From contig JAWHQI010000730.1 in assembly GCA_033032865.1 (NCBI GenBank), positions 124,001 through 188,000 of the forward strand: a stretch of DNA of 64,000 nt. Direction: 5' to 3'. Position numbers and translations under genes: made by a program. Below are positions 1-64,000 of this stretch, piece after piece. Numbering within the stretch: the first letter of the stretch is position 1; each line of letters begins with the position of its first letter. The notes under the pieces were generated by a model that was not told the origin of the DNA, did not search any database, and saw nothing but the letters and a program-made list of their open reading frames with translations. The DNA comes from Dactylorhiza incarnata (taxonomy: Eukaryota > Streptophyta > Magnoliopsida > Asparagales > Orchidaceae).

Positions 1-139
1 GCCTACTCGTAGAAGCGATCGTCACTGTGTTATCAGGCCGCGTCGTCTTCTTCTTCTTCCTCTTATCCTTCGAACGGTCTCTCTCGCGGCTTTTTCCGGG
101 CTTCTCAAGAACTTCGAGCTGGGCCATTAAATCCACCAT
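1..139 (-). CDS. E0 antisense gene 1, 5' end only
   Basis: The reverse strand from the ATG at 137-139 encodes the N-terminus of the same basic protein found complete in E2 (13004-15022): a short leader, then a Lys/Arg-rich stretch. The gene runs off the left edge of the window. A TATAAAT on the reverse strand at 237-243 lies about 100 bp upstream of the ATG, as in E1, E2 and E3. The product is not recognised; see the E2 copy. Confidence 0.7.
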   Translation of the reverse strand, partial: MVDLMAQLEVLEKPGKSRERDRSKDKRKKKKTTRPDNTVTIASTSR

Positions 140-236
140 CTTTTTCGGACTGTTCAGCCTGAAAGTCCTAACCGCAATAGGCGAGTAGTGACTCGTGATA
201 GCAATGGAGTTATGCCAGGATAGAAGCTCCTGGAAC

Positions 237-243
237 ATTTATA
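237..243 (-). promoter_or_regulatory. TATA box of E0 antisense gene 1
   Basis: Reverse-strand TATAAAT between the LTR and the gene. The same box sits at the same place in E1, E2 and E3. It lies outside the LTR, so the antisense gene appears to have its own promoter. Confidence 0.55.
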
Positions 244-328
244 ACAAAAAGGGTGAAATCGGCGCGGTCTCCGGCTAGAACTGATATTTTCGAAATCTTC
301 TCGGAAATTTAAAAATATGCGGGGATTA

Positions 329-1239
329 TGTTTACCCAGAAGACCGCTTTCAATATGATTACTCGCAGACCATGCGGTTTGTGGATCCAAGTCGCCCTGC
401 TCAGGTTATACAAGGTCCATCAACACCAACTAGCACAGGCCGGGCGGTCTGACATAATTCAGACTGCCTCCAAGTACTAAAGATAATCCAGGCCCAAGTC
501 CAACAGGACAAGTCGCGGTCTCAAGTCGCAGACCGCGCGGATTGTGCCATAGAGACAAGCCAAGGTTCGAGATCAAAGAACAAGCCGCGGTCTCAAGACG
601 GAGACCGTTTGGATTGCATCGTCCCCTTGGTCGCGTCATCCTCAGCCTCTGGTCAGACAGGTCGAAAGGGCAAGCCGCCAAGCCGCGCGGCTTCTTTCTT
701 TCCTTCTGTGTATCCCGTCACCGCCTGCCCGTTTCTCTTGTAACCGGGCAGGCGGTTATTTTATCCCTGCCCGTTCGGGCAGGCCCCCAAGCCTATAAAT
801 AGGGGGCGGCACTGTTCCCAAGGCACGCACACTCGAATCCAGGAGCTCGCTTGTCTGAGCTGCGGTCTCGAGTTTCCCGTCTTGCGGACTGTCTGACCGG
901 CCAGCTTCTCTTTTCCTGCACGTGTAACCGTTGTAACCACCTCATTTTGATAAAAGGAAAGCCCGTCACAGGAGTGGCATTCGCCGTGACGGGCGAAGTC
1001 CGGCCTCGACCGCTGCTAGCGGTCTCATTTTCTCCACCTCAATAGTAACCGGCAACCCGCAGCCTCCGATTTCCTTCGGAGGTGCGATTTCGGATTCAAC
1101 AGATCACAGGAGTGGCATTCGCCGTGACGGGCGAAGTCCGGCCTCGACCGCTGCTAGCGGTCTCATTTTCTCCACCTCAATAGTAACCGGCAACCCGCAG
1201 CCTCCGATTTCCTTCGGAGGTGCGATTTCGGATTCAACA
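329..1239 (+). repeat. E0 3' LTR, with an internal tandem duplication
   Basis: Starts TGTTTACCC just after the purine-rich GCGGGGA and ends CAACA. It contains the U3 hairpins and a TATAAATA at 794-801. At 911 bp it is about 138 bp longer than the other family I LTRs. The extra length is a tandem copy of the terminal module (about 967-1104 and 1105-1239), which carries the hairpin arms CCCGTCAC/GTGACGGG, ACCGCT/AGCGGT and CCTCCG/CGGAGG. Confidence 0.93.
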
Positions 1240-4200
1240 GTGTTGTATGGGGTAAAATCAGGCAACCAGATCAAAAGTTATTGCTCTTTAAAATTTGAGT
1301 GTCATTTGGAGCTAAATCTCTCACTTTCACTACAAACCGCATCTAAAATTCTTTCCTTTTGAATTTTATGTGTCATTTGGAGCTAAATCTTGCATTACCA
1401 CTACAACCCACTGTATATTGACCTCTAAACGACCTTGAATGGGTTAAATTCGCTCTCCATTGGATTTTGGGCTTCGATCTCATTACGAAAATGTATTGTG
1501 GGCGAAAATCGGACAACCGGATAAACAGTTATGGATCTTTAAAGCTTAGGTCTCCTTTCGAGCTAAATACATTATTACAAACCCGCTGTATATTGACCAC
1601 TAAACAAACTGGATGGGTAAAATTTGCTCTCCATTGGATGCAGGGCTCCGAGCTATTTCCAAAAAGGTGTTGTGCGTAAAAATCGGACAACCAGATCAAA
1701 AGTTATGGTTGTTACTATTTATGTGTCGAGAGGTGCCCTCGTCACCATTGCAACCCCCTGTATATTGACCACTAAAATGAGCTGGAAGGGTTTAGAATTT
1801 TGCTCCATTGGATGTATGCCTCCGAGCATATTCCGAAAAAGTGATGTGGGCAAAAATCAAACGTACAAATCAAAAGTTATGCCTGTTAGAAGTTTAGGTG
1901 TCATTTGGAGTGAAATTTCACATTACCGCTGCAACGCTCTAAATATTGACAACTAAATGAACTGGAATGGGTAAAACTTGTGCTCCAATGAATGTAGTGC
2001 TACGAGCTCATTTCGAAAAGGTGTTGTCTGGTAAAATCAGGTAACCGGATCAAAATTTGTTGCGGTTTAATGTTTGAGTGTCATTTGGAGCTAAATCTCT
2101 CATTTTTTCCTACAACCCACTAACCCACTGTAGATCAACCGCAAACAAACTGGAATGGTTAAAACTTGTTGTCCAATGGATGCAGGGCTCCGATCTCATT
2201 CTGAAAAGGCACTGTGGGCAAAAATCAGACAACCGGATCAAAAGTTATGGATGTTTGAAGTTTAGGTGCCAATTGGAGCAAACTCCCTCATTTCTACTGC
2301 AATCCACTACACGTCGACCACTAAATGAACTTGATCGAGTAAAGCCTATTCTCCTTAGGTTGTATGGCTCTGAGCTCTTTCCGAAAAGGTGTTTTGTGCA
2401 AAATCCGGACATCCGGATCTAAAGTTATAGCTGTTTGAAGTTTAGGTGTCAGTTGAAGCTAAATCCCACATTACCACTTCAACTCAGTGTATATCGAGCA
2501 CTAAATGAATGACATTGGGTAAAACATGCTCTCTATTGAATGTAAGGCTCAGAGCTCATTTCGAAGATGTGTTGTGGGCAAAAATCACACAACCTGATCA
2601 AAGGTTATGGCTGTTTGAAGTTTAGCTGTCATTTGGAGCTACATTTTGTATTAACTATGCAACCCGCTCAATATAGACAACTAAATGAACTGCAATGGGT
2701 AAAACTTGTGCTTCAATGAATGTAGGGCTCCGATATCATTCCTAAATAGTGTTGTATGGGGTAAAATCAGGCAACCAAATCAAAAGTTATTGCTCTTTAA
2801 AATTTGAATGTCATTTGGAGCTAAATCTCTCACTTTCACTACAAACCGCATCTAAAATTCTTTCATTTTGAATTTTATGTGTCATTTGGAGCTAAATCTC
2901 GCATTACCACTACAACCCACTGTATATTGACATATAAACAACCTTGAATGGGTTAAATTCATTCTCCATTGGATTTTGGGCTCCGATCTCATTACGAAAA
3001 GGTATTGTGGGCGAAAATCAAACAACCGGATAAAAAGTTATGGATCTTTAAAGGTTAGGTCACCTTTCGAGCTAAATACATTAGTAAAACCCTCTATATA
3101 TTGACCACTAAACAAACTGGATGGATAAAATTTGCTCTCCATTATACGCAGGGCTCAGAGCTCTTTCCAAAAAGGTGTTGTGCGCAAAAATTGGACAACC
3201 ACATCAAAAGTTATGGCTGTTACAGTTTATGTGTCGAGAGGAGCCCTCGTCACCATTGCAACCCCCTGTATATTGACCTCTAAAATGAGCTGGAAGGGTT
3301 TATGATTTTGCTCCATTGGATGTATGCCTCCGAGCATCTTCCGAAAAGGTGATGTGGGCAAAAATCAAGCATACAAATCAAAAGTTATGCCTGTTAGAAG
3401 TTTAGGTGTCATTTGGAGCGAAATTTCGCATTACCGCTGCAACGCTCTAAATATTGACAACTAAATGAACTGGAATGGGTAAAACTTGTGCTCCAATTAA
3501 TGTAGTGCTACGAGCTCATTTCGAAAAGGTGTTGTGTGGTCAAATCAGGCAACCGGATCAAAAGTTGTTGCAGTTTAATGTTTGAGTGTCATTTGGAGCT
3601 AAATCTCTCATTTTTTCCTACATCCCACTGTAGATCAACCGCAAACAAACTGGAATGGGTAAAACTTTTTGTCCAATGGATGGAGGGCTACGATCTTATT
3701 CCGAAAAGGCGCTGTGGGCAAAAATCAGACAACCGGATCAAAAGTTATGGATGTTTGAAGTTTAGCTGCCAATTGGAGCAAACTCCCTCATTTCTACTGC
3801 AATCCACTATACGTCGACCTCTAAATGAACTTGATCGAGTAAATCCTATTCTCCTTAGGATGTATGGCTCTGAGCTCTTTCCGAAAAGGTGTTTTGTGCA
3901 TAATCCGGACATCTGGATCTAAAGTTATAGCTGTTTGAAATTTATGTGTCAGTTGCAGCTACATTGGGTAAAACTTGCTCTCCATTGAATGTAGGGCTCA
4001 GAGCTCATTTCAAAGAGAGGTTGTGGGCAAAAATCACACAACCTGATCAAAAGTTATGGCTCTTTGAAGTTATGTGTCATTTGGAACTACATTTTGCATT
4101 AACAGTGCAACCCGCTCAATATAGACAACTAAATGAACTGCAATGGGTAAAACTTCTGCTTCAATTAATGTAGGGCTCCGATATCATTCCTAAATGTTGT

Positions 4201-5271
4201 TGTATGGGGTAAAATCAGGCAACCAGATCAAAAGTTATTGCTCTTTAAAGTTTGAGTGTCATTTGGAGCTAAATCTCTCACTTTCACTACAAACCGCATT
4301 TAAAATTCTTTCATTTTGAAATTTATGTGTCATTTGGAGATAAATCTCGCATTACCACAACAACCCACTGTATATCGACCTCAAACGACTTTGAATGGGT
4401 TAAATTCGTTGTCCATTGGATTTTGGGCTCCGATCTCATTACGAAATGGTATTGTGGGCGAAAATCGGACAACCGGATAAAAAGTTATGGATCTTTAAAG
4501 CTTAGGTCTCCTTTCGAGCTAAATACATTATTAAAAACCTGCTGTATATTGACCACTAAACAAACTAGATGGGTAAAATTTGCTCTCCATTGGATGCAGG
4601 GCTCCGAGCTCTTTCCAAAAAGGCGTTGTGCGCAAAAATCGGACAAACAGATCAAAAGTTATGGCTGTTACAGTTTATGTGTCAAGAGGATCCCTCGTCA
4701 CCATTGCAATCCCCTATATATTGACCACTAAAATGAGCTGGAAGGGTTTATAATTGTGCTCCATTGGATGTATGCCTCCGAGCATATTCCGAAAAGGTGA
4801 TGTGGGCAAAAATCAAACATACAAATCAAAAGTTATGCCTGTTAGAAGTTTATGTGTCATTTGGAGCGAAATTTCGCATTACCGCAGTAACGCTCTAAAT
4901 ATTGACAACTAAATGAACTGGAATGGGTAAAACTTGTGCTCCAAAGAATGTAGGGCTACGAGCTCATTTCGAAAAGGTGTTGTGTGGTCAAATCAGGAAA
5001 TCAGATCAAAAGTCGTTGCGGTTTAATGTTTGAGTGTCATTTGGAGCTATATCTCTCATTTTTCCCTACAACCCACTGTAGATCAACCGCAAACGAACTG
5101 GAATGGGTAAAACTTGTTGTCCAATGGATGCAGGGCTCCGATCTCATTTTGAAAAGGCGTTGTGGGCAAAAATCAGACAAACGGATAAAAAGTTATGGAT
5201 GTTTGAAGTTTTGGTGCCAATTGGAGCAAACTCCCTCATTTCTACCGCAATCCACTATACCTCGACCACTA
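1240..5271. repeat. Satellite array, ~180-bp monomers in a ~1.5-kb higher-order repeat
   Basis: Diverged monomers of about 178-184 bp repeat throughout, marked by motifs such as AAAAGTTATGG, GTGTCATTTGGAGCTAAAT and ACTGGAATGGGTAAAAC. The diagnostic stretch GTTGTATGGGGTAAAATCAG occurs at 1243, 2750 and 4196. This gives one HOR of about 1507 bp (eight monomers, one lengthened) and a second of about 1446 bp; the second lacks about 50-60 bp near 3955. The third unit is cut at 5271 by E1. No gene is seen; the open frames here are short and differ from monomer to monomer. Nucleosome-sized monomers in an HOR are typical of plant centromeric satellites, but a centromeric location is inference. Confidence 0.93.
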
Positions 5272-6044
5272 TGTTTACCCAGAAGACCGCTCTCAATAGG
5301 ATTACTCGCAGACCGTGCGGTTTGCGGATCCAGTTCGCTCGGCTCAGGTTGCACAGGGTCCACCAACACCAACTAGCACAGGCCAGGCGGTTTGACATAA
5401 TTCAGACCGCCTCCAAGTACTAGAGATAATCCAGGCCCAAGTCCAACAGGGCAAGTCGCGGTCTCAAGTCGGAGATCGGGCGGATTGTGCCATAGAGACA
5501 AGCCAAGGTTCGAGGTCAAAGAACAAGCCGCGATCTCAAGACGGAGACCGCTCGGATCGCATCACCGCCTTGGTCGTGTCATCCTCAGCCTCTGGTCAGG
5601 CAAGTCGAAAGGGCAAGCCGCCAAGGCGCGCCTCTTTCTTTTCCTTCTTTGTGTATCCCGTCACCGCCTGCCCGTTTCTCCTATACCTGGGCAGGCGGTT
5701 ATTTTATCCCTGCCCGTTCGGGCAGGCCCCCAAGCCTATAAATAGGGGGCGGCACTGTTCCCAAGGCACGCACACTCGAATCTAGGAGCTCGCTTGTTTG
5801 AGCTGCGGACTCGAGTTTCCCGTCTTGCGGACTGTCTGACCGGCCGGCTTCTCTTTTCCTGCACTTGTAACCACTGTAACCGCCTCATTTTAATCAAAGG
5901 AAAGCCCGTCACAAGAGTGGCATTCGGCGTGACGGGCGAAGTCTGGCCTTGACCGCTGCTAGCGGTCTCATTTTCCCCACCTAAAAAGTAACCGGCAACC
6001 CGCAGCCTCCCATTTCCTTCGGAGGTGCGCTTTCGAACTCAACA
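5272..6044 (+). repeat. E1 5' LTR
   Basis: 773 bp, TGTTTACCC to CAACA. U3 carries two GC-rich inverted repeats just before the TATAAATA at about 5737. The terminal module has the paired arms CCCGTCAC/GTGACGGG in degraded form. It differs from the 3' LTR at roughly fifteen sites by eye, so E1 is not among the newest insertions here. Confidence 0.95.
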
Positions 6045-6080
6045 GAAACACGCGACCTTCAGATCGCGGATTGTCGGTGA
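6045..6080 (+). other. E1 5' leader after the LTR; no TGG primer-binding site
   Basis: The bases after the LTR read GAAACACGCGACCTTCAGAT and on to GCGGATTGTCGGTGA. This leader is conserved in E2, E3 and E4. It contains a CGCGA/TCGCG stem but no TGG in its first thirty bases, which a tRNA 3' end would require. In E1 a deletion joins the leader directly to mid-gag. Confidence 0.6.
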
Positions 6081-9000
6081 GTGGAACCAGCCCCTAATAA
6101 TTTCAGAGAGCCTCGCCTGCCAGCTTTCAATGGGGAGACTGATCCCACGGTTTATTTACAAGCCTTCGAGTCAGCCATCGCTCTCAGAACCTTAACTGAT
6201 GTAACTAAGTGCAAGCTCCTTGTAACCTCCTTTGAAGGACAAGCAAGGGAATGGTTTTACGGGTTGCACCCCAGGTCAATCCGTTGTTTCGCTGAGCTGC
6301 GAAGGGAATTCCTGCTGAGATTTTCTACCTCAAGGAAGAGAAAGAGTGGCCCAGCGGCCCTATTCGATATAAAACAACGAGAAGACGAGACGTGGGCTCG
6401 TTTTGTAGATCGCTTCCAGAAAGAGATCATGGAGGTCCAAAATGTGGATTCGGAGCTATATAGGGTTGCCCTCATCCATGGCCTAAGAGAGGGCCCCCTA
6501 AAATTCGAAGCAAATATAAGGGACCCTAGGACTTATCAGGAAATGATAAGTTTGGAAATATGTTTATCAGAGGAGAGAAGAGCAATCCGGACTACGCCGC
6601 AAAGCTGGTAAGCGACAAGGAGCAGTAAAATCCGTCCTTCCATCATCCGCCATCGAATCAGTCCCACTTCGAACCCCGATCCCAAAGGGGGAGAAACTAC
6701 AAAAACAAGCAACCATTCATGGGCCATCAGCGGTTTCAAGATCAGAAACCACCATTGGCCGTCGCTCCCACTCCATCTGCTCCCCTTCCGCAAATCATGC
6801 CAGTGTACTTACAACAGTATGCCACGCAGCCACCTCCAGTCATTCCATCCACTCAATATGATGACTCGCAAGAGTCATTCACTCCCTTAAACATCACAAT
6901 GGACGAAGTGGTCCAGATTCTGCAAAAGAGGCCAGATTTCAAAAGGCCCGCTCCTCTGAAGTCGGATATCCGCAGTCGAAATCCGAACCTTTATTGTGAA
7001 TATCATAAAGAAGGGGGACATCTAACCGAAGACTGTCGAGCTCTTCATTTGCTTATAGAGAGACTCCTTGGAGAAGGAAAGCTCCGGGGTCTAGTTCGAA
7101 AAGATACAACTGCTGAGCCAATTGCCGAGAAGAGAAAGGAGAAAGAAACAGTTGAAGTGACCTGGGAATGCGCCGACGTCGAAGATGCCGGCTGCTATGG
7201 TGACATCCATCCTTCTACCGAATGCGTCGAAGTCAATGATGTGGGCCCCTTAGGGGACATCTATTGTATTCATGGAGGAGCTGGAGCGGAATCATCTCGC
7301 AAATCCAGCATCGCGAGAGTTTTAAAGCAGGAAGTAGCAGCCACCTCAAGTTCTCCTCCCGAAAGCACTATTGTCACCTTTGGTCAGGACGATCTTCCCC
7401 CCAATGCCAATCCTTTTGACGATGCGGTGGTCATCAAGGCCGTCATCGAAAACTATACAGTCCACAAGATTCTGATTGATACCGGCAGCTCCGTCAATCT
7501 CCTTTTCCGCCTGACTTTCGAGGCCCTAAAGACCGGAAAGCCTTTGCTTTCCACCGACGGGCCCCTCTGCGGTTTTTCTGGGGAGAAGAAGGAAGTAGAG
7601 GGTTCAGTAAAGCTCCTGGTCTCTCTTGGAGGAGTAATAAAGTTAATCAATTTCGTGGTAGTGGATGCCCCGAGCAACTACTATGCCATCTTCGGGAGGC
7701 CAATTCTCAATGCATATTGGGCAGTAGTGTCTACCTTTCACCATGCCCTCAAGTTCGCTGCCGAAGGAAAGCAGTATCGGGTCAGAAGCAACCCAAAGGT
7801 GGCTCGGGAGTGCTACGTCCGAACTGTCAACATGATCACTGACGTTCCACTTCCCGAGGTCGTGGCTGAGGTTTTGGAGATTGCTAAGTCTTCAGGGGCT
7901 GCTGAGGAAGGAAAAGATCAAGAAGGGGCTCACTTGGAACCTGCCCAAGCGACCCAAGAAGTTCCCATTGATGAAGAGGCAGAAAAGAAGTTGGTCATCA
8001 ACGCTGAGTTGCCAGAGGGGGAGAAAGTGGAGCTAATCTCCTGCCTGTTGGAGAATCTGGACATCTTCGCTTGGTCAGCGGAGGATATGCCAGGAGTAGA
8101 TCAAGACGTGGCTTGTCATCATCTAAATGTATCTCCTGAGTTCAAGCCTGTCCAGCAAAAGAAGAGAGAAGTGGCAACCAAGCTGGCGTTGCCCATCAGA
8201 GAAGAAGTTTCCAAGCTACTGAAAGCGGGTTTTATTTCTGAAATTCAATATCCCACGTGGATGTCGAATGTTGTAATGGTTAAGAAACCCGGTGGGAAGT
8301 GGCGCATGTGCGTGGACTTCACTAAACTTAAAAAAGCGTGCCCTAAAGATTGTTACCCTTTGCCTCGGATAGATGTCTTAGTTGATTCCGCGGTTGGGTA
8401 TGGCTTTATGAGTTTTCTCGATGCTTTCTCAGGGTATCATCAAATTAAAATGCATAAACCTGACATCCCGCATACTTCACTTATCACGAACGATGGGTGT
8501 TACTGATATCTCGTAATGCCCTTCAGTCTTAAAAATGCGGGCGCAACGTACCAAAGAATGATGGATACCGTTTTTAAGCATCAAAAAGGCAGGAATTTTG
8601 AAGTTTACGTTGATGACCTCCTTCTAAAAAGTAAAACATTCTCGTTGCACTTGAAAGACCTCGTAGAGACGTTCGCTACTCTACGAAGGTTCAAGTTAAA
8701 ACTAAACACGTTGAAATGTGTGTTTGGGGCAAACAAGGGGAAGTTTCTTGGGCATCTCTTAACTCCTAATGGTCTTGCACCAAATCCAGACAGGGTGAAG
8801 GCCATCCTTGATATGGCCCCTCCTCGAAATACTAAAGAAGTTCAGCAGCTTGGGGGAAGATTGGCAGGATTGAGCAGGTTTATCTCCAAATCCGGAGATA
8901 AAAGTGCCCCGTTCTTTAAAATACTCCGGGGGGGATCAAGGTTTGAGTGGAGCGAGGAGTGTAACAAGGCTTTTGAGCAGCTGAAAGAGCAGTTAACCTC

Positions 9001-11149
9001 GACTCCATTACTCCAAAGTCCCCGTGAGGGAGAAATGTTATTCTTATATCTGGGAGTTGGCCCGGATGCGGTGAGTTCTGTCCTCGTTCGGGAGGAGAAG
9101 AGGAGGCAGTTTCCAATATACTATGTCAGCCATATTCTAAAAGATGCAGAAACCAGATATTCGATCTTAGAGAAACTGGCCTTGGCCTTGGTTGTGTCTG
9201 CGCGAAGGCTTCGCCCTTATTTTCAGGCTCATTCCGTCCAAGTTATTACAGATCATCCTTTGAAAAATATTCTTGAAAAGCCAGATCATTCAGGGAGGTT
9301 AGCAAAATGGGCTATTGAACTAAGCGAATTTGAGATATCATACATCCCACGAACATCGATCAAGGCGCAAATCCTGGCAGACTTCTTGGTGGATACAACA
9401 GAGCCTAGATCAGAGCAGGTAGTGCAATCTCCTTTGGCTTGGATCATTTATGTGGACGGGGCTTCTGGCAGAAACTCCGTGGGAGCTGGGGTAGTTCTGA
9501 TCAGTCCAAATGGCATCAGGCTGGAGCAAGCTATCAAATTCTTCTTTTCAGTTACAAATAATCAGGCAGAATATGAAGCACTTTTGGCTGGGCTGAGGCT
9601 TGCGAAAGAGCTAGGCATAGAACATGTACATGTTAGAACTGATTCACTGGTAATGGCCTCTCAGGTCTTGGGAAATTATGAGACAAGGGAGCCAATTCTG
9701 AGGAAATACCTGCTGTTAGCCAAAAAAGAAATTGGAAGATTCAAGTCATTCATCATCGAGCACATTCCAAGGACACAAAATGAGGAGGCAGATGAGTTGT
9801 CAAAGTTCGGTCTTCCATCTGGGGGAGTGACCTCTGAACTTTTTCATCCGGCAACAGATGGGGCAGAACACATGCAAATTGATCATAATCCTTCATGGAA
9901 GGACCCCTATGAGCTGTTTCTATCAAAGGGGGAGTTCCATCATTCCATCAAAGATCAGAGAAGATTCAAAAGGAAAGCGGCATATTATTATCTGATAGCG
10001 GGAGTACTCTACAGAAAAACTTTGATCTCTCCCTCAGCACGATGTGTTTCGGAGGATGAAATCTCAACCATACTTCAGGAAGTTCATTATGGGGAGTGCG
10101 GTAGTCATTCAGGAGCAAAGACTCTGGAGAAAAGAATTATAAGGCAGGGATATTTTTGGCCAACCATGAGAAAGGATGCTGAAACATTTGCCAAACGGTG
10201 TGTTCAGTGCCAAAAGTTCGCTCCTCTTCAGCATTTGCCTGCTCAGTCACTCAGATCAATAACTGCGTCGTGGCCTTTTGCGGTATGGGGAATGGATCTT
10301 ATGGGACCTTTCCCAATAGCTAGCGGTCAACGTCGCTTTATCATTGTGATGATTGACTATTTCAGTAAGTGGATTGAGGCAAAGGCATTAGCAAAAACTA
10401 CCACTCAAATTGTCAGAAACTTCATCTGGGGAGAAATAGTCTGCCGGCATGGAATTCCGCTGGCAATCGTCACTGATAATGGCCCACAGTTCAATAATCC
10501 GGAGATGATAAACTTCTGTGATCAGGTGGGAATTGATCTTCGATTTGCCTCAGTACATCATCCAAGAACAAATGGCCAAGTAGAAGCGGCAAATAGGCAA
10601 ATCCGACAGCTCCTAATGAAAAGGATTTTGAATCAAAGGGGAAATTGGGCAGACCAGCTTCCTTCCATCCTCTGGACTCTTCGTACTACCCCGTCTTCAG
10701 CTACCGGGGAGACACCATTCAAATTATCTCATGGCTCGGAAGCTGTTGTTCCTGTAGAGTTTGAGGTGGTCACTCCAAGAGTTGTGTATGCAAAAGAGGG
10801 AGGAAAATCATGGATAGATGAAAATGATGAGGCCATCAAGTATAGTTTGGATCTGATCGAAGAACTTCAGGACGAGGCAACAATCAGACAAGAAGAAGTT
10901 AAAAGGAGGATGGCAAAGTACTTTGACAAAAATGTTAGGGTAAAGCATCTTGCGGTCGGCGACGTTGTACTAAAAAATGTTGATGCAGCAGCCCGAACGG
11001 GCAATGTCGGGAAGCTAAATCCTAATTGGGCTGGACCTTTCATCGTCATGGAGGTACTAAAAAGTGGGGCTTACCGCCTCCAAACAAGCGAAGGAGAAGA
11101 CATCTCGCGCACCTGGAGCGGCGACGATCTCAAACGGTTCTATCCCTAA
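6073..11149 (+). pseudogene. E1 gag-pol polyprotein, broken
   Basis: In intact form this is the element's capsid, protease, reverse transcriptase, RNase H and integrase polyprotein. About 600 bp of the gag N-terminus is deleted by comparison with E3. Further lesions are a 1-bp deletion after 6555, a TAA at 6626-6628 and a TGA at 8504-8506 replacing a Cys codon in reverse transcriptase. Still visible are the gag core (6150-6550), a CX2HX4HX4C knuckle, the protease DTG, the RT YVDD near 8610, a gypsy-type RNase H, a second archaeal-type RNase H (YVDGAS) and an integrase with the zinc-finger cysteines and all three D,D,E residues. The paired RNase H domains place it in the Tat lineage. It cannot make a full protein. 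Confidence 0.93.
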
Positions 11150-11264
11150 AATGTCTTCTTTACTTTCCTGCAATTTTTTGGATGTTTTAATAAGAAGCCC
11201 TATACTGACACTTCTTCATGTCTGATTTCTTTTCCTTTTTATACTTTCTTATACATCAACCTCA

Positions 11265-11487
11265 CTGAACCGCGGAGACATCGCCAAGTTCCGCTCGAAC
11301 CCCCTCGGATTATAGTCATTAGCATAAAACCACAAAGATCATGTGTAGCGGGGAGTTTTCGCACACATGTAGTGGTTGCTTGCCAATTCCCGTGCGGTGG
11401 TCTTCGGAACCTTGGATCCCGGCTGATATCCGACACACCCCTGCATCAAGGGAGGTCTAGGTGAATGTTGGCTCTGTCATGCCCCGA
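11265..11487 (+). other. E1 conserved non-coding block after pol
   Basis: About 220 bp with no open frame, shared with E2, E3 and the other family's E4. It lies between the pol stop and the hairpin units and includes CGCTCGAACCCCCTCGGATT-like and GGGGAGTTTTCGCACACATG-like stretches and the end segment CCCTGCATCAAGGGAGGTCT. Conservation beyond that of the neighbouring spacer suggests a role in RNA structure or processing; this is inference. Confidence 0.6.
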
Positions 11488-11506
11488 GAGGGATATAGTT
11501 ACAGCT

Positions 11507-11910
11507 TTGATGATGTTTCTGAGGAAAGCAATGTCGGTATAGCCCCCGCGGCACAACCACACCTGCCCAACTGATCATCCTAGTCTGTGACCATCGAATA
11601 CTCCTAGGTACTCTCAAGCGATGTCTAAGCGGGACCCACAACTGAGTTGATCTCTTTGAGGAAAGCAATGTTCGCCGCCTAGGCCCACCTGCCCAATTGA
11701 TCAACTCGGCTTGTAGCCCTAGGCAAGAGAGCAGTCGAGTCGCTTACAGCCCTTATGACCACTTGAGGAAAGCAATGTTCGCCGCCTAGGCCCACCTGCC
11801 CGCTTGGTCATCTGGGACTGTACTTGTCTTTTTCTTTGTTCCTACAGCTCTTATGACCACTTGAGGAAAGCAATGTTCGCCGCCTAGGCCCACCTGCCCA
11901 CTTGGTCATC
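11507..11910 (+). repeat. E1 four hairpin units downstream of pol
   Basis: Four units share the core GAGGAAAGCAATGT...ACCTGCCCA. Each is bounded by its own inverted arms: GATGATG/GATCATC (one mismatch in this copy), GAGTTGATC/GATCAACTC and two of ATGACCA/TGGTCAT. In the first unit the middle of the core is replaced by a different segment (TCGGTATAGCCCCCGCGGC). See the E4 copy for exact arm positions. Confidence 0.8.
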
Positions 11911-12036
11911 TGAGTCTGTAGTCATCTTTTATTGCATTACAGGGAATTATCTCACCTTATATGGTTATTATAGACCATTTAGAGAAAAGAGCAGGATTCT
12001 TATCACAAACCGGCCAACTTAATACTCAAACCGGGC
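11911..12036. other. E1 spacer, left part
   Basis: AT-rich non-coding sequence ending at the E2 insertion point; CGGGC at 12032-12036 is the left TSD copy. The spacer resumes at 25602. No gene seen. Confidence 0.7.
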
Positions 12037-12814
12037 TGTTGAGGCTGAGATCGCTCCTCCGAAGGAAACCGGAGGCTGCGGGTTGTCGGTTACTTTTTAA
12101 GTAGAAAAAAAGGGAGACCGCTGGCAGCGGTCAAAACCAGACTTCGCCCGCCGCGGCGAATGCCACTCTTGCGACGGGCTTTCCTTTGATTACAAAAAAG
12201 AGGTTACAGCGGGCTGCAAGTGCAGGAAAAAAGAAGCCGGCCGGTCAGACAGTCCGCAAGACGGGAAACTTGAGTCCGCAGCTCAAACAAGCGAGCTCCA
12301 AGATTCAAGTGTGCATGTCTTGTGAACAGTGCCGCCCCCTATTTATAGGCTTGGGGGCCTGCCCGAGCGGGCAGGGATAAAATAACCTCCTGCCCGGGTA
12401 CAGGAGAAACGGGCAGGCGGTGACGGGATACACAAAAAGGGGAAGTAAATAAGCCGCGCGACTTGGCGGCTTGCCCTTCCGACTTGTCTGACCAGTAGCT
12501 AGAGATGAGGAGGCCAAGGCGATGAGGCTACCCGCTCGGTCTCTGCTATGAAACCGCGGCTTGTTCTTTGACTTTGGACCTTGGCTGCCTCTATTGCATA
12601 GGCCGCGCGACTTCCGACTTGAGACCGCGGCTTGTCCTGTTGGACTTGGGCTCTGATTACCTTTAGTACTTGGAGGCGGCCTGAGTTGTCACAGACCGCC
12701 CGGCCTGTGCTAGCCGGAGCCGATAGACCTCGTTTGACCTGAACCGGGCGACTTAGACCCGCAAACCGCGCGGTCTGGGAGTAACCCTCCTGGAAGCGGT
12801 TTCCCGGGTAAACA
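12037..12814 (-). repeat. E2 3' LTR
   Basis: On the minus strand it runs TGTTTACCC (12814) to CTCAACA (12037). It is followed on the plus strand by TAATCCCCGC, the complement of the purine-rich segment that primes plus-strand synthesis. The terminal module has CCCGTCGC arms, in place of the CCCGTCAC found in E0 and E1. Confidence 0.95.
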
Positions 12815-12899
12815 TAATCCCCGCATATTTTTAAATTTCCGTGAAGATTTCGAAAATATCAGTGCTAGCCGGAGATCACGCCGACTTCACCCTGTTGGT

Positions 12900-12906
12900 T
12901 ATAAAT
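12900..12906 (+). promoter_or_regulatory. TATA box of E2 gene 1
   Basis: TATAAAT, about 98 bp upstream of the gene 1 ATG at 13004 and outside the LTR. The ATG at 12905 overlaps this box, so it is unlikely to be the start codon. Confidence 0.6.
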
Positions 12907-13003
12907 GCTCCAGAAGCTTCGACTCTGGCATAACTCTATTGTTACCACGAGTCACTATTCGCCTGTTGCGGTTAGAACTTTCGGTTTGCACAACTCGAGA
13001 AAG

Positions 13004-15022
13004 ATGGTGAACCTGATGGCTGAACTCGAGCTTCTTGAGAAGTCCGGAAAGAACCGTGATAGAGACCGCTCGAAAGAGAAGAAGAAGAAGAAGACGAAGC
13101 GGCCTGATAAGACGGTAACAATTGCCTTTACGAATAAACCGACCGACCTGCCTGTATGTTTAACAATTGCTTTATCATCTAAACAGGAGGATAGACCGAC
13201 CGAACTGCTCCCTGAGCCAGCAGTTGTTCCGCCGACTAAGGATGAGGCGGGTAGCTCGAACCCGCCGACTAAGGATGAAGCGGGCAGCTCGAACCCGCCC
13301 CCAATCTTCTCTGTCCAGGGAAACAACCCGCCTTCTCCACCGGGTAGGACAGACCTGGAAGTTGCTTCCCCGAAAGGCGACGGGGATGAGTCCTTCAAGA
13401 TGGAAGTTACCCCGTCAGGGGTCTTTCATTTGAAGATAAGGGATGAAGCGGGAGAAGCAGTTGACTCCCCCAAGCCGGACGGTCTGGATTCTCCCATAAT
13501 CAATGTTGAGGACAGCCCGGACAAGCCAACTGTCCCGAAGTCGAAGAAGAGGAAGATGGAGGAGTCCGCTGCGGACAGGCTCCTCCAAAAAATGAAGAAG
13601 CTTAAGGCCAAGAATAAGGCGGCCTCTGGTAAATCGAGAGCGGTCAGGCTGCAGGGCAAATCGCGTGAGAATGAGGTCTCGGAAGGCCTGACCACTCCCT
13701 CCCCTCAGCCGAACGACCAGGCTCTGGTTGATGCGCATAGTATTTCTGTGAGCGACCTTCTCAAAGATTTTGACTCTTTTCAGAAGCAGGATGACCAGCT
13801 GAGAACTTCCGCCGAACTGCAGGCTGCCAACCCGCCAGGGGAAAAAAGATCCGCTCTGTCCGAGGATGCGACCAGCCTTAAGGAGACCATCCTCCCTAAG
13901 GTTGCGGCTGCAGAATCCATGCCGGCCTCTGTCGATCCCGTGATTGCCGGTCTGCGATTTATGCAGGTGAAGGCGGAGCGGGTAAGAGATCAACTCGCCA
14001 GGCCGCCCCCGCCGCAGCCCAACCTCTTGCTTCAAGGTAAAAAGGCAGCGGATTTCCATTCCGTTCGTTTTTTCATACCGCGACCTCGAAACAAGTCGCG
14101 CGCTGCGTTATTGAATCCATCGCCTAGCTTCTTTCCCTCCGCTACTCAATTCTCTGCTGCTAAGCGGAGGCAAAGTGAAAGATCGTGGAGAGAACAACGC
14201 AGGAAATTCGATACCGAGCTAACAAGGCGACCTGCCCGCCCGAGTTCAATTCAAACCGCCGCGGCTCGTAAGCGAGGAGAATTTAATGAAAGCGGTTTCA
14301 TGTTGAACAATTTTTGACTGTTTCTCTTTTTTGTAGATGATCGTGATTCCATCCTGGAGTCGGGCGAACTGGTGTCCTACCTTCCTCCCTTTGAACCACC
14401 TCTACTGCGCTCCCCTCTCCCGGATACTCGGATGGAGACCGAGATGTCCCAGCTTCAGAAGAATCTGGAGACGCTTGCCAAGCAGCTGAGGGCAGTGGAG
14501 GAGAGGGAGAAAGTCGCCCAGGACGAGAAAGCCGCGATTCGGGTAGAGCTGGAAGCCGAGCGGAGAGAGCGCCGGGAGAAAGAGAAGGAGCAGCAGGACC
14601 AGGTGGCAGCGTTGACCGCCCGGATTGATCGCGGGAAGAAGGAAGTCCGCAAGCTCGAAGATGACTGTGCCTACTATAGGGACAAATACCTGCATCTGGC
14701 CAAGGAAACCGGCGGAAGTCGGCGCCCTTTAAACACGGTTGATGAAGGCCGGCGAGGGTCAATCCGCCCGGATGCAGGGACGAGCTCGTCTCTTCCTGCA
14801 GCCGGGACAATCCGCCCAGTTGCTAGTGTTCATGAGTCCGCAGCGAACTTACCTACTCGCACGATTCCTGCGTCGCGAGTGGAGAGAGACGCCGCGCGGA
14901 TTCATAGCATGATCAACCGCCTTAATCATAATATGAACCAAATGCAGGGGACTGTCCTTCAGATTGGCGATCATGTCGCGCGGCTTCACAGAGAGGACGA
15001 ACCGAACGATACCCGCCAGTAA
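13004..15022 (+). CDS. E2 gene 1 (antisense to the element): basic coiled-coil protein, two exons
   Basis: Predicted join 13004-14036 and 14337-15022, 572 aa. The donor CAAG|GTAAAAAG and acceptor TTTTTTGTAG| give a phase 1 junction, and both exon lengths fit one frame. The same structure is seen in E1, E3, E4 and E5. The N-terminus is Lys/Arg-rich (about residues 20-45), followed by a low-complexity acidic/Pro region with a tandem copy of a PPTKDEAGSSN-type segment. A second basic, NLS-like cluster lies in the middle. Exon 2 begins with a long Glu/Arg/Lys coiled coil and ends with a conserved tail, ARLHRED. I do not recognise the family. A nuclear, oligomeric, possibly nucleic-acid-binding protein is inference. 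The start was chosen as the first ATG well downstream of the TATA box and conserved among copies. Confidence 0.72.
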
Positions 15023-15336
15023 TGAGCGGTGTTGGGATACAACTTTGTAATATGGTTTCAATTCGGTCCTTTGGATAATTCGCCTGAATCTGATTTTGTG
15101 ATATTCGACCTGTTTACTCAGGCCGTGCGGCTTCAATATTCAATTTTACTTTTTTAGCCTTCATGCTGTTGATTGATGCCTGAGTTATTTTTCATAAGCC
15201 GCTCGGCTTGCCTTCGTGGCTTTGTAATTCGCTTTTTTCAATTTATGCAATCTATCGCTGACTTTTGTGATGATATATTCGCGCGGGTTGATCATCTAGC
15301 CGCGATTTGACCTTTGCTAAGTGCAGATCATCCGTT

Positions 15337-15346
15337 CTTATAAGTA
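15337..15346 (+). promoter_or_regulatory. TATA box of E2 gene 2
   Basis: CTTATAAGTA, about 40 bp upstream of the gene 2 ATG. It is conserved in position in E1, E3, E4 and E5 (TATAAG), so gene 2 seems to be transcribed independently of gene 1. Confidence 0.6.
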
Positions 15347-15382
15347 GCGTCCTTCCGAAGTTCTTCTTACCAGAATTTCGAG

Positions 15383-17192
15383 ATGGGAGCAAAGCGCCAG
15401 TCGAAGCGACCTGCGAAGACCCCAGCTACCCGCTCTGAAGCCGCCGTTGCCTTCCACTCTGCTGATCTTGAGGAGTGTCGATTAACGAAAGCCGAGTTGG
15501 ACGAGTTCGTTGAAAAACATATGGTCGACAGCCCGCTGCTTGCGCGACTTCCGCTCCGTGATGAGCGGATGAACTCGTCCGGTCCAAACCTCATCGCGAT
15601 CCCAATCGATCACTTCGATTGCGGATTCAAATTCCCGATCCCAATGGAGCTCGCCATGGTCTTCGACCACTATGGAGTTGTTCCGGGCCAGATTTCTCCC
15701 AACTCGATGGCCGGGATATGCAGCTTTATCTCTTACCTTCGATCTGAGAGAGTCCGCTTCTCCATGGATCTCTTCAGGAAGATATTCTCAGTTTGGGCCA
15801 TCCCGGACTCTGAATCGGACGTCTTCAAAGGCCACCTCTACTTCGGTTGCCGCGGGTTGAAGATGGTCAACCTGGCGAACAAGGTAACTGCCTGGTCGGA
15901 GAGGTACCTGATCTTCGAAGGCCGGCTGGGCCTTTTGAACCCGAACCCGCAGGTGCGGCCTGAGGAGGCTTTTCAGCCAGTGCCAATCAGCGAGGTGGAG
16001 AAAGGGATCTGTAAGCTCCTCAAGGATGAGCGGCTTAACATAAGCTACTACATCCCTCTGCTTGCTGAACTGGAGAACGTTCGGCTTGAAGATAGTAAGC
16101 TTCTCTTTGCCTCCGACTTGAATGCTAACCGCTTGATTTCTTGTGCTGACTCTTCTTGTTTTATAGCCCAAGTCGTGGTTCCTGTTAACAAGCCGGTCAG
16201 TCCGGCCGGTTTGGTCCTGACCCAGACGGAGAAAAGAAAGAGGCAAGCCAGGAACAAGCCGCTGCCATCTGATGGGGAGGATTCGGGCTCCTTGGGCGAC
16301 TTCGCCGCCCTCCGATCTTTCAGCAAGGTGAAGGACCTGAAGGGCTGCCCGGTTTTGACCTGGCACCCGAACGGCGACAGCGTCCAGATCTCTACCGCGC
16401 TTCCCCACTGGGCGAGCGAGAAGTCGGGTCGGCATGCTGAGGCCGCCAGCATTGGCATGTTCGGCCGGCGGAACTTCAGGAGGCTAAGGAAAGTTCCTGT
16501 GGAGGAGCTCGCCAGGGAGGCCGCGCGGGTAGCTGCCGAGAGTTTTACCACAAACGCCTTTATGGGGATGACCCTGAAAAGGTTGACCAGAGATAACAGC
16601 CTTCAAGAGAAGGAAATCGCCGAATTAAAAAAGGAGAATGAGCGGTTAAAGGAAGCCGAGTTGGTAAGTTATCACCTGGCCAGCTTTAATACCGATGTTC
16701 TCAAACCGCCCGGTCTTACCTTACTCTCTTCTTTTGCAGGCTAAATATGATGAGACCGACCCGGTTTATCAGCAAGAACTCTTCCCTCATGTCGCCGAGG
16801 GAATTGAAAATGCTTTTAACCGCTTGCGGGAGCTCAAAGGGTTCGCGCCCGGTTTTGAGCATTTCACCTTTTCGGATGCTTATCCGACCTTGCAGAAGAA
16901 GCTGGAAAAGATCAGGCGGAAGGCCAAGGGGAAGAACAAGGTCGATGGATCCAGCTCGGAAGAGAGTGAAGATGAGGACGTCGAGGCCGAAGAACCCGAA
17001 GCGGCCAAGAGTGGTGAAGGTAGCTCAGAGTCCGAACCCAGCGATTCTGAAGAAGATGCTGGTCGCAAGTCGGGCGAGTTGAGCAGCTCATCCTCGTCGG
17101 GCAGCGAAGGCTATTCTCCCGATGTTTCGGTCGACGGCAGCGAACATTCAAGTGCTCCTGCATCTAAGAAACTCAAGTCGCACGATCAATAG
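15383..17192 (+). CDS. E2 gene 2 (antisense to the element): PF04195-like 'putative gypsy type transposon' protein, three exons
   Basis: Predicted join 15383-16094, 16167-16663 and 16740-17192, 553 aa. Introns are 72 bp (GATA|GTAAGC...TTATAG, phase 1) and 76 bp (GTAAGTT...TTTGCAG, phase 0). E1 and E4 have the same positions and phases. Residues about 60-200 resemble the plant PF04195 domain: FKFP-P, YGVVPGQ-PNS, SYLR, DLFR-F, the YF-C-GLK segment and NLANKV-WSER. After this come a basic segment (KRKRQ), a conserved middle region and a coiled coil before intron 2. The tail is acidic and Ser-rich and ends in a short basic stretch. PF04195 has no established biochemical activity that I know of. 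The domain call is from recalled family features, not a search. Confidence 0.75.
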
Positions 17193-18357
17193 ATGTATTT
17201 TGTTTTTTATTTTGAATAGCCGCCGGCTTGATGTTGTTAGCCGGACGGCTTAAAATACAATGTAAACAGCGTTTTATTGAAATGAAAAGTTTTTACTTAT
17301 CTGTCCGTCTACCTTCTGCGACTTATTTGTATTTGCTTGTGATTTCTCTGTATTGAATCTTACCAAGCCGTGCGCCTTAGTGTTTAATCTATCCGGTTTG
17401 GATAGCGATCTCCCCGAGACTCCGTTAAAGTATCTGAAAAATACTGGCACAGCCCGCTCCTGTTAATCCGCGTCGAATTTATTTGATTCGTTCTGAAGAA
17501 GAGCCGACTTATTTCGAATGTGTACATTCCGGAAACCGGGCGCAATCAAGCCGCGTGGTTGCTACTAGACCCGACATACTTGCTTTCCGGGATAGAGGGC
17601 AAGTCTTCGCGAATGCAATCAGATAACCGATCCAGTATTTTGAAATAACCAAGTCGTGCGACTATAAAGAGAATATCCGATCTCAAGAAGACCAATCGAT
17701 TGATCGTGCGGTTAGTACTTAATCCGCAAACTGCATATTAAATTTGTACGATTAGCAGGCATAATACTTGCAGTGAAAATTATAACCGTCTTGAACAACA
17801 AGCCGCACGAACTGTGCATTAAATTCGTATGATGAGCAGGCATAATACTTGTAGTGAAAATTATAACCGTCTTGAACAACAAGCCGCACGAACTGTGCAT
17901 TAAATTCGTATGATGAGCAGACATAATACTTGTAGTGAAAATTATTACTGCCTGATTTAAAAGATCCTGTGATTATCTGATCGGATTGAATGGAAACCCA
18001 TAAGGATGATAAAATTCATAATCCGGATGATAAGATCGGCCGATCATGATTATGCTTGCTCCCCTGATATTCAACTTGATACCTTAATGATACCCAGTTT
18101 TATTTCAAGCCGTCCGGTTTGAAAGATTGAGCCGCATGACAACCTTGGAACCTGCTAATTTTGAGACCGCCTGGTTTAATTACCAGACCGCCTGGAAGGC
18201 TTGGTATCTGCTTATTTCAAACCGCACGGTTTGATCATCAAGTCGTCCGGTTTGTGCTATATGTATAGGAATCCTGCTTTCTTCTCCAAACGGTCTATAG
18301 TGACCATATGGAATGAGATAATCCCTTATAATGTTATAAAGATGACTACAGACTCAG
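17193..18357. other. E2 spacer between gene 2 and the hairpins, with an 81-bp tandem repeat
   Basis: AT-rich and non-coding. An 81-bp unit recurs at about 17761, 17842 and 17923 (phase mark ATAATACTTG). CCGNNCGG palindromes flanked by A/G and T/C are scattered through it, for example 18109-18118 and 18220-18229. It is the region where gag-pol and gene 2 converge. No gene seen. Confidence 0.7.
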
Positions 18358-18768
18358 ATGACCAAGTGGGCAGGTGGGCCTAGGCGGCGAACATTGCTTT
18401 ACTCAAGCGGTCATAAAAGCTGTATAAATAAAGAGAAGAAAGTACAGACCCAGACGACCAAGTGGGCAGGTGGGCCTAGGCGGCGAACATTGTTTTCCTC
18501 AAGTGGTCATAAGGGCTGTAAGTGACTCGGCTGCTCTCTTGCCTAGGGTTACAAGCCGAGTTGATCAATTGGGCAGGTGTGGTTATGCCGCGGGGGCTAT
18601 ACCGACATTGCTTTCCTCAGAGAGATCAACTTAGTTGTGGGTCCCGCCTAGGCATCGCTCGAGAGTACCTTGGAGTATTCGATAGTCACAGACTAAGATG
18701 ATCAGTTGGGCAGGTGTGGTTATGCCGCGGGGGCTATACCGACATTGCTTTCCTCAGAAGGATCATCA
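18358..18768 (-). repeat. E2 four hairpin units downstream of pol
   Basis: Minus-strand equivalent of the E1 and E4 hairpins. The cores read GGGCAGGT...CATTGCTTTCCTC on the plus strand. Arm pairs include GATGACC-type, GAGTTGATC/GATCAACTT and GATGATC-type ends. The two units nearest pol carry the variant core with CCGCGGGGGCTATACCGACA. Confidence 0.78.
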
Positions 18769-18789
18769 CAGCTGTAATTATATCCCCTC

Positions 18790-19010
18790 GGGGCATGATA
18801 GAGCCAACATTCACCTAGACCTCCCTTGATGCAGGGGTGTGTCGGATATCCGCCGGGATCCAATGTTCTGAAGACCACCGCTCGGGAATTGGCAAGCCAC
18901 CACTACATGTGTGCGAAAACTCCCCGCTACACACGATCTTTATGGTTTTACGCTAATGACTACAATCCGAGGGAGTTCAAGCAGAACTTGGCGATGTCTC
19001 CGCGGTTCAG
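18790..19010 (-). other. E2 conserved non-coding block after pol
   Basis: Same ~220-bp block as in E1, E3 and E4, here on the minus strand. The open frame at 18826-19089 on the plus strand is not conserved in the other copies and is not taken as a gene. Confidence 0.6.
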
Positions 19011-19125
19011 TGAGTTTGATAGATATGAGAGAGTACAAAGAGGAAAATATCAGACATGGAGAAGTGTCAGTATGGTGCTTTTTTATTAAAATATCTCAAA
19101 AAACTGCAGGAATAAAAAGGACATT

Positions 19126-22100
19126 TCAAGGATAGAACCGTTTGAGGTCGTCGCCACTCCAGGTGCGCGGGATGTCTTCTCCGTCACTTGTTTGGAGGTG
19201 ATAAGCTCCACTTTTTAGTACCTCCTTGATGATGAAAGGTCCAGCCCAATTCGGATCTAGCTTCCCGACGCTACCCGTTCGGGCCGCTGCATCAACTTTC
19301 TTTAACACAAGGTCGCCGACCGCAAAATGTTTTACCCTGACATTTTTGTCAAAGTACTTTGCCATCCTTCTTTTGACCTCTTCTTGCCTGATTGTAGCCT
19401 CATCCTGAAGTTCTTCGATTAGGTCCAAACTACACTTGAGAGCCTCGTCATTGCATTCTACCCATGCTTCTCCTCCTTCTTTTCCGAACATAACTCTTGG
19501 AGTGACCACCTCAAACTCTACAGGAACGACGGCCTCCGAGCCATGAGACAACTTGAATGGTGTCTCCCCTGTGGCTGAGGACGGGGTAGTACGAAGAGTC
19601 CAAAGAATGGAAGGAAGCTGATCCGCCCAGTTTCCTTTTTGATTTAGGACCCTTTTCATCAAGAGTTGTCGAATTTGCCTGTTTGCTGCTTCTACTTGCC
19701 CATTTGTTCTCGGATGATGTACCGAGGCGAACCGAAGATCAATCCCGACCTGATCACAAAAATTTTTCATCTCTGGATTATTGAACTGTGGACCATTATC
19801 GGTGACGATTGCCAACGGTATTCCATGCCGGCAAACTATTTCCCCCCAGATGAAGTTTCTGACAATTTGGGTAGTAGTTTTCGCTAATGCTTTGGCCTCG
19901 ATCCACTTACTGAAATAGTCGATCATTACAATGATAAAGCGTCGCTGACCACTGGCCATTGGAAAAGGCCCCATAAGATCCATCCCCCATACTGCAAAAG
20001 GCCATGGCGCGGTTATTGATCTGAGTGACTGGGCAGGCAAATGCTGAAGAGGAGCGAACTTCTGACACTGCACACACCGCTTAGCGAATACTTCGGCATC
20101 CTTCCTCATAGTTGGCCAAAAATATCCCTGCCGCAAGATCCTTTTCTCCAAAGTCTTTGCTCCTGAATGACTACCGCACTCTCCCGAATGAATTTCCTGA
20201 AGTATAGCCGGGACCTCCTCTTCTGAAACGCACCGTGCTGAGGGAGAAATAAGAGTTTTCCTATACAAGACTCCTGCCATCAAGTAGTAGTAGGCTGCCT
20301 TTCTTCTGAATCTATTTCTGTCCTTGATTGACGAATGAAACTCCCCTTTTGACAGAAATAGTTCATAAGGATCTTTCCAGGAAGGATTTTGATCGATCTG
20401 CATGAGCTCCTCTTCTTCCGTCCCATCTGTTGCCGGATGAAAAAGTTCTGAGGTCACCCCTCCGGATGGAAGACCAAACTTTGATAATTCATCTGCCTCC
20501 TCATTCTGTGTTCTCGGAATGTGTTCGATGATGAAGGATTTGAATCTCCCAATTTCTTTCTTCGCTAGGAATAGATATTTTCTCAACATCGGTTCTCTCG
20601 TTTCATAATTCCCCAAAACCTGCGAGGCCATCACAAGAGAATCAGTTTTCACATGAACATGTTCTATCCCAAGCTCCTTTGCGAGTCTCAAGCCAGCCAA
20701 GAATGCTTCGTATTCGGCCTGGTTATTTGTAACTGAAAAGAAGAATTTGATAGCCTGCTCCAGCCTGACGCCATTTGGACTAATCAGAACCACTCCGGCT
20801 CCCACGGAGTTTCTGCCAGAAGCCCCATCCACATAAATGATCCAAGCCAAGGGAGACTGTACTCTCTGTTCTGGATTAGACTCCGTCGTGTCCACCAAGA
20901 AATCTGCCAATACTTGTGCCTTTATCGCCGTTCTGGGAACGTATGATATTTCGAACTCGCTTAGCTCAATTGCCCATTTAGCCAACCTTCCTGAATGATC
21001 CGGCTTTTCTAAGATACTTTTTAGTGGATGATCCGAGACCACCTGAATGGGATGAGCCTGAAAATATGGGCGGAGCCTTCGTGATGACATGACCAAAGCC
21101 AAGGCTAATTTCTCCAAGATTGAATATCTAGTTTCCGTATCTTTGAGGATGTGGCTGACATAATATATCGGAAACTGCTTCTTTTTCTCTTCCCGCACCA
21201 GGACAGAACTTACTGCATCTGGTCCGACTCCCAGATATAAGAAAAGATTCTCCCCCTCACGGGGACTTTGAAGTAACGGAGTTGAAGTTAATTGCTCCTT
21301 TAACTGCTCGAAAGCCCTGTCACATTCTTTGCTCCATTCGAATTTCGATCCCCCTCGTAGTATTTTGAAGAATGGGGCACTTTTATCTCCAGATTTAGAG
21401 ATAAACCTGCTCAATCCTGCCAGTCTCCCCCCAAGTTGTTGAACTTCTTTAGTATTTTGAGGAGGGGTCATATCAAGGATAGCTTTCACTTTATCCGGGT
21501 TTGGCGCAAGGCCATCAGGAGTTAAAAGATGCCCGAGAAATTTTCCTTTGCTTGCTCCGAATACACATTTTAATGGGTTTAGTTTTAACTTGAACCTCCG
21601 TAGAGTAGCGAACGTCTCTACGAGGTCTTCCAAGTGTAACGAGAATGTTTTGCTTTTTAGAAGAAGGTCATCGACGTAGACTTCGAGGTTCCTGCCCTTT
21701 TGATTTTTAAAAACGGTATCCATCATTCGTTGGTATGTTGCGCCCGCATTTTTGAGACCGAAAGGCATTACGAGATAACAGTAACACCCATCGTTCGTGA
21801 TGAATGAGGTATGCGGGATATCAGGTTTATGCATTTTGATTTGATGATACCCAGAGAAGGCATCGAGGAAACTCATAAAACCATACCCAATCGCGGAATC
21901 AACTAAAACATCTATCCGAGGCAAAGGGTAACAATCTTTAGGGCACGCTTTATTGAGTTTGGTGAAGTCTACGCATATGCGCCACTTCCCACCAGATTTT
22001 TTGACCATTACAACGTTCGACATCCACGTGGGATATTGAATCTCAGAAATAAAACCAGCTTTTAGGAGTTTGGAAACCTCCTCTCTGATGGGCAACGCCA

Positions 22101-24764
22101 GCTTGGTCGCCACTTCTCTTTTCTTCTGCTGGACGGGCTTGAACTCAGGAGACACATTGAGATGATGGCAAGCCACGTCCGGATCCACCCCTGACATGTC
22201 CTCCGCTGACCAAGCGAAGACATCCAGATTCTTCAGCAGGCAGGAGATTAGCTCCGCTTTCTCCTCCTCTTGCAATTCAGCGTTGATGACTAGTTTCTTT
22301 TCTGTCTCCTCAGCAACAGGAACTTCTTGGGTTGCTTGGGCAGGTTCCAAGTGAGCCCCTTCTCGATCCTTCTCTTCCTCTGCAGGCCCTGAAGATTCAG
22401 CAATCATCAAAACCTCAGCCTCGGCCTCGGGAAGTGGAACGTCAGTGATCACGTTGACAGTTCGGACGTAGCACTCCCGAGCCACCTTTGGGTTGCTCCT
22501 GACCCGATATTGTTTCCCTTCTGCGGCGAACTTGAGAGCGAGGTGAAAAGTAGATACTACCGCTCTGTATGCGTTGAGAATCGGCCTCCCGAAGATAGCA
22601 CAGTAGTTGCTCGGGGCGTCCACCACCACAAAATTGACTAACTTTATCACCCCTCCAAGAGAGACCAGGAGCTTCACTGAACCCTCTACTTCCTTCTTCT
22701 CCCCAGAAAAGCCATAGAGGGGCCCATCGGTGGAAAGCAGCTGCTTTCCAGTCTTCAGGGCCTCGAAAGTTGGGCGGAAAAGGAGGTTGACGGAGCTGCC
22801 AGTATCAACCAGAATCTTGTGGACCGTGTAGTTTTCGATGACGGCCTTGATGACCACCGCGTCATCGAAAGGATTAGCATTAGGGGGAAGGTCATCCTGA
22901 CCAAACGTGACGACAGTGCTTTCGGGAGGAGAACTTGTTGTGGCTGCCACTTCCTGCTTTAGAACTCTTGCAATACTGGATTTGCGAGATGATTCCGCTC
23001 CAGCTCCCCCATGGATACAATAGATGTCCCCAAAGGGGCCCACATCATTGACTTCGATGCATTCGGTAGAGGGATGGATGTCACCATAACAGCCGGCGTT
23101 CTCGACGTCGGCACACTCCCAGGTCACTTCTACTGTTTCTTTCTCCTTTCTCTTCTCGGTGGCTGGCTCGGCAATTTATCTTTCTGAATCAGACCCCGGA
23201 GCTTTCCTTCTCCCAGGAGCCTTTCTATAAGCAGACGAAGGGCCCGACAATCATCAGTCAAATGTCCCCTCTCTTTATGGTATTCACAATAAAGGTTCGG
23301 ATTTCGACTATGAACATCCGACTTCAGAGGAGCAGGCCTTTTGAAATCTGTCCTCTTTTGCAGAATTTGGACTACCTCGTCCATGGTGACATTCAGGGGG
23401 GTGAACGAGTCTTGCGAATTATCGTATTGAGTTGATGGAAGGACTGGAGGTGGCTGCGCGGCATACTGTGGTAAGTATACCGGCATGATCTGCGGAAGGA
23501 GAGCGGATGGAGCGGGAGCGATGGCCAGCGGTGGTTTCTGGTCTTGAAATCGCTGATGGCCCATAAATGGTTGTTTATTTTTGAAGTTCCTCCCCCTTTG
23601 GGAGCGGGGTTCGAAGTGGGACTGATTTGATGGTGGACGATGGAAGGATGTATTTGATGGCTCCTTGTCGCTTACCAACTTCGCGACGTAATCTGGATTG
23701 CTCTTTTCTCCTCTGATAAACATATTTGCCAGACTTATCATCTCTTGATAAGTCCTGGGCTCCCTTATATTTGCTTCAAACTTTAGGGGGCCCTCCCTCA
23801 GGCCATGGATGAGGGCAACCCTATACAGCTCCGGGTCCACATTCTGGATTTCCATGATCTCTCTTTGGAATCGATCCACAAAATGGGCCCATGTTTCGCC
23901 TTCCCGTTGTTTTATATCAAAGAGGGCCGCCGGGCCACTCTTTCTTTTCTTCGAGGTGGAGAATCTTAGCAGGAATTCTTTTCGCAGCTCCGCGAAACAA
24001 TGGATCGACCTGGGGTGCAATCCATAGAACCATTCCCTCGCTTGTCCTTCAAAGGAGGTTACGAGAAGCTTGCATTTGGTGGCATCGGTCAGGGTTCTGA
24101 GAGCAACGGCTGACTCAAAAGCTTGCAAATGAACCGTTGGGTCAGTCTCTCCATTGAACGCTGGCAGGCGAGGTTCCCTGAAATTATTAGGGGCAGGTTC
24201 CCCCCTGACTTCGTCCACAAAGGGAGAGGTCTCTTCCATGTCTTCATATTGAGGTGTAGGGTAATAAGCCGCTGGAGCTGCGGCTATTTGCGGACAGGCC
24301 GCCTGATGAGAAGACCGGGCGGCTGCTTCTGGCGGGTAGGAGTGATGGATGGGCACTTCAGGCGGGTAGGAAAGACGAGCCGCGCCCTCCGGCGGGTAGG
24401 AAAGACGGGCAGCATGGGAAGTCGCTCCCTGGAAGTCGAGGACTCGAGCTGGCATGTTGTGCGCGGCTTGATAGAAGTTTTCCCTAGCCACAGGGTCTTC
24501 TTGATGGAGCTGGAAGTTAGCGACTTGCGGTAGCGAGTAGGGAGGAGGTGGAGGAAGGACCGGGGTACCCGCCCGATTAGTCGCGGCCTGTTGCGGGACT
24601 AATCGCTCAGTCAGTATTGCTAAAGTCCGACTGATCTCTTCAAGTCGCTGATCAGTGGCCCGCTGAGCCCGCTCGGCTTCTCTCTTTGATTGCTCCAGGG
24701 CTTCCCATAGAGAATCCTCGCTATGATCGGAGCGGTCTCCAAGGGGGAACTGACGGTCTGACAT
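19126..24764 (-). pseudogene. E2 gag-pol polyprotein, one frameshift
   Basis: From the ATG at 24764 (MSDRQ...) to the TGA at 19126. The only lesion I see is a 1-bp deletion near 23170, between the gag zinc knuckle and protease; 544 aa precede it and about 1333 aa follow. Domains in order: Pro-rich N-terminus, retrotransposon gag core, CX2HX4HX4C knuckle, protease (VDTGSS), reverse transcriptase (YVDD), gypsy RNase H, archaeal-type RNase H (YVDGAS...TDS), and integrase with HHCC finger and D,D,E. In the other copies gag and pol share one frame, so the shift is taken as damage rather than programmed frameshifting. Reverting one base would restore the frame, so a close relative may be active. 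Confidence 0.9.
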
Positions 24765-24818
24765 TATGGTGGAAAAGGGATTTCGCCGACAATCCGCGAT
24801 CTGAAGGCCGCGTGTTTC
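24765..24818 (-). other. E2 5' leader
   Basis: The conserved segment between LTR and gag ATG, with the CGCG...CGCG stem region. It has no TGG next to the LTR, as in E1, E3 and E4. Confidence 0.6.
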
Positions 24819-25596
24819 TGTTGAGGCTGAGATCGCTCCTCCGAAGGAAACCGGAGGCTGCGGGTTGTCGGTTACTTTTTAAGTAGAAAAAAAGGGAGAC
24901 CGCTGGCAGCGGTCAAAACCAGACTTCGCCCGCCGCGGCGAATGCCACTCTTGCGATGGGCTTTCCTTTGATTACAAAAAAGAGGTTACAGCGGGCTGCA
25001 AGTGCAGGAAAAAAGAAGCCGGCCGGTCAGACAGTCCGCAAGACGGGAAACTTGAGTCCGCAGCTCAAACAAGCGAGCTCCAAGATTCAAGTGTGCTTGT
25101 CTTGTGAACAGTGCCGCCCCCTATTTATAGGCTTGGGGGCCTGCCCGAGCGGGCAGGGATAAAATAACCGCCTGCCCGGGTACAGGAGAAACGGGCAGGC
25201 GGTGACGGGATACACAAAAAGGGGAAGTAAATAAGCCGCGCGACTTGGCGGCTTGCCCTTCCGACTTGTCTGACCAGTAGCTAGAGATGAGGAGGCCAAG
25301 GCGATGAGGCTACCCGCTCGGTCTCTGCTATGAAACCGCGGCTTGTTCTTTAACTTTGGACCTTGGCTGCCTCTATTGCATAGGCCGCGCGACTTCCGAC
25401 TTGAGACCGCGGCTTGTCCTGTTGGACTTGGGCTCTGATTACCTTTAGTACTTGGAGGCGGCCTGAGTTGTCACAGACCGCTCGGCCTGTGCTAGCCGGA
25501 GCCGATAGACCTCGTTTGACCTGAACCGGGCGACTTAGACCCGCAAACCGCGCGGTCTGGGAGTAACCCTCCTGGAAGCAGTTTCCCCGGTAAACA
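24819..25596 (-). repeat. E2 5' LTR
   Basis: 778 bp, paired with 12037-12814. On the minus strand it has the U3 hairpins, TATAAATA near 25125 and the terminal hairpin module. TSD CGGGC follows at 25597-25601. Confidence 0.95.
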
Positions 25597-25601
25597 CGGG
25601 C

Positions 25602-26712
25602 GGTTTGAAATAAGCATGTACCAGGACTTTCGGGCGGTCTGGTTATTAAATCGGGCGGTCTAAAATAAGCAGGTTTCAAAGATGTCATACGGTTTGGTTT
25701 TCAGATCGGACGGTTTGAAATAAAAGGGATGTCTTTAGAATATCACAAGATAAATGACAAGGATCAAGCATAATCATGACCGGCCGACCTCATGGTCCGG
25801 GTTGTGAATTTATCATCTTTATGGTTTTCAAATTCGGTCCGTTCGGATAGTGACAGACTCTTTTCGATCAGGCAGTTATGATTCTCATTGCAAGTATTAA
25901 ACCTACTAATCGCTCGAATTATGTATATAGTCCGTGCGGGTTGTCAACTGATGCTATATAAAGTTGCCATATAAATTGTTCGGATTAAATATTAACTGCA
26001 CGGTCTATCAACTGATTTTCTTACGACTTGATACTCTGTCCTGCAAGGCAATTATGTAAAGCCAGGTTATGGTCGCGCGGCTTGATTATTTTAATTTCTT
26101 GATTGGTTATCAGTTACATTCACGGGGGTGACTTGCAGCAATCATAATTGCAAATCGCTTGTGTTAAAATACTGGCCGCTCGGTCTGTTGATGGTTCTTA
26201 TGACTTGGCATTCTTTACCCTGAAAAGTAAGTATGCAGGGTCTAGTAACAACCACGCGGCTTGGTTATGTTTGAACTCTTGGCTATCACAAGACATCCGT
26301 AATGCAGAAGCTTGGATTCCAATCCGCTCGGTTATATATCCGGATTGCATCGACTATCCAACAAAACATTACAGTTAACACTTTCTCAGGATGAATCAAG
26401 TCCACCTGATCCGGATTGAGGAAACAAGCTATGCGAATAGGGTTTTTTGCTAACAATTACTTTACCGGAATCCTATGAAGATCATTGTCCTAACCGATCG
26501 GGTTAAATATTGAGTCGCACGACTTGGTTAGAAGGGTCAATTATCTAAGACAGAAAGAGATCGCAAACAATTACAAGTAAGTCGCAGGAAGTAAACAGAT
26601 AGACAGGTAAAAGCTTTTCATTCTATTATCAAACCATTCTTACATCATGCTTTAAACCGACTGGCTAATAAAATCAAGCCGTCAACTATTCAAAATAAAA
26701 AGCAAAATACAG
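25602..26712. other. E1 spacer, right part
   Basis: AT-rich, with no gene. It continues the E1 spacer interrupted at 12036; the join matches the uninterrupted E3 sequence at 54361-54380. It contains A/G-CCGNNCGG-T/C palindromes in otherwise AT-rich DNA, for example 26174-26183. Confidence 0.7.
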
Positions 26713-28518
26713 CTACTGATTATTCGACTTAAGTTTCTTAGACGCAGGAGTACTCGAGAGTTCGCTGCCGTCAATTGAAACGTCAGGGGAATAACCCTCG
26801 CTACCCGACGAGGATGAGCTGCTTAATTCGCCCGACTTGCGCCCACTCCCTTCGGAATCGCTGGATCCAGACTCCGAGCCGCTCTCATCACTTTTAGCCG
26901 TTGCGGTTTCTTCGGCCTCATCATCCTCATCGTCGCTCTCCTCCGAGCTGGATCCGTCGACTTTATTCTTTCCTTTCGCTTTCCGCCTGATCTTCTCTAA
27001 CTTCCTTTGCAAGATCGGGTAGGCGTCTGAGAAAGTAAAATGCTCAAAACTGGGCGCGGACCCTTTGAGCTCCCGCAAACGGTTGAAAGCATTGTCAATT
27101 CCCTTGGCGACATGAGGAAAGAGTTCCTCCTGGTAGACCGGGTCGGTCTCATCATACTTTGCCTGCAAGAAAAAGTAAGGTAAGGGACCGTGCTGTCTGA
27201 AAAATTCAGAAGGATGACTGACCAGGTGATAACTTACCGATTCGGCTTCCTTTAGCCGCGCATTTTCCTTCTTTAATTCGGCAATTTCCTTCTCTAGGTG
27301 ATCATTCGCTTTAATCAACCTTTTGAAGGTCATTCCCATGAAAACATTAGTGATGAGGCTCTCGGCACCAACCCGCGCAGCTTCTCTGGCGAGCTCTTCT
27401 TCCGGAATCTTCCTCAACCTCCTGAAGTTCCGTCGGCCGAACATGGCGATGCTGGCGGCCTCAGCATGCCGACCCAACTTCTCATTCGCCCAGTGAGGAA
27501 GCGCAGTAGAGACCTGGACACCATCGCTGTCCGGATGCCAGGTCAAGACCGGGTGGCCTTTTAAATCCTTCACCTTGCTGAAGGAACGAAGGGCGGAGAA
27601 GTCGCCCGAGGAGGCCGAATCCTCCCCATCGGATGGCAGCGGCTTGTTCCTGGCTTGTCTTTTCCTCTTCTCCGTCTGAGTTAAGATTAAGCCGGCCGGG
27701 CTAACCGGCTTGTTAGCAGGGACAACGGCTTGGGCTACAAAAGGAGAAGAGTCGGCACAAGAGATCGAGCGGTCAACATTGAAGTCGAAAGCAAGGGAAA
27801 GCTTACTATCTTCAGGCCGAACATTCTCTAGCTCGGCAAGTAGCAGGATGTAGTAGCTTATGTTAAGCCGCTCATCCTTGAGAAGCTTGCAGGTTTTCTT
27901 CTCGACCTCGCTTATTGGGACCTGTTGAAAGGCCTCCTCAGGCCGCACTTGCGGATTCGGGTTCAACATGCCAAGTCGGCCTTCGAAGATCAAGTACCTC
28001 TCCGACCAGGCTGTGACCTTGTTCGCAAGGTTGACCATCTTCAACCCGCGGCAGCCGAAGTAGAGATGGCCTTTGAAGATATTCGACTCGGAGTTTGGGA
28101 TAGCCCGCACCGAGAATATCTTCCTGAAAAGGACTATAAAGAAGCGGACTCTCTCAGACCGTAGGTAGGAGATGAAGCTGCAAATCCCGGCCATCGAGTT
28201 AGGAGAAATTTGGCCGGGTACAACTCCATAATGGTCAAAGATCGTAGCGAGCTCAATCGAAATAGGGAACTTGAAGCCACAATCGAAATGGTCGATTGGG
28301 ATCGCGATTTGATTTGGCCCAGAAGAATTCATCCGCTCATCACGGAGCGGAAGCCGCGCGAGCAGCGGGCTGTCAGTCATGTGTTTCTCAACTAATTCGT
28401 CCAATTCGGCCTTTGTCAAGCGGCACTCATCGAGGTCTGCAGAGTGAAAGGCCACAGCGGCTTCGGAGCGAGTAGCAGAGGTTTTTGCAGGTCGCTTCGG
28501 TTGGCGCTTTGCTCCCAT
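26713..28518 (-). CDS. E1 gene 2 (antisense): PF04195-like protein, three exons
   Basis: Predicted complement join 26713-27162, 27238-27734 and 27807-28518, 552 aa, with the same exon sizes and phases as E2 (712, 497 and 450 nt). Introns are 72 and 75 bp. Both are multiples of three and free of stops, so the unspliced frame also stays open (601 aa). The PF04195-like region lies near residues 60-200; a coiled coil precedes intron 2; the tail is acidic and Ser-rich. The frame is intact although E1's gag-pol and gene 1 are broken. Role unknown. Confidence 0.72.
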   Translation of the reverse strand: MGAKRQPKRPAKTSATRSEAAVAFHSADLDECRLTKAELDELVEKHMTDSPLLARLPLRDERMNSSGPNQIAIPIDHFDCGFKFPISIELATIFDHYGVVPGQISPNSMAGICSFISYLRSERVRFFIVLFRKIFSVRAIPNSESNIFKGHLYFGCRGLKMVNLANKVTAWSERYLIFEGRLGMLNPNPQVRPEEAFQQVPISEVEKKTCKLLKDERLNISYYILLLAELENVRPEDSKLSLAFDFNVDRSISCADSSPFVAQAVVPANKPVSPAGLILTQTEKRKRQARNKPLPSDGEDSASSGDFSALRSFSKVKDLKGHPVLTWHPDSDGVQVSTALPHWANEKLGRHAEAASIAMFGRRNFRRLRKIPEEELAREAARVGAESLITNVFMGMTFKRLIKANDHLEKEIAELKKENARLKEAESVSYHLVSHPSEFFRQHGPLPYFFLQAKYDETDPVYQEELFPHVAKGIDNAFNRLRELKGSAPSFEHFTFSDAYPILQRKLEKIRRKAKGKNKVDGSSSEESDDEDDEAEETATAKSDESGSESGSSDSEGSGRKSGELSSSSSSGSEGYSPDVSIDGSELSSTPASKKLKSNNQ

Positions 28519-28555
28519 CTTGAAGTTTTGGTAAGAAGACTTTCGGAAGGGCGCT

Positions 28556-28562
28556 ACTTATA
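28556..28562 (-). promoter_or_regulatory. TATA box of E1 gene 2
   Basis: Reverse-strand TATAAGT, about 40 bp before the ATG, equivalent to 15337-15346 in E2. Confidence 0.55.
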
Positions 28563-28862
28563 GGAATGGCTGATCTGCACTTAGCAAGGGTCAAATCACG
28601 ACTAGACCAATCAACCCACACGGGTGCACCACCACAAAGACAAGTATAATTCATCAGGCGAATTAAAAAAGCGCAGAAACAAGCCGATCGGTTTATATAA
28701 AACAGACATCAATCAGCACAAAAGAGTGTCAAAATAAATTCAAATACATAGACCGAGCGGCCTAAAAGACAGACCGAATATTATGAAATTAAGTTCAAAA
28801 CAGTTGTCCGAAGGACCGAATAGAAAAAATATTACAAATTGATGTCTTAAGGCCACTCGTCA

Positions 28863-30844
28863 CTAGCGGGTATCACTCGATTCATCCTCCCTGTGAAGTC
28901 GCGCGACATGATCGCCGATCTGAAGGACAGTCCCTTGCATTTGATTCATGTTGTGATTAAGGCGGTTGATCATGCTATGAAGCCGCGCGGCATCCCTCTC
29001 TACTCGCGCCGCCGAGATCACACGAGTAGGTAAGGCCGCTGCGGGCTCATGAACGCTAGCAACTGGATGGATCACCTCGGCTACAGGAAGAGACGAACTC
29101 GTCCCTGCATCCGGGCGGCGTGACCCACGCCGACCTTCATCAGCAGCATTAAGGGGGCGCCGGCTTCCGCCGACTTCCCTCGACAAATGGAGATATTTAT
29201 CTCGGTAGTAGGCGCAGTCCGCTTCAAGCTTCTGAATCTCCTTCTTTCCGCGGTCAACCCGGGTGGTCAGTGCTGCCACTTGATCCTGCTGCGCTTTCTC
29301 CTTTTCTCGACGCTCTCTCCGCTCGGCCTCCAGCGCAGCCCGATTCTCCTTCCTTTCAGCCTCCAGTTCCGCCCGCAGCGCAATCTTTTCCTCCTGAGCG
29401 GTCTTCTCCCGCTCCTCAAGGGCCCTCAGCTGCTTTGAAAGGGCTTCAAGATTCCTTTGAAGACGGCCCATCTCATCCTCAATCCGAGTATCCGGTACAA
29501 CCTGGGATCCTGGCAAAGGTGGATCAAGTGGAGGAAGAAAGGTCACCAGTTCGCCCGGCTTCGGAATAGAGTCACGATCATCTGCAATAAGAAAAAATGG
29601 TCAAAGAGTGTTCAAAAAGAGATCGTTCTCTTCGAATCTTCCTCGCTTACAAGCCGCGGTGGTTTGGGTTGAATTCGGGCGGACAGGTCGCCTTGCTTGC
29701 TCGGTATCAAACTTTCGGCGTTGTTCTCTCCACGATCTCTCGCTTAGCGGCAGAAAATTGAGCAGCGGAGGGAAAGAAGCTGGGCGCGGGTTCAACAACG
29801 AAGCGAGCGACTTGTTTCGAGGCCGCGGCTTGAAAAAAACGAACAGGGCGGTAACCCGTTTCCTTCTTACCTTGAAGCAGAAGGTTGGGAGGCAGCGGTG
29901 GCAGTCTGGAAAGCTGATCTCTTACACGCTTCGCCTTCACCTGCATAAGCCGCAGACCTGTCATCACGGTATCTTCGGGTGCCAGAACGGTTTTTTCGAT
30001 CGCAACTTCAGGGAGGACGGCCCCCTTAGTGCTAGTCGCAACCTCAGGGAGGATGGCCTACTTAAAGCTGGTCGCATCCTCAGACAGGGCGGCTCTTTTC
30101 TCTCCTGGCGGGTTGGCAGCCTGCAGTTCGAAAGAGGTTCTCAGCTGATCATCTTGCTTTTGAAGAGAATCAAAATCCTTGAGGAGATCACTTACGGAAA
30201 TGCTATGAGCATCAACGGGAGCCTGTTCGTTCAACTGGGGGGAGGGGGTAATCATGCCCTCCGAGACTTCATTCTCGCGCGACTTGCCTTGCAGGCTGTC
30301 CGCTCTCGGTTTCCCGGACGCTTCTTCTTAAGAAGCCTGTCCGCTGCGGACTCCTCCTTCTTCCTCTTTTTCGATTTTAGCGCAGTTGGTTTTTCTGGGC
30401 TGTCCTCGATGTCAACTACTGAAGCTTGCTGGTCGCTCGGCTTAGGGGAGTCAACTGCCTCTCCCCCTTCGTCCCTTATTTTTAGATGAAAAACCCCGGA
30501 TGGGGTAACCTCCACTTTGAAACACTCATCCCATCGCCCTTCGGGATGATGGTCTCCGAGTCTGCCTTATCCGACGGAGGAGGTGGGTTGTTTCCTTTGT
30601 CAGAGAAGGTCGGGGGATCAGCCGGGGGTGGGTTCGGACAACTCGCCTCCTTTTTAGTCGACAAGTCGACTGTCTGCTCGGGAAGCAGCTCGGCAGGCGG
30701 GTCGATCGGCCTACTCGTGGAAGCAATCGTTACTGTATTATCAGGCCACGTCGTCTTCTTCTTCCTCTTATCCTTCGAACGGTCTCTCTCGAGGCTTTTT
30801 CCGGGCTTCTCAAGAACTTCGAGCTGGGCCATTAAATCCACCAT
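28863..30844 (-). pseudogene. E1 gene 1 (antisense), broken
   Basis: Equivalent of E2 gene 1, with ATG at 30844. Exon 1 has a 1-bp deletion near 30532, and a deletion of about 30 bp near 30330 that shifts the frame within the central basic cluster. A further deviation near 30058 ends the open frame. Exon 2 (28863-29581, acceptor TTATTGCAG) is intact and carries the coiled coil and conserved C-terminal tail. The start and exon 2 match the other copies, so this is a decayed member of the same gene. Confidence 0.8.
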
Positions 30845-30941
30845 CTTTTTTGGGCTGTTCAACCTGAAAGTCCTAACCGCGATAGGCGAGTAGTGACTCG
30901 TGATAACAATGGACTTATGCCAGAACAGAAGCTCCTGGAAC

Positions 30942-30948
30942 ATTTATA
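30942..30948 (-). promoter_or_regulatory. TATA box of E1 gene 1
   Basis: Reverse-strand TATAAAT between gene 1 and the 3' LTR, as in the other copies. Confidence 0.55.
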
Positions 30949-31033
30949 ACCAACAGGGTGAAATCGGCGCAGTCTCCGGCTAGAACTGATAATTTCGAAA
31001 TCTTTTCGGAAATTTAAAAATATGCGGGGATTA

Positions 31034-31809
31034 TGTTTACCTAGAAGACCGCTCTCAATAGGATTACACGCAGACCATGCGGTTTGCGGATCCAGTTCGC
31101 TCGGCTCAGGTTGCACAGGGTCCACCAACACCAACTAGCACAGGCCAGGCGGTTTGACATAATTCAGACCGCCTCCAAGTACTAGAGATAATCCAGGCCC
31201 AAGTCCAACAGGGCAAGTCGCGGTCTCAAGTCGGAGATCAGGCGGATTGTGCCATAGAGACAAGCCAAGGTTCGAGGTCAAAGAACAAGCCGCGATCTCA
31301 AGACGGAGACCGCTCGGATCGCATCACCGCCTTGGTCGCGTCATCCTCAGCCTCTGGTCAGGCAAGTCGAAAGGGCAAGCCGCCAAGTCGCGCGGCTTCT
31401 TTCTTTTCATTCTTTGTGTATCCCGTCACCGCCTGCCCGTTTCTCCTGTACCCGGGCAGGCGGTTATTTTATCCCTGCCCGTTCGGGCAGGCCCCCAAGC
31501 CTATAAATAGTGGGCGACACTGTTCCCAAGGCACGCACACTCGAATCTAGGAGCTCGCTTGTTTGAGCTGCGGACTCGAGTTTCCCGTCTTGCGAACTGT
31601 CTGACCGGCCGGCTTCTCTTTTCCTGCACTTGTAACCGCTGTAACCGCCTCATTTTAATCAAAGGAAAGCCCGTCACAGGAGTGGCATTCGCCATGACGG
31701 GCGAAGTCTGGCCTTGACCGCTGCTAGCGGTCTCATTTTCCCCACCTAAAAAGTAACCGGCAACCCGCAGCCTCCGATTTCCTTCGGAGGTGCGATTTCG
31801 AACTCAACA
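31034..31809 (+). repeat. E1 3' LTR
   Basis: 776 bp, preceded by GCGGGGATTA and followed by TSD CACTA (31810-31814). U3 has the 12-bp arms ACCGCCTGCCCG/CGGGCAGGCGGT (31428-31465 region) and CCTGCCCG/CGGGCAGG before the TATAAATA at about 31502. Confidence 0.95.
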
Positions 31810-33308
31810 CACTAAATGAAGTTGATCGAGTAAATCCTATTCTCCTTAGGATGTATGGCTCTGAGCTCTTTCCGAAAAGGTGTTTTGTGTAAAATCCGGA
31901 CATCCGGATATAAAGTTATAGCTGTTTGAAGTTTAGGTGTAGGTTGGAGCTAAATCCCACATTACCACTTCAACTCAATGTATATCGAACACTAAATGGA
32001 CTACATTGGGTAAAACATGCTCTCCATTGAATGTAGGGCTCAGGGCTCATTTCGAAGAGGTGTTGTGGGCAAAAATAACACAACCTGATCAAAAGTTATG
32101 GCTGTTTGATGTTTAGGTGTCATTTGGAGCTACATTTTGAATTAACAGAGCAACCCGCTCAATATAGACAACTAAATGAACTGTAATGGGTAAAACTTGT
32201 GCTTCAATGAATGTAGGGCTCCGATATCATTCCTAAATGGTGTTGTATGGGGTAAAATCAGACAACCAGATCAAAAGTTATTGCTCTTTTAAAGTTTGAG
32301 TGTCATTTGGAGCTAAATCTCTCACTTTGACTACAAACCACATCTAAAATTCTTTCATTTTGAAATTTATGTGTCATTTGGAACTAAATCTCGCATTACC
32401 ACTACAACCCACTGTATATCGACCTCTAAACGACCTTGAATGGGTTAAATTCGTTCTCCATTGGATTTTGGGCTCCGATCTCATTACGAAAAGGTATTGT
32501 GGGCGAAAATCGGACAACCGGATAAAAAGTTATGGATCTTTAAAGCTTAGGTCTCCTTTCGAGCTAAATACATTATTACAAACCCGCTGTATATTGACCA
32601 CTAAACAAACTGGATGGGTAAAATTTGCTCTCCATTGGATGCAGGGCTCCGAGCTCTTTCCAAAAAGGTGTTGTGCTCAAAAATCGGACAACCAGATCAA
32701 AAGTTATGGCTGTTACTGTTTATGTGTCAAGAGGAGCCCTCGTCACCATTGCAACCCCCTGTATATTGACCACTAAAATGAGCTGGAAGGGTTTATAATT
32801 GTGCTCCATTGGATGTATGCCTCCGAGCATATTCCGAAAAGGTGATGTGGGCAAAAATCAAACATACAAATCAAAAGTTATGCCTGTTAGAAGTTTAGGT
32901 GTCATTTGGAGCGAAATTTCGCATTACCGCTGCAACGCTCTAAATAGTGACAACTAAATGAACTGGAATGGGTAAAACTTGTGCTCCAATGAATGTAGTG
33001 CTAGGAGCTCATTTCAAAAAGGTGTTGTGTGATCAAATCAGGCAACCGGATCAAAAGTCGTTGCGGTTTAATGTTTGAGTGTCATTTGGAGCTAAATCTC
33101 TCATTTTTTCTACAACCCACTGTAGATCAACCGCAAACGAACTGGAATGGGTAAAACTTGTTGTCTAATGGATGCAGGGCTCCGATCTCATTCTGAAAAG
33201 TCGTTGTGGAAAAAAAATCAGACAACCAGATCAAAAGTTATGGATGTTTAAAGTTTAGGTGCCAATTGGAGCAAACTCCCTCATTTCTACCACAATCCAC
33301 TATACGTC
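31810..33308. repeat. Satellite array, one higher-order repeat
   Basis: Continues the array cut at 5271 in the same phase. It spans 1499 bp, almost exactly one HOR unit, before E3 inserts at 33309. The diagnostic stretch recurs at about 32242. No gene seen. Confidence 0.93.
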
Positions 33309-34083
33309 TGTTTACCCGGGAAACCGCTTCCAAGAGGATTACTCGCAGACCGAGCGGTTTGCGGATCTAAGTCGCCCGGCTCAGATTAAATGAGATCCAT
33401 CGACACCAGCTAACACAGGTCGGGCGGTCTGGCATAACTCAGACCGCCGCCAAGTACTAAAGATAGTCCAGGCCCAAGTCCAGCAGGGCAAGTCGCGGTC
33501 TCAAGTCAGAGGTCGCGCGGTTTATGCCATGGGGATAAGCCAAGGTCCAAAATCAAAGAACAAGCCGCGGTCTCAAGACAAAGATCGAGCGGGTAGCATC
33601 GTCGCCTTGGCCGCATCATCTTTAGCCTCTGGTCAGACAATTCGGAGGGGCAAGCCGCCAAGCCGCGCGGCTTCTTTCTTTCCTTCTTTGTGTATCCCGT
33701 CACCGCCTGCCCGTTTCTCCTGTACCCGGGCAGGAGGTTATTTTATCACTGCCCGTTCGGGCAAGCCCCCAAGCCTATAAATAGGGGGCGGCACTGTTCC
33801 CAAGACAAGCACACTCGAACCTAGGAGCTCGCTTGTTTGAGCTGCGGACTCGAGTTTCTCGTCTTGCGGACTGTCTGACCGGCAGGCTTCTCTTTTCCTG
33901 CACTTGCAGCCCGCTGTAACCACTTCTTTCTAATCAAAGGAAAGCCCGTCGCAGGAGTGGCATTTGCCGCGGCGGGCAAAGTCTGGCCTTGACCGCTGCT
34001 AGCGGTCTCATTCTTCTACACAAAAAGTAACCGGCAACCCGCAGCCTCCGTTTTCCCTCGGAGGTGCGATCTCGGACTCAACA
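33309..34083 (+). repeat. E3 5' LTR
   Basis: 775 bp, TGTTTACCCGGG to CAACA, TATAAATA at about 33776. The terminal module arms are CCCGTCGC and GCGGCGGG, which still pair if one G-T is allowed. Confidence 0.95.
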
Positions 34084-34135
34084 GAAACACGCGACCTTCA
34101 GATCGCGGATTGTCGGTGAAATCCTTTTCGCCACG
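34084..34135 (+). other. E3 5' leader, full length
   Basis: The undeleted leader between LTR and the gag ATG (34136). It starts GAAACACGCGACCTTCAGAT and contains the stem CGCGA/TCGCG, with no TGG near the LTR. Confidence 0.6.
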
Positions 34136-34768
34136 ATGTCAGATCGTCAGTTCCCCCTTGGAGACCGCTCTGATCATAGCGAGGACTCTTTATGGGAAGC
34201 CCTGGAGCAATCAAGGAGAGAAGCCGAGCGGGCTCAGAGGGCCACTGATCAGCGACTTGAAGCGATCAGTCAGACTTTAGCAATGCTAACCGAGCGACTA
34301 GTTCCGCAACAAGCCGCGGCTAATCAGGCGGTGACCCCGGTCCTTCCTCCACCTCCTCCTTACTCGCTACCACAAGCCACTAATTTCCAGCTCCATCAAG
34401 AAGACCCTGCGGCTAGGAAAAACTTCTATCAGGAAGCCGCGCACAACATGCCAGCTCGAGTCCTCGACTTCCAGGGGGCGACTTCTCACGCTGCCCACCT
34501 TTCCTACCCGCAGGAGGGCGCGGCCCGTCTCTCCTACCCGGCTGAAGTTCCTATTCATCACTCCTACCCGCCAAAAGCTGCTGCCCGGTCTTCTTATCAG
34601 GCGGCTTGTCCGCGAATAGCCGCAGCTCCGGCGCCTTATTACCCTGCTCCTCTGTATGAAGACATGGAAGAAACTTCTCCCTTTGTGGACGAAGTCAGAG
34701 GGGAGCCTGCCCCTAATAATTTCAGGGAGCCTCGCCTGCCAGCTTTCAATGGGGAGACTGATCCCACG
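34136..34768 (+). pseudogene. E3 gag-pol, N-terminal part, cut by E4
   Basis: Starts MSDRQF and encodes the Pro/Ala-rich N-terminus of gag, with a short Glu/Arg helix near residues 20-45. It ends at the E4 insertion, where the TSD CCACG (34764-34768) overlaps the codons for Pro-Thr. The frame resumes at 48493. Confidence 0.9.
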
Positions 34769-35603
34769 TGTTTGCCCGGAAAACCGCTTCTCGGTTTGAA
34801 CCATTATCAGACCGCTCGGACTCCTGGGCTAAGCCGCTGGGTCCTGATATCGGCGGTTCTCAGTTCAGAAAGGGCCAGGCCGGGCGGCCTGGTGTCATTT
34901 CCGGATCGCCCCCAAAGGGATAAGATCGTCAAAGAGCCAAGGCAAGAAGTTCATCCGCGGTCTCAGCAAGAAGGCCGCGCGGGTTGTCCCATAGAAACTC
35001 GAAGTTCCAGCCCCGAAGAACAGGCCGGGGCTCCAGATCGAAGGCTATCCAAGTTACCTCTTGAAGATCGGCTAAGTCATGACCAGAAGGCAGACCGCGG
35101 CCTCAATCTCCAAACCGCGCGGTCTGCATTATTGACTTGGTCCCGGTGTCCTCAGCCGCAAGCAAGACAGGTCGGGAAGGCAGGCCGTCAGATCGCGCGG
35201 CCTCTTTCTTTTTTTTCTTTGTGTATCCCGTCACCGCCTGCCCGTTTCTCCTGTACCCGGGCAGGAGGTTATTTTATCCCTGCCCGATCGGGCAGGCCCC
35301 CAAGCCTATAAATAGGGGGCGGCACTGTTCACAAGGCACGCACACTCGAATCCAAGAGCTCGCTTGTCTGAGCTGCGGTCTCGAGTTTCAGGTCTCGCGA
35401 ACTGTTGACCGGCCGGCTTCTGCTTTCTCGCATTTGTAACCGCTACTTTTCAATAAAAGGAAAGCCCGTCGCAGGAGTGGCATTTGCCGCAACGGGCGAA
35501 GTCTGGCCTCGATCGCTGCTAGCGGTCTGAATTCTCTAACTAAATAGTAACTGATAGTCCGCAGCCTTCAATTTTCTTCGTAAGCGCACTTTTGAATCGA
35601 ACA
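34769..35603 (+). repeat. E4 5' LTR
   Basis: Starts TGTTTGCCCGG and ends TCGAACA. TATAAATA at about 35308 is preceded by CCTGCCCGATCGGGCAGG and the longer inverted repeat, both shared with family I. AATAAAAGG at about 35450 may be a poly(A) signal. The terminal module has CCCGTCGC with GCAACGGG, against GCGACGGG in the 3' LTR. Confidence 0.95.
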
Positions 35604-35654
35604 GAAACACGCGACCTTCAGATCGCAGACTGTCAGCGAAATCCTTGGTTCAGA
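35604..35654 (+). other. E4 5' leader
   Basis: Starts GAAACACGCGACCTTCAGAT as in family I, then diverges (GCAGACTGTCAGCG). No TGG near the LTR. Conservation across families, in contrast to the diverged LTR interior, suggests function. Confidence 0.6.
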
Positions 35655-38600
35655 ATGTCAGACCGCCAGCTCCCTCCAAGAGACCGATCCGACCACAGTG
35701 AAGACTCTTTGTGGGAAGCTCTGGAGCAGACAAAGAGAGAGGCCGACCAGGCTCGGCAGGCGACTGATCAGCGTCTGGACGCGATCACTCAGGCCCTAAC
35801 TCTACTAACCGAGCGGTTAGCCCCTCAGCAGGCCGCGGCTCACCAGGCGGTCACTCCTGTTTTACCTCCTCCACCTCCATACCCGTTCGCGCAAGTCGCT
35901 CATTCCGGACCACCACAAGAAGGTCCCGCGGACCGGCCGAATTACTACCAAGAGGCCGCGCGATGTATGCCAGCTCGGGTCCTTGACTTTCAAGGGGCGA
36001 CCTCTCAGGCCGCTCATTTTCCCTATCCGCCTGAGGTCGCCGCCTTCCAATCATATCCGGCTGGAGCACCTGCCCGCTCCTATCATGCGGCCTGTCCGCC
36101 AATGACCGCAGCCGAGATCCCTTACAACCCTGCTTTCCCTCTGTACGAGGATGCCGAGGAGAGTTCTCCCTTCACCGACGAAATCCGAGGAGAGCCGGCC
36201 CCAAACAACTTTCGAGAACCACGTATGTCAGCATATAGTGGGGAGTCCGATCCAGCAATACACCTCCAGGCATTTGAATCGGCTGTTGCTCTGAGGACCA
36301 TCACTGATGCAACAAAGTGCAAGCTCCTGGTGACATCCTTTGATGGGCAGGCCAGAGAATGGTTCTATGGATTGCATCCTCGATCTATCAGATGCTTTGC
36401 GGAGTTACGTAGAGAATTTCTGCTTCGATTCTCTACCTCTAAGAAAAGGAAGAATGGTCCGGCAGCCCTATTCGAGATACGACAGCAAGAAAACGAAACG
36501 TGGGCCCGTTTCGTCGATCGTTTTCAAAGGGAAATAATGGAGGTACAAAACGTCGATCCGGAGTTATATAGGGTCGCACTAATGCATGGCCTTAGGGAGG
36601 GGCCGCTGAAGTTTGAAGCCCAAATCAGGGAGCCAAAGACATATCAAGAAATGATTAGTCTGGCAAACAAATTTATCAGGGGGGAAAAGACTAATCCGGG
36701 TTACGTTGCCAAGTTGCTCAGCGACAACGATCAGTTCAATTCTGCATCAACCCATCAGCAACGTTATAATCACTCGTCTCGGCCTGATTTCGAGCCTCGG
36801 GCTCAAAGGGGAAGGAATCTTAAGCCCAAGCAACCATTCATTGGCCATCAACGGTTTCAAGATCAGAAGCCGCCGTTGGCCATCGCACCCACTCAACCCA
36901 TGGGAGTTCCGCAAATCATGCCCGTATATCTGCCACAATACATCGCACAACCATCTCCACCTATCCCATCCATCCGATATGATGAATCACAAGATTCATT
37001 CACCCCACTCAACGTCACCATGAATGAGGTCGTGCAGATTCTTCAGAAGAGGCCTGACTTTAAAAGGCCCCCTCCTTTGAAATCAGAAGTTCGCAATCGG
37101 AACCCGAACCTTTATTGTGAATATCATAAAGAAGAGGGGCATCAGACTGAGGATTGCCGGGCCCTCCGGTGGTTGATAGAAAAACTCCTGAAAGAGGGAA
37201 AGCTTCGGGGGTTGATTCGGCAAGAAACTCCGGTTGAACCGCGAGCTGAGAAGAAGAAGGAGGCAGTCGAAGTAACATGGGAGTGTGCTGATGTAGAGGA
37301 GGCCGGTGGTTATGGGGATATACATCCCGCAGCCGAATGCATAGAGGTGAATGATGTTGGCTCTCTCGGCAACATCTATTGCATCCATGGTGGGGCAGGG
37401 ATAGAATCCTCCCGAAAATCTAGCATCGGGAGAGTTACAAAGCAAGAAGTGGCAGTTGCCTCCACTTCTGCCCCGGAAAGGACGGTTGTTACGTTTGGCC
37501 AGGAAGATCTCTCCCCAAATGCAAATCCGTTCGATGACGCGGTGGTGATAAAGGCGGTTATTGAGAATTACGCAGTGCACAAAATTTTGATCGATACAGG
37601 CAGCTCAGTTAATCTCATCTTTCGCCAAACGTTTGAGGCCCTCAAGACTGGAAAGGCCTTACTCTCCACGGAAGGCCCCCTCTATGGCTTCTCAGGAGAA
37701 AAGAAGGAAGTGGAAGGGTGCGTGAAGCTTCTGGTATCCCTAGGGGGCATAACGAAGTTGGTGAACTTCGTAGTGGTGGAAGCCCCAAGTAGCTACTGCG
37801 CAATTTTCGGAAGGCCAATCCTGAATGCTTACAGAGCGGTAGTATCCACTTTCCATTTGGCCTTGAAATTCGCTGCTGAGGGGCGTCAGTACCGGATCCG
37901 GAGCGATCCAAAGGTGGCACGCGAATGTTATGTGAAGACAGTTAATGTGATCACCGAGGCACCACTTCACAAGGCCCAGAATGACATCCAAGAGGTGTCC
38001 GAACTCCCTGAAGAAGCTGAGGGGAGCGCGGAACGGAAAGGGACCTACCTGGAACCTGCCCAGGAGACCCAAGAGATCCCCATTGTTGAAGGGGAAGGGA
38101 AGAAGCTGATCATCAACGCCGAGCTATCGGGAGAGGAAAAGCTCCAGTTAACCTCCTGCCTGCTGAATAACTTGGACATCTTCGCTTGGTCAGCAGAAGA
38201 CATGCCAGGAATAGATCCAGATGTCGCGTGCCATCACCTCAACGTTTCTCCGGAGATCAAGCCAATCCAACAGAAGAAGAGGGAGGTAGCAACTAAGCTG
38301 GCGGTGCCTATCAAAGAAGAAGTTGCAAAGCTTCTTAAGGCCAATTTCATTTCTGAAATCCAGTACCCCACCTGGATGTCGAATGTAGTGATGGTGAAAA
38401 AGTCTGGGGGGAAATGGCGTATGTGTGTTGATTTCACTAAACTCAATAAAGCATGCCCCAAGGATTGTTATCCCTTGCCTCGGATAGATGTTTTGGTAGA
38501 TTCCGCGGTGGGATATAGTTTTATGAGTTTCTTAGATGCATTTTCTGGTTATCACCAGATTAAGATGCATAAGCCTGATATCCCGCATACATCCTTCATT

Positions 38601-41273
38601 ACCAATGATGGATGTTATTGTTATCTCGTCATGCCTTTCGGCCTCAAAAATGCGGGGGCAACATATCAGAGGATGATGGACACAGTTTTTGAAAAACAAA
38701 AAGGGAGAAATCTGGAAGTTTATGTTGATGATCTCCTTCTAAAAAGTAAAACTTTTTTAATCCATCTGGAAGACCTCGTAGAGACGTTCGCTACTCTACG
38801 GAGGTTCAAATTAAAATTAAACCCCTCGAAATGCGTGTTCGGGGCGAACAAGGGGAAATTTCTTGGACATCTTCTCACTCCTGATGGTCTCGCACCGAAC
38901 CCAGATAAAGTAAAAGCCATCCTAGACATGACCCCTCCTCGTAATCCGAAAGAGGTACAGCAACTTGGTGGAAGGTTGGCAGGATTGAGCCGATTCATTT
39001 CCAAATCGGGAGATAAAAGCGCTCCGTTCTTCAAAACACTTAGGGGAGGATCTAAGTTTGAATGGAACGAGGAATGCAATAATGCTTTCGAACAATTGAA
39101 AAAGCAATTAACTTCAACCCCCCTTCTTCAAAGCCCTCGCGAAGAAGAAACACTATTCTTGTACTTGGGGGTGGGCCCTGATGCGATAAGCTCTGTCCTG
39201 GTTCGGGAAGAGAAAAAGAAGCAGTTTCCGATATATTATGTCAGCCATATCCTTAAAGATGCGGAAACTAGATATTCAATCCTGGAGAAATTAGCCTTGG
39301 CTTTAGTTATGTCATCACGAAGGCTCCGCCCCTATTTTCAAGCTCATCCTATTCAGGTGGTTTCAGATCATCCACTAAGGAATATCTTGGAGAAGCCGGA
39401 ATATTCAGGAAGGTTGGCCAAATGGGCAATCGAGCTAAGCGAGTTCGAAATACTGTACACTCCCAGAACGGCAATAAAGGCACAAGTATTGGCAGATTTC
39501 TTGGTAGACACGATGGAGTCTAATCCAGAGCAGGTAGTGCAATCTCCTTTGGCTTGGATCATTTATGTGGATGGGGCTTCTGGCAGGAACTCCGTGGGAG
39601 CCGGAGTGGTTTTGATCAGTCCAAACGGCATCAGGCTGGAACAGGCTATTAGATTCTTCTTTTCAGTTACAAATAACTAGGCCGAATACGAAGCACTCTT
39701 GGCCGGCCTGAGACTCGCAAAGGAGCTTGGGATAGAACATGTTCATGTGAAAACTGATTCTCTTGTAATGGCCTCGCAGGTTCTGGGGAACTACGAGACA
39801 AGAGAACCGGTGTTGAGAAAATACCTATTCCTAGCTAAGAAAGAAATCGGGAGATTCAAATCCTTCATCATCGAGCACATTCCGAGAACGCAGAATGAAG
39901 AGGCAGACGAGTTGTCAAAATTTGGTCTTCCATCAGGGGGAGTAACCTCAGAACTTTTTCATCCGGCAACAGAGGAGACAGAGGAAGAAGAGCTCATGCA
40001 GATCGATCAGCATCCTTCCTGGAAAGACCCCTACGAATTGTTTCTGACAAAAGGAGAATATCATCCATCAATCAAGGACAAAAATAGGTTCAGAAGAAAG
40101 GCGGCTTACTACTACTTGATAGCAGGAGTCTTGTACCGAAAAACTTTGATTTCTTCCTCAGCACGGTGCGTTTCAGAAGAGGAGATCCCGGTCATACTTC
40201 AGGAAGTTCATTCTGGGGAGTGTGGTAGCCATTCAGGGGCGAAAACCTTAGAAAAAAGGATCCTGCGGCTAGGATACTTCTGGCCAACCATGAGAAAGGA
40301 TGCTGAAGCATTCGCCAAGCAATGTGTCCAGTGCCAAAAGTTCGCTCCTCTTCAACATTTGCCTGCTCAGTCACTCAGGTCAATAACTGCGCCATGGCCT
40401 TTTGCAGTATGGGGAATGGATCTTATGGGGCCTTTCCCAATGGCCAGCGGACAACGTCGCTTTATCCTGGTAATGATCGATTATTTCAGTAAGTGGATCG
40501 AAGCAAAAGCATTAGCAAGAACTACCACCCAAATTGTCAGAAACTTCGTCTGGGGAGAAATTATCTGCCGACATGGAATTCCGTTGGCTATCGTCACCGA
40601 TAATGGCCCACAATTCAACAACCCGGAGATGATAAGCTTCTGTGATCAGATAGGAATTGATCTTCGGTTTGCCTCAGTACACCATCCAAGGACCAATGGT
40701 CAAGTGGAGGCGGCAAATAGGCAAATTCGGCAGCTTTTGATGAAAAGAGTCTTGAACCAGAAAGGGAATTGGGCGGACCAACTTCCTTCCATCCTGTGGA
40801 CCCTTCGTACTACTCCGTCCTCAGCTACCGGGGAGACACCTTTCAAATTATCTCATGGCTCGGAAGCCGTTGTCCCTGTGGAATTCGAGGTGGTCACTCC
40901 GAGGGTTATTTACGCCAAAGAAGGAGGAGAATCCTGGATAGATGAAAATGGTGAGGCCCTCATGCATAATCTAGATCTAATCAAGGAACTTCAGGATGAA
41001 GCAACAATCAGGCAGGAAGAAGTTAAAAGGAGAATGGCAAAATATTTTGATAAGAATGTCAGAGTGAAGCAGTTTGTAGTCGGGGATTTGGTGTTAAAAA
41101 AGGTGGATGCCGCAGCAAGGTCTGGTAATGTTGGAAAGCTGGATCCTAATTGGGCAGGACCTTTCATCATCAAAGAAGTATCTAAGAATGGGGCCTACCG
41201 TCTCCAAACCAGCGAAGGAGAAGACATCCCACGCACGTGGAGCGGTGACGATCTCAAACGATTCTATCCTTGA
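35655..41273 (+). pseudogene. E4 gag-pol polyprotein, single in-frame TAG
   Basis: One frame of 1872 codons plus stop, interrupted once by TAG at 39678-39680 (codon 1342; other copies have a Gln codon). Approximate residues: Pro-rich N-terminus 1-190, gag core 200-340, CX2HX4HX4C knuckle from 488, protease DTG at 647, reverse transcriptase about 870-1070 with YVDD near 1025, gypsy RNase H about 1165-1245, archaeal-type RNase H from about 1300 (catalytic-type Asp 1306), integrase HHCC finger, then D1589, D1649 and E1685 (D,D35E). The TAG falls between the first Asp and the conserved Glu of the second RNase H, so it cuts off that domain and integrase. The ATG at 35655 matches the MSDRQ start of E2 and E3. 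Confidence 0.93.
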
Positions 41274-41391
41274 AACTATTTCTTTTATTCTTTACATCTC
41301 TTTTGGTATTGAATGAAAAGCCCTATACTGACATTTCTTCTTGTCTGATGGTTCTCTGCATCATAAACACAAACACACATATCTCACTCCC

Positions 41392-41613
41392 CGAACCTCT
41401 GAGATATCGCCAAATTCTGCTCGAACCCCCTCGGATTGTAGTCGTAGCGTAAAACCCACCAAGACCATGTGATGCGGGGAGTTTTCGCACACATGTAGTG
41501 GTAGCTTGCCAATTCCGCTGCGGTGGTCTTCAGAACTTTGGATCCCGGCCGATATCTGACACACCCCTGCATCAAGGGAGGTCTAGGTGATTGTCAGCTC
41601 TATCATGCCCCGA
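41392..41613 (+). other. E4 conserved non-coding block after pol
   Basis: Family II version of the ~220-bp block seen in E1, E2 and E3. Alignment is nearly gap-free through GGGGAGTTTTCGCACACATG and CCCTGCATCAAGGGAGGTCT, while the rest of the spacer is hard to align between families. Confidence 0.62.
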
Positions 41614-41632
41614 AGGGATATAGTTACAGCTT

Positions 41633-42022
41633 TGATGATCTTTCTGAGGAAAGCAATGTTCGCCGCCGAGGCCCACCTGCCCAACTGATCATCATAGTCT
41701 GTGACCATCGAATACTCTTAGGTACTCTCGAAACGGTACCTAGTTGGGCCCACAACTGAGTTGATCTCTCTGAGGAAAGCAATGTTCGCCGCCGAGGCCC
41801 ACCTGCCCAATTGATCAACTCGGCTTGTAACCCTAGGCAAGAGAGCGGATGAGTTGTTTACAGCTCTTATGACCACTTGAGGAAAGCAATGTTCGCCGCC
41901 AAGGCCCACCTGCCCACTTGGTCATCTGAGTCTGTACATATTTTTTCTTTTTCCCTACAGCTCTTATGACCACTTGAGGAAAGCAATGTTCGCCGCCGAG
42001 GCCCACCTGCCCACTTGGTCAT
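41633..42022 (+). repeat. E4 four hairpin units with paired, unit-specific arms
   Basis: Unit 1: TGATGATC (41633-41640) with GATCATCA (41697-41704). Unit 2: GAGTTGATC (41758-41766) with GATCAACTC (41813-41821). Unit 3: ATGACCA (41869-41875) with TGGTCAT (41919-41925). Unit 4: ATGACCA (41966-41972) with TGGTCAT (42016-42022). The enclosed cores are nearly identical (GAGGAAAGCAATG ... GCCCACCTGCCCA). The arms differ between units but pair perfectly within each. Confidence 0.85.
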
Positions 42023-42110
42023 TTGAGCCTGTAGGATTATTCTTCTTCCCTACAGGGAGGCATTCACTTCTGATGATTTTTATATGGACCACTCAAGGAA
42101 AATATTGTTA

Positions 42111-42288
42111 GAACAGGTGCAGGTGTTCGTCTACCCCAATAAAGGGGCTGTGACATTAAGACCGGACGGTCTGAGTTTTTCAGGCCGATCGGTCTGGTTG
42201 AACAGGTGCAGGTGTTCGTCTACCCCAATAAGGGGTTGTGGTATTAAGACCATGCGGTCTGAGTATTTCAGGCCGAGCGGTCTGGCTG
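42111..42288 (+). repeat. E4 89-bp tandem duplication carrying CCGNNCGG palindromes
   Basis: Two copies start at 42111 and 42200 (GAACAGGTGCAGGTGTTCGT). Each carries two palindromic sites: ACCGGACGGT and GCCGATCGGT in the first, ACCATGCGGT and GCCGAGCGGT in the second. Confidence 0.75.
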
Positions 42289-43163
42289 AACATAAGTTAA
42301 GACATCTTTTGAAATTGATCATGTTATCACCAGGGTTATATTCAAACCGGGCAGGTATGCCCGTCGTCTATTAAGGAAAGTGTTTCTGAATCTGACCGTT
42401 TATTATCAAAATTCCAGAACTGATTATCTGATTGCCCGGGTCGCATTCGAACCGGGCGGGTTCATCCATCCTTTATAAAATCGGATATTTTTTAAAAAAA
42501 GCTAACTATATGATCGCTCGGGTTACATTTTTGATCGGATTGGATCTATCTATCTCTTCGTTCTATCAAGCTAGTATTTTCTGGATCTGGCTATATAATC
42601 CGGGTTGAATTTTAAACCGGCCGGGCATTATCTATCCCTGAATGAATAATCAGAATTGGATATCCTTGGATCTGAGTACGTGATCGCTCGGATTGTGTTC
42701 TAACCGATCAGGTTAAGCTATTTTTCTTAGCAAAAGTTATCCTTAGACATGATGGATTATTCGCCAGAGCTGAATTCGAACCGCGTGAAAGATTGTGATT
42801 CATTACTTATAGCAGCAAGTATTTAATATCTAAAGAAGCCGCGCGGTCCGAATTATGGTCGCATGAATCTATCTGTTATTAGAGATCGAATATCCTGAGA
42901 TCCAAATATATAACCGCGCGGTTGAACAAAGGATCGTCGAAGACAATCAATCATCACTTGTGCTCAGGCCAAGATGTCCGCACGGTTAGATCATAAAGAG
43001 TAAAGAAAAGAGACAAAGAATCACAAGTAAGTAATGATAGAAAGACAATCAGACAGGTAAAAACTTCTATTTCATTTCTCAAAATACGTTTACAAAATAT
43101 TGACCGCCCGGCCAACAAAAAGAGACCGACGGTTACAAAAGTTGAAGTTAAAAAACGAGGGCA
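42289..43163. other. E4 spacer
   Basis: AT-rich and non-coding. It contains palindromes at 42838-42847, 42913-42922, 42977-42986 and 43103-43112. It corresponds to the 3'-flanking region of antisense gene 2. No gene seen. Confidence 0.7.
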
Positions 43164-45031
43164 CTAGTCTGCCGATTTCTTCTTCTTCTTCTTGACAGGA
43201 GAAATGGGGTCTACACCATCGATGTCGACCTCCGGCGAATAACCTTCACTTAGCGAAGAGGAGCCGGACGAACTACTGTCGCTAGACCGCCCGGTCTTGC
43301 TTGCAGAGCCGGTAGATCCAGAGGACAAACTATCCTCATCATCGAAGTCATCAGCATCTCCATCCGCGTCGACCTCTTCAGCGGCTTCATCACTTCCATC
43401 GCCTCCTTGATGGAGCACGATCTCCCTGCCCGCGTCGGCTTCGGCCTCCTCGCCCACCTTGGATTTTCCCTTCTTCCTGCGGTTGATTTCGTCAAGCTGC
43501 ACCTCCAAGGCGGGGAAGAGGTCGGAGAAGGTGGTTCCGCCGAATCCCTCGGACAGACCGCCCCGGTCTCCCATGAGACCCAAGGCCTTGTTGATCCCTT
43601 GGGCCACATGGGGCAGCACCTCGTCCTGGAAGGACGGGTTGGTCATCTCATATTGCTTCTGCAAGAAAAAGGAAAAATGAATCAGGCCGCTCGGGCTGAA
43701 CAAAAGGGACCGCATTGTCTTTTGAAAAACTCACCGCCACGACTTCTTGAAGCCGCGCGTTCTCTTCTTGAAGCCGCGTGTTCTCCGCGGCCTGTTCCTC
43801 GTATTTCCTCTCCATGTTTCTGAGCAGAAACTAGCCGCTTATACGCCAGGGCCATGAAGTGGTTGGCCGAAAATCTCCAGGCGCCGGCTTGAGCCGCTAG
43901 CCGGGGGAGCTCTTCTTCTGGGGTTCTCATCAGTTTCCTTAAGGTCTTTCGACCATACAAGGCGGCCCCGGCGGCTAGGGCATGGCGTTCAATTTTTTCG
44001 CTCCCCCAGGGAGGGAGAGCGGTGGATACCCGGATCCGACTTCCATCCCTGTGCCAAAGGACGGTCGGGTTGCCCTGCAGGTCGGGCGGGTTCCCACTTG
44101 AACGAAGGATTTCGTAGTCGTCAGAAGAGGTCGGGCCCTCTTCCTCCGAGGATGGCGACCTCTTTCGCCGCTGCCTCTTCTCCCTCTGGGTTAAAACTGG
44201 GCCGGCCGGCGTAACCGGCTTGTTCGCTGGAACGATATGGGCGGCTGCAAAATAAAATCAAGAGTATAAGAAAAGAAGGCCGCGCGGTCATATAAAGGCG
44301 GTCTAGAAGAACTTACTATGTTCGGGGAGGATATTCTCAAGCTCCGAGAAAAGCGGGATGTAGTGGTTGATATCAAGCCGCTCCTTCTCAAGGAACGCGA
44401 AGGTGTCCGCCTCGATCTTGCCGACCTGGGGGATCTGGAAAACTTCTTCCCCCCGGACTTGCGGGTTGGTTTGTAACAGCCCGAAGTTACCTTCGAGCAT
44501 TACAAACCGCTCCGACCAGTCGGAGACTTTGTTCGCCAGGTTAACAACCTTCAGCCCGAGGCAGCTGAAGTAGAGGTGCCCTCTGTAAGTCGAGGTCCCC
44601 GAGTCGGATACTGCCCGCACCGAGAAGAACCTCCTGAACAAGTCGATGGAGAATCTAGTTCGCTCGAACCGCAGATAGGAGATGAAGCTGTATATTGAAG
44701 CGATCGAGTTTGGCGGAAGCTGACCGGGCACAACCCCGTAGTGATCGAAAATGGCTATGACTTCAAGCGGCAGTGGAAACTTGAAGCCATATTCAAAGTG
44801 GTCAACTGGGATGGCGATCTGGTGCGGACTGGAAGAGTTAATCCGCTCGTCGCGCAAAGGAAGCCGCGCGAGCAGATTGCTCCCTACCATGTGTCTGGCA
44901 ATGAAATCATCTAGCTCGTTCTGAGTAAGCCGGCATTCCGGATGGTCCGCCGAATGGAATGCCAAGGCCGCGTCAGCTCGGACGGCCTTAACTTTAACAG
45001 GTCGCTGCGACTTGTTCTTGGATCGCGCCAT
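43164..45031 (-). pseudogene. E4 gene 2 (antisense): PF04195-like protein, one frameshift
   Basis: Three exons: 45031-44317, 44244-43735 and 43658-43164. Splice sites are ACATA|GTAAGT...TTTTGCAG (72-bp intron, phase 1) and GTGGCG|GTGAGT...CTTGCAG (76 bp). Exon 2 is one base too long for the frame: an apparent 1-bp insertion lies near 43812-43822, and after it the expected coiled coil appears in the next frame. Residues about 60-200 of exon 1 show the same PF04195-like motifs as E2, including YGVVPGQLPPNS, DLFRRFFSVR and NLANKVSDWSERF. Intron 1 contains a stop in this copy, so splicing is needed for a full product. The tail is acidic and Ser-rich and ends in Lys residues. Confidence 0.78.
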
Positions 45032-45066
45032 CTGGAAATCGTGAGAATGACTTCGGCAAATTCTAT

Positions 45067-45073
45067 ACTTATA
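45067..45073 (-). promoter_or_regulatory. TATA box of E4 gene 2
   Basis: Reverse-strand TATAAGT about 36 bp before the ATG at 45031, matching the position in family I. Confidence 0.55.
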
Positions 45074-45388
45074 GATTTCTATGATCTGTGAATAGTAAAA
45101 TCATGACACGGCTATACATTCTGACCGCGCGGTCAATGGCCTATGTGGTTAGATTCACCAGAAATATGAAAGAAGCAAAAGCATCCAGAAAAAACAGAAA
45201 TAAGCATACATCACAGTTCGCCCGACCGGAAAACAGTTCGAATGAAACATAAGATTTAAACAAGTCATAAAGTACAGCGGTTAAAATAAGAGACCGCGCG
45301 AATTGTTCAAATAAAAGACAAGAATAGAGAAGAACATTGTCCAGATCAACAAGCCACATTCATAATACAAGTTATATTCAAATATTAG

Positions 45389-47464
45389 TCACGACTGACG
45401 GCGCTCTGGGGAGGCATCCTCTCTATGAAGTCGTGCGACCTGGTCACTTGTGGTGTTCAGGAGAGAATAAATTTGGCTGGTATGATAATGGAGGTGGTTG
45501 ATTGTACTATGAAGCCGCCCGGCATCCCTTTCAACCCGCGAGGCGGCAATCATACGGGGGACCGCAGCGGCCTCATCAACCATCGGATCAGCCGCCCGAA
45601 CCGGGGGAGGATTCGAGCCCGCCCCAACAGTCGGGCGGCCAATAACCACCATCGCATCATTCATATTTCGCCGGCTCGCAGCGACCTCTCTGGTTAATCG
45701 CAGGAACTTTTCCTGGTAATACTTCGAGTCGCCCTCAGATTTCGCGGACGCCCTCTTCTCTTTCTCCAGCTGGGCGGTCAGAGCAGCGACTTGTGCTACC
45801 TTGGCCCTCTTCTCGGCCTCCACTGCTATCTGCGCGGCCTCCAGCTGAGCCTTCAGCGCCTCTTCAGCCTTCATCCTCGCAACTCGCTCAGCCTCCAGAG
45901 CGGTCCGAGTAGCGGCCTCCCGGTCTACGATCTCTTTCAAGCGGGCTCGCAGGGTGGCCAGATCTCCTTCGAGATGTTCGAAAAGTTGTGGCCCTTCCTG
46001 CGAAGTTGTTGCGCGGATCGATGCCAGGGGAACCAATGGAGGTAGGCTGGCCACAAGGTCGCCCGGCTTCACAGTCTGATCGTTGCTATCTGCAAAAGGC
46101 CGCGCGGTCATAAAAAATAAAAGCATGCAGGGTTGAATATATACAGCAATGGACATGAATAAAAGATCAGTGCCTAGACGCGCAGGCCGCTTAGGCTGTT
46201 TTGGGTCTAGCCGCCGTTGTAGCTCAAGCAAGAATCTCTTCTTACTCTGCCTAGCGGAAGAAGACCAGGCCGCCATAGAGAAAAAGCTCGTCGGCGGGGT
46301 CAATAACTTATTTCGAAGAGGCCGTGGAATGAAGAAACGGACGGATTTACGATCCGCGGGGCTCGTACCTGGCGCGAAGAGATCAGACCGCGGCGGCTTG
46401 TTTAAAGCCCGGTCCGCCTTTTCCTTCTTCACCGCCGCTATCTCCTCCCCGGTCATTGCCGGGGGAACCTTCTCCTGCGCCTTCAGCACCTCCCCAAGCT
46501 CCATCGCTTTCCGCTCGACCTCCAAGGCGGTCCGGGCAGCGGCTTCTCGCTCTTCGGCCTCGGTCTGATCGGTCTCGGCGGGGCGGCTTGAGTTATCAGC
46601 AGTTCGGGCGGTTTGTTCTAAGGCCGGCGGGCTGTCAAGGAGTTGGTCCCGCTTCACCAGCTCATCCATATCTCTGAAAATCCCATTGAAGGATAAACTA
46701 CTCGCCGTGTCCGGAATCAGTTCGCCCGGCCTCGCATCAGGGGTAGCCGATGGGTCATTCAACTTTTTGGATGGAGGAGTCACGAGGCCCAATTCCTCCT
46801 TTAGTCGCGAGTTGGTCTGAAGGAGGGATTCGGTCGGTTTCTTAAGGGCCGCCCTTTCCTTAGCGGCTAGCCTCTTGACCTTCTTTGTTATCCGCTCGGT
46901 CACGGACCCGGTCTGCTTCCTCTTCCTTTCTCCCTTACCCGGAGCTGGGTGAACTTCTTTCAGGGGGCTGGGATAATCATCCACGGACAGAGGAGTATTC
47001 GGCTCGCCCGTCCTGGGGGAACTAACCGCCCCTTCCTCTAGATCCCTGACAAGCAGGTGAGGGTTCCCGGATGGGGTGATTTCCACTCCAAACGAGGCGG
47101 TTTCGCCGACCTTCTTCGAAGGGCTGTCTGAAACAACTTTCTCAGAAGTGGCGGCCACCTCTTTGCTCGGCAAGCTGGCGGTCTGTTGGTTGAGGTCGCT
47201 GGGAGGGATCGGCGAGACATCAGGGGAAGGCCCCGAGCTGTTCACCACGGGCTCTGAAGAAGTTTTGGGAGTTGACAAATCTACGACTGGCTTGAGGCTA
47301 GCCGCTGCGGCCTTCTCAGCCCGCTTCCTCTTCTTCCGATCTTTCCGGTCTTGCTTCTCTTTCTCCTTGTCCGGCTTCTCCAACGGTTCGCGCCTCTTAT
47401 CTTCCGCCCTCCTCTGATCTCCGCTGGGATCCACGCGGTCTAGCACGGCGTCCAGGAAGTCCAT
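45389..47464 (-). CDS. E4 gene 1 (antisense): basic coiled-coil protein, two exons
   Basis: Predicted complement join 45389-46089 and 46369-47464, 598 aa. Donor CGCCAG|GTACGAG and acceptor TTTTGCAG| give phase 1, as in E2 and E5. The N-terminus is short and hydrophobic (MDFLDAVLDRV), then strongly basic (residues about 35-52). A central NLS-like cluster (KKVKRLAAKERAALKK) follows, then a Glu/Arg helix before the intron. Exon 2 has a long coiled coil and a conserved tail, RLHRED. The 279-bp intron has no in-frame stop, so a retained-intron form of 691 aa is possible. Family not recognised; nuclear localisation is inference. Confidence 0.72.
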   Translation of the reverse strand: MDFLDAVLDRVDPSGDQRRAEDKRREPLEKPDKEKEKQDRKDRKKRKRAEKAAAASLKPVVDLSTPKTSSEPVVNSSGPSPDVSPIPPSDLNQQTASLPSKEVAATSEKVVSDSPSKKVGETASFGVEITPSGNPHLLVRDLEEGAVSSPRTGEPNTPLSVDDYPSPLKEVHPAPGKGERKRKQTGSVTERITKKVKRLAAKERAALKKPTESLLQTNSRLKEELGLVTPPSKKLNDPSATPDARPGELIPDTASSLSFNGIFRDMDELVKRDQLLDSPPALEQTARTADNSSRPAETDQTEAEEREAAARTALEVERKAMELGEVLKAQEKVPPAMTGEEIAAVKKEKADRALNKPPRSDLFAPGTSPADRKSVRFFIPRPLRNKLLTPPTSFFSMAAWSSSARQSKKRFLLELQRRLDPKQPKRPARLGTDLLFMSIAVYIQPCMLLFFMTARPFADSNDQTVKPGDLVASLPPLVPLASIRATTSQEGPQLFEHLEGDLATLRARLKEIVDREAATRTALEAERVARMKAEEALKAQLEAAQIAVEAEKRAKVAQVAALTAQLEKEKRASAKSEGDSKYYQEKFLRLTREVAASRRNMNDAMVVIGRPTVGAGSNPPPVRAADPMVDEAAAVPRMIAASRVERDAGRLHSTINHLHYHTSQIYSLLNTTSDQVARLHREDASPERRQS

Positions 47465-47560
47465 TGCTGAAGAATTGCCGGTCTTAAAAATTCTGACCGC
47501 AACCGGCGAGTAATATCCCGTGATTTCAGAAAAAGCAACGCAGAATGAATTCTCTGGCTC

Positions 47561-47568
47561 TCTTATAG
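47561..47568 (-). promoter_or_regulatory. TATA box of E4 gene 1
   Basis: Reverse-strand CTATAAGA about 97 bp before the ATG, between gene 1 and the 3' LTR. E5 has the same sequence at 61249-61256. Confidence 0.55.
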
Positions 47569-47651
47569 AATTCAAGACAAGTCGGATGCGGTCTCCCGGT
47601 CAAAGCTAATATTTTCGAAATCCTCTGAGATTTGAAAATATGCGGGGATTA

Positions 47652-48487
47652 TGTTTGCCCGGAAAACCGCTTCTCGGTTTGAACCATTATCAGACCGCTC
47701 GGACTCCTGGGCTAAGCCGCTGGGTCCTGATATCGGCGGTTCTCAGTTCAGAAAGGGCCAGGCCGGGCGGCCTGGTGTCATTTCCGGATCGCCCCCAAAG
47801 GGATAAGATCGTCAAAGAGCCAAGGCAAGAAGTTCATCCGCGGTCTCAGCAAGAAGGCCGCGCGGGTTGTCCCATAGAAACTCGAAGTTCCAGCCCCGAA
47901 GAACAGGCCGGGGCTCCAGATCGAAGGCTATCCAAGTTACCTCTTGAAGATCGGCTAAGTCATGACCAGAAGGCAGACCGCGGCCTCAATCTCCAAACCG
48001 CGCGGTCTGCATTATTGACTTGGTCCCGGTGTCCTCAGCCGCAAGCAAGACAGGTCGGGAAGGCAGGCCGTCAGATCGCGCGGCCTCTTTCTTTTTTTTT
48101 CTTTGTGTATCCCGTCACCGCCTGCCCGTTTCTCCTGTACCCGGGCAGGAGGTTATTTTATCCCTGCCCGATCGGGCAGGCCCCCAAGCCTATAAATAGG
48201 GGGCGGCACTGTTCACAAGGCACGCACACTCGAATCCAAGAGCTCGCTTGTCTGAGCTGCGGTCTCGAGTTTCAGGTCTCGCGAACTGTTGACCGGCCGG
48301 CTTCTGCTTTCTCGCATTTGTAACCGCTACTTTTCAATAAAAGGAAAGCCCGTCGCAGGAGTGGCATTTGCCGCGACGGGCGAAGTCTGGCCTCGATCGC
48401 TGCTAGCAGTCTGAATTCTCTAACTAAATAGTAACTGATAGTCCGCAGCCTTCAATTTTCTTCGTAAGCGCACTTTTGAATCGAACA
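47652..48487 (+). repeat. E4 3' LTR
   Basis: 836 bp, preceded by ATGCGGGGATTA (purine-rich segment) and followed by TSD CCACG (48488-48492). It differs from the 5' LTR by one T in a T-run and two substitutions by eye. Confidence 0.95.
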
Positions 48488-51400
48488 CCACGGTTCATTT
48501 ACAAGCTTTCGAGTCAGCCATTGCTCTCAGAACCTTAACTGATGCAACCAAGTGCAAGCTTCTTGTAACCTCCTTTGAAGGACAAGCGAGGGAATGGTTT
48601 TACGGTTTGCACCCCAGGTCGATCCGTCGTTTCGCGGAGCTGCGAAGAGAATTCCTGCTGAGATTCTCCACCTCAAGGAAGAGAAAGAGTGGCCCGGCGG
48701 CCCTTTTCGATATAAAACAACGGGAAGGCGAGACATGGGCTCGTTTTGTGGATCGATTCCAGAAAGAGATCATGGAAGTCCAAAATGTGGACCCGGAGCT
48801 GTATAGGGTTGCCCTCATCCATGGCCTGAGAGAGGGCCCCCTAAAGTTCGAAGCAAGTATAAGGGAGCCTAAGACTTATCAGGAAATGATAAGTTTGGCA
48901 AATATGTTTATCAGAGGAGAGAAGAGCAATCCAGACTACGTCGCGAAGCTGGTAAGCGATAAGGAGCCATCAAATCTGTCTTTCCATCATCCACCATCGA
49001 ATCAGTCCCACTTTGAACCCCGTTCCCAAAGGGGAAGGAACTACAAAAATAAGCAACCATTTATGGGCCATCAGCGGTTTCAAGATCAGAAACCACCGTT
49101 GGCCGTCGCCCCCGCTCCATCTGCTCCTTTTCCGCAAATCATGCCGGTATATTTGCAACAGTATGCCGCGCAGCCACCTCCAGTCATTCCATCAACTCAA
49201 TACGATGATTCGCAAGAGTCATTCACTCCCCTACACGTCACCATGGACGAAGTAGTCCAGATTTTGCAAAAGAGGCCAGATTTCAAAAGGCCTGCTCCTC
49301 TGAAGTCGGATATTCGCAATCGAAATCCGAACCTTTATTGTGAATATCATAAAGAGGGGGGACATCTAACTGAAGACTGTCGAGCTCTTCGTCTGCTTAT
49401 AGAAAGACTCCTGGGAGAAGGAAAGCTCCGGGGTCTAGTTCGGAAAGATAAAACTGCTGAGCCAACTACCGAGAAGAAAAAGGAGAAGGAAGCAGTAGAA
49501 GTGACCTGGGAATGCGCCGACGTCGAGGACGCCGGCTGCTATGGTGACATCCATCCTTCTACCGAATGCGTCGAAGTCAATGATGTGGGCCCCTTAGGGG
49601 ACATCTATTGTATCCATGGGGGAGCTGGAGCGGAATCATCTCGCAAATCCAGCATTGCGAGAGTTCTAAAGCAGGAAGTGGCAGCCACTACAAGTTCTCC
49701 TCCCGAAAGCACTATTGTCACGTTTGGTCAAGAAGACCTTCCCCCCAATGCTAATCCTTTCGATGATGCGGTGGTTATCAAGGCCATCATCGAAAACTAT
49801 ACAGTCCACAAGATTCTGATTGATACCGGCAGCTCCGTCAATCTCCTTTTCCGCCCGACTTTCGAGGCCCTGAAGACCGGAAAGCATCTACTTTCCACCG
49901 ATGGGCCCCTCTACGGTTTTTCTGGGGAGAAGAAGGAAGTAGAGGGTTCAGTGAAGCTCCTGGTCTCTCTTGGAGGGGTGATAAAGTTGATCAATTTCGT
50001 GGTAGTAGATGCCCCAAGCAACTAGTGTGCTATCTTCGGGAGGCCGATTCTCAATGCGTATAGAGCAATAGTGTCCACTTTTCACCTTGCCCTCAAGTTC
50101 GCTGCTGAAGGAAAACAGTATCGGGTCAGAAGCAACCCAAAGGTAGATCGGGAGTGCTACGTCCGAACTGTCAACATGGTCACCGACACTCCACTTCCCA
50201 AGATCATGGATGAGGTTTTGGAGGTTGCTGAGTCTCCAGAGGCCGCCGAGGAAGGAAAGGATCGAGAAGGGGCCCACTTGGAACCTGCCCAAGCGACCCA
50301 AGAAGTTCCTATTGTTGAGGGGGCAGAAAAGAAGTTGGTCATCAACGCTGAGTTGTCAGAAGAGGAGAAAGTGGAGCTAATCTCCTGTCTGTTGGGGAAT
50401 CTGGATATCTTCGCTTGGTCAGCGGAGGATATGCCAGGAGTGGATCCAGACGTGGCTTGTCATCATCTAAACGTATCTCCTGAGTTCAAGCCCGTCCAGC
50501 AAAAGAAGAGAGAACTGGCGACCAAGCTGGCGTTGCCCATCAGAGAGGAGGTCTCCAAACTCCTAAAAGCGGGTTTCATTTCTGAGATTCAATATCCCAC
50601 GTGGATGTCGAATGTTGTAATGGTTAAGAAATCTTGTGGGAAGTGGCGCATGTGTGTGGAATTCACCAAACATAATAAAGCGTGCCCTAAAGATTGTTAC
50701 CCTTTGCCTCGGATAGATGTCTTAGTTGATTCTGCGGTTGGGTATGGTTTTATGAGTTTCCTCGATGCCTTCTCTGGGTACCATCAAATTAAAATGCACA
50801 AACCTGACATCCCGCATACCTCATTTATCACAAACGATGGGTGTTACTGCTATCTCGTAATGCCCTTCGGTCTTAAAAACGCAGGTGCAACATACCAAAG
50901 AATGATGGATACCGTCTTTAAACATCAAAAGGGCAGGAATCTCGAAGTTTACGTTGATGATCTTCTTCTCAAAAGCAAACATTCTCATTGCATTTGAAAG
51001 ACCTCGTAGAGACGTTCGCTACTCTACGGAGGTTCAAGTTAAAATTAAACCCATTGAAATGTGTGTTCGGGGCAAGCAAAGGGAAATTTCTTGGGCATCT
51101 CTTAACTCCTGATGGCCTTGCACCAAATCCAGATAAGGTGAAGGCCATCCTTGATATGACCCCTCCTCGAAATACCAAAGAAGTTCAACAACTTGGGGGG
51201 AGATTGGCAGGATTGAGCAGGTTTATCTCCAAATCCGGAGATAAAATTGCCCCATTCTTTAAAACATTACGAGGGGGATCAAAGTTCGAATGGAGCGAGG
51301 AGTGTAACAAGGCTTTCGAGCAGCTGAAGGGACAGTTAACTTCGACTCCACTACTCCAAAGTCCCCGTGAGGGAGAAAAGCTATTCTTATATCTGGGAGT

Positions 51401-53489
51401 CAGACCAGAAGCGGTGAGTTCCGTCCTCGTTCGGGAAGAAAAGAGGAGGCAGTTTCCAATATACTATGTCAGCCACATCCTTAAGGATGCAGAAACCAGA
51501 TATTCGATCCTGGAGAAACTGGCCTTGGCTCTGGTTATGTCTGCGCGAAGGCTTCGCCCTTATTTTCAGGCTCATTCCGTCCAAGTTATTACAGATCATC
51601 CTTTAAAAATTATTCTTGAAAAGCCAGATCATTCAGGGAGGTTGGCAAAATGGGCTATTGAACTAAGTGAATTTGAGATATCGTACATCCCCCGAACAGC
51701 AATCAAAGCGCAAATCTTGGCAGACTTCCTGGTAGATACAACAGAGCTTAGTCCTGAACAGGTGGTACGATCTCCTCTGGCTTGGATCATTTATGTGGAT
51801 GGGGCTTCTGGCTGAAACTCCGTGGGAGCCGGAGTAGTGTTGATCAGCCCAAATGGCATCAGGCTGGAGCAAGCTATCAAGTTCTTCTTTCCAGTTACAA
51901 ATAACCAGGCAGAATACGAAGCACTTCTGGCTGGGCTAAGGCTTGCGAAGGAGTTGGGCATAGAATATGTACATGTTAGAACCGATTCACTGGTGATGGC
52001 CTCCCAGGTCTTGGGAAATTATGAGACAAGGGAGCCGATTCTGCGAAAATTTCTGCTATTAGCCAAAAAGGAAATCGGAAGATTCAAGTCATTTATTATC
52101 GAGCACATCCCGAGAACGCAAAATGAGGAGGCAGATGAATTGTCAAAGTTCGGTCTTCCATCAGGGGGAGTGACCTTTGAACTCTTTCATCCGGCAATAG
52201 ATGAGGCAGAACTCATGCAAATTGATCATAATCCTTCATGGAAGGATCCTTACGAGTTATTCCTATCAAAGGGGGAGTTCCACCATTCCATCAAAGATCG
52301 GAGAAGATTCAAAAGGAAGGCGGCATATTATTATCTAATAGCAGGAGTTCTCTACATAAAAACTTTGATTTCCCCCTCAGCACGATGTGTTTCAGAAGAA
52401 GAGATCCCTATCGTACTTCAGGAAGTTCATTCTGGGGAATGTGGTAGCCATTCAGGGGCAAAAACCTTAGAAAAAAGGATCCTGCGGCAAGGATATTTTT
52501 GGCCGACTATGAGAAAGGATGCTGAAGCATTTGCCAAGCGGTGTGTGCAGTGCCAAAAGTTCGCTCCTCTTCAGCATCTTCCCGCTCAGTCGCTTAGGTC
52601 AATAACTGCACCCTGGCCCTTCGCAGTTTGGGGGATGGATCTCATCGGACCCTTTCCAATGGCTAGCGGTCAGCGCCGCTTTATCATAGTGATGATTGAC
52701 TACTTCAGTAAGTGGATCGAGGCTAAGACACTGGCAAGAACTACTACCCAAATCATTAGAAACTTCATCTGGGGAGAAATAGTCTGCCGACACGGAATTC
52801 CGCTGGCAATTGTCACTAATAATGGTCCACAATTCAATAATCCCGAGATGATAAAATTTTGCGATCAGGTTGGAATTGACCTGCGGTTTTCCTCAGGCCA
52901 TCATCCAAGGACCAATGGTCAGGTAGAAGCAGCCAACAGGCGAATCCAGCAGCTCCTGATGAAAAGAGTTTGGAATCAGAAAGGAAACTGGGCAGATCAA
53001 CTTCCCTCCATCCTTTGGACTCTTCGTACTACATCTTCAGCTACAGGGGAGACACCATTCAAACTGTCTCATGGCTCGGAGGCTGTTGTTCCTGTGGAGT
53101 TTGAGGTGGTCACTCCAAGAGTTGTGTACGGAAAAGAAGGAGGAGAAGCGTGGGTAGAATACAATGACGAGGCCGTCAAGTATAGTTTGGATCTAATCGA
53201 AGAACTTCAGGATGAGGCAACAATAAGGCAAGAAGAAGTTAAAAGGAGGATGGCAAAGTACTTTGACAAAAATGTTAGGGTAAAGCATTTTGCTGTCGGC
53301 GACGTCGTATTAAAAAAGGTTGATGCAGCAGCCCGAACAGGTAATGTCGGGAAGCTAAATCCTAATTGGGCTGGACCTTTCATCGTCAAGGAGGCACTAA
53401 AAAGTGGGGCTTATCGCCTCCAAACAAGTGAAGGAGAAGACATCCCGCGCACCTGGAGTGGCGACGATCTCAAACGGTTCTATCCTTAA
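48488..53489 (+). pseudogene. E3 gag-pol, remainder after E4, broken
   Basis: Resumes the gag core in frame at 48493. Lesions: TAG at 50023-50025 after protease, a 1-bp deletion near 50975 just past YVDD, and TGA at 51813-51815 in the second RNase H. A codon is also missing near 53032. In integrase the second catalytic Asp is Asn (AAT at 52818-52820, giving VTNNGPQF), so this enzyme would be dead even with the frame open. The RT also has Asp-to-Glu and Leu-to-His changes in the otherwise conserved CVDFTKLNKACPKDC segment. Domains otherwise match E4. Confidence 0.93.
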
Positions 53490-53601
53490 AATGTCTTCTT
53501 TACTTTCCTACAGTTTTTGAGATATTTTAATAAGAAGCTCCATACTGACACTTCTCCATGTCTGATGTTTCCTTTCTGCATTTTCTCATATATCAAACTC
53601 A

Positions 53602-53822
53602 CTGAACCACGGAGACATCGCCAAGTTCTGCTCGAACCCCCTCGGATTGTAGTCATTAGCGTAAAACCATGAAGATCATGTGTAGCGGGGAGTTTTCGCA
53701 CACGTGTAGTGGTAGCTTGCCAATTCCCGTGCGGTGGTCTTCAGAACCTTGGATCCCGGCTGATATCCCACACACCCCTGCATCAAGGGAGGTCTAGGTG
53801 AATGTTGGCTCTATCATGCCCC
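53602..53822 (+). other. E3 conserved non-coding block after pol
   Basis: Same ~220-bp block as in E1, E2 and E4. Confidence 0.6.
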
Positions 53823-53844
53823 TTGGGGGATATAATTACAGCTT

Positions 53845-54244
53845 TGATGATCCTTCTGAGGAAAGCAATGTCGGTATAGCCCCCACGGCATAACAACACC
53901 TGCCCAACTGATCATCTTAGTCTGTGACTATCGAATACTCCAAGGTACTCTCGAGCGATGCCTAAGCGGGACCCACAACTGAGTTGATCTCTCTGAGGAA
54001 AGCAATGTTCGCCGCCTAGGCCCACCTGCCCAATTGATCAACTCGGCTTGTAGCCCTAGGCAAGAGAGCAGTCGAGTCGCTTACAGCCCTTATGACCACT
54101 TGAGGAAAGCAATGTTCGCCGCCTAGGCCCACCTGCCCACTTGGTCATCTGGGTCTGTACTTGTTTCTCTTTGTTTCTACAGCTCTTATGACCACTTGAG
54201 GAAAGCAATGTTCGCCGCCTAGGCCCACCTGCCCACTTGGTCAT
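53845..54244 (+). repeat. E3 four hairpin units downstream of pol
   Basis: Arms GATGATC/GATCATC, GAGTTGATC/GATCAACTC, and ATGACCA/TGGTCAT twice. The first unit has the family I variant core. Unit order is the same as in E1 and E4. Confidence 0.8.
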
Positions 54245-54372
54245 CTGAGTCTGTAATCATCTTTATTGCATTACCAGGGATTATCTCGTCCCATATGGTC
54301 ATTATAGACCATTTGGAGGAAAAAGCAGGATTTCTATGTGCAGCATAAACCAGACGACTTAATACTCAAACT

Positions 54373-54640
54373 GGGCGGTTTGAAATAAGCAGGTACCAGG
54401 GCTTTCAGACGGTCTGATTATTAAACCTGGAGGTCTGGTTATTAAACCTGGCGGTCTGGTTATTAAACCAGGCGGTCTAAAATCAGCAGGTTCCAAAGAT
54501 GTCATACGGTTCGGTTTTTAGACCGGGCGGTTTGAAATAAGCAGGTACCAGGGCTTTCAGGCGGTCTGGTTATTAAACCAGGCGATCTAAAATCAGCAGG
54601 TTCCAAAGACGTCATACGGTTCGGTTTTTAGACCGGACGG
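54373..54640 (+). repeat. E3 spacer tandem repeat (~152 bp and a shorter copy)
   Basis: GGGCGGTTTGAAATAAGCAG starts copies at 54373 and 54525. Within the first, a ~21-bp segment with GGTCTGGTTATTAAACC is repeated about three times. E1 has a single version at 25597 onward. Confidence 0.7.
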
Positions 54641-54797
54641 TTTGAAGTGAACAGGGTATCATTAAGGTATAAGGTAAATATCAGGGAAGCAAGCATAATC
54701 ATGACCGGCCGACCTTATTATCCGGATTATGAATTTATCATCCTTATGGGTTTCCATTCAATCCAATCGGATAATCACAGGATCTTTTCAATCAGGC

Positions 54798-55016
54798 GGT
54801 TATGATTCTCGTTGCAAGTATTAAACCTGCTAAACGCACGAATTCTATATACAGCTCGTACGGCTTGTCAGGTTATGATTCTCGTTGCAAGTATTAAACC
54901 TGCTAAACGCACGAATTCTATATACAGCTCGTACGGCTTGTCAGGTTATGATTCTCGTTGAAAGTATTAAACCTGCTAATCGCACGAATTCTATATACAG
55001 CTCGAACGACTTGTCA
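54798..55016 (+). repeat. E3 three copies of a 73-bp tandem repeat
   Basis: Copies start at 54798, 54871 and 54944 (GGTTATGATTCTCGTTG). The first two are nearly identical and the third has a few changes. E1 has one copy near 25875. This is a copy-specific expansion. Confidence 0.85.
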
Positions 55017-55672
55017 GCCAATGTTATATATAACGGTCATATAAATTGATCAGATTAAATGTTAATCGCACGGTCTATCAATTGATCTTCTTGGGACTGG
55101 ATATTCTGTTTACGGTCGCACGGCTTGATTATTTCAAATTCCGGATCGGTTATCTGATTGCATTCACGGAAGTGGGATTTACAGCGATGTTAGCTGCAAG
55201 TCGCCTGAGTTAAAACACTGACCGCTCGGTTTGATAATTGTTCTCATGACTTGTCCTTCTTTATCCTGGAAAGCAAGTATGCCGGGTCTAGTAGTAACCG
55301 CGCGGCTCAATTGTGTCCGGTCTCCGGGATGTCGTAATACATTGGTAATAAGTTAGCACTTTCTCAGAATAAATCGGATAAATTCGATTCGGATAAAAAG
55401 AAGCAAGCTATGCGAGTGGGTTTTTAGATACTTTACCGGAATCTTATGAAGATCGCTATCTTAACCGGATAAGTTGACATTAAGTCGCACGACTTGGTTC
55501 GATTTAACACAGAAAGAGATCGCAAACAATCGCAAGTAAGTCGCAGAAGGTAGACGGATAGACAGGTAAAAGCTTTTTATTTCATTATCAAAACATTGTT
55601 TACATTATGTTTTAAGCCGTCCGGCTAACAACATCAAGCCGACGGCTATTCAAAATAAAAAGCAAAATACAG
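55017..55672. other. E3 spacer before gene 2
   Basis: AT-rich and non-coding, with dispersed palindromes such as ACCGCTCGGT (about 55220) and ACCGCGCGGC (about 55309). No gene seen. Confidence 0.65.
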
Positions 55673-56956
55673 CTACTGATTGTGCGACTTGAGTTTCTTA
55701 GACGCAGGAGCACTTGAATGTTCGCTGCCATCAATCGAAACATCAGGAGAATAACTCGCTACCCGACGAGGATGAGCTGCTCAATTCGCTCGATTTGCGG
55801 CCAGCATCTTCTTCAGAATCGCTGGATTCAGACTCCGAGCCACTCTCACCACTCTTAGCCGCTCCGGGTTCTTCGACCTCGTCATCTCCATCATCGCTCT
55901 CTTCCGAACTGGATCCGTCGGCTTTATTCTTTCCTTTGGCTTTCCGCCTGATCTTTTCTAACTTCCTTTGCAAAATCGGATAGGCGTCCGAGAAGGAGAA
56001 ATGCTCGAAACCGGGCGCGAACCCGTTGAGCTCCCGCAAGCGGTTAAAAGCATTATCAATTCCCTCGGCGACATGAGGGAAGAGTTCCTGCTGATAGACC
56101 GGGTCGGTCTCATCATACTTAGCCTGCAAAAGAAAAGAGTGGTAAGACCGTGCGGTCTGAGAACATTGGTGTTGATGCTGACCAGGTGATGACTTACCGA
56201 CTCGGCTTCCTTTAGCCGCGCATTTTCTTTCTTCAGTTCGGCAATTTCCTTCGCTTGGAGAGCGTTTTCTTTAATCAACCTCTTTAAGGTCATTCCCATG
56301 AAAACGTTGGTGATAAAGCTCTCGGCGCCAACCCGCGCGCGCCTCTCTGGCGAGCTCTTCCTCAGGAATTTTCCTCAGCCTCCTGAAGTTCCGTCGGCCG
56401 AACATAGCGATGCTAGCGGCCTCGGCATGCCGGCCCGACTTCTCATTCGCCCAGTGGGGAAGCGCAGTAGAGATCTGGACAGTATCGCTGTCCGGGTGCC
56501 AGGTCAAGACCGGGTGGCCTTTTAGATCCTTCACCTTGCTGAAGGAACGAAGGGCGGCGAAGTCGCTTGAGGAACCCGAATCCTCCCCATCAGACGGCAG
56601 CGGCTTGTTCCAGGATTGCCTCTTCCTCTTCTCCGTCTGAGTCAAAACTAAACCGGCCGGACTGATCGGCTTGTTAGCAGGAACAACGGCTTGGGCTACA
56701 AAAGGAGAAGAGTCAGCACAAGAGACCGAGCGGTTAACATTAAAGTCGGAAGCAAAGGGAGAAGAGTCATCCGCTCATCACGGAGCGGAAGCCGCGCGAG
56801 CAGCGGACTGTCAGTCATGTGCTTCTCGACGAATTCATCCAGCTCGGCCTTTGTCAAACGGCACTCCTCGAGGTCTGCAGAGTGAAAGGCCACAGCGGCT
56901 TCAGAGCGGGTAGCAGAGGTCTTCGCAGGTCGCTTCGACTGGCGCTTTACTCCCAT
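55673..56956 (-). pseudogene. E3 gene 2 (antisense), core domain deleted
   Basis: Starts like E2 gene 2 (ATG at 56956), but a deletion of nearly 600 bp near 56770 joins the codons just after LRDERM to the middle of intron 1. Almost all of the PF04195-like region is lost. There is also a 1-bp insertion in a GC run near 56335 and a 2-bp loss near 55757. Splice sites of intron 2 remain. Intron 1's remnant and intron 2 each hold a palindromic site (56725-56734 and 56147-56156). Confidence 0.88.
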
Positions 56957-56993
56957 CTTGAAATTTTGGTAAAAGTAATTTCGGAAGGGCGCT

Positions 56994-57000
56994 ACTTATA
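56994..57000 (-). promoter_or_regulatory. TATA box of E3 gene 2
   Basis: Reverse-strand TATAAGT at the conserved place about 40 bp before the ATG. Confidence 0.5.
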
Positions 57001-57321
57001 AGAGCGGATGATCTGCATTTAGCAAAGGTCGAATCACGGCTAGACCGGTCAACCCGTGCGGGTACATCATCACAAAACTCAACTACAAAGACCGTGTAAT
57101 TCAAACAAGCGAATTAAAGAATCACGAAAACAAGCAGATCGGTTTATGTAAAATAACTCACAGGCATCAATCAACACAACAAGAAGGCAAAAAAGTAAAT
57201 TCAAATATTTTAGCCGCACGGCCTGAATGGCAGATCGAATATTATAGAGTCAGATTCAAGCAAATTGTCCAAGAGACCGAATAGAAATATTATTACAAAG
57301 TTCATATCTCAGAGCCACTCG

Positions 57322-59352
57322 TTACGGACGGGTATCGCTCGGTTCATCCTCCCTGTGAAGCCGCGCGACATGATCGCCGATTTGAAGTACAGTTCCCTGC
57401 ATTTGGTTCATATTATGATTAAGGCGGTTGATCATGCTATGAATCCGCGCGGCATCTCTCTCTACTCGCGTCACGGGGATCATGCGAGTAGGCAAGGTCG
57501 CTGCGGACTCATGAACACTAACAACTGGGCGGGTTGTCCCGGCTACAGGAAGAGACGAGCTCGTCCCTGCGTCCGGGCGGCTTGACCCTTGCCGGCCTTC
57601 GTCAACTACGTTAATAGGGCGCCGACTTCCGCCGGCTTCCTTGGCCAAATGAAGGTATCTGTCCCTATAATAGGCACGGTCCTCTTCGAGCTTGCGGACT
57701 TCCTTCTTTCCACGATCAATCTGGACGGTCAGCGCAGCCACTTGGTCTTGCTGTGCCTTTTCTTTCTCTCGACGCTCTCTCGGCTCGGCCTCCAGCGCTG
57801 CTCGGCTTTCCCTCCGTTCGGTTTCCAATTCAACCCGAAGAGCAGCTTTCTCATCTTGGGCGACCTTCTCTCTCTCCTCCACAGCCCTCAGCTGCTTAGC
57901 AAGGGTTTCCAGATTCTTTTGAAGCCGGGACATCTCGTCATCCATCCGAGTATCCGGCCGAGAAGAACTCAGCAAGGGTGGATCAAGAGGGGGAAGATAG
58001 GTCACCAGTTCGCCCGGCTTCGGGATAGAGTCACGGTCATCTGCAATAAGAGAAAATAGTCAAGGAGTATTCAAAAGGAAACCGCTTTCATCGAATTTTC
58101 CTCGCTTACAAGCCGCGGGAGTTTGAATTGAATTCGGGCGGACGGGTCGCCTTATTAGCTCGGTATCGAACTTTCAGCGTTGTTCTCTCCACGATCTCTC
58201 ACTTTGCCTCCGCTTAGCAGCAGAAAGTTGAGCAGCGGGGGGAAAGAAGCTGGGCGACGAGTTCAACAACGAAGCGCGCGACTTGTTTCGAGGCCTCGGC
58301 ATGAAAAAAACGAACGGAGTGGTAATCCGCTCCCCTTTTACCTTGCAGCAAAAGATTGGGTTGCGGCGGGGGCGGCCTGGCAAGCTGATCTCTTACTCGC
58401 TCCGCCTTCACCTGCATAAATCGCAGACCGGCCGTCACGGTATCTTCAGGTACCGATATGGTTCTTTCAGTCGCGACCTCGGGAAGGATGGCCTCCTTAA
58501 GGCTGGTGGCATCCTCAGACAAGGCGGATCCTTTCCCTCCTGGCGGGTTAGCAGCCTGCAGTTCGGAAGAAGTTCTCAGGTGATCATCTTGCTTCTGAAA
58601 AGAATCAAAATCCTTAAGGAGGTCGCTTACGGAAATGCTATGAGCATCAATTGGAACCTGGTCGCTCGGATGGGGAGGAGTACTCAAGCCTTCCGAAACT
58701 TCATTCTCGCGCGACTTGCCTTGCAGGCTGTCCGCTTTCGGTTTCCCAGATGCTGCCTTATTCTTGGCCTTCAGCTTCTTCATCTTCTTGAGAAGTCTGT
58801 CCGCAGCGGACTCCTCCTTCTTTCTCTTTTTTGACTTCAGGACGGTTGGTTTGTCCGAGCTGTCCTCGACGTTAATAACTGGAGCTTCCAGATCGGTCGG
58901 CTTGGGGGAGTCAACTGCCTCTCCCCCTTCATCTCTAATTTTTAGATGAAAATCCCCGGACGGGGTGACCTCCATCTTGAAAGACTCATCCCCATCGCCT
59001 TTTGGGAAGCAGTCTCCAAGTTTGTCTTTCCCGGCGGAGAAGGCGGGCTGTTCCCTTTGTCAGAGAAGGTTGGGGGATCAGCTGGGGGCGGGTTCAGACA
59101 GCTCGCCCCATCTTTAGTCGACAGGACGACTGTTTGCTCAGGAAGCAGTTCGGTCGGCTTGTTCTCCTCCTGTTTAGATGACAAGTCGATTGTCAACCCT
59201 GCAGGCAGGTCGGTCGGTTTACTCGTAGAAGCAATTGTTACAGTCTTATCAGGCCGCTTCGACTTTTTCTTCTTCTTCTCTTTCGAGCGGTCTCTCTCGC
59301 GGTTCTTTCCGGACTTCTCAAGAACTTCGAGCTCAGCCATCAGGTTCACCAT
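57322..59352 (-). pseudogene. E3 gene 1 (antisense), one frameshift
   Basis: Exons 59352-58342 and 58040-57322, with donor CAAG|GTAAAAG and acceptor TTATTGCAG. A 1-bp deletion near 59008 breaks exon 1 (its length is short by one base). Otherwise the basic clusters, acidic region, coiled coil and RLHRED tail match E2 gene 1. Confidence 0.85.
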
Positions 59353-59449
59353 CGTTTTCGGGCTGTTCAATCCGAAAGCCCTAACCGCAATAGGCGAGAA
59401 GTGACTCGTGGTAACAATGGAGTTATGCCAGAATCGAAGCTTCTGGAAC

Positions 59450-59456
59450 ATTTATA
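59450..59456 (-). promoter_or_regulatory. TATA box of E3 gene 1
   Basis: Reverse-strand TATAAAT about 98 bp before the ATG, as in E0, E1 and E2. Confidence 0.55.
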
Positions 59457-59541
59457 ACCAACGGGGTGAAGACGGCGCGGTCTCCGGCTAGCACTGATAT
59501 TTTTGAAATCTTCACGGAAATTTAAAAATATGCGGGGATTA

Positions 59542-60315
59542 TGTTTACCCGGGAAACCGCTTCCAAGATGATTACTCGCAGACCGAGCGGTTTGCGGATC
59601 TAAGTCGCCCGGCTCAGATTAAATGAGATCCATCGACACCAGCTAACACAGGTCGGGCGGTCTGGCATAACTCAGACCGCCTCCAAGTACTAAAGATAGT
59701 CCAGGCCCAAGTCCAGCAGGGCAAGTCGCGGTCTCAAGTCGGAGGTCGCGCGGTTTATGCCATGGGGATAAGCCAAGGTCCAAAATCAAAGAACAAGCCG
59801 CGGTCTCAAGACAAAGATCGAGCGGGTAGCATCGTCGCCTTGGCCGCATCATCTTTAGCCTCTGGTCAGACAATTCGGAGGGGCAAGCCGCCAAGCCGCG
59901 CGCCTTCTTTCTTTCCTTCTTTGTGTATCCCGTCACCGCCTGCCCGTTTCTCCTGTACCCGGGCAGGCAGTTATTTTATCCCTGCCGTTCGGGCAGGCCC
60001 CCAAGCCTATAAATAGGGGGCGGCACTGTTCCCAAGACACGCACACTCGAACCTAGGAGCTCGTTTGTTTGAGCTGCGGACTCGAGTTTCTCGTCTTGCG
60101 GACTGTCTGACCGGCCGGCTTCTCTTTTCCTGCACTTGCAGCCCGCTGTAACCACTTCTTTCTAATCAAAGGAATGCCCGTCGTAGGAGTGGCATTTGCC
60201 GCGGCGGGCGAAGTCTGGCCTTGACCGCTGCTAGCGGTCTCATTCTTCTACACAAAAAGTAACCGGCAACCCGCAGCCTCCGTTTTCCCTCGGAGGTGCG
60301 ATCTCGGACTCAACA
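59542..60315 (+). repeat. E3 3' LTR
   Basis: 774 bp, TGTTTACCCGGG to CAACA, followed by TSD ACGTC (60316-60320). Confidence 0.95.
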
Positions 60316-60328
60316 ACGTCGACCACTA
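60316..60328. repeat. 13-bp satellite remnant between E3 and E5
   Basis: ACGTCGACCACTA is a piece of the satellite monomer (compare 2311-2323). Its first five bases are E3's TSD and its last five, CACTA, are the expected E5 TSD. The two elements thus landed 8 bp apart. Confidence 0.9.
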
Positions 60329-61164
60329 TGTTCGATTCAAAAGTGCGCCTCCGAAGTGAAACGAGGGTTGCGGACTATCAGTTACTATTTAGTTGAGGAA
60401 TTCAGACCGCTAGCAGCGGTCGAGGCCAGACTTCGCCCGTCGCGGCAAATGCCACTCCTGCGACGGGCTTTCCTTTTATTGAAAAGTAGCGGTTACAAAT
60501 GTGAAAGAACAGAAGCCGGCCGGTCAACAGTTCGCGAGACCTGAAACTCGAGACCGGAGCTCAGACAAGCGAGCTCTTGGATTCGAGTGTGCGTGTCTTG
60601 GGAACAGTGCCGCCCCCTATTTATAGGCTTGGGGGCCTGCCCGATCGGGCAGGGATAAAATAACCTCCTGCCCGGGTACAGGAGAAACGGGCAGGCGGTG
60701 ACGGGATACACAAAGAAGAGAAAGAAAGAGGCCGCGCGATCTGACGGCCTGCCTTCCCGATCTGTCTTGCTTGCGGCTGAGGACGCCGGGACCAAGTCAA
60801 TAATGCAGACCGCGCGGTTTGGAGATTGAGGCCGCGGTCTGCCTTCTGGTCATGACTTAGCCGATCTTCAAGAGGTAACTTGGATAGCCTTCGATCTGGA
60901 GCCCCGGCCTGTTCTTCGGGGCTGGAACTTCGAGTTTCTATGGGACAACCCGCGCGGCCTTCTGGCTGAGACCGCGGATGAACTCTTTGCCTTAGCTCTT
61001 TGATGATCTTATCCCTTTGGGGGCGATCCGGAAATGACACCAGGCCGCCCGGCCTGGCCCTTCTTGAACAGAGAACCACTGATCCCGGGAGCTCAGCGGC
61101 CTGACCCAGGAGCTCGCGCGGTCTGGTAATAATCCAACCCGAGAAACGGTTTCCCGGGCAAACA
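60329..61164 (-). repeat. E5 3' LTR
   Basis: 836 bp. On the plus strand it runs TGTTCGATTC to GGCAAACA, followed by TAATCCCCGC. U3 hairpins, TATAAATA (minus strand, about 60620) and the CCCGTCGC/GCGACGGG module are all present. Confidence 0.94.
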
Positions 61165-61248
61165 TAATCCCCGCATATTTTCAAATCTCAAGAGAATTTC
61201 GAAAATATTAGCTTTGACCGGGAGACCGCATCCGACCTGCCTTGAATT

Positions 61249-61256
61249 CTATAAGA
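61249..61256 (+). promoter_or_regulatory. TATA box of E5 gene 1
   Basis: CTATAAGA about 97 bp upstream of the ATG at 61353. Confidence 0.6.
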
Positions 61257-61352
61257 GAGCCAGAGAATTCATTCTGCATTGCTCTTTCTGAAATCACGGG
61301 ATATTACTTGCCAGTTGCGGTTAGAATTTTTAAGACCGGTAATTCTCTAGCC

Positions 61353-63421
61353 ATGGACTTCCTGGACGCTGTGCTAGACCGCGTGGATCCCAGCGGGGAC
61401 CAGAAGAGGGCGGAGGATAAGAAGCGTGAATCGCCGGAAAAATTGAATAAGGCGAGGGAAAAGCCATACCGGAAAGACCGGAAAAAGAGAAAGTGGATCG
61501 AGAAGGCCGCAACGGGCAGCTCCAAGCCGGTAGTGGACTTAACGACTTCTAAGACTCCTGCAGAAACCGTGGCGAACAGTTCGGAGCCTCCTCCTGATGA
61601 CTTGCCGATTTCTCCCAAAGGCCTCAACCAACAGACCGCCCGCCCGCTGAATAAAGAGGAGACCGCTCCTCCTGAAGAAGTTGCTCCAGAAAGCCCTTCG
61701 AAGAAGGCCGGAGAGAATGACTCGTTTGGTGTGGAAATCACCCCATCCGGGAACCCTCATTTGCTCGTCCGAGATCTAGAGAAGGAGGCGGTTACCTCCC
61801 CAAGGACGGGTGAACAGAACACCCCTTTGTCCGTGGATGACTACCCCAGCCCCTCGAAAGAACTTGGCCCAGCGCCGAGTAAGAGAGAGAGAAAGAGGAA
61901 GAAGACCGGGTCCGTGACCGAGCGGATAACTAAGAAAGTCAAGAGGCTGGCCGCTAAGGAAAGGGCGGCCCTTAAGAAACCGACCGAATCCCTCCTTCAG
62001 ACCAATTCGCGGCTGAAAGAGGAGCTAGGTCTTGCGACTCCTCCACCCAGCAAGTCAAACGAATCGCCGGCCACTCCTGACGCAAAAACGGGCGAACTGC
62101 CTCCGGACCCGGCGAGCAGTATATCCTTCAACGGGATCTTTAAAGACATGGATGAGCTGGTGAAGCGAGATCAGCTCCTTGACAGCCCGACCGCCTCCGA
62201 CCAAAACGCTCTTGCTACTGACGACACAGCCCGGCCTGAAGAGACCGCTCGGATGGAGGCCGAAGAGCGAGAGGCCGCCGCCCGGACTGCCTTGGAGGTC
62301 GAAAAGAAAACGAGGGAGCTTGAAGAAGTTCTGCGAGCGCGGGAGGAGGTAGTCCCAGCAATGACCGGGGAAGAGATCATGAAGGTGAAGAAGGAGAGGG
62401 CGGAACAGGTCTTGAACAAGCCGTCGCGGCCTGATCTTCTTGCGGCAGGTAAGGGTTCCACGGACTATAAAGCGGCCCGTTTTTCCATTCCGCGGCCTCG
62501 CCATAATAAATTAGTGAACCCGTCGCCGAGCCTCTTTCCTTTAGCGGCCTGGTTCCCTTTCGTTAGGTCAAGTACGGAGAGACTCTGGCGTGAGCAGTGT
62601 CAGAGGATGAACTCGGAACGGTCTAAATGGCCTGTCCGCCCAGGCACTGCTCTCGCGTTTATGTTCGTTTCTATTTTATATATATGTAGCGTTGCATGCT
62701 CTTATTTTTCATAACCAAGCGGCTTCTTTCAGATAGCGCTGATCAAATCGTGAAGCCGGGTGACCTTGAGGCCAGTCTGCCTCCGCTAGCACCCCCGATT
62801 TCAACCTGTGCGACGTCCTTGTCGGAAAGATCGCATCTATTTGATCGCCTTGAGGCAGATCTGATCAACCTGAGGGCCCGCTTGAAGGAGGTAGAAGACC
62901 GGGAGGCCGCCACTCGGACCGCTCTGGCGCAATCGGAGATTGACAGGAGGTCCAGCACAGAGAAAGTGAAAATCCTGGAGACTCAGCTTGAGGCCGCGCG
63001 AGCAGCGGTGGTGGCTACGCGGACTGCTCTAACCGTCCAACTGGAGAAGGAGAAGAAAGCTTCTGCCAAATTTGAGAGTGACTCAAAATATTACCAGGAT
63101 AAATTCCTGCGCTTAACCAGAGAAGTCGCCGCTGGTCGGCGAAATGTGAATGATGGGGTGGTAGCTGTTAGCCGCCCGACTATTGGAGCGAGCTCAAATC
63201 CTCCTTCAGTCCGGGCGGCTGATCCAATGATTGACGAGGCCGCCGCAACCCCCCGAATGATTGCCGCTACGCGGGTCGAAAGGGATGCCGGGCGGCTTCA
63301 TTGCACAATCAACCACCTTCATTATCACACAAGCCAAATTTATTCTCTCTTGAACACGACCAGTGACCAGGTCGCGCGACTTCATAGAGAGGATGCCTCC
63401 CCAGAGCGCCGTCAATTGTGA
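61353..63421 (+). CDS. E5 gene 1 (antisense to the element): basic coiled-coil protein, two exons
   Basis: Predicted join 61353-62448 and 62733-63421, 594 aa. Exon 1 is the same length as in E4 (1096 nt). Donor GCAG|GTAAGG and acceptor CTTTCAG| give phase 1. Features: N-terminal MDFLDAVLDRV, basic stretch, acidic/Pro region, central KKVKRLAAKERAALKK cluster, Glu/Arg helix, then in exon 2 a coiled coil and the RLHRED tail. No lesion seen. The first ATG downstream of the TATA box is used; upstream frame extends without an ATG. Unrecognised family. Confidence 0.75.
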
Positions 63422-63778
63422 TTAACATTTGAACATAACTTGCATTATGAATGTGGCTTGTTGATCTGGACAATATTCTCCTTTATTCTTGTCTTTTATT
63501 CGAACAATTCGCGCGGTCTCCTATGTTAACCGCTGTATTTTATGCCTTGTTTAAATCTTATGTTTCATTCGAACTGTTTTCTGGTCGGGCGAACTGTGAT
63601 GTATGCTTACTTCTGTTTTTTCTGGATGCCTTTGCTTCTTTCATATTTCTGGTGAATCTAACCACATAGGTCATTGACCGCGCGGTCAGGATATATAACC
63701 GTGTCATGATTTTACTATTCACAGATCTTAGAAATCTATAAGTATAGAATTTGCCGAAGTCATTCTCATGATTTCCAG
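63422..63778. other. E5 gap between gene 1 and gene 2
   Basis: Gene 1 3' flank and gene 2 promoter. It contains the palindrome ACCGCGCGGT at about 63678. The short open frame 63451-63669 has an equivalent in E4 (45141-45359) but no ATG-TATA context or coding character, so it is not called. Confidence 0.6.
63737..63743 (+). promoter_or_regulatory. TATA box of E5 gene 2
   Basis: TATAAGT about 40 bp before the ATG at 63779. Confidence 0.6.
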
Positions 63779-64000
63779 ATGGCGCGATCCAAGAACAAGT
63801 CGCAGCGACCTGTTAAGGTTAAGGCCGTCCGAGCTGACGCGGCCTTGGCATTCCATTCGGCGGACCATCCGGAATGCCGCCTTACTCAGAACGAACTGGA
63901 TGACTTCATTGCTAGGCACATGGTAGGGAGTAATCTGCTCGCGCGGCTTCCTTTGCGCGACGAGCGGATTAACTCTTCCAGTCCGCACCAGATCGCCATC
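63779..64000 (+). CDS. E5 gene 2, 5' end (PF04195-like protein)
   Basis: First 74 codons of exon 1, almost identical to E4 gene 2: a basic start (MARSKNKSQRPVK), then AFHSADHPECRLT and LLARLPLRDERINSS. The window ends just before the PF04195-like core. No lesion in the visible part. Confidence 0.82.
   Translation, partial: MARSKNKSQRPVKVKAVRADAALAFHSADHPECRLTQNELDDFIARHMVGSNLLARLPLRDERINSSSPHQIAI

Follow-up and report, generated by a model that had tools for sequence, protein, structure and literature searches.

The element RIRE7 reportedly shows "preferential insertion" into TrsD, as the title of one study puts it, and host factors are known to tether the integration machinery of retroviruses and yeast elements. 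At the level of single bases, the accessible part of a study on the HIV-1 integrase variant K258R describes two hot spots, at alphoid consensus positions 6 and 69, which lie in distinct repeat members and match no known binding motif (PMC8933506). Excerpts of the plant literature call integration sequence-independent, with 1008 of the 1024 possible 5-mers found among target duplications (PMC6317226), and report varied duplications for CRM elements, whose integration is held to be random or not sequence-specific (PMC3059260). In the available sections, an analysis of junctions between transposable elements and arrays in rye gives enriched motifs and no monomer map (PMC4857426), and a hop centromere study contains nothing on monomer positions (PMC12371157). 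We recognised no report of single-base mapping of plant LTR insertions onto satellite monomers in the open-access literature searched. In orchids of the genus Dactylorhiza, Retand elements contribute, according to an excerpt, about 6% of the genome (PMC9366187); their marks, again from a partly accessible source, are antisense TRP28 (PF04195) open reading frames, present in 97% of clusters, and long regions between pol and the 3' LTR (PMC11963269).

Junctions and their register in the satellite

The window, that is, the whole 64-kb stretch of DNA analysed, contains a tandem satellite with a 180-bp monomer that is interrupted by long LTR retrotransposons (E0 to E5). Lag counts put the higher-order unit of the satellite at about 1448-1509 bp. 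The features are as follows.

329..1239, plus strand: E0, a further member of this lineage, represented by its 3' LTR; GTGTT on the right, left side beyond the window
1240..5271, plus strand: left part of the satellite, 180-bp monomer, unit of ~1448-1509 bp
2315..2323, plus strand: third satellite CGACCACTA, unoccupied
5267..5271, plus strand: left target site duplication of E1, CACTA
5272..31809, plus strand: E1, Retand-type, LTRs 5272-6044 and 31034-31809, split by E2
12037..25596, minus strand: E2, inserted into E1 downstream of pol, target site duplication CGGGC at 12032-12036 and 25597-25601
31810..31814, plus strand: right target site duplication of E1, CACTA
31810..33308, plus strand: satellite separating E1 from E3, starting with the right CACTA of E1
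33304..33308, plus strand: left target site duplication of E3, ACGTC
33309..60315, plus strand: E3, LTRs 33309-34083 and 59542-60315, split by E4
34769..48487, plus strand: E4, member of the E5 subfamily, inserted into the gag of E3, target site duplication CCACG at 34764-34768 and 48488-48492
60316..60320, plus strand: right target site duplication of E3, ACGTC
60316..60328, plus strand: 13 bp of satellite separating E3 from E5, ACGTC (E3 duplication) plus GACCACTA
60324..60328, plus strand: CACTA adjoining E5, predicted left target site duplication; right copy beyond the window
60329..64000, minus strand: E5, 3' LTR 60329-61164, continuing past the window end

With a slash marking each break, the left junction of E1 (5271/5272) reads CGACCACTA/TGTTTACC and its right junction (31809/31810) AACTCAACA/CACTAAATGAAG. 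The left junction of E3 (33308/33309) reads TATACGTC/TGTTTACC, and the stretch between E3 and E5 reads CTCAACA/ACGTCGACCACTA/TGTTCGATTC, with breaks at 60315/60316 and 60328/60329. Matching target duplications are present on both sides of E1 and E3, and E5 and E0 are visible from one side; after position 1239, the right flank of E0 reads GTGTTGTATGGGG. The initial annotation had placed E1 after CGACCACTA with a duplicated CACTA, both copies of which we read, and E5, on the minus strand, directly after the same sequence and adjoining CACTA, as is the case at 60328/60329. Since the right flank of E5 falls outside the window, its CACTA duplication is predicted rather than seen, and the flank is predicted to start with CACTAAATGAAC.

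We found that removal of E1 and E3, with one copy per duplication retained, leaves 5534 bp of satellite, in which the E1 and E5 sites are 1502 bp apart, the one higher-order unit that had been proposed; the distance from E1 to E3 is 1494 bp. The separation of E3 and E5 by 8 bp in the same monomer, with ACGTC as the E3 duplication, was likewise correctly described; this offset of E1/E5 from E3 is not one helical turn. In monomer coordinates, E1 and E5 share phase 69, E3 is at 61 and the E0 flank starts at 135, which sets the E0 insertion point 66-70 bp from that of E1, the value varying with the side of the inferred duplication that is used. E0 provides a fourth satellite junction (1239/1240) that had been left out of the earlier count and lies outside the cluster. 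Three of the four satellite junctions fall within 8 bp, two of them at the identical base.

All clustered sites (E1, E3, E5) lie in a single monomer type reading ACGTCGACCACTAAATGAACTTGATCGAG, with one- or two-base variants. It makes up 4 of the 32 monomers present at the E1/E5 position (alignment to the periodic monomer; a few are truncated), and two of its four copies are empty: direct reading agrees with the initial annotation that 2319-2323 (CACTA) and 3819-3823 (CTCTA) carry no insertion. The satellite holds three copies of CGACCACTA (2315, 5263, 60320), two of which are occupied exactly at their end, for a motif picked post hoc; a fourth copy (15664) is inside E2. A 29-base pattern of the satellite had zero exact matches in viral or prokaryote contigs, as expected of a plant repeat, and an Rfam scan of the window returned nothing at gathering score.

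The earlier statement that random insertion would rarely give such a pattern was set against uniform random placement of four insertions, with 2,000,000 trials per coordinate system. In 180-bp coordinates, the probability was 0.033 for any two identical positions, 0.025 for three within 9 bases and 0.0057 for both; the corresponding values in 1502-bp coordinates were 0.0040, 0.00038 and 0.000095. With effective sites reduced fourfold, as under a general sequence preference, the joint probability was 0.078 (180-bp) and 0.0014 (1502-bp), and an array-specific null for two insertions sharing their left 9 bases gave 0.0019 (3 pairs) and 0.0037 (6 pairs). All of these clustering probabilities are post hoc, the statistic having been picked with the data known, and n is 4. 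The statement is therefore borne out by the joint probabilities and tempered by the post hoc choice, the sample of four and the position of E0. It is possible, though we hold it at clearly less than an even chance, that four independent, near-random insertions produced one coincidence, which was spotted since the window was read for oddities. Such a coincidence fits the small sample, the 3.3% (two coincide) and 2.5% (three within 9 bases) of trials in monomer coordinates and the placement of E0; the joint event in either coordinate system and the array-specific null argue against it.

The closeness of E3 and E5, which are 13 bp apart if the duplication is included, also raises the possibility that whichever arrived first improved the neighbouring DNA as a target, through altered chromatin or intasome retention, so that only the agreement of E1 with E5 would be coincidental. 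The same lineage self-nests twice here (E2 in E1, E4 in E3), and an autoinsertion preference is described for some Ty3/gypsy families in the accessible part of one source (PMC6911290). However, E1 at the identical base of the neighbouring unit is left unexplained by this mechanism, which we consider improbable.

Lineage and structure of the elements

E1 and E5 had been assigned to different families, which turned out to be overstated. LTR identity is 87.6-88.2% between E1 and E3 and 94.2% between E4 and E5, compared with 79.6-83.1% across the groups (E0, E1, E2, E3 versus E4, E5), where 129-163 bases are gapped, or 255-293 for E0, which carries a duplication. The E1 LTRs are 81.5-82.7% identical to those of E4 and E5 over aligned bases, with 129-163 gapped bases. 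For the integrase pieces (400 codons), each of the six pairings of E1, E2, E3 and E4 gives 89.0-91.7% identity. Judged from these sequences, E0 to E5 are best classed as one lineage, in which the E1 and E5 groups are sister subfamilies with features of Retand (Ty3/gypsy, Tat clade). LTR-pair K2P distances of 0.024 (E1), 0.018 (E3), 0.009 (E2) and 0.002 (E4) give ages that agree with the nesting order (E2 in E1, E4 in E3); E5 is undated.

Pfam identified RVT_1, RT_RNaseH_2, RVT_3, Integrase_H2C2 and rve in the pol pieces of E1 and E2, and none of the chromodomain family by which chromoviruses (CRM and kin) would be recognised. Antisense in E1 and downstream of pol, PF04195 (Transposase_28) was matched at 26716-28557 on the minus strand (E=1.2e-7). 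One antisense open reading frame each was scanned in E1 and E4, and that of E4 (45392-47599) gave no Pfam family. In E4, about 6.4 kb separate the end of pol (41273) from the start of the 3' LTR (47652), with tandem repeats at 41859 and 42111. Among 120 listed relatives of the integrase, the 17 with the best scores are without exception unnamed proteins of the orchid Platanthera zijinensis (Orchidoideae), with up to 77% identity over the full piece, which makes an orchid the probable host.

Several structural details were additionally observed. The 3' end of the E0 LTR (966-1240) carries a tandem duplication of 138 bp without mismatch (275 bp, 100% match) that runs up to the satellite junction. 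The LTRs of E1 and E3 lack it, with 141-145 bases gapped when aligned. Shortly after pol, about two copies of a unit with a 96-98 bp period are found in E1 (11745-11930), E2 (18347-18520), E4 (41859-42055) and E3 (54082-54255), and by eye these repeats resemble each other between the subfamilies; tandem repeats of such elements are said to be family-specific in the accessible part of one study (PMC11963269). E1 is without the start of gag: not far past the primer site, its sequence (6081-6090) connects, across roughly 10 bases, to a point that lies some 590 bp further along in E3 (34120 to 34712).

A primer-site stretch begins 3 nt past the 5' LTR, at 6047-6065, 34086-34104 and 35606-35624 on the plus strand and at 24798-24816 on the minus strand. 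We take it to be 19 nt of plant tRNA-Phe, presumably positions 37-55, with an exact match in E1, E3 and E4 and one change in E2. The match is internal and ends in the T loop, not at the tRNA 3' end; the implied primer would be a tRNA cleaved in its T loop. Half-tRNA primers are reported only for Ty1/copia groups, as far as the available excerpt of one source goes (PMC6317226).

Possible causes of the clustering

Over 200, 500 and 1000 bp, units ending at the four equivalent points share 91.5-95.5% pairwise identity. For the two units next to E1 and to E3/E5, the values are 94.0% (200 bp), 94.8% (500 bp) and 95.5% (1000 bp); this pair ranks third, second and first among the six at these lengths, leading by 0.1 point over 1000 bp, and the other pairs range from 91.5 to 95.4%. 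These identities bear on a rearrangement in which template switching or gene conversion within the array would have produced the left E5 junction by copying or joining from that of E1. Such an event would account for the 14 bp common to both junctions (TCGACCACTA plus the LTR-terminal TGTT), and the unit pair is the most alike over 1000 bp. However, E1 and E5 are opposite in orientation and belong to different subfamilies, their sequences part right after TGTT, the unit pair loses its lead over the shorter lengths, and the last 20 satellite bases at the two sites differ by one base, the 11th from the junction. We therefore regard this origin as highly improbable. Duplication of one insertion, which had been named as a refutation of the initial proposal, left no clear sign in unit identities, orientation or subfamily, which falls short of strict exclusion.

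Features of the target DNA were also analysed. E2 entered its host element at the centre of a palindrome of 18 bp whose arms are separated by 2 bases, TCAAACCG-GG-CGGTTTGA (12017-12036 joined to 25602-25621). Scored over 10 pairs centred on the duplication, palindromy was 5/10 for E1 (matched by 7.6% of satellite positions), 6/10 for E4 (2.0%), 3/10 for E2 (48%) and 1/10 for E3 (95%); over 8 pairs with five centres, it was 7/8 for E2 (0.26% of 12949 positions), 5/8 for E4 (12.6%), 3/8 for E1 (83.6%) and 4/8 for E3, the last unranked because of a short right flank. The E2 target is a strong palindrome and the E1 and E3 sites are not, and palindrome targeting was rejected as a common cause of the cluster. 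The palindrome preference described for plants in the accessible part of PMC6911290 is matched by the E2 target (top 0.26%) and partly by that of E4; the cluster does not follow it. A shared primary motif of the targets was likewise rejected: the longest match outside the satellite pair was 8 bases (TAAATGAA, E1/E4), on opposite strands and at different offsets.

A/T dinucleotides in the monomer follow a 10-bp rhythm, which was reached by 18 of 2000 column-block shuffles; this control was used in place of plain block shuffling (0/300), which destroys the 180-bp repeat. Target centres fall at phases 7, 9 and 7 of 10 (the last being E0, seen from one side), at most 1.8 bp from the A/T peak at 8.7. 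If a nucleosome were set by such a rhythm, the major groove would face outward at these points, as known from retroviral integration studies. Rhythm and phases are weakly compatible, at three sites, with rotational setting on a nucleosome. Monomer phase alone as the cause is weakened, because E0 occupies a different part of the monomer and the clustered insertions, all three, share one monomer type. Rotational setting leaves the preference for one monomer type unexplained, and local sequence must contribute.

The explanation that we favour, to which we give about even weight, is that the point used by E1, E3 and E5 is a local hot spot for an integrase predicted to be common to all three. Because the integrase pieces of E1 to E4 are 89-92% identical, one integrase preference could serve all elements, and it is the simplest of the causes initially proposed, with the clustering probabilities being post hoc. 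E5, whose pol lies beyond the window, would carry the integrase of its LTR sister E4, and the three insertions would be independent events (K2P 0.024 for E1 and 0.018 for E3; E5 undated). The source of the hot spot may be the local DNA, namely the sequence and shape of the ACGTCGACCACTAAATGAA stretch, as displayed on a nucleosome with a fixed rotational setting; the intasome would there make its two strand cuts, at a distance of 5 bp, across the exposed major groove. The location of E0 elsewhere in the monomer and the two empty copies of the monomer type (2319, 3819) are contrary to such a hot spot. Further points against it are the E1 and E3 sites, which are no strong palindromes, the limit of 8 bases on matches between targets outside the satellite pair, the offset of E3, which differs from a helical turn, and the plant surveys cited above.

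The initial annotation had additionally suggested a satellite-binding host factor, which would tether the integration complex at this monomer type. Three clustered sites in one monomer type of the unit would fit such a protein, but it is superfluous if a single integrase type serves all elements: with the integrase nearly the same in E1 to E4, the "two families" can be united without such a factor. We consider it extremely unlikely.

The shared-integrase hot spot could be taken further, in that a chromodomain-free Retand integrase would recognise a single point, exact to the base, in one of the monomer types that make up the higher-order unit. The satellite would then be a docking site reused by several subfamilies, and evolution of the unit would decide where elements land; we hold this extension to be rather unlikely.

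Overall, the clustering is confirmed as an observation, and a non-random cause is likely and partly supported, on four insertions and post hoc statistics. From the initial description, the junctions, the register and the empty sites stand, whereas the separate families and the count without E0 do not, and the E5 duplication is a prediction. If true genome-wide, higher-order satellites would be a natural, highly replicated target in which the choice of plant integrases can be read at single-base resolution. The contributions of DNA sequence, nucleosome rotation and host tethering could then be separated, and it would be shown that guidance within satellite DNA is possible for elements without a chromodomain.

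Comparison with known systems

The elements resemble Retand, as characterised in the accessible part of PMC11963269, in the additional RNase H in pol, the antisense open reading frames (one with PF04195), the long region between pol and the 3' LTR and the tandem repeats. The two pol pieces scanned are alike in being without a chromodomain match. The primer site differs, matching what is presumably an internal stretch of tRNA-Phe instead of a tRNA 3' end.

RIRE7, ATHILA and CRM/Cereba/Quinta are similar in that Ty3/gypsy copies lie in satellite or centromeric chromatin; in the excerpts available, their targeting is regional, via the integrase or CR domain, and not to one base of one monomer type (PMC11302176, PMC12477314). 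For nested plant LTR elements, the accessible text describes a weak palindrome preference and nesting in 3' regions (PMC6911290). E2 fits both, unlike E4, which is in gag, and the sites of E1, E3 and E5, which are not notable palindromes.

A hot spot in satellite DNA would be of a kind already known from K258R; for Retand in plants, we found no report in the open literature. The K258R work concerns many insertions made in infected human cells by a mutated integrase of a retrovirus, compared with natural plant elements and n = 4 here. The two cases are alike, by the accessible part of that study, in the base-level preferred points within a satellite monomer (~171 bp there) and in the involvement of distinct repeat members (PMC8933506).
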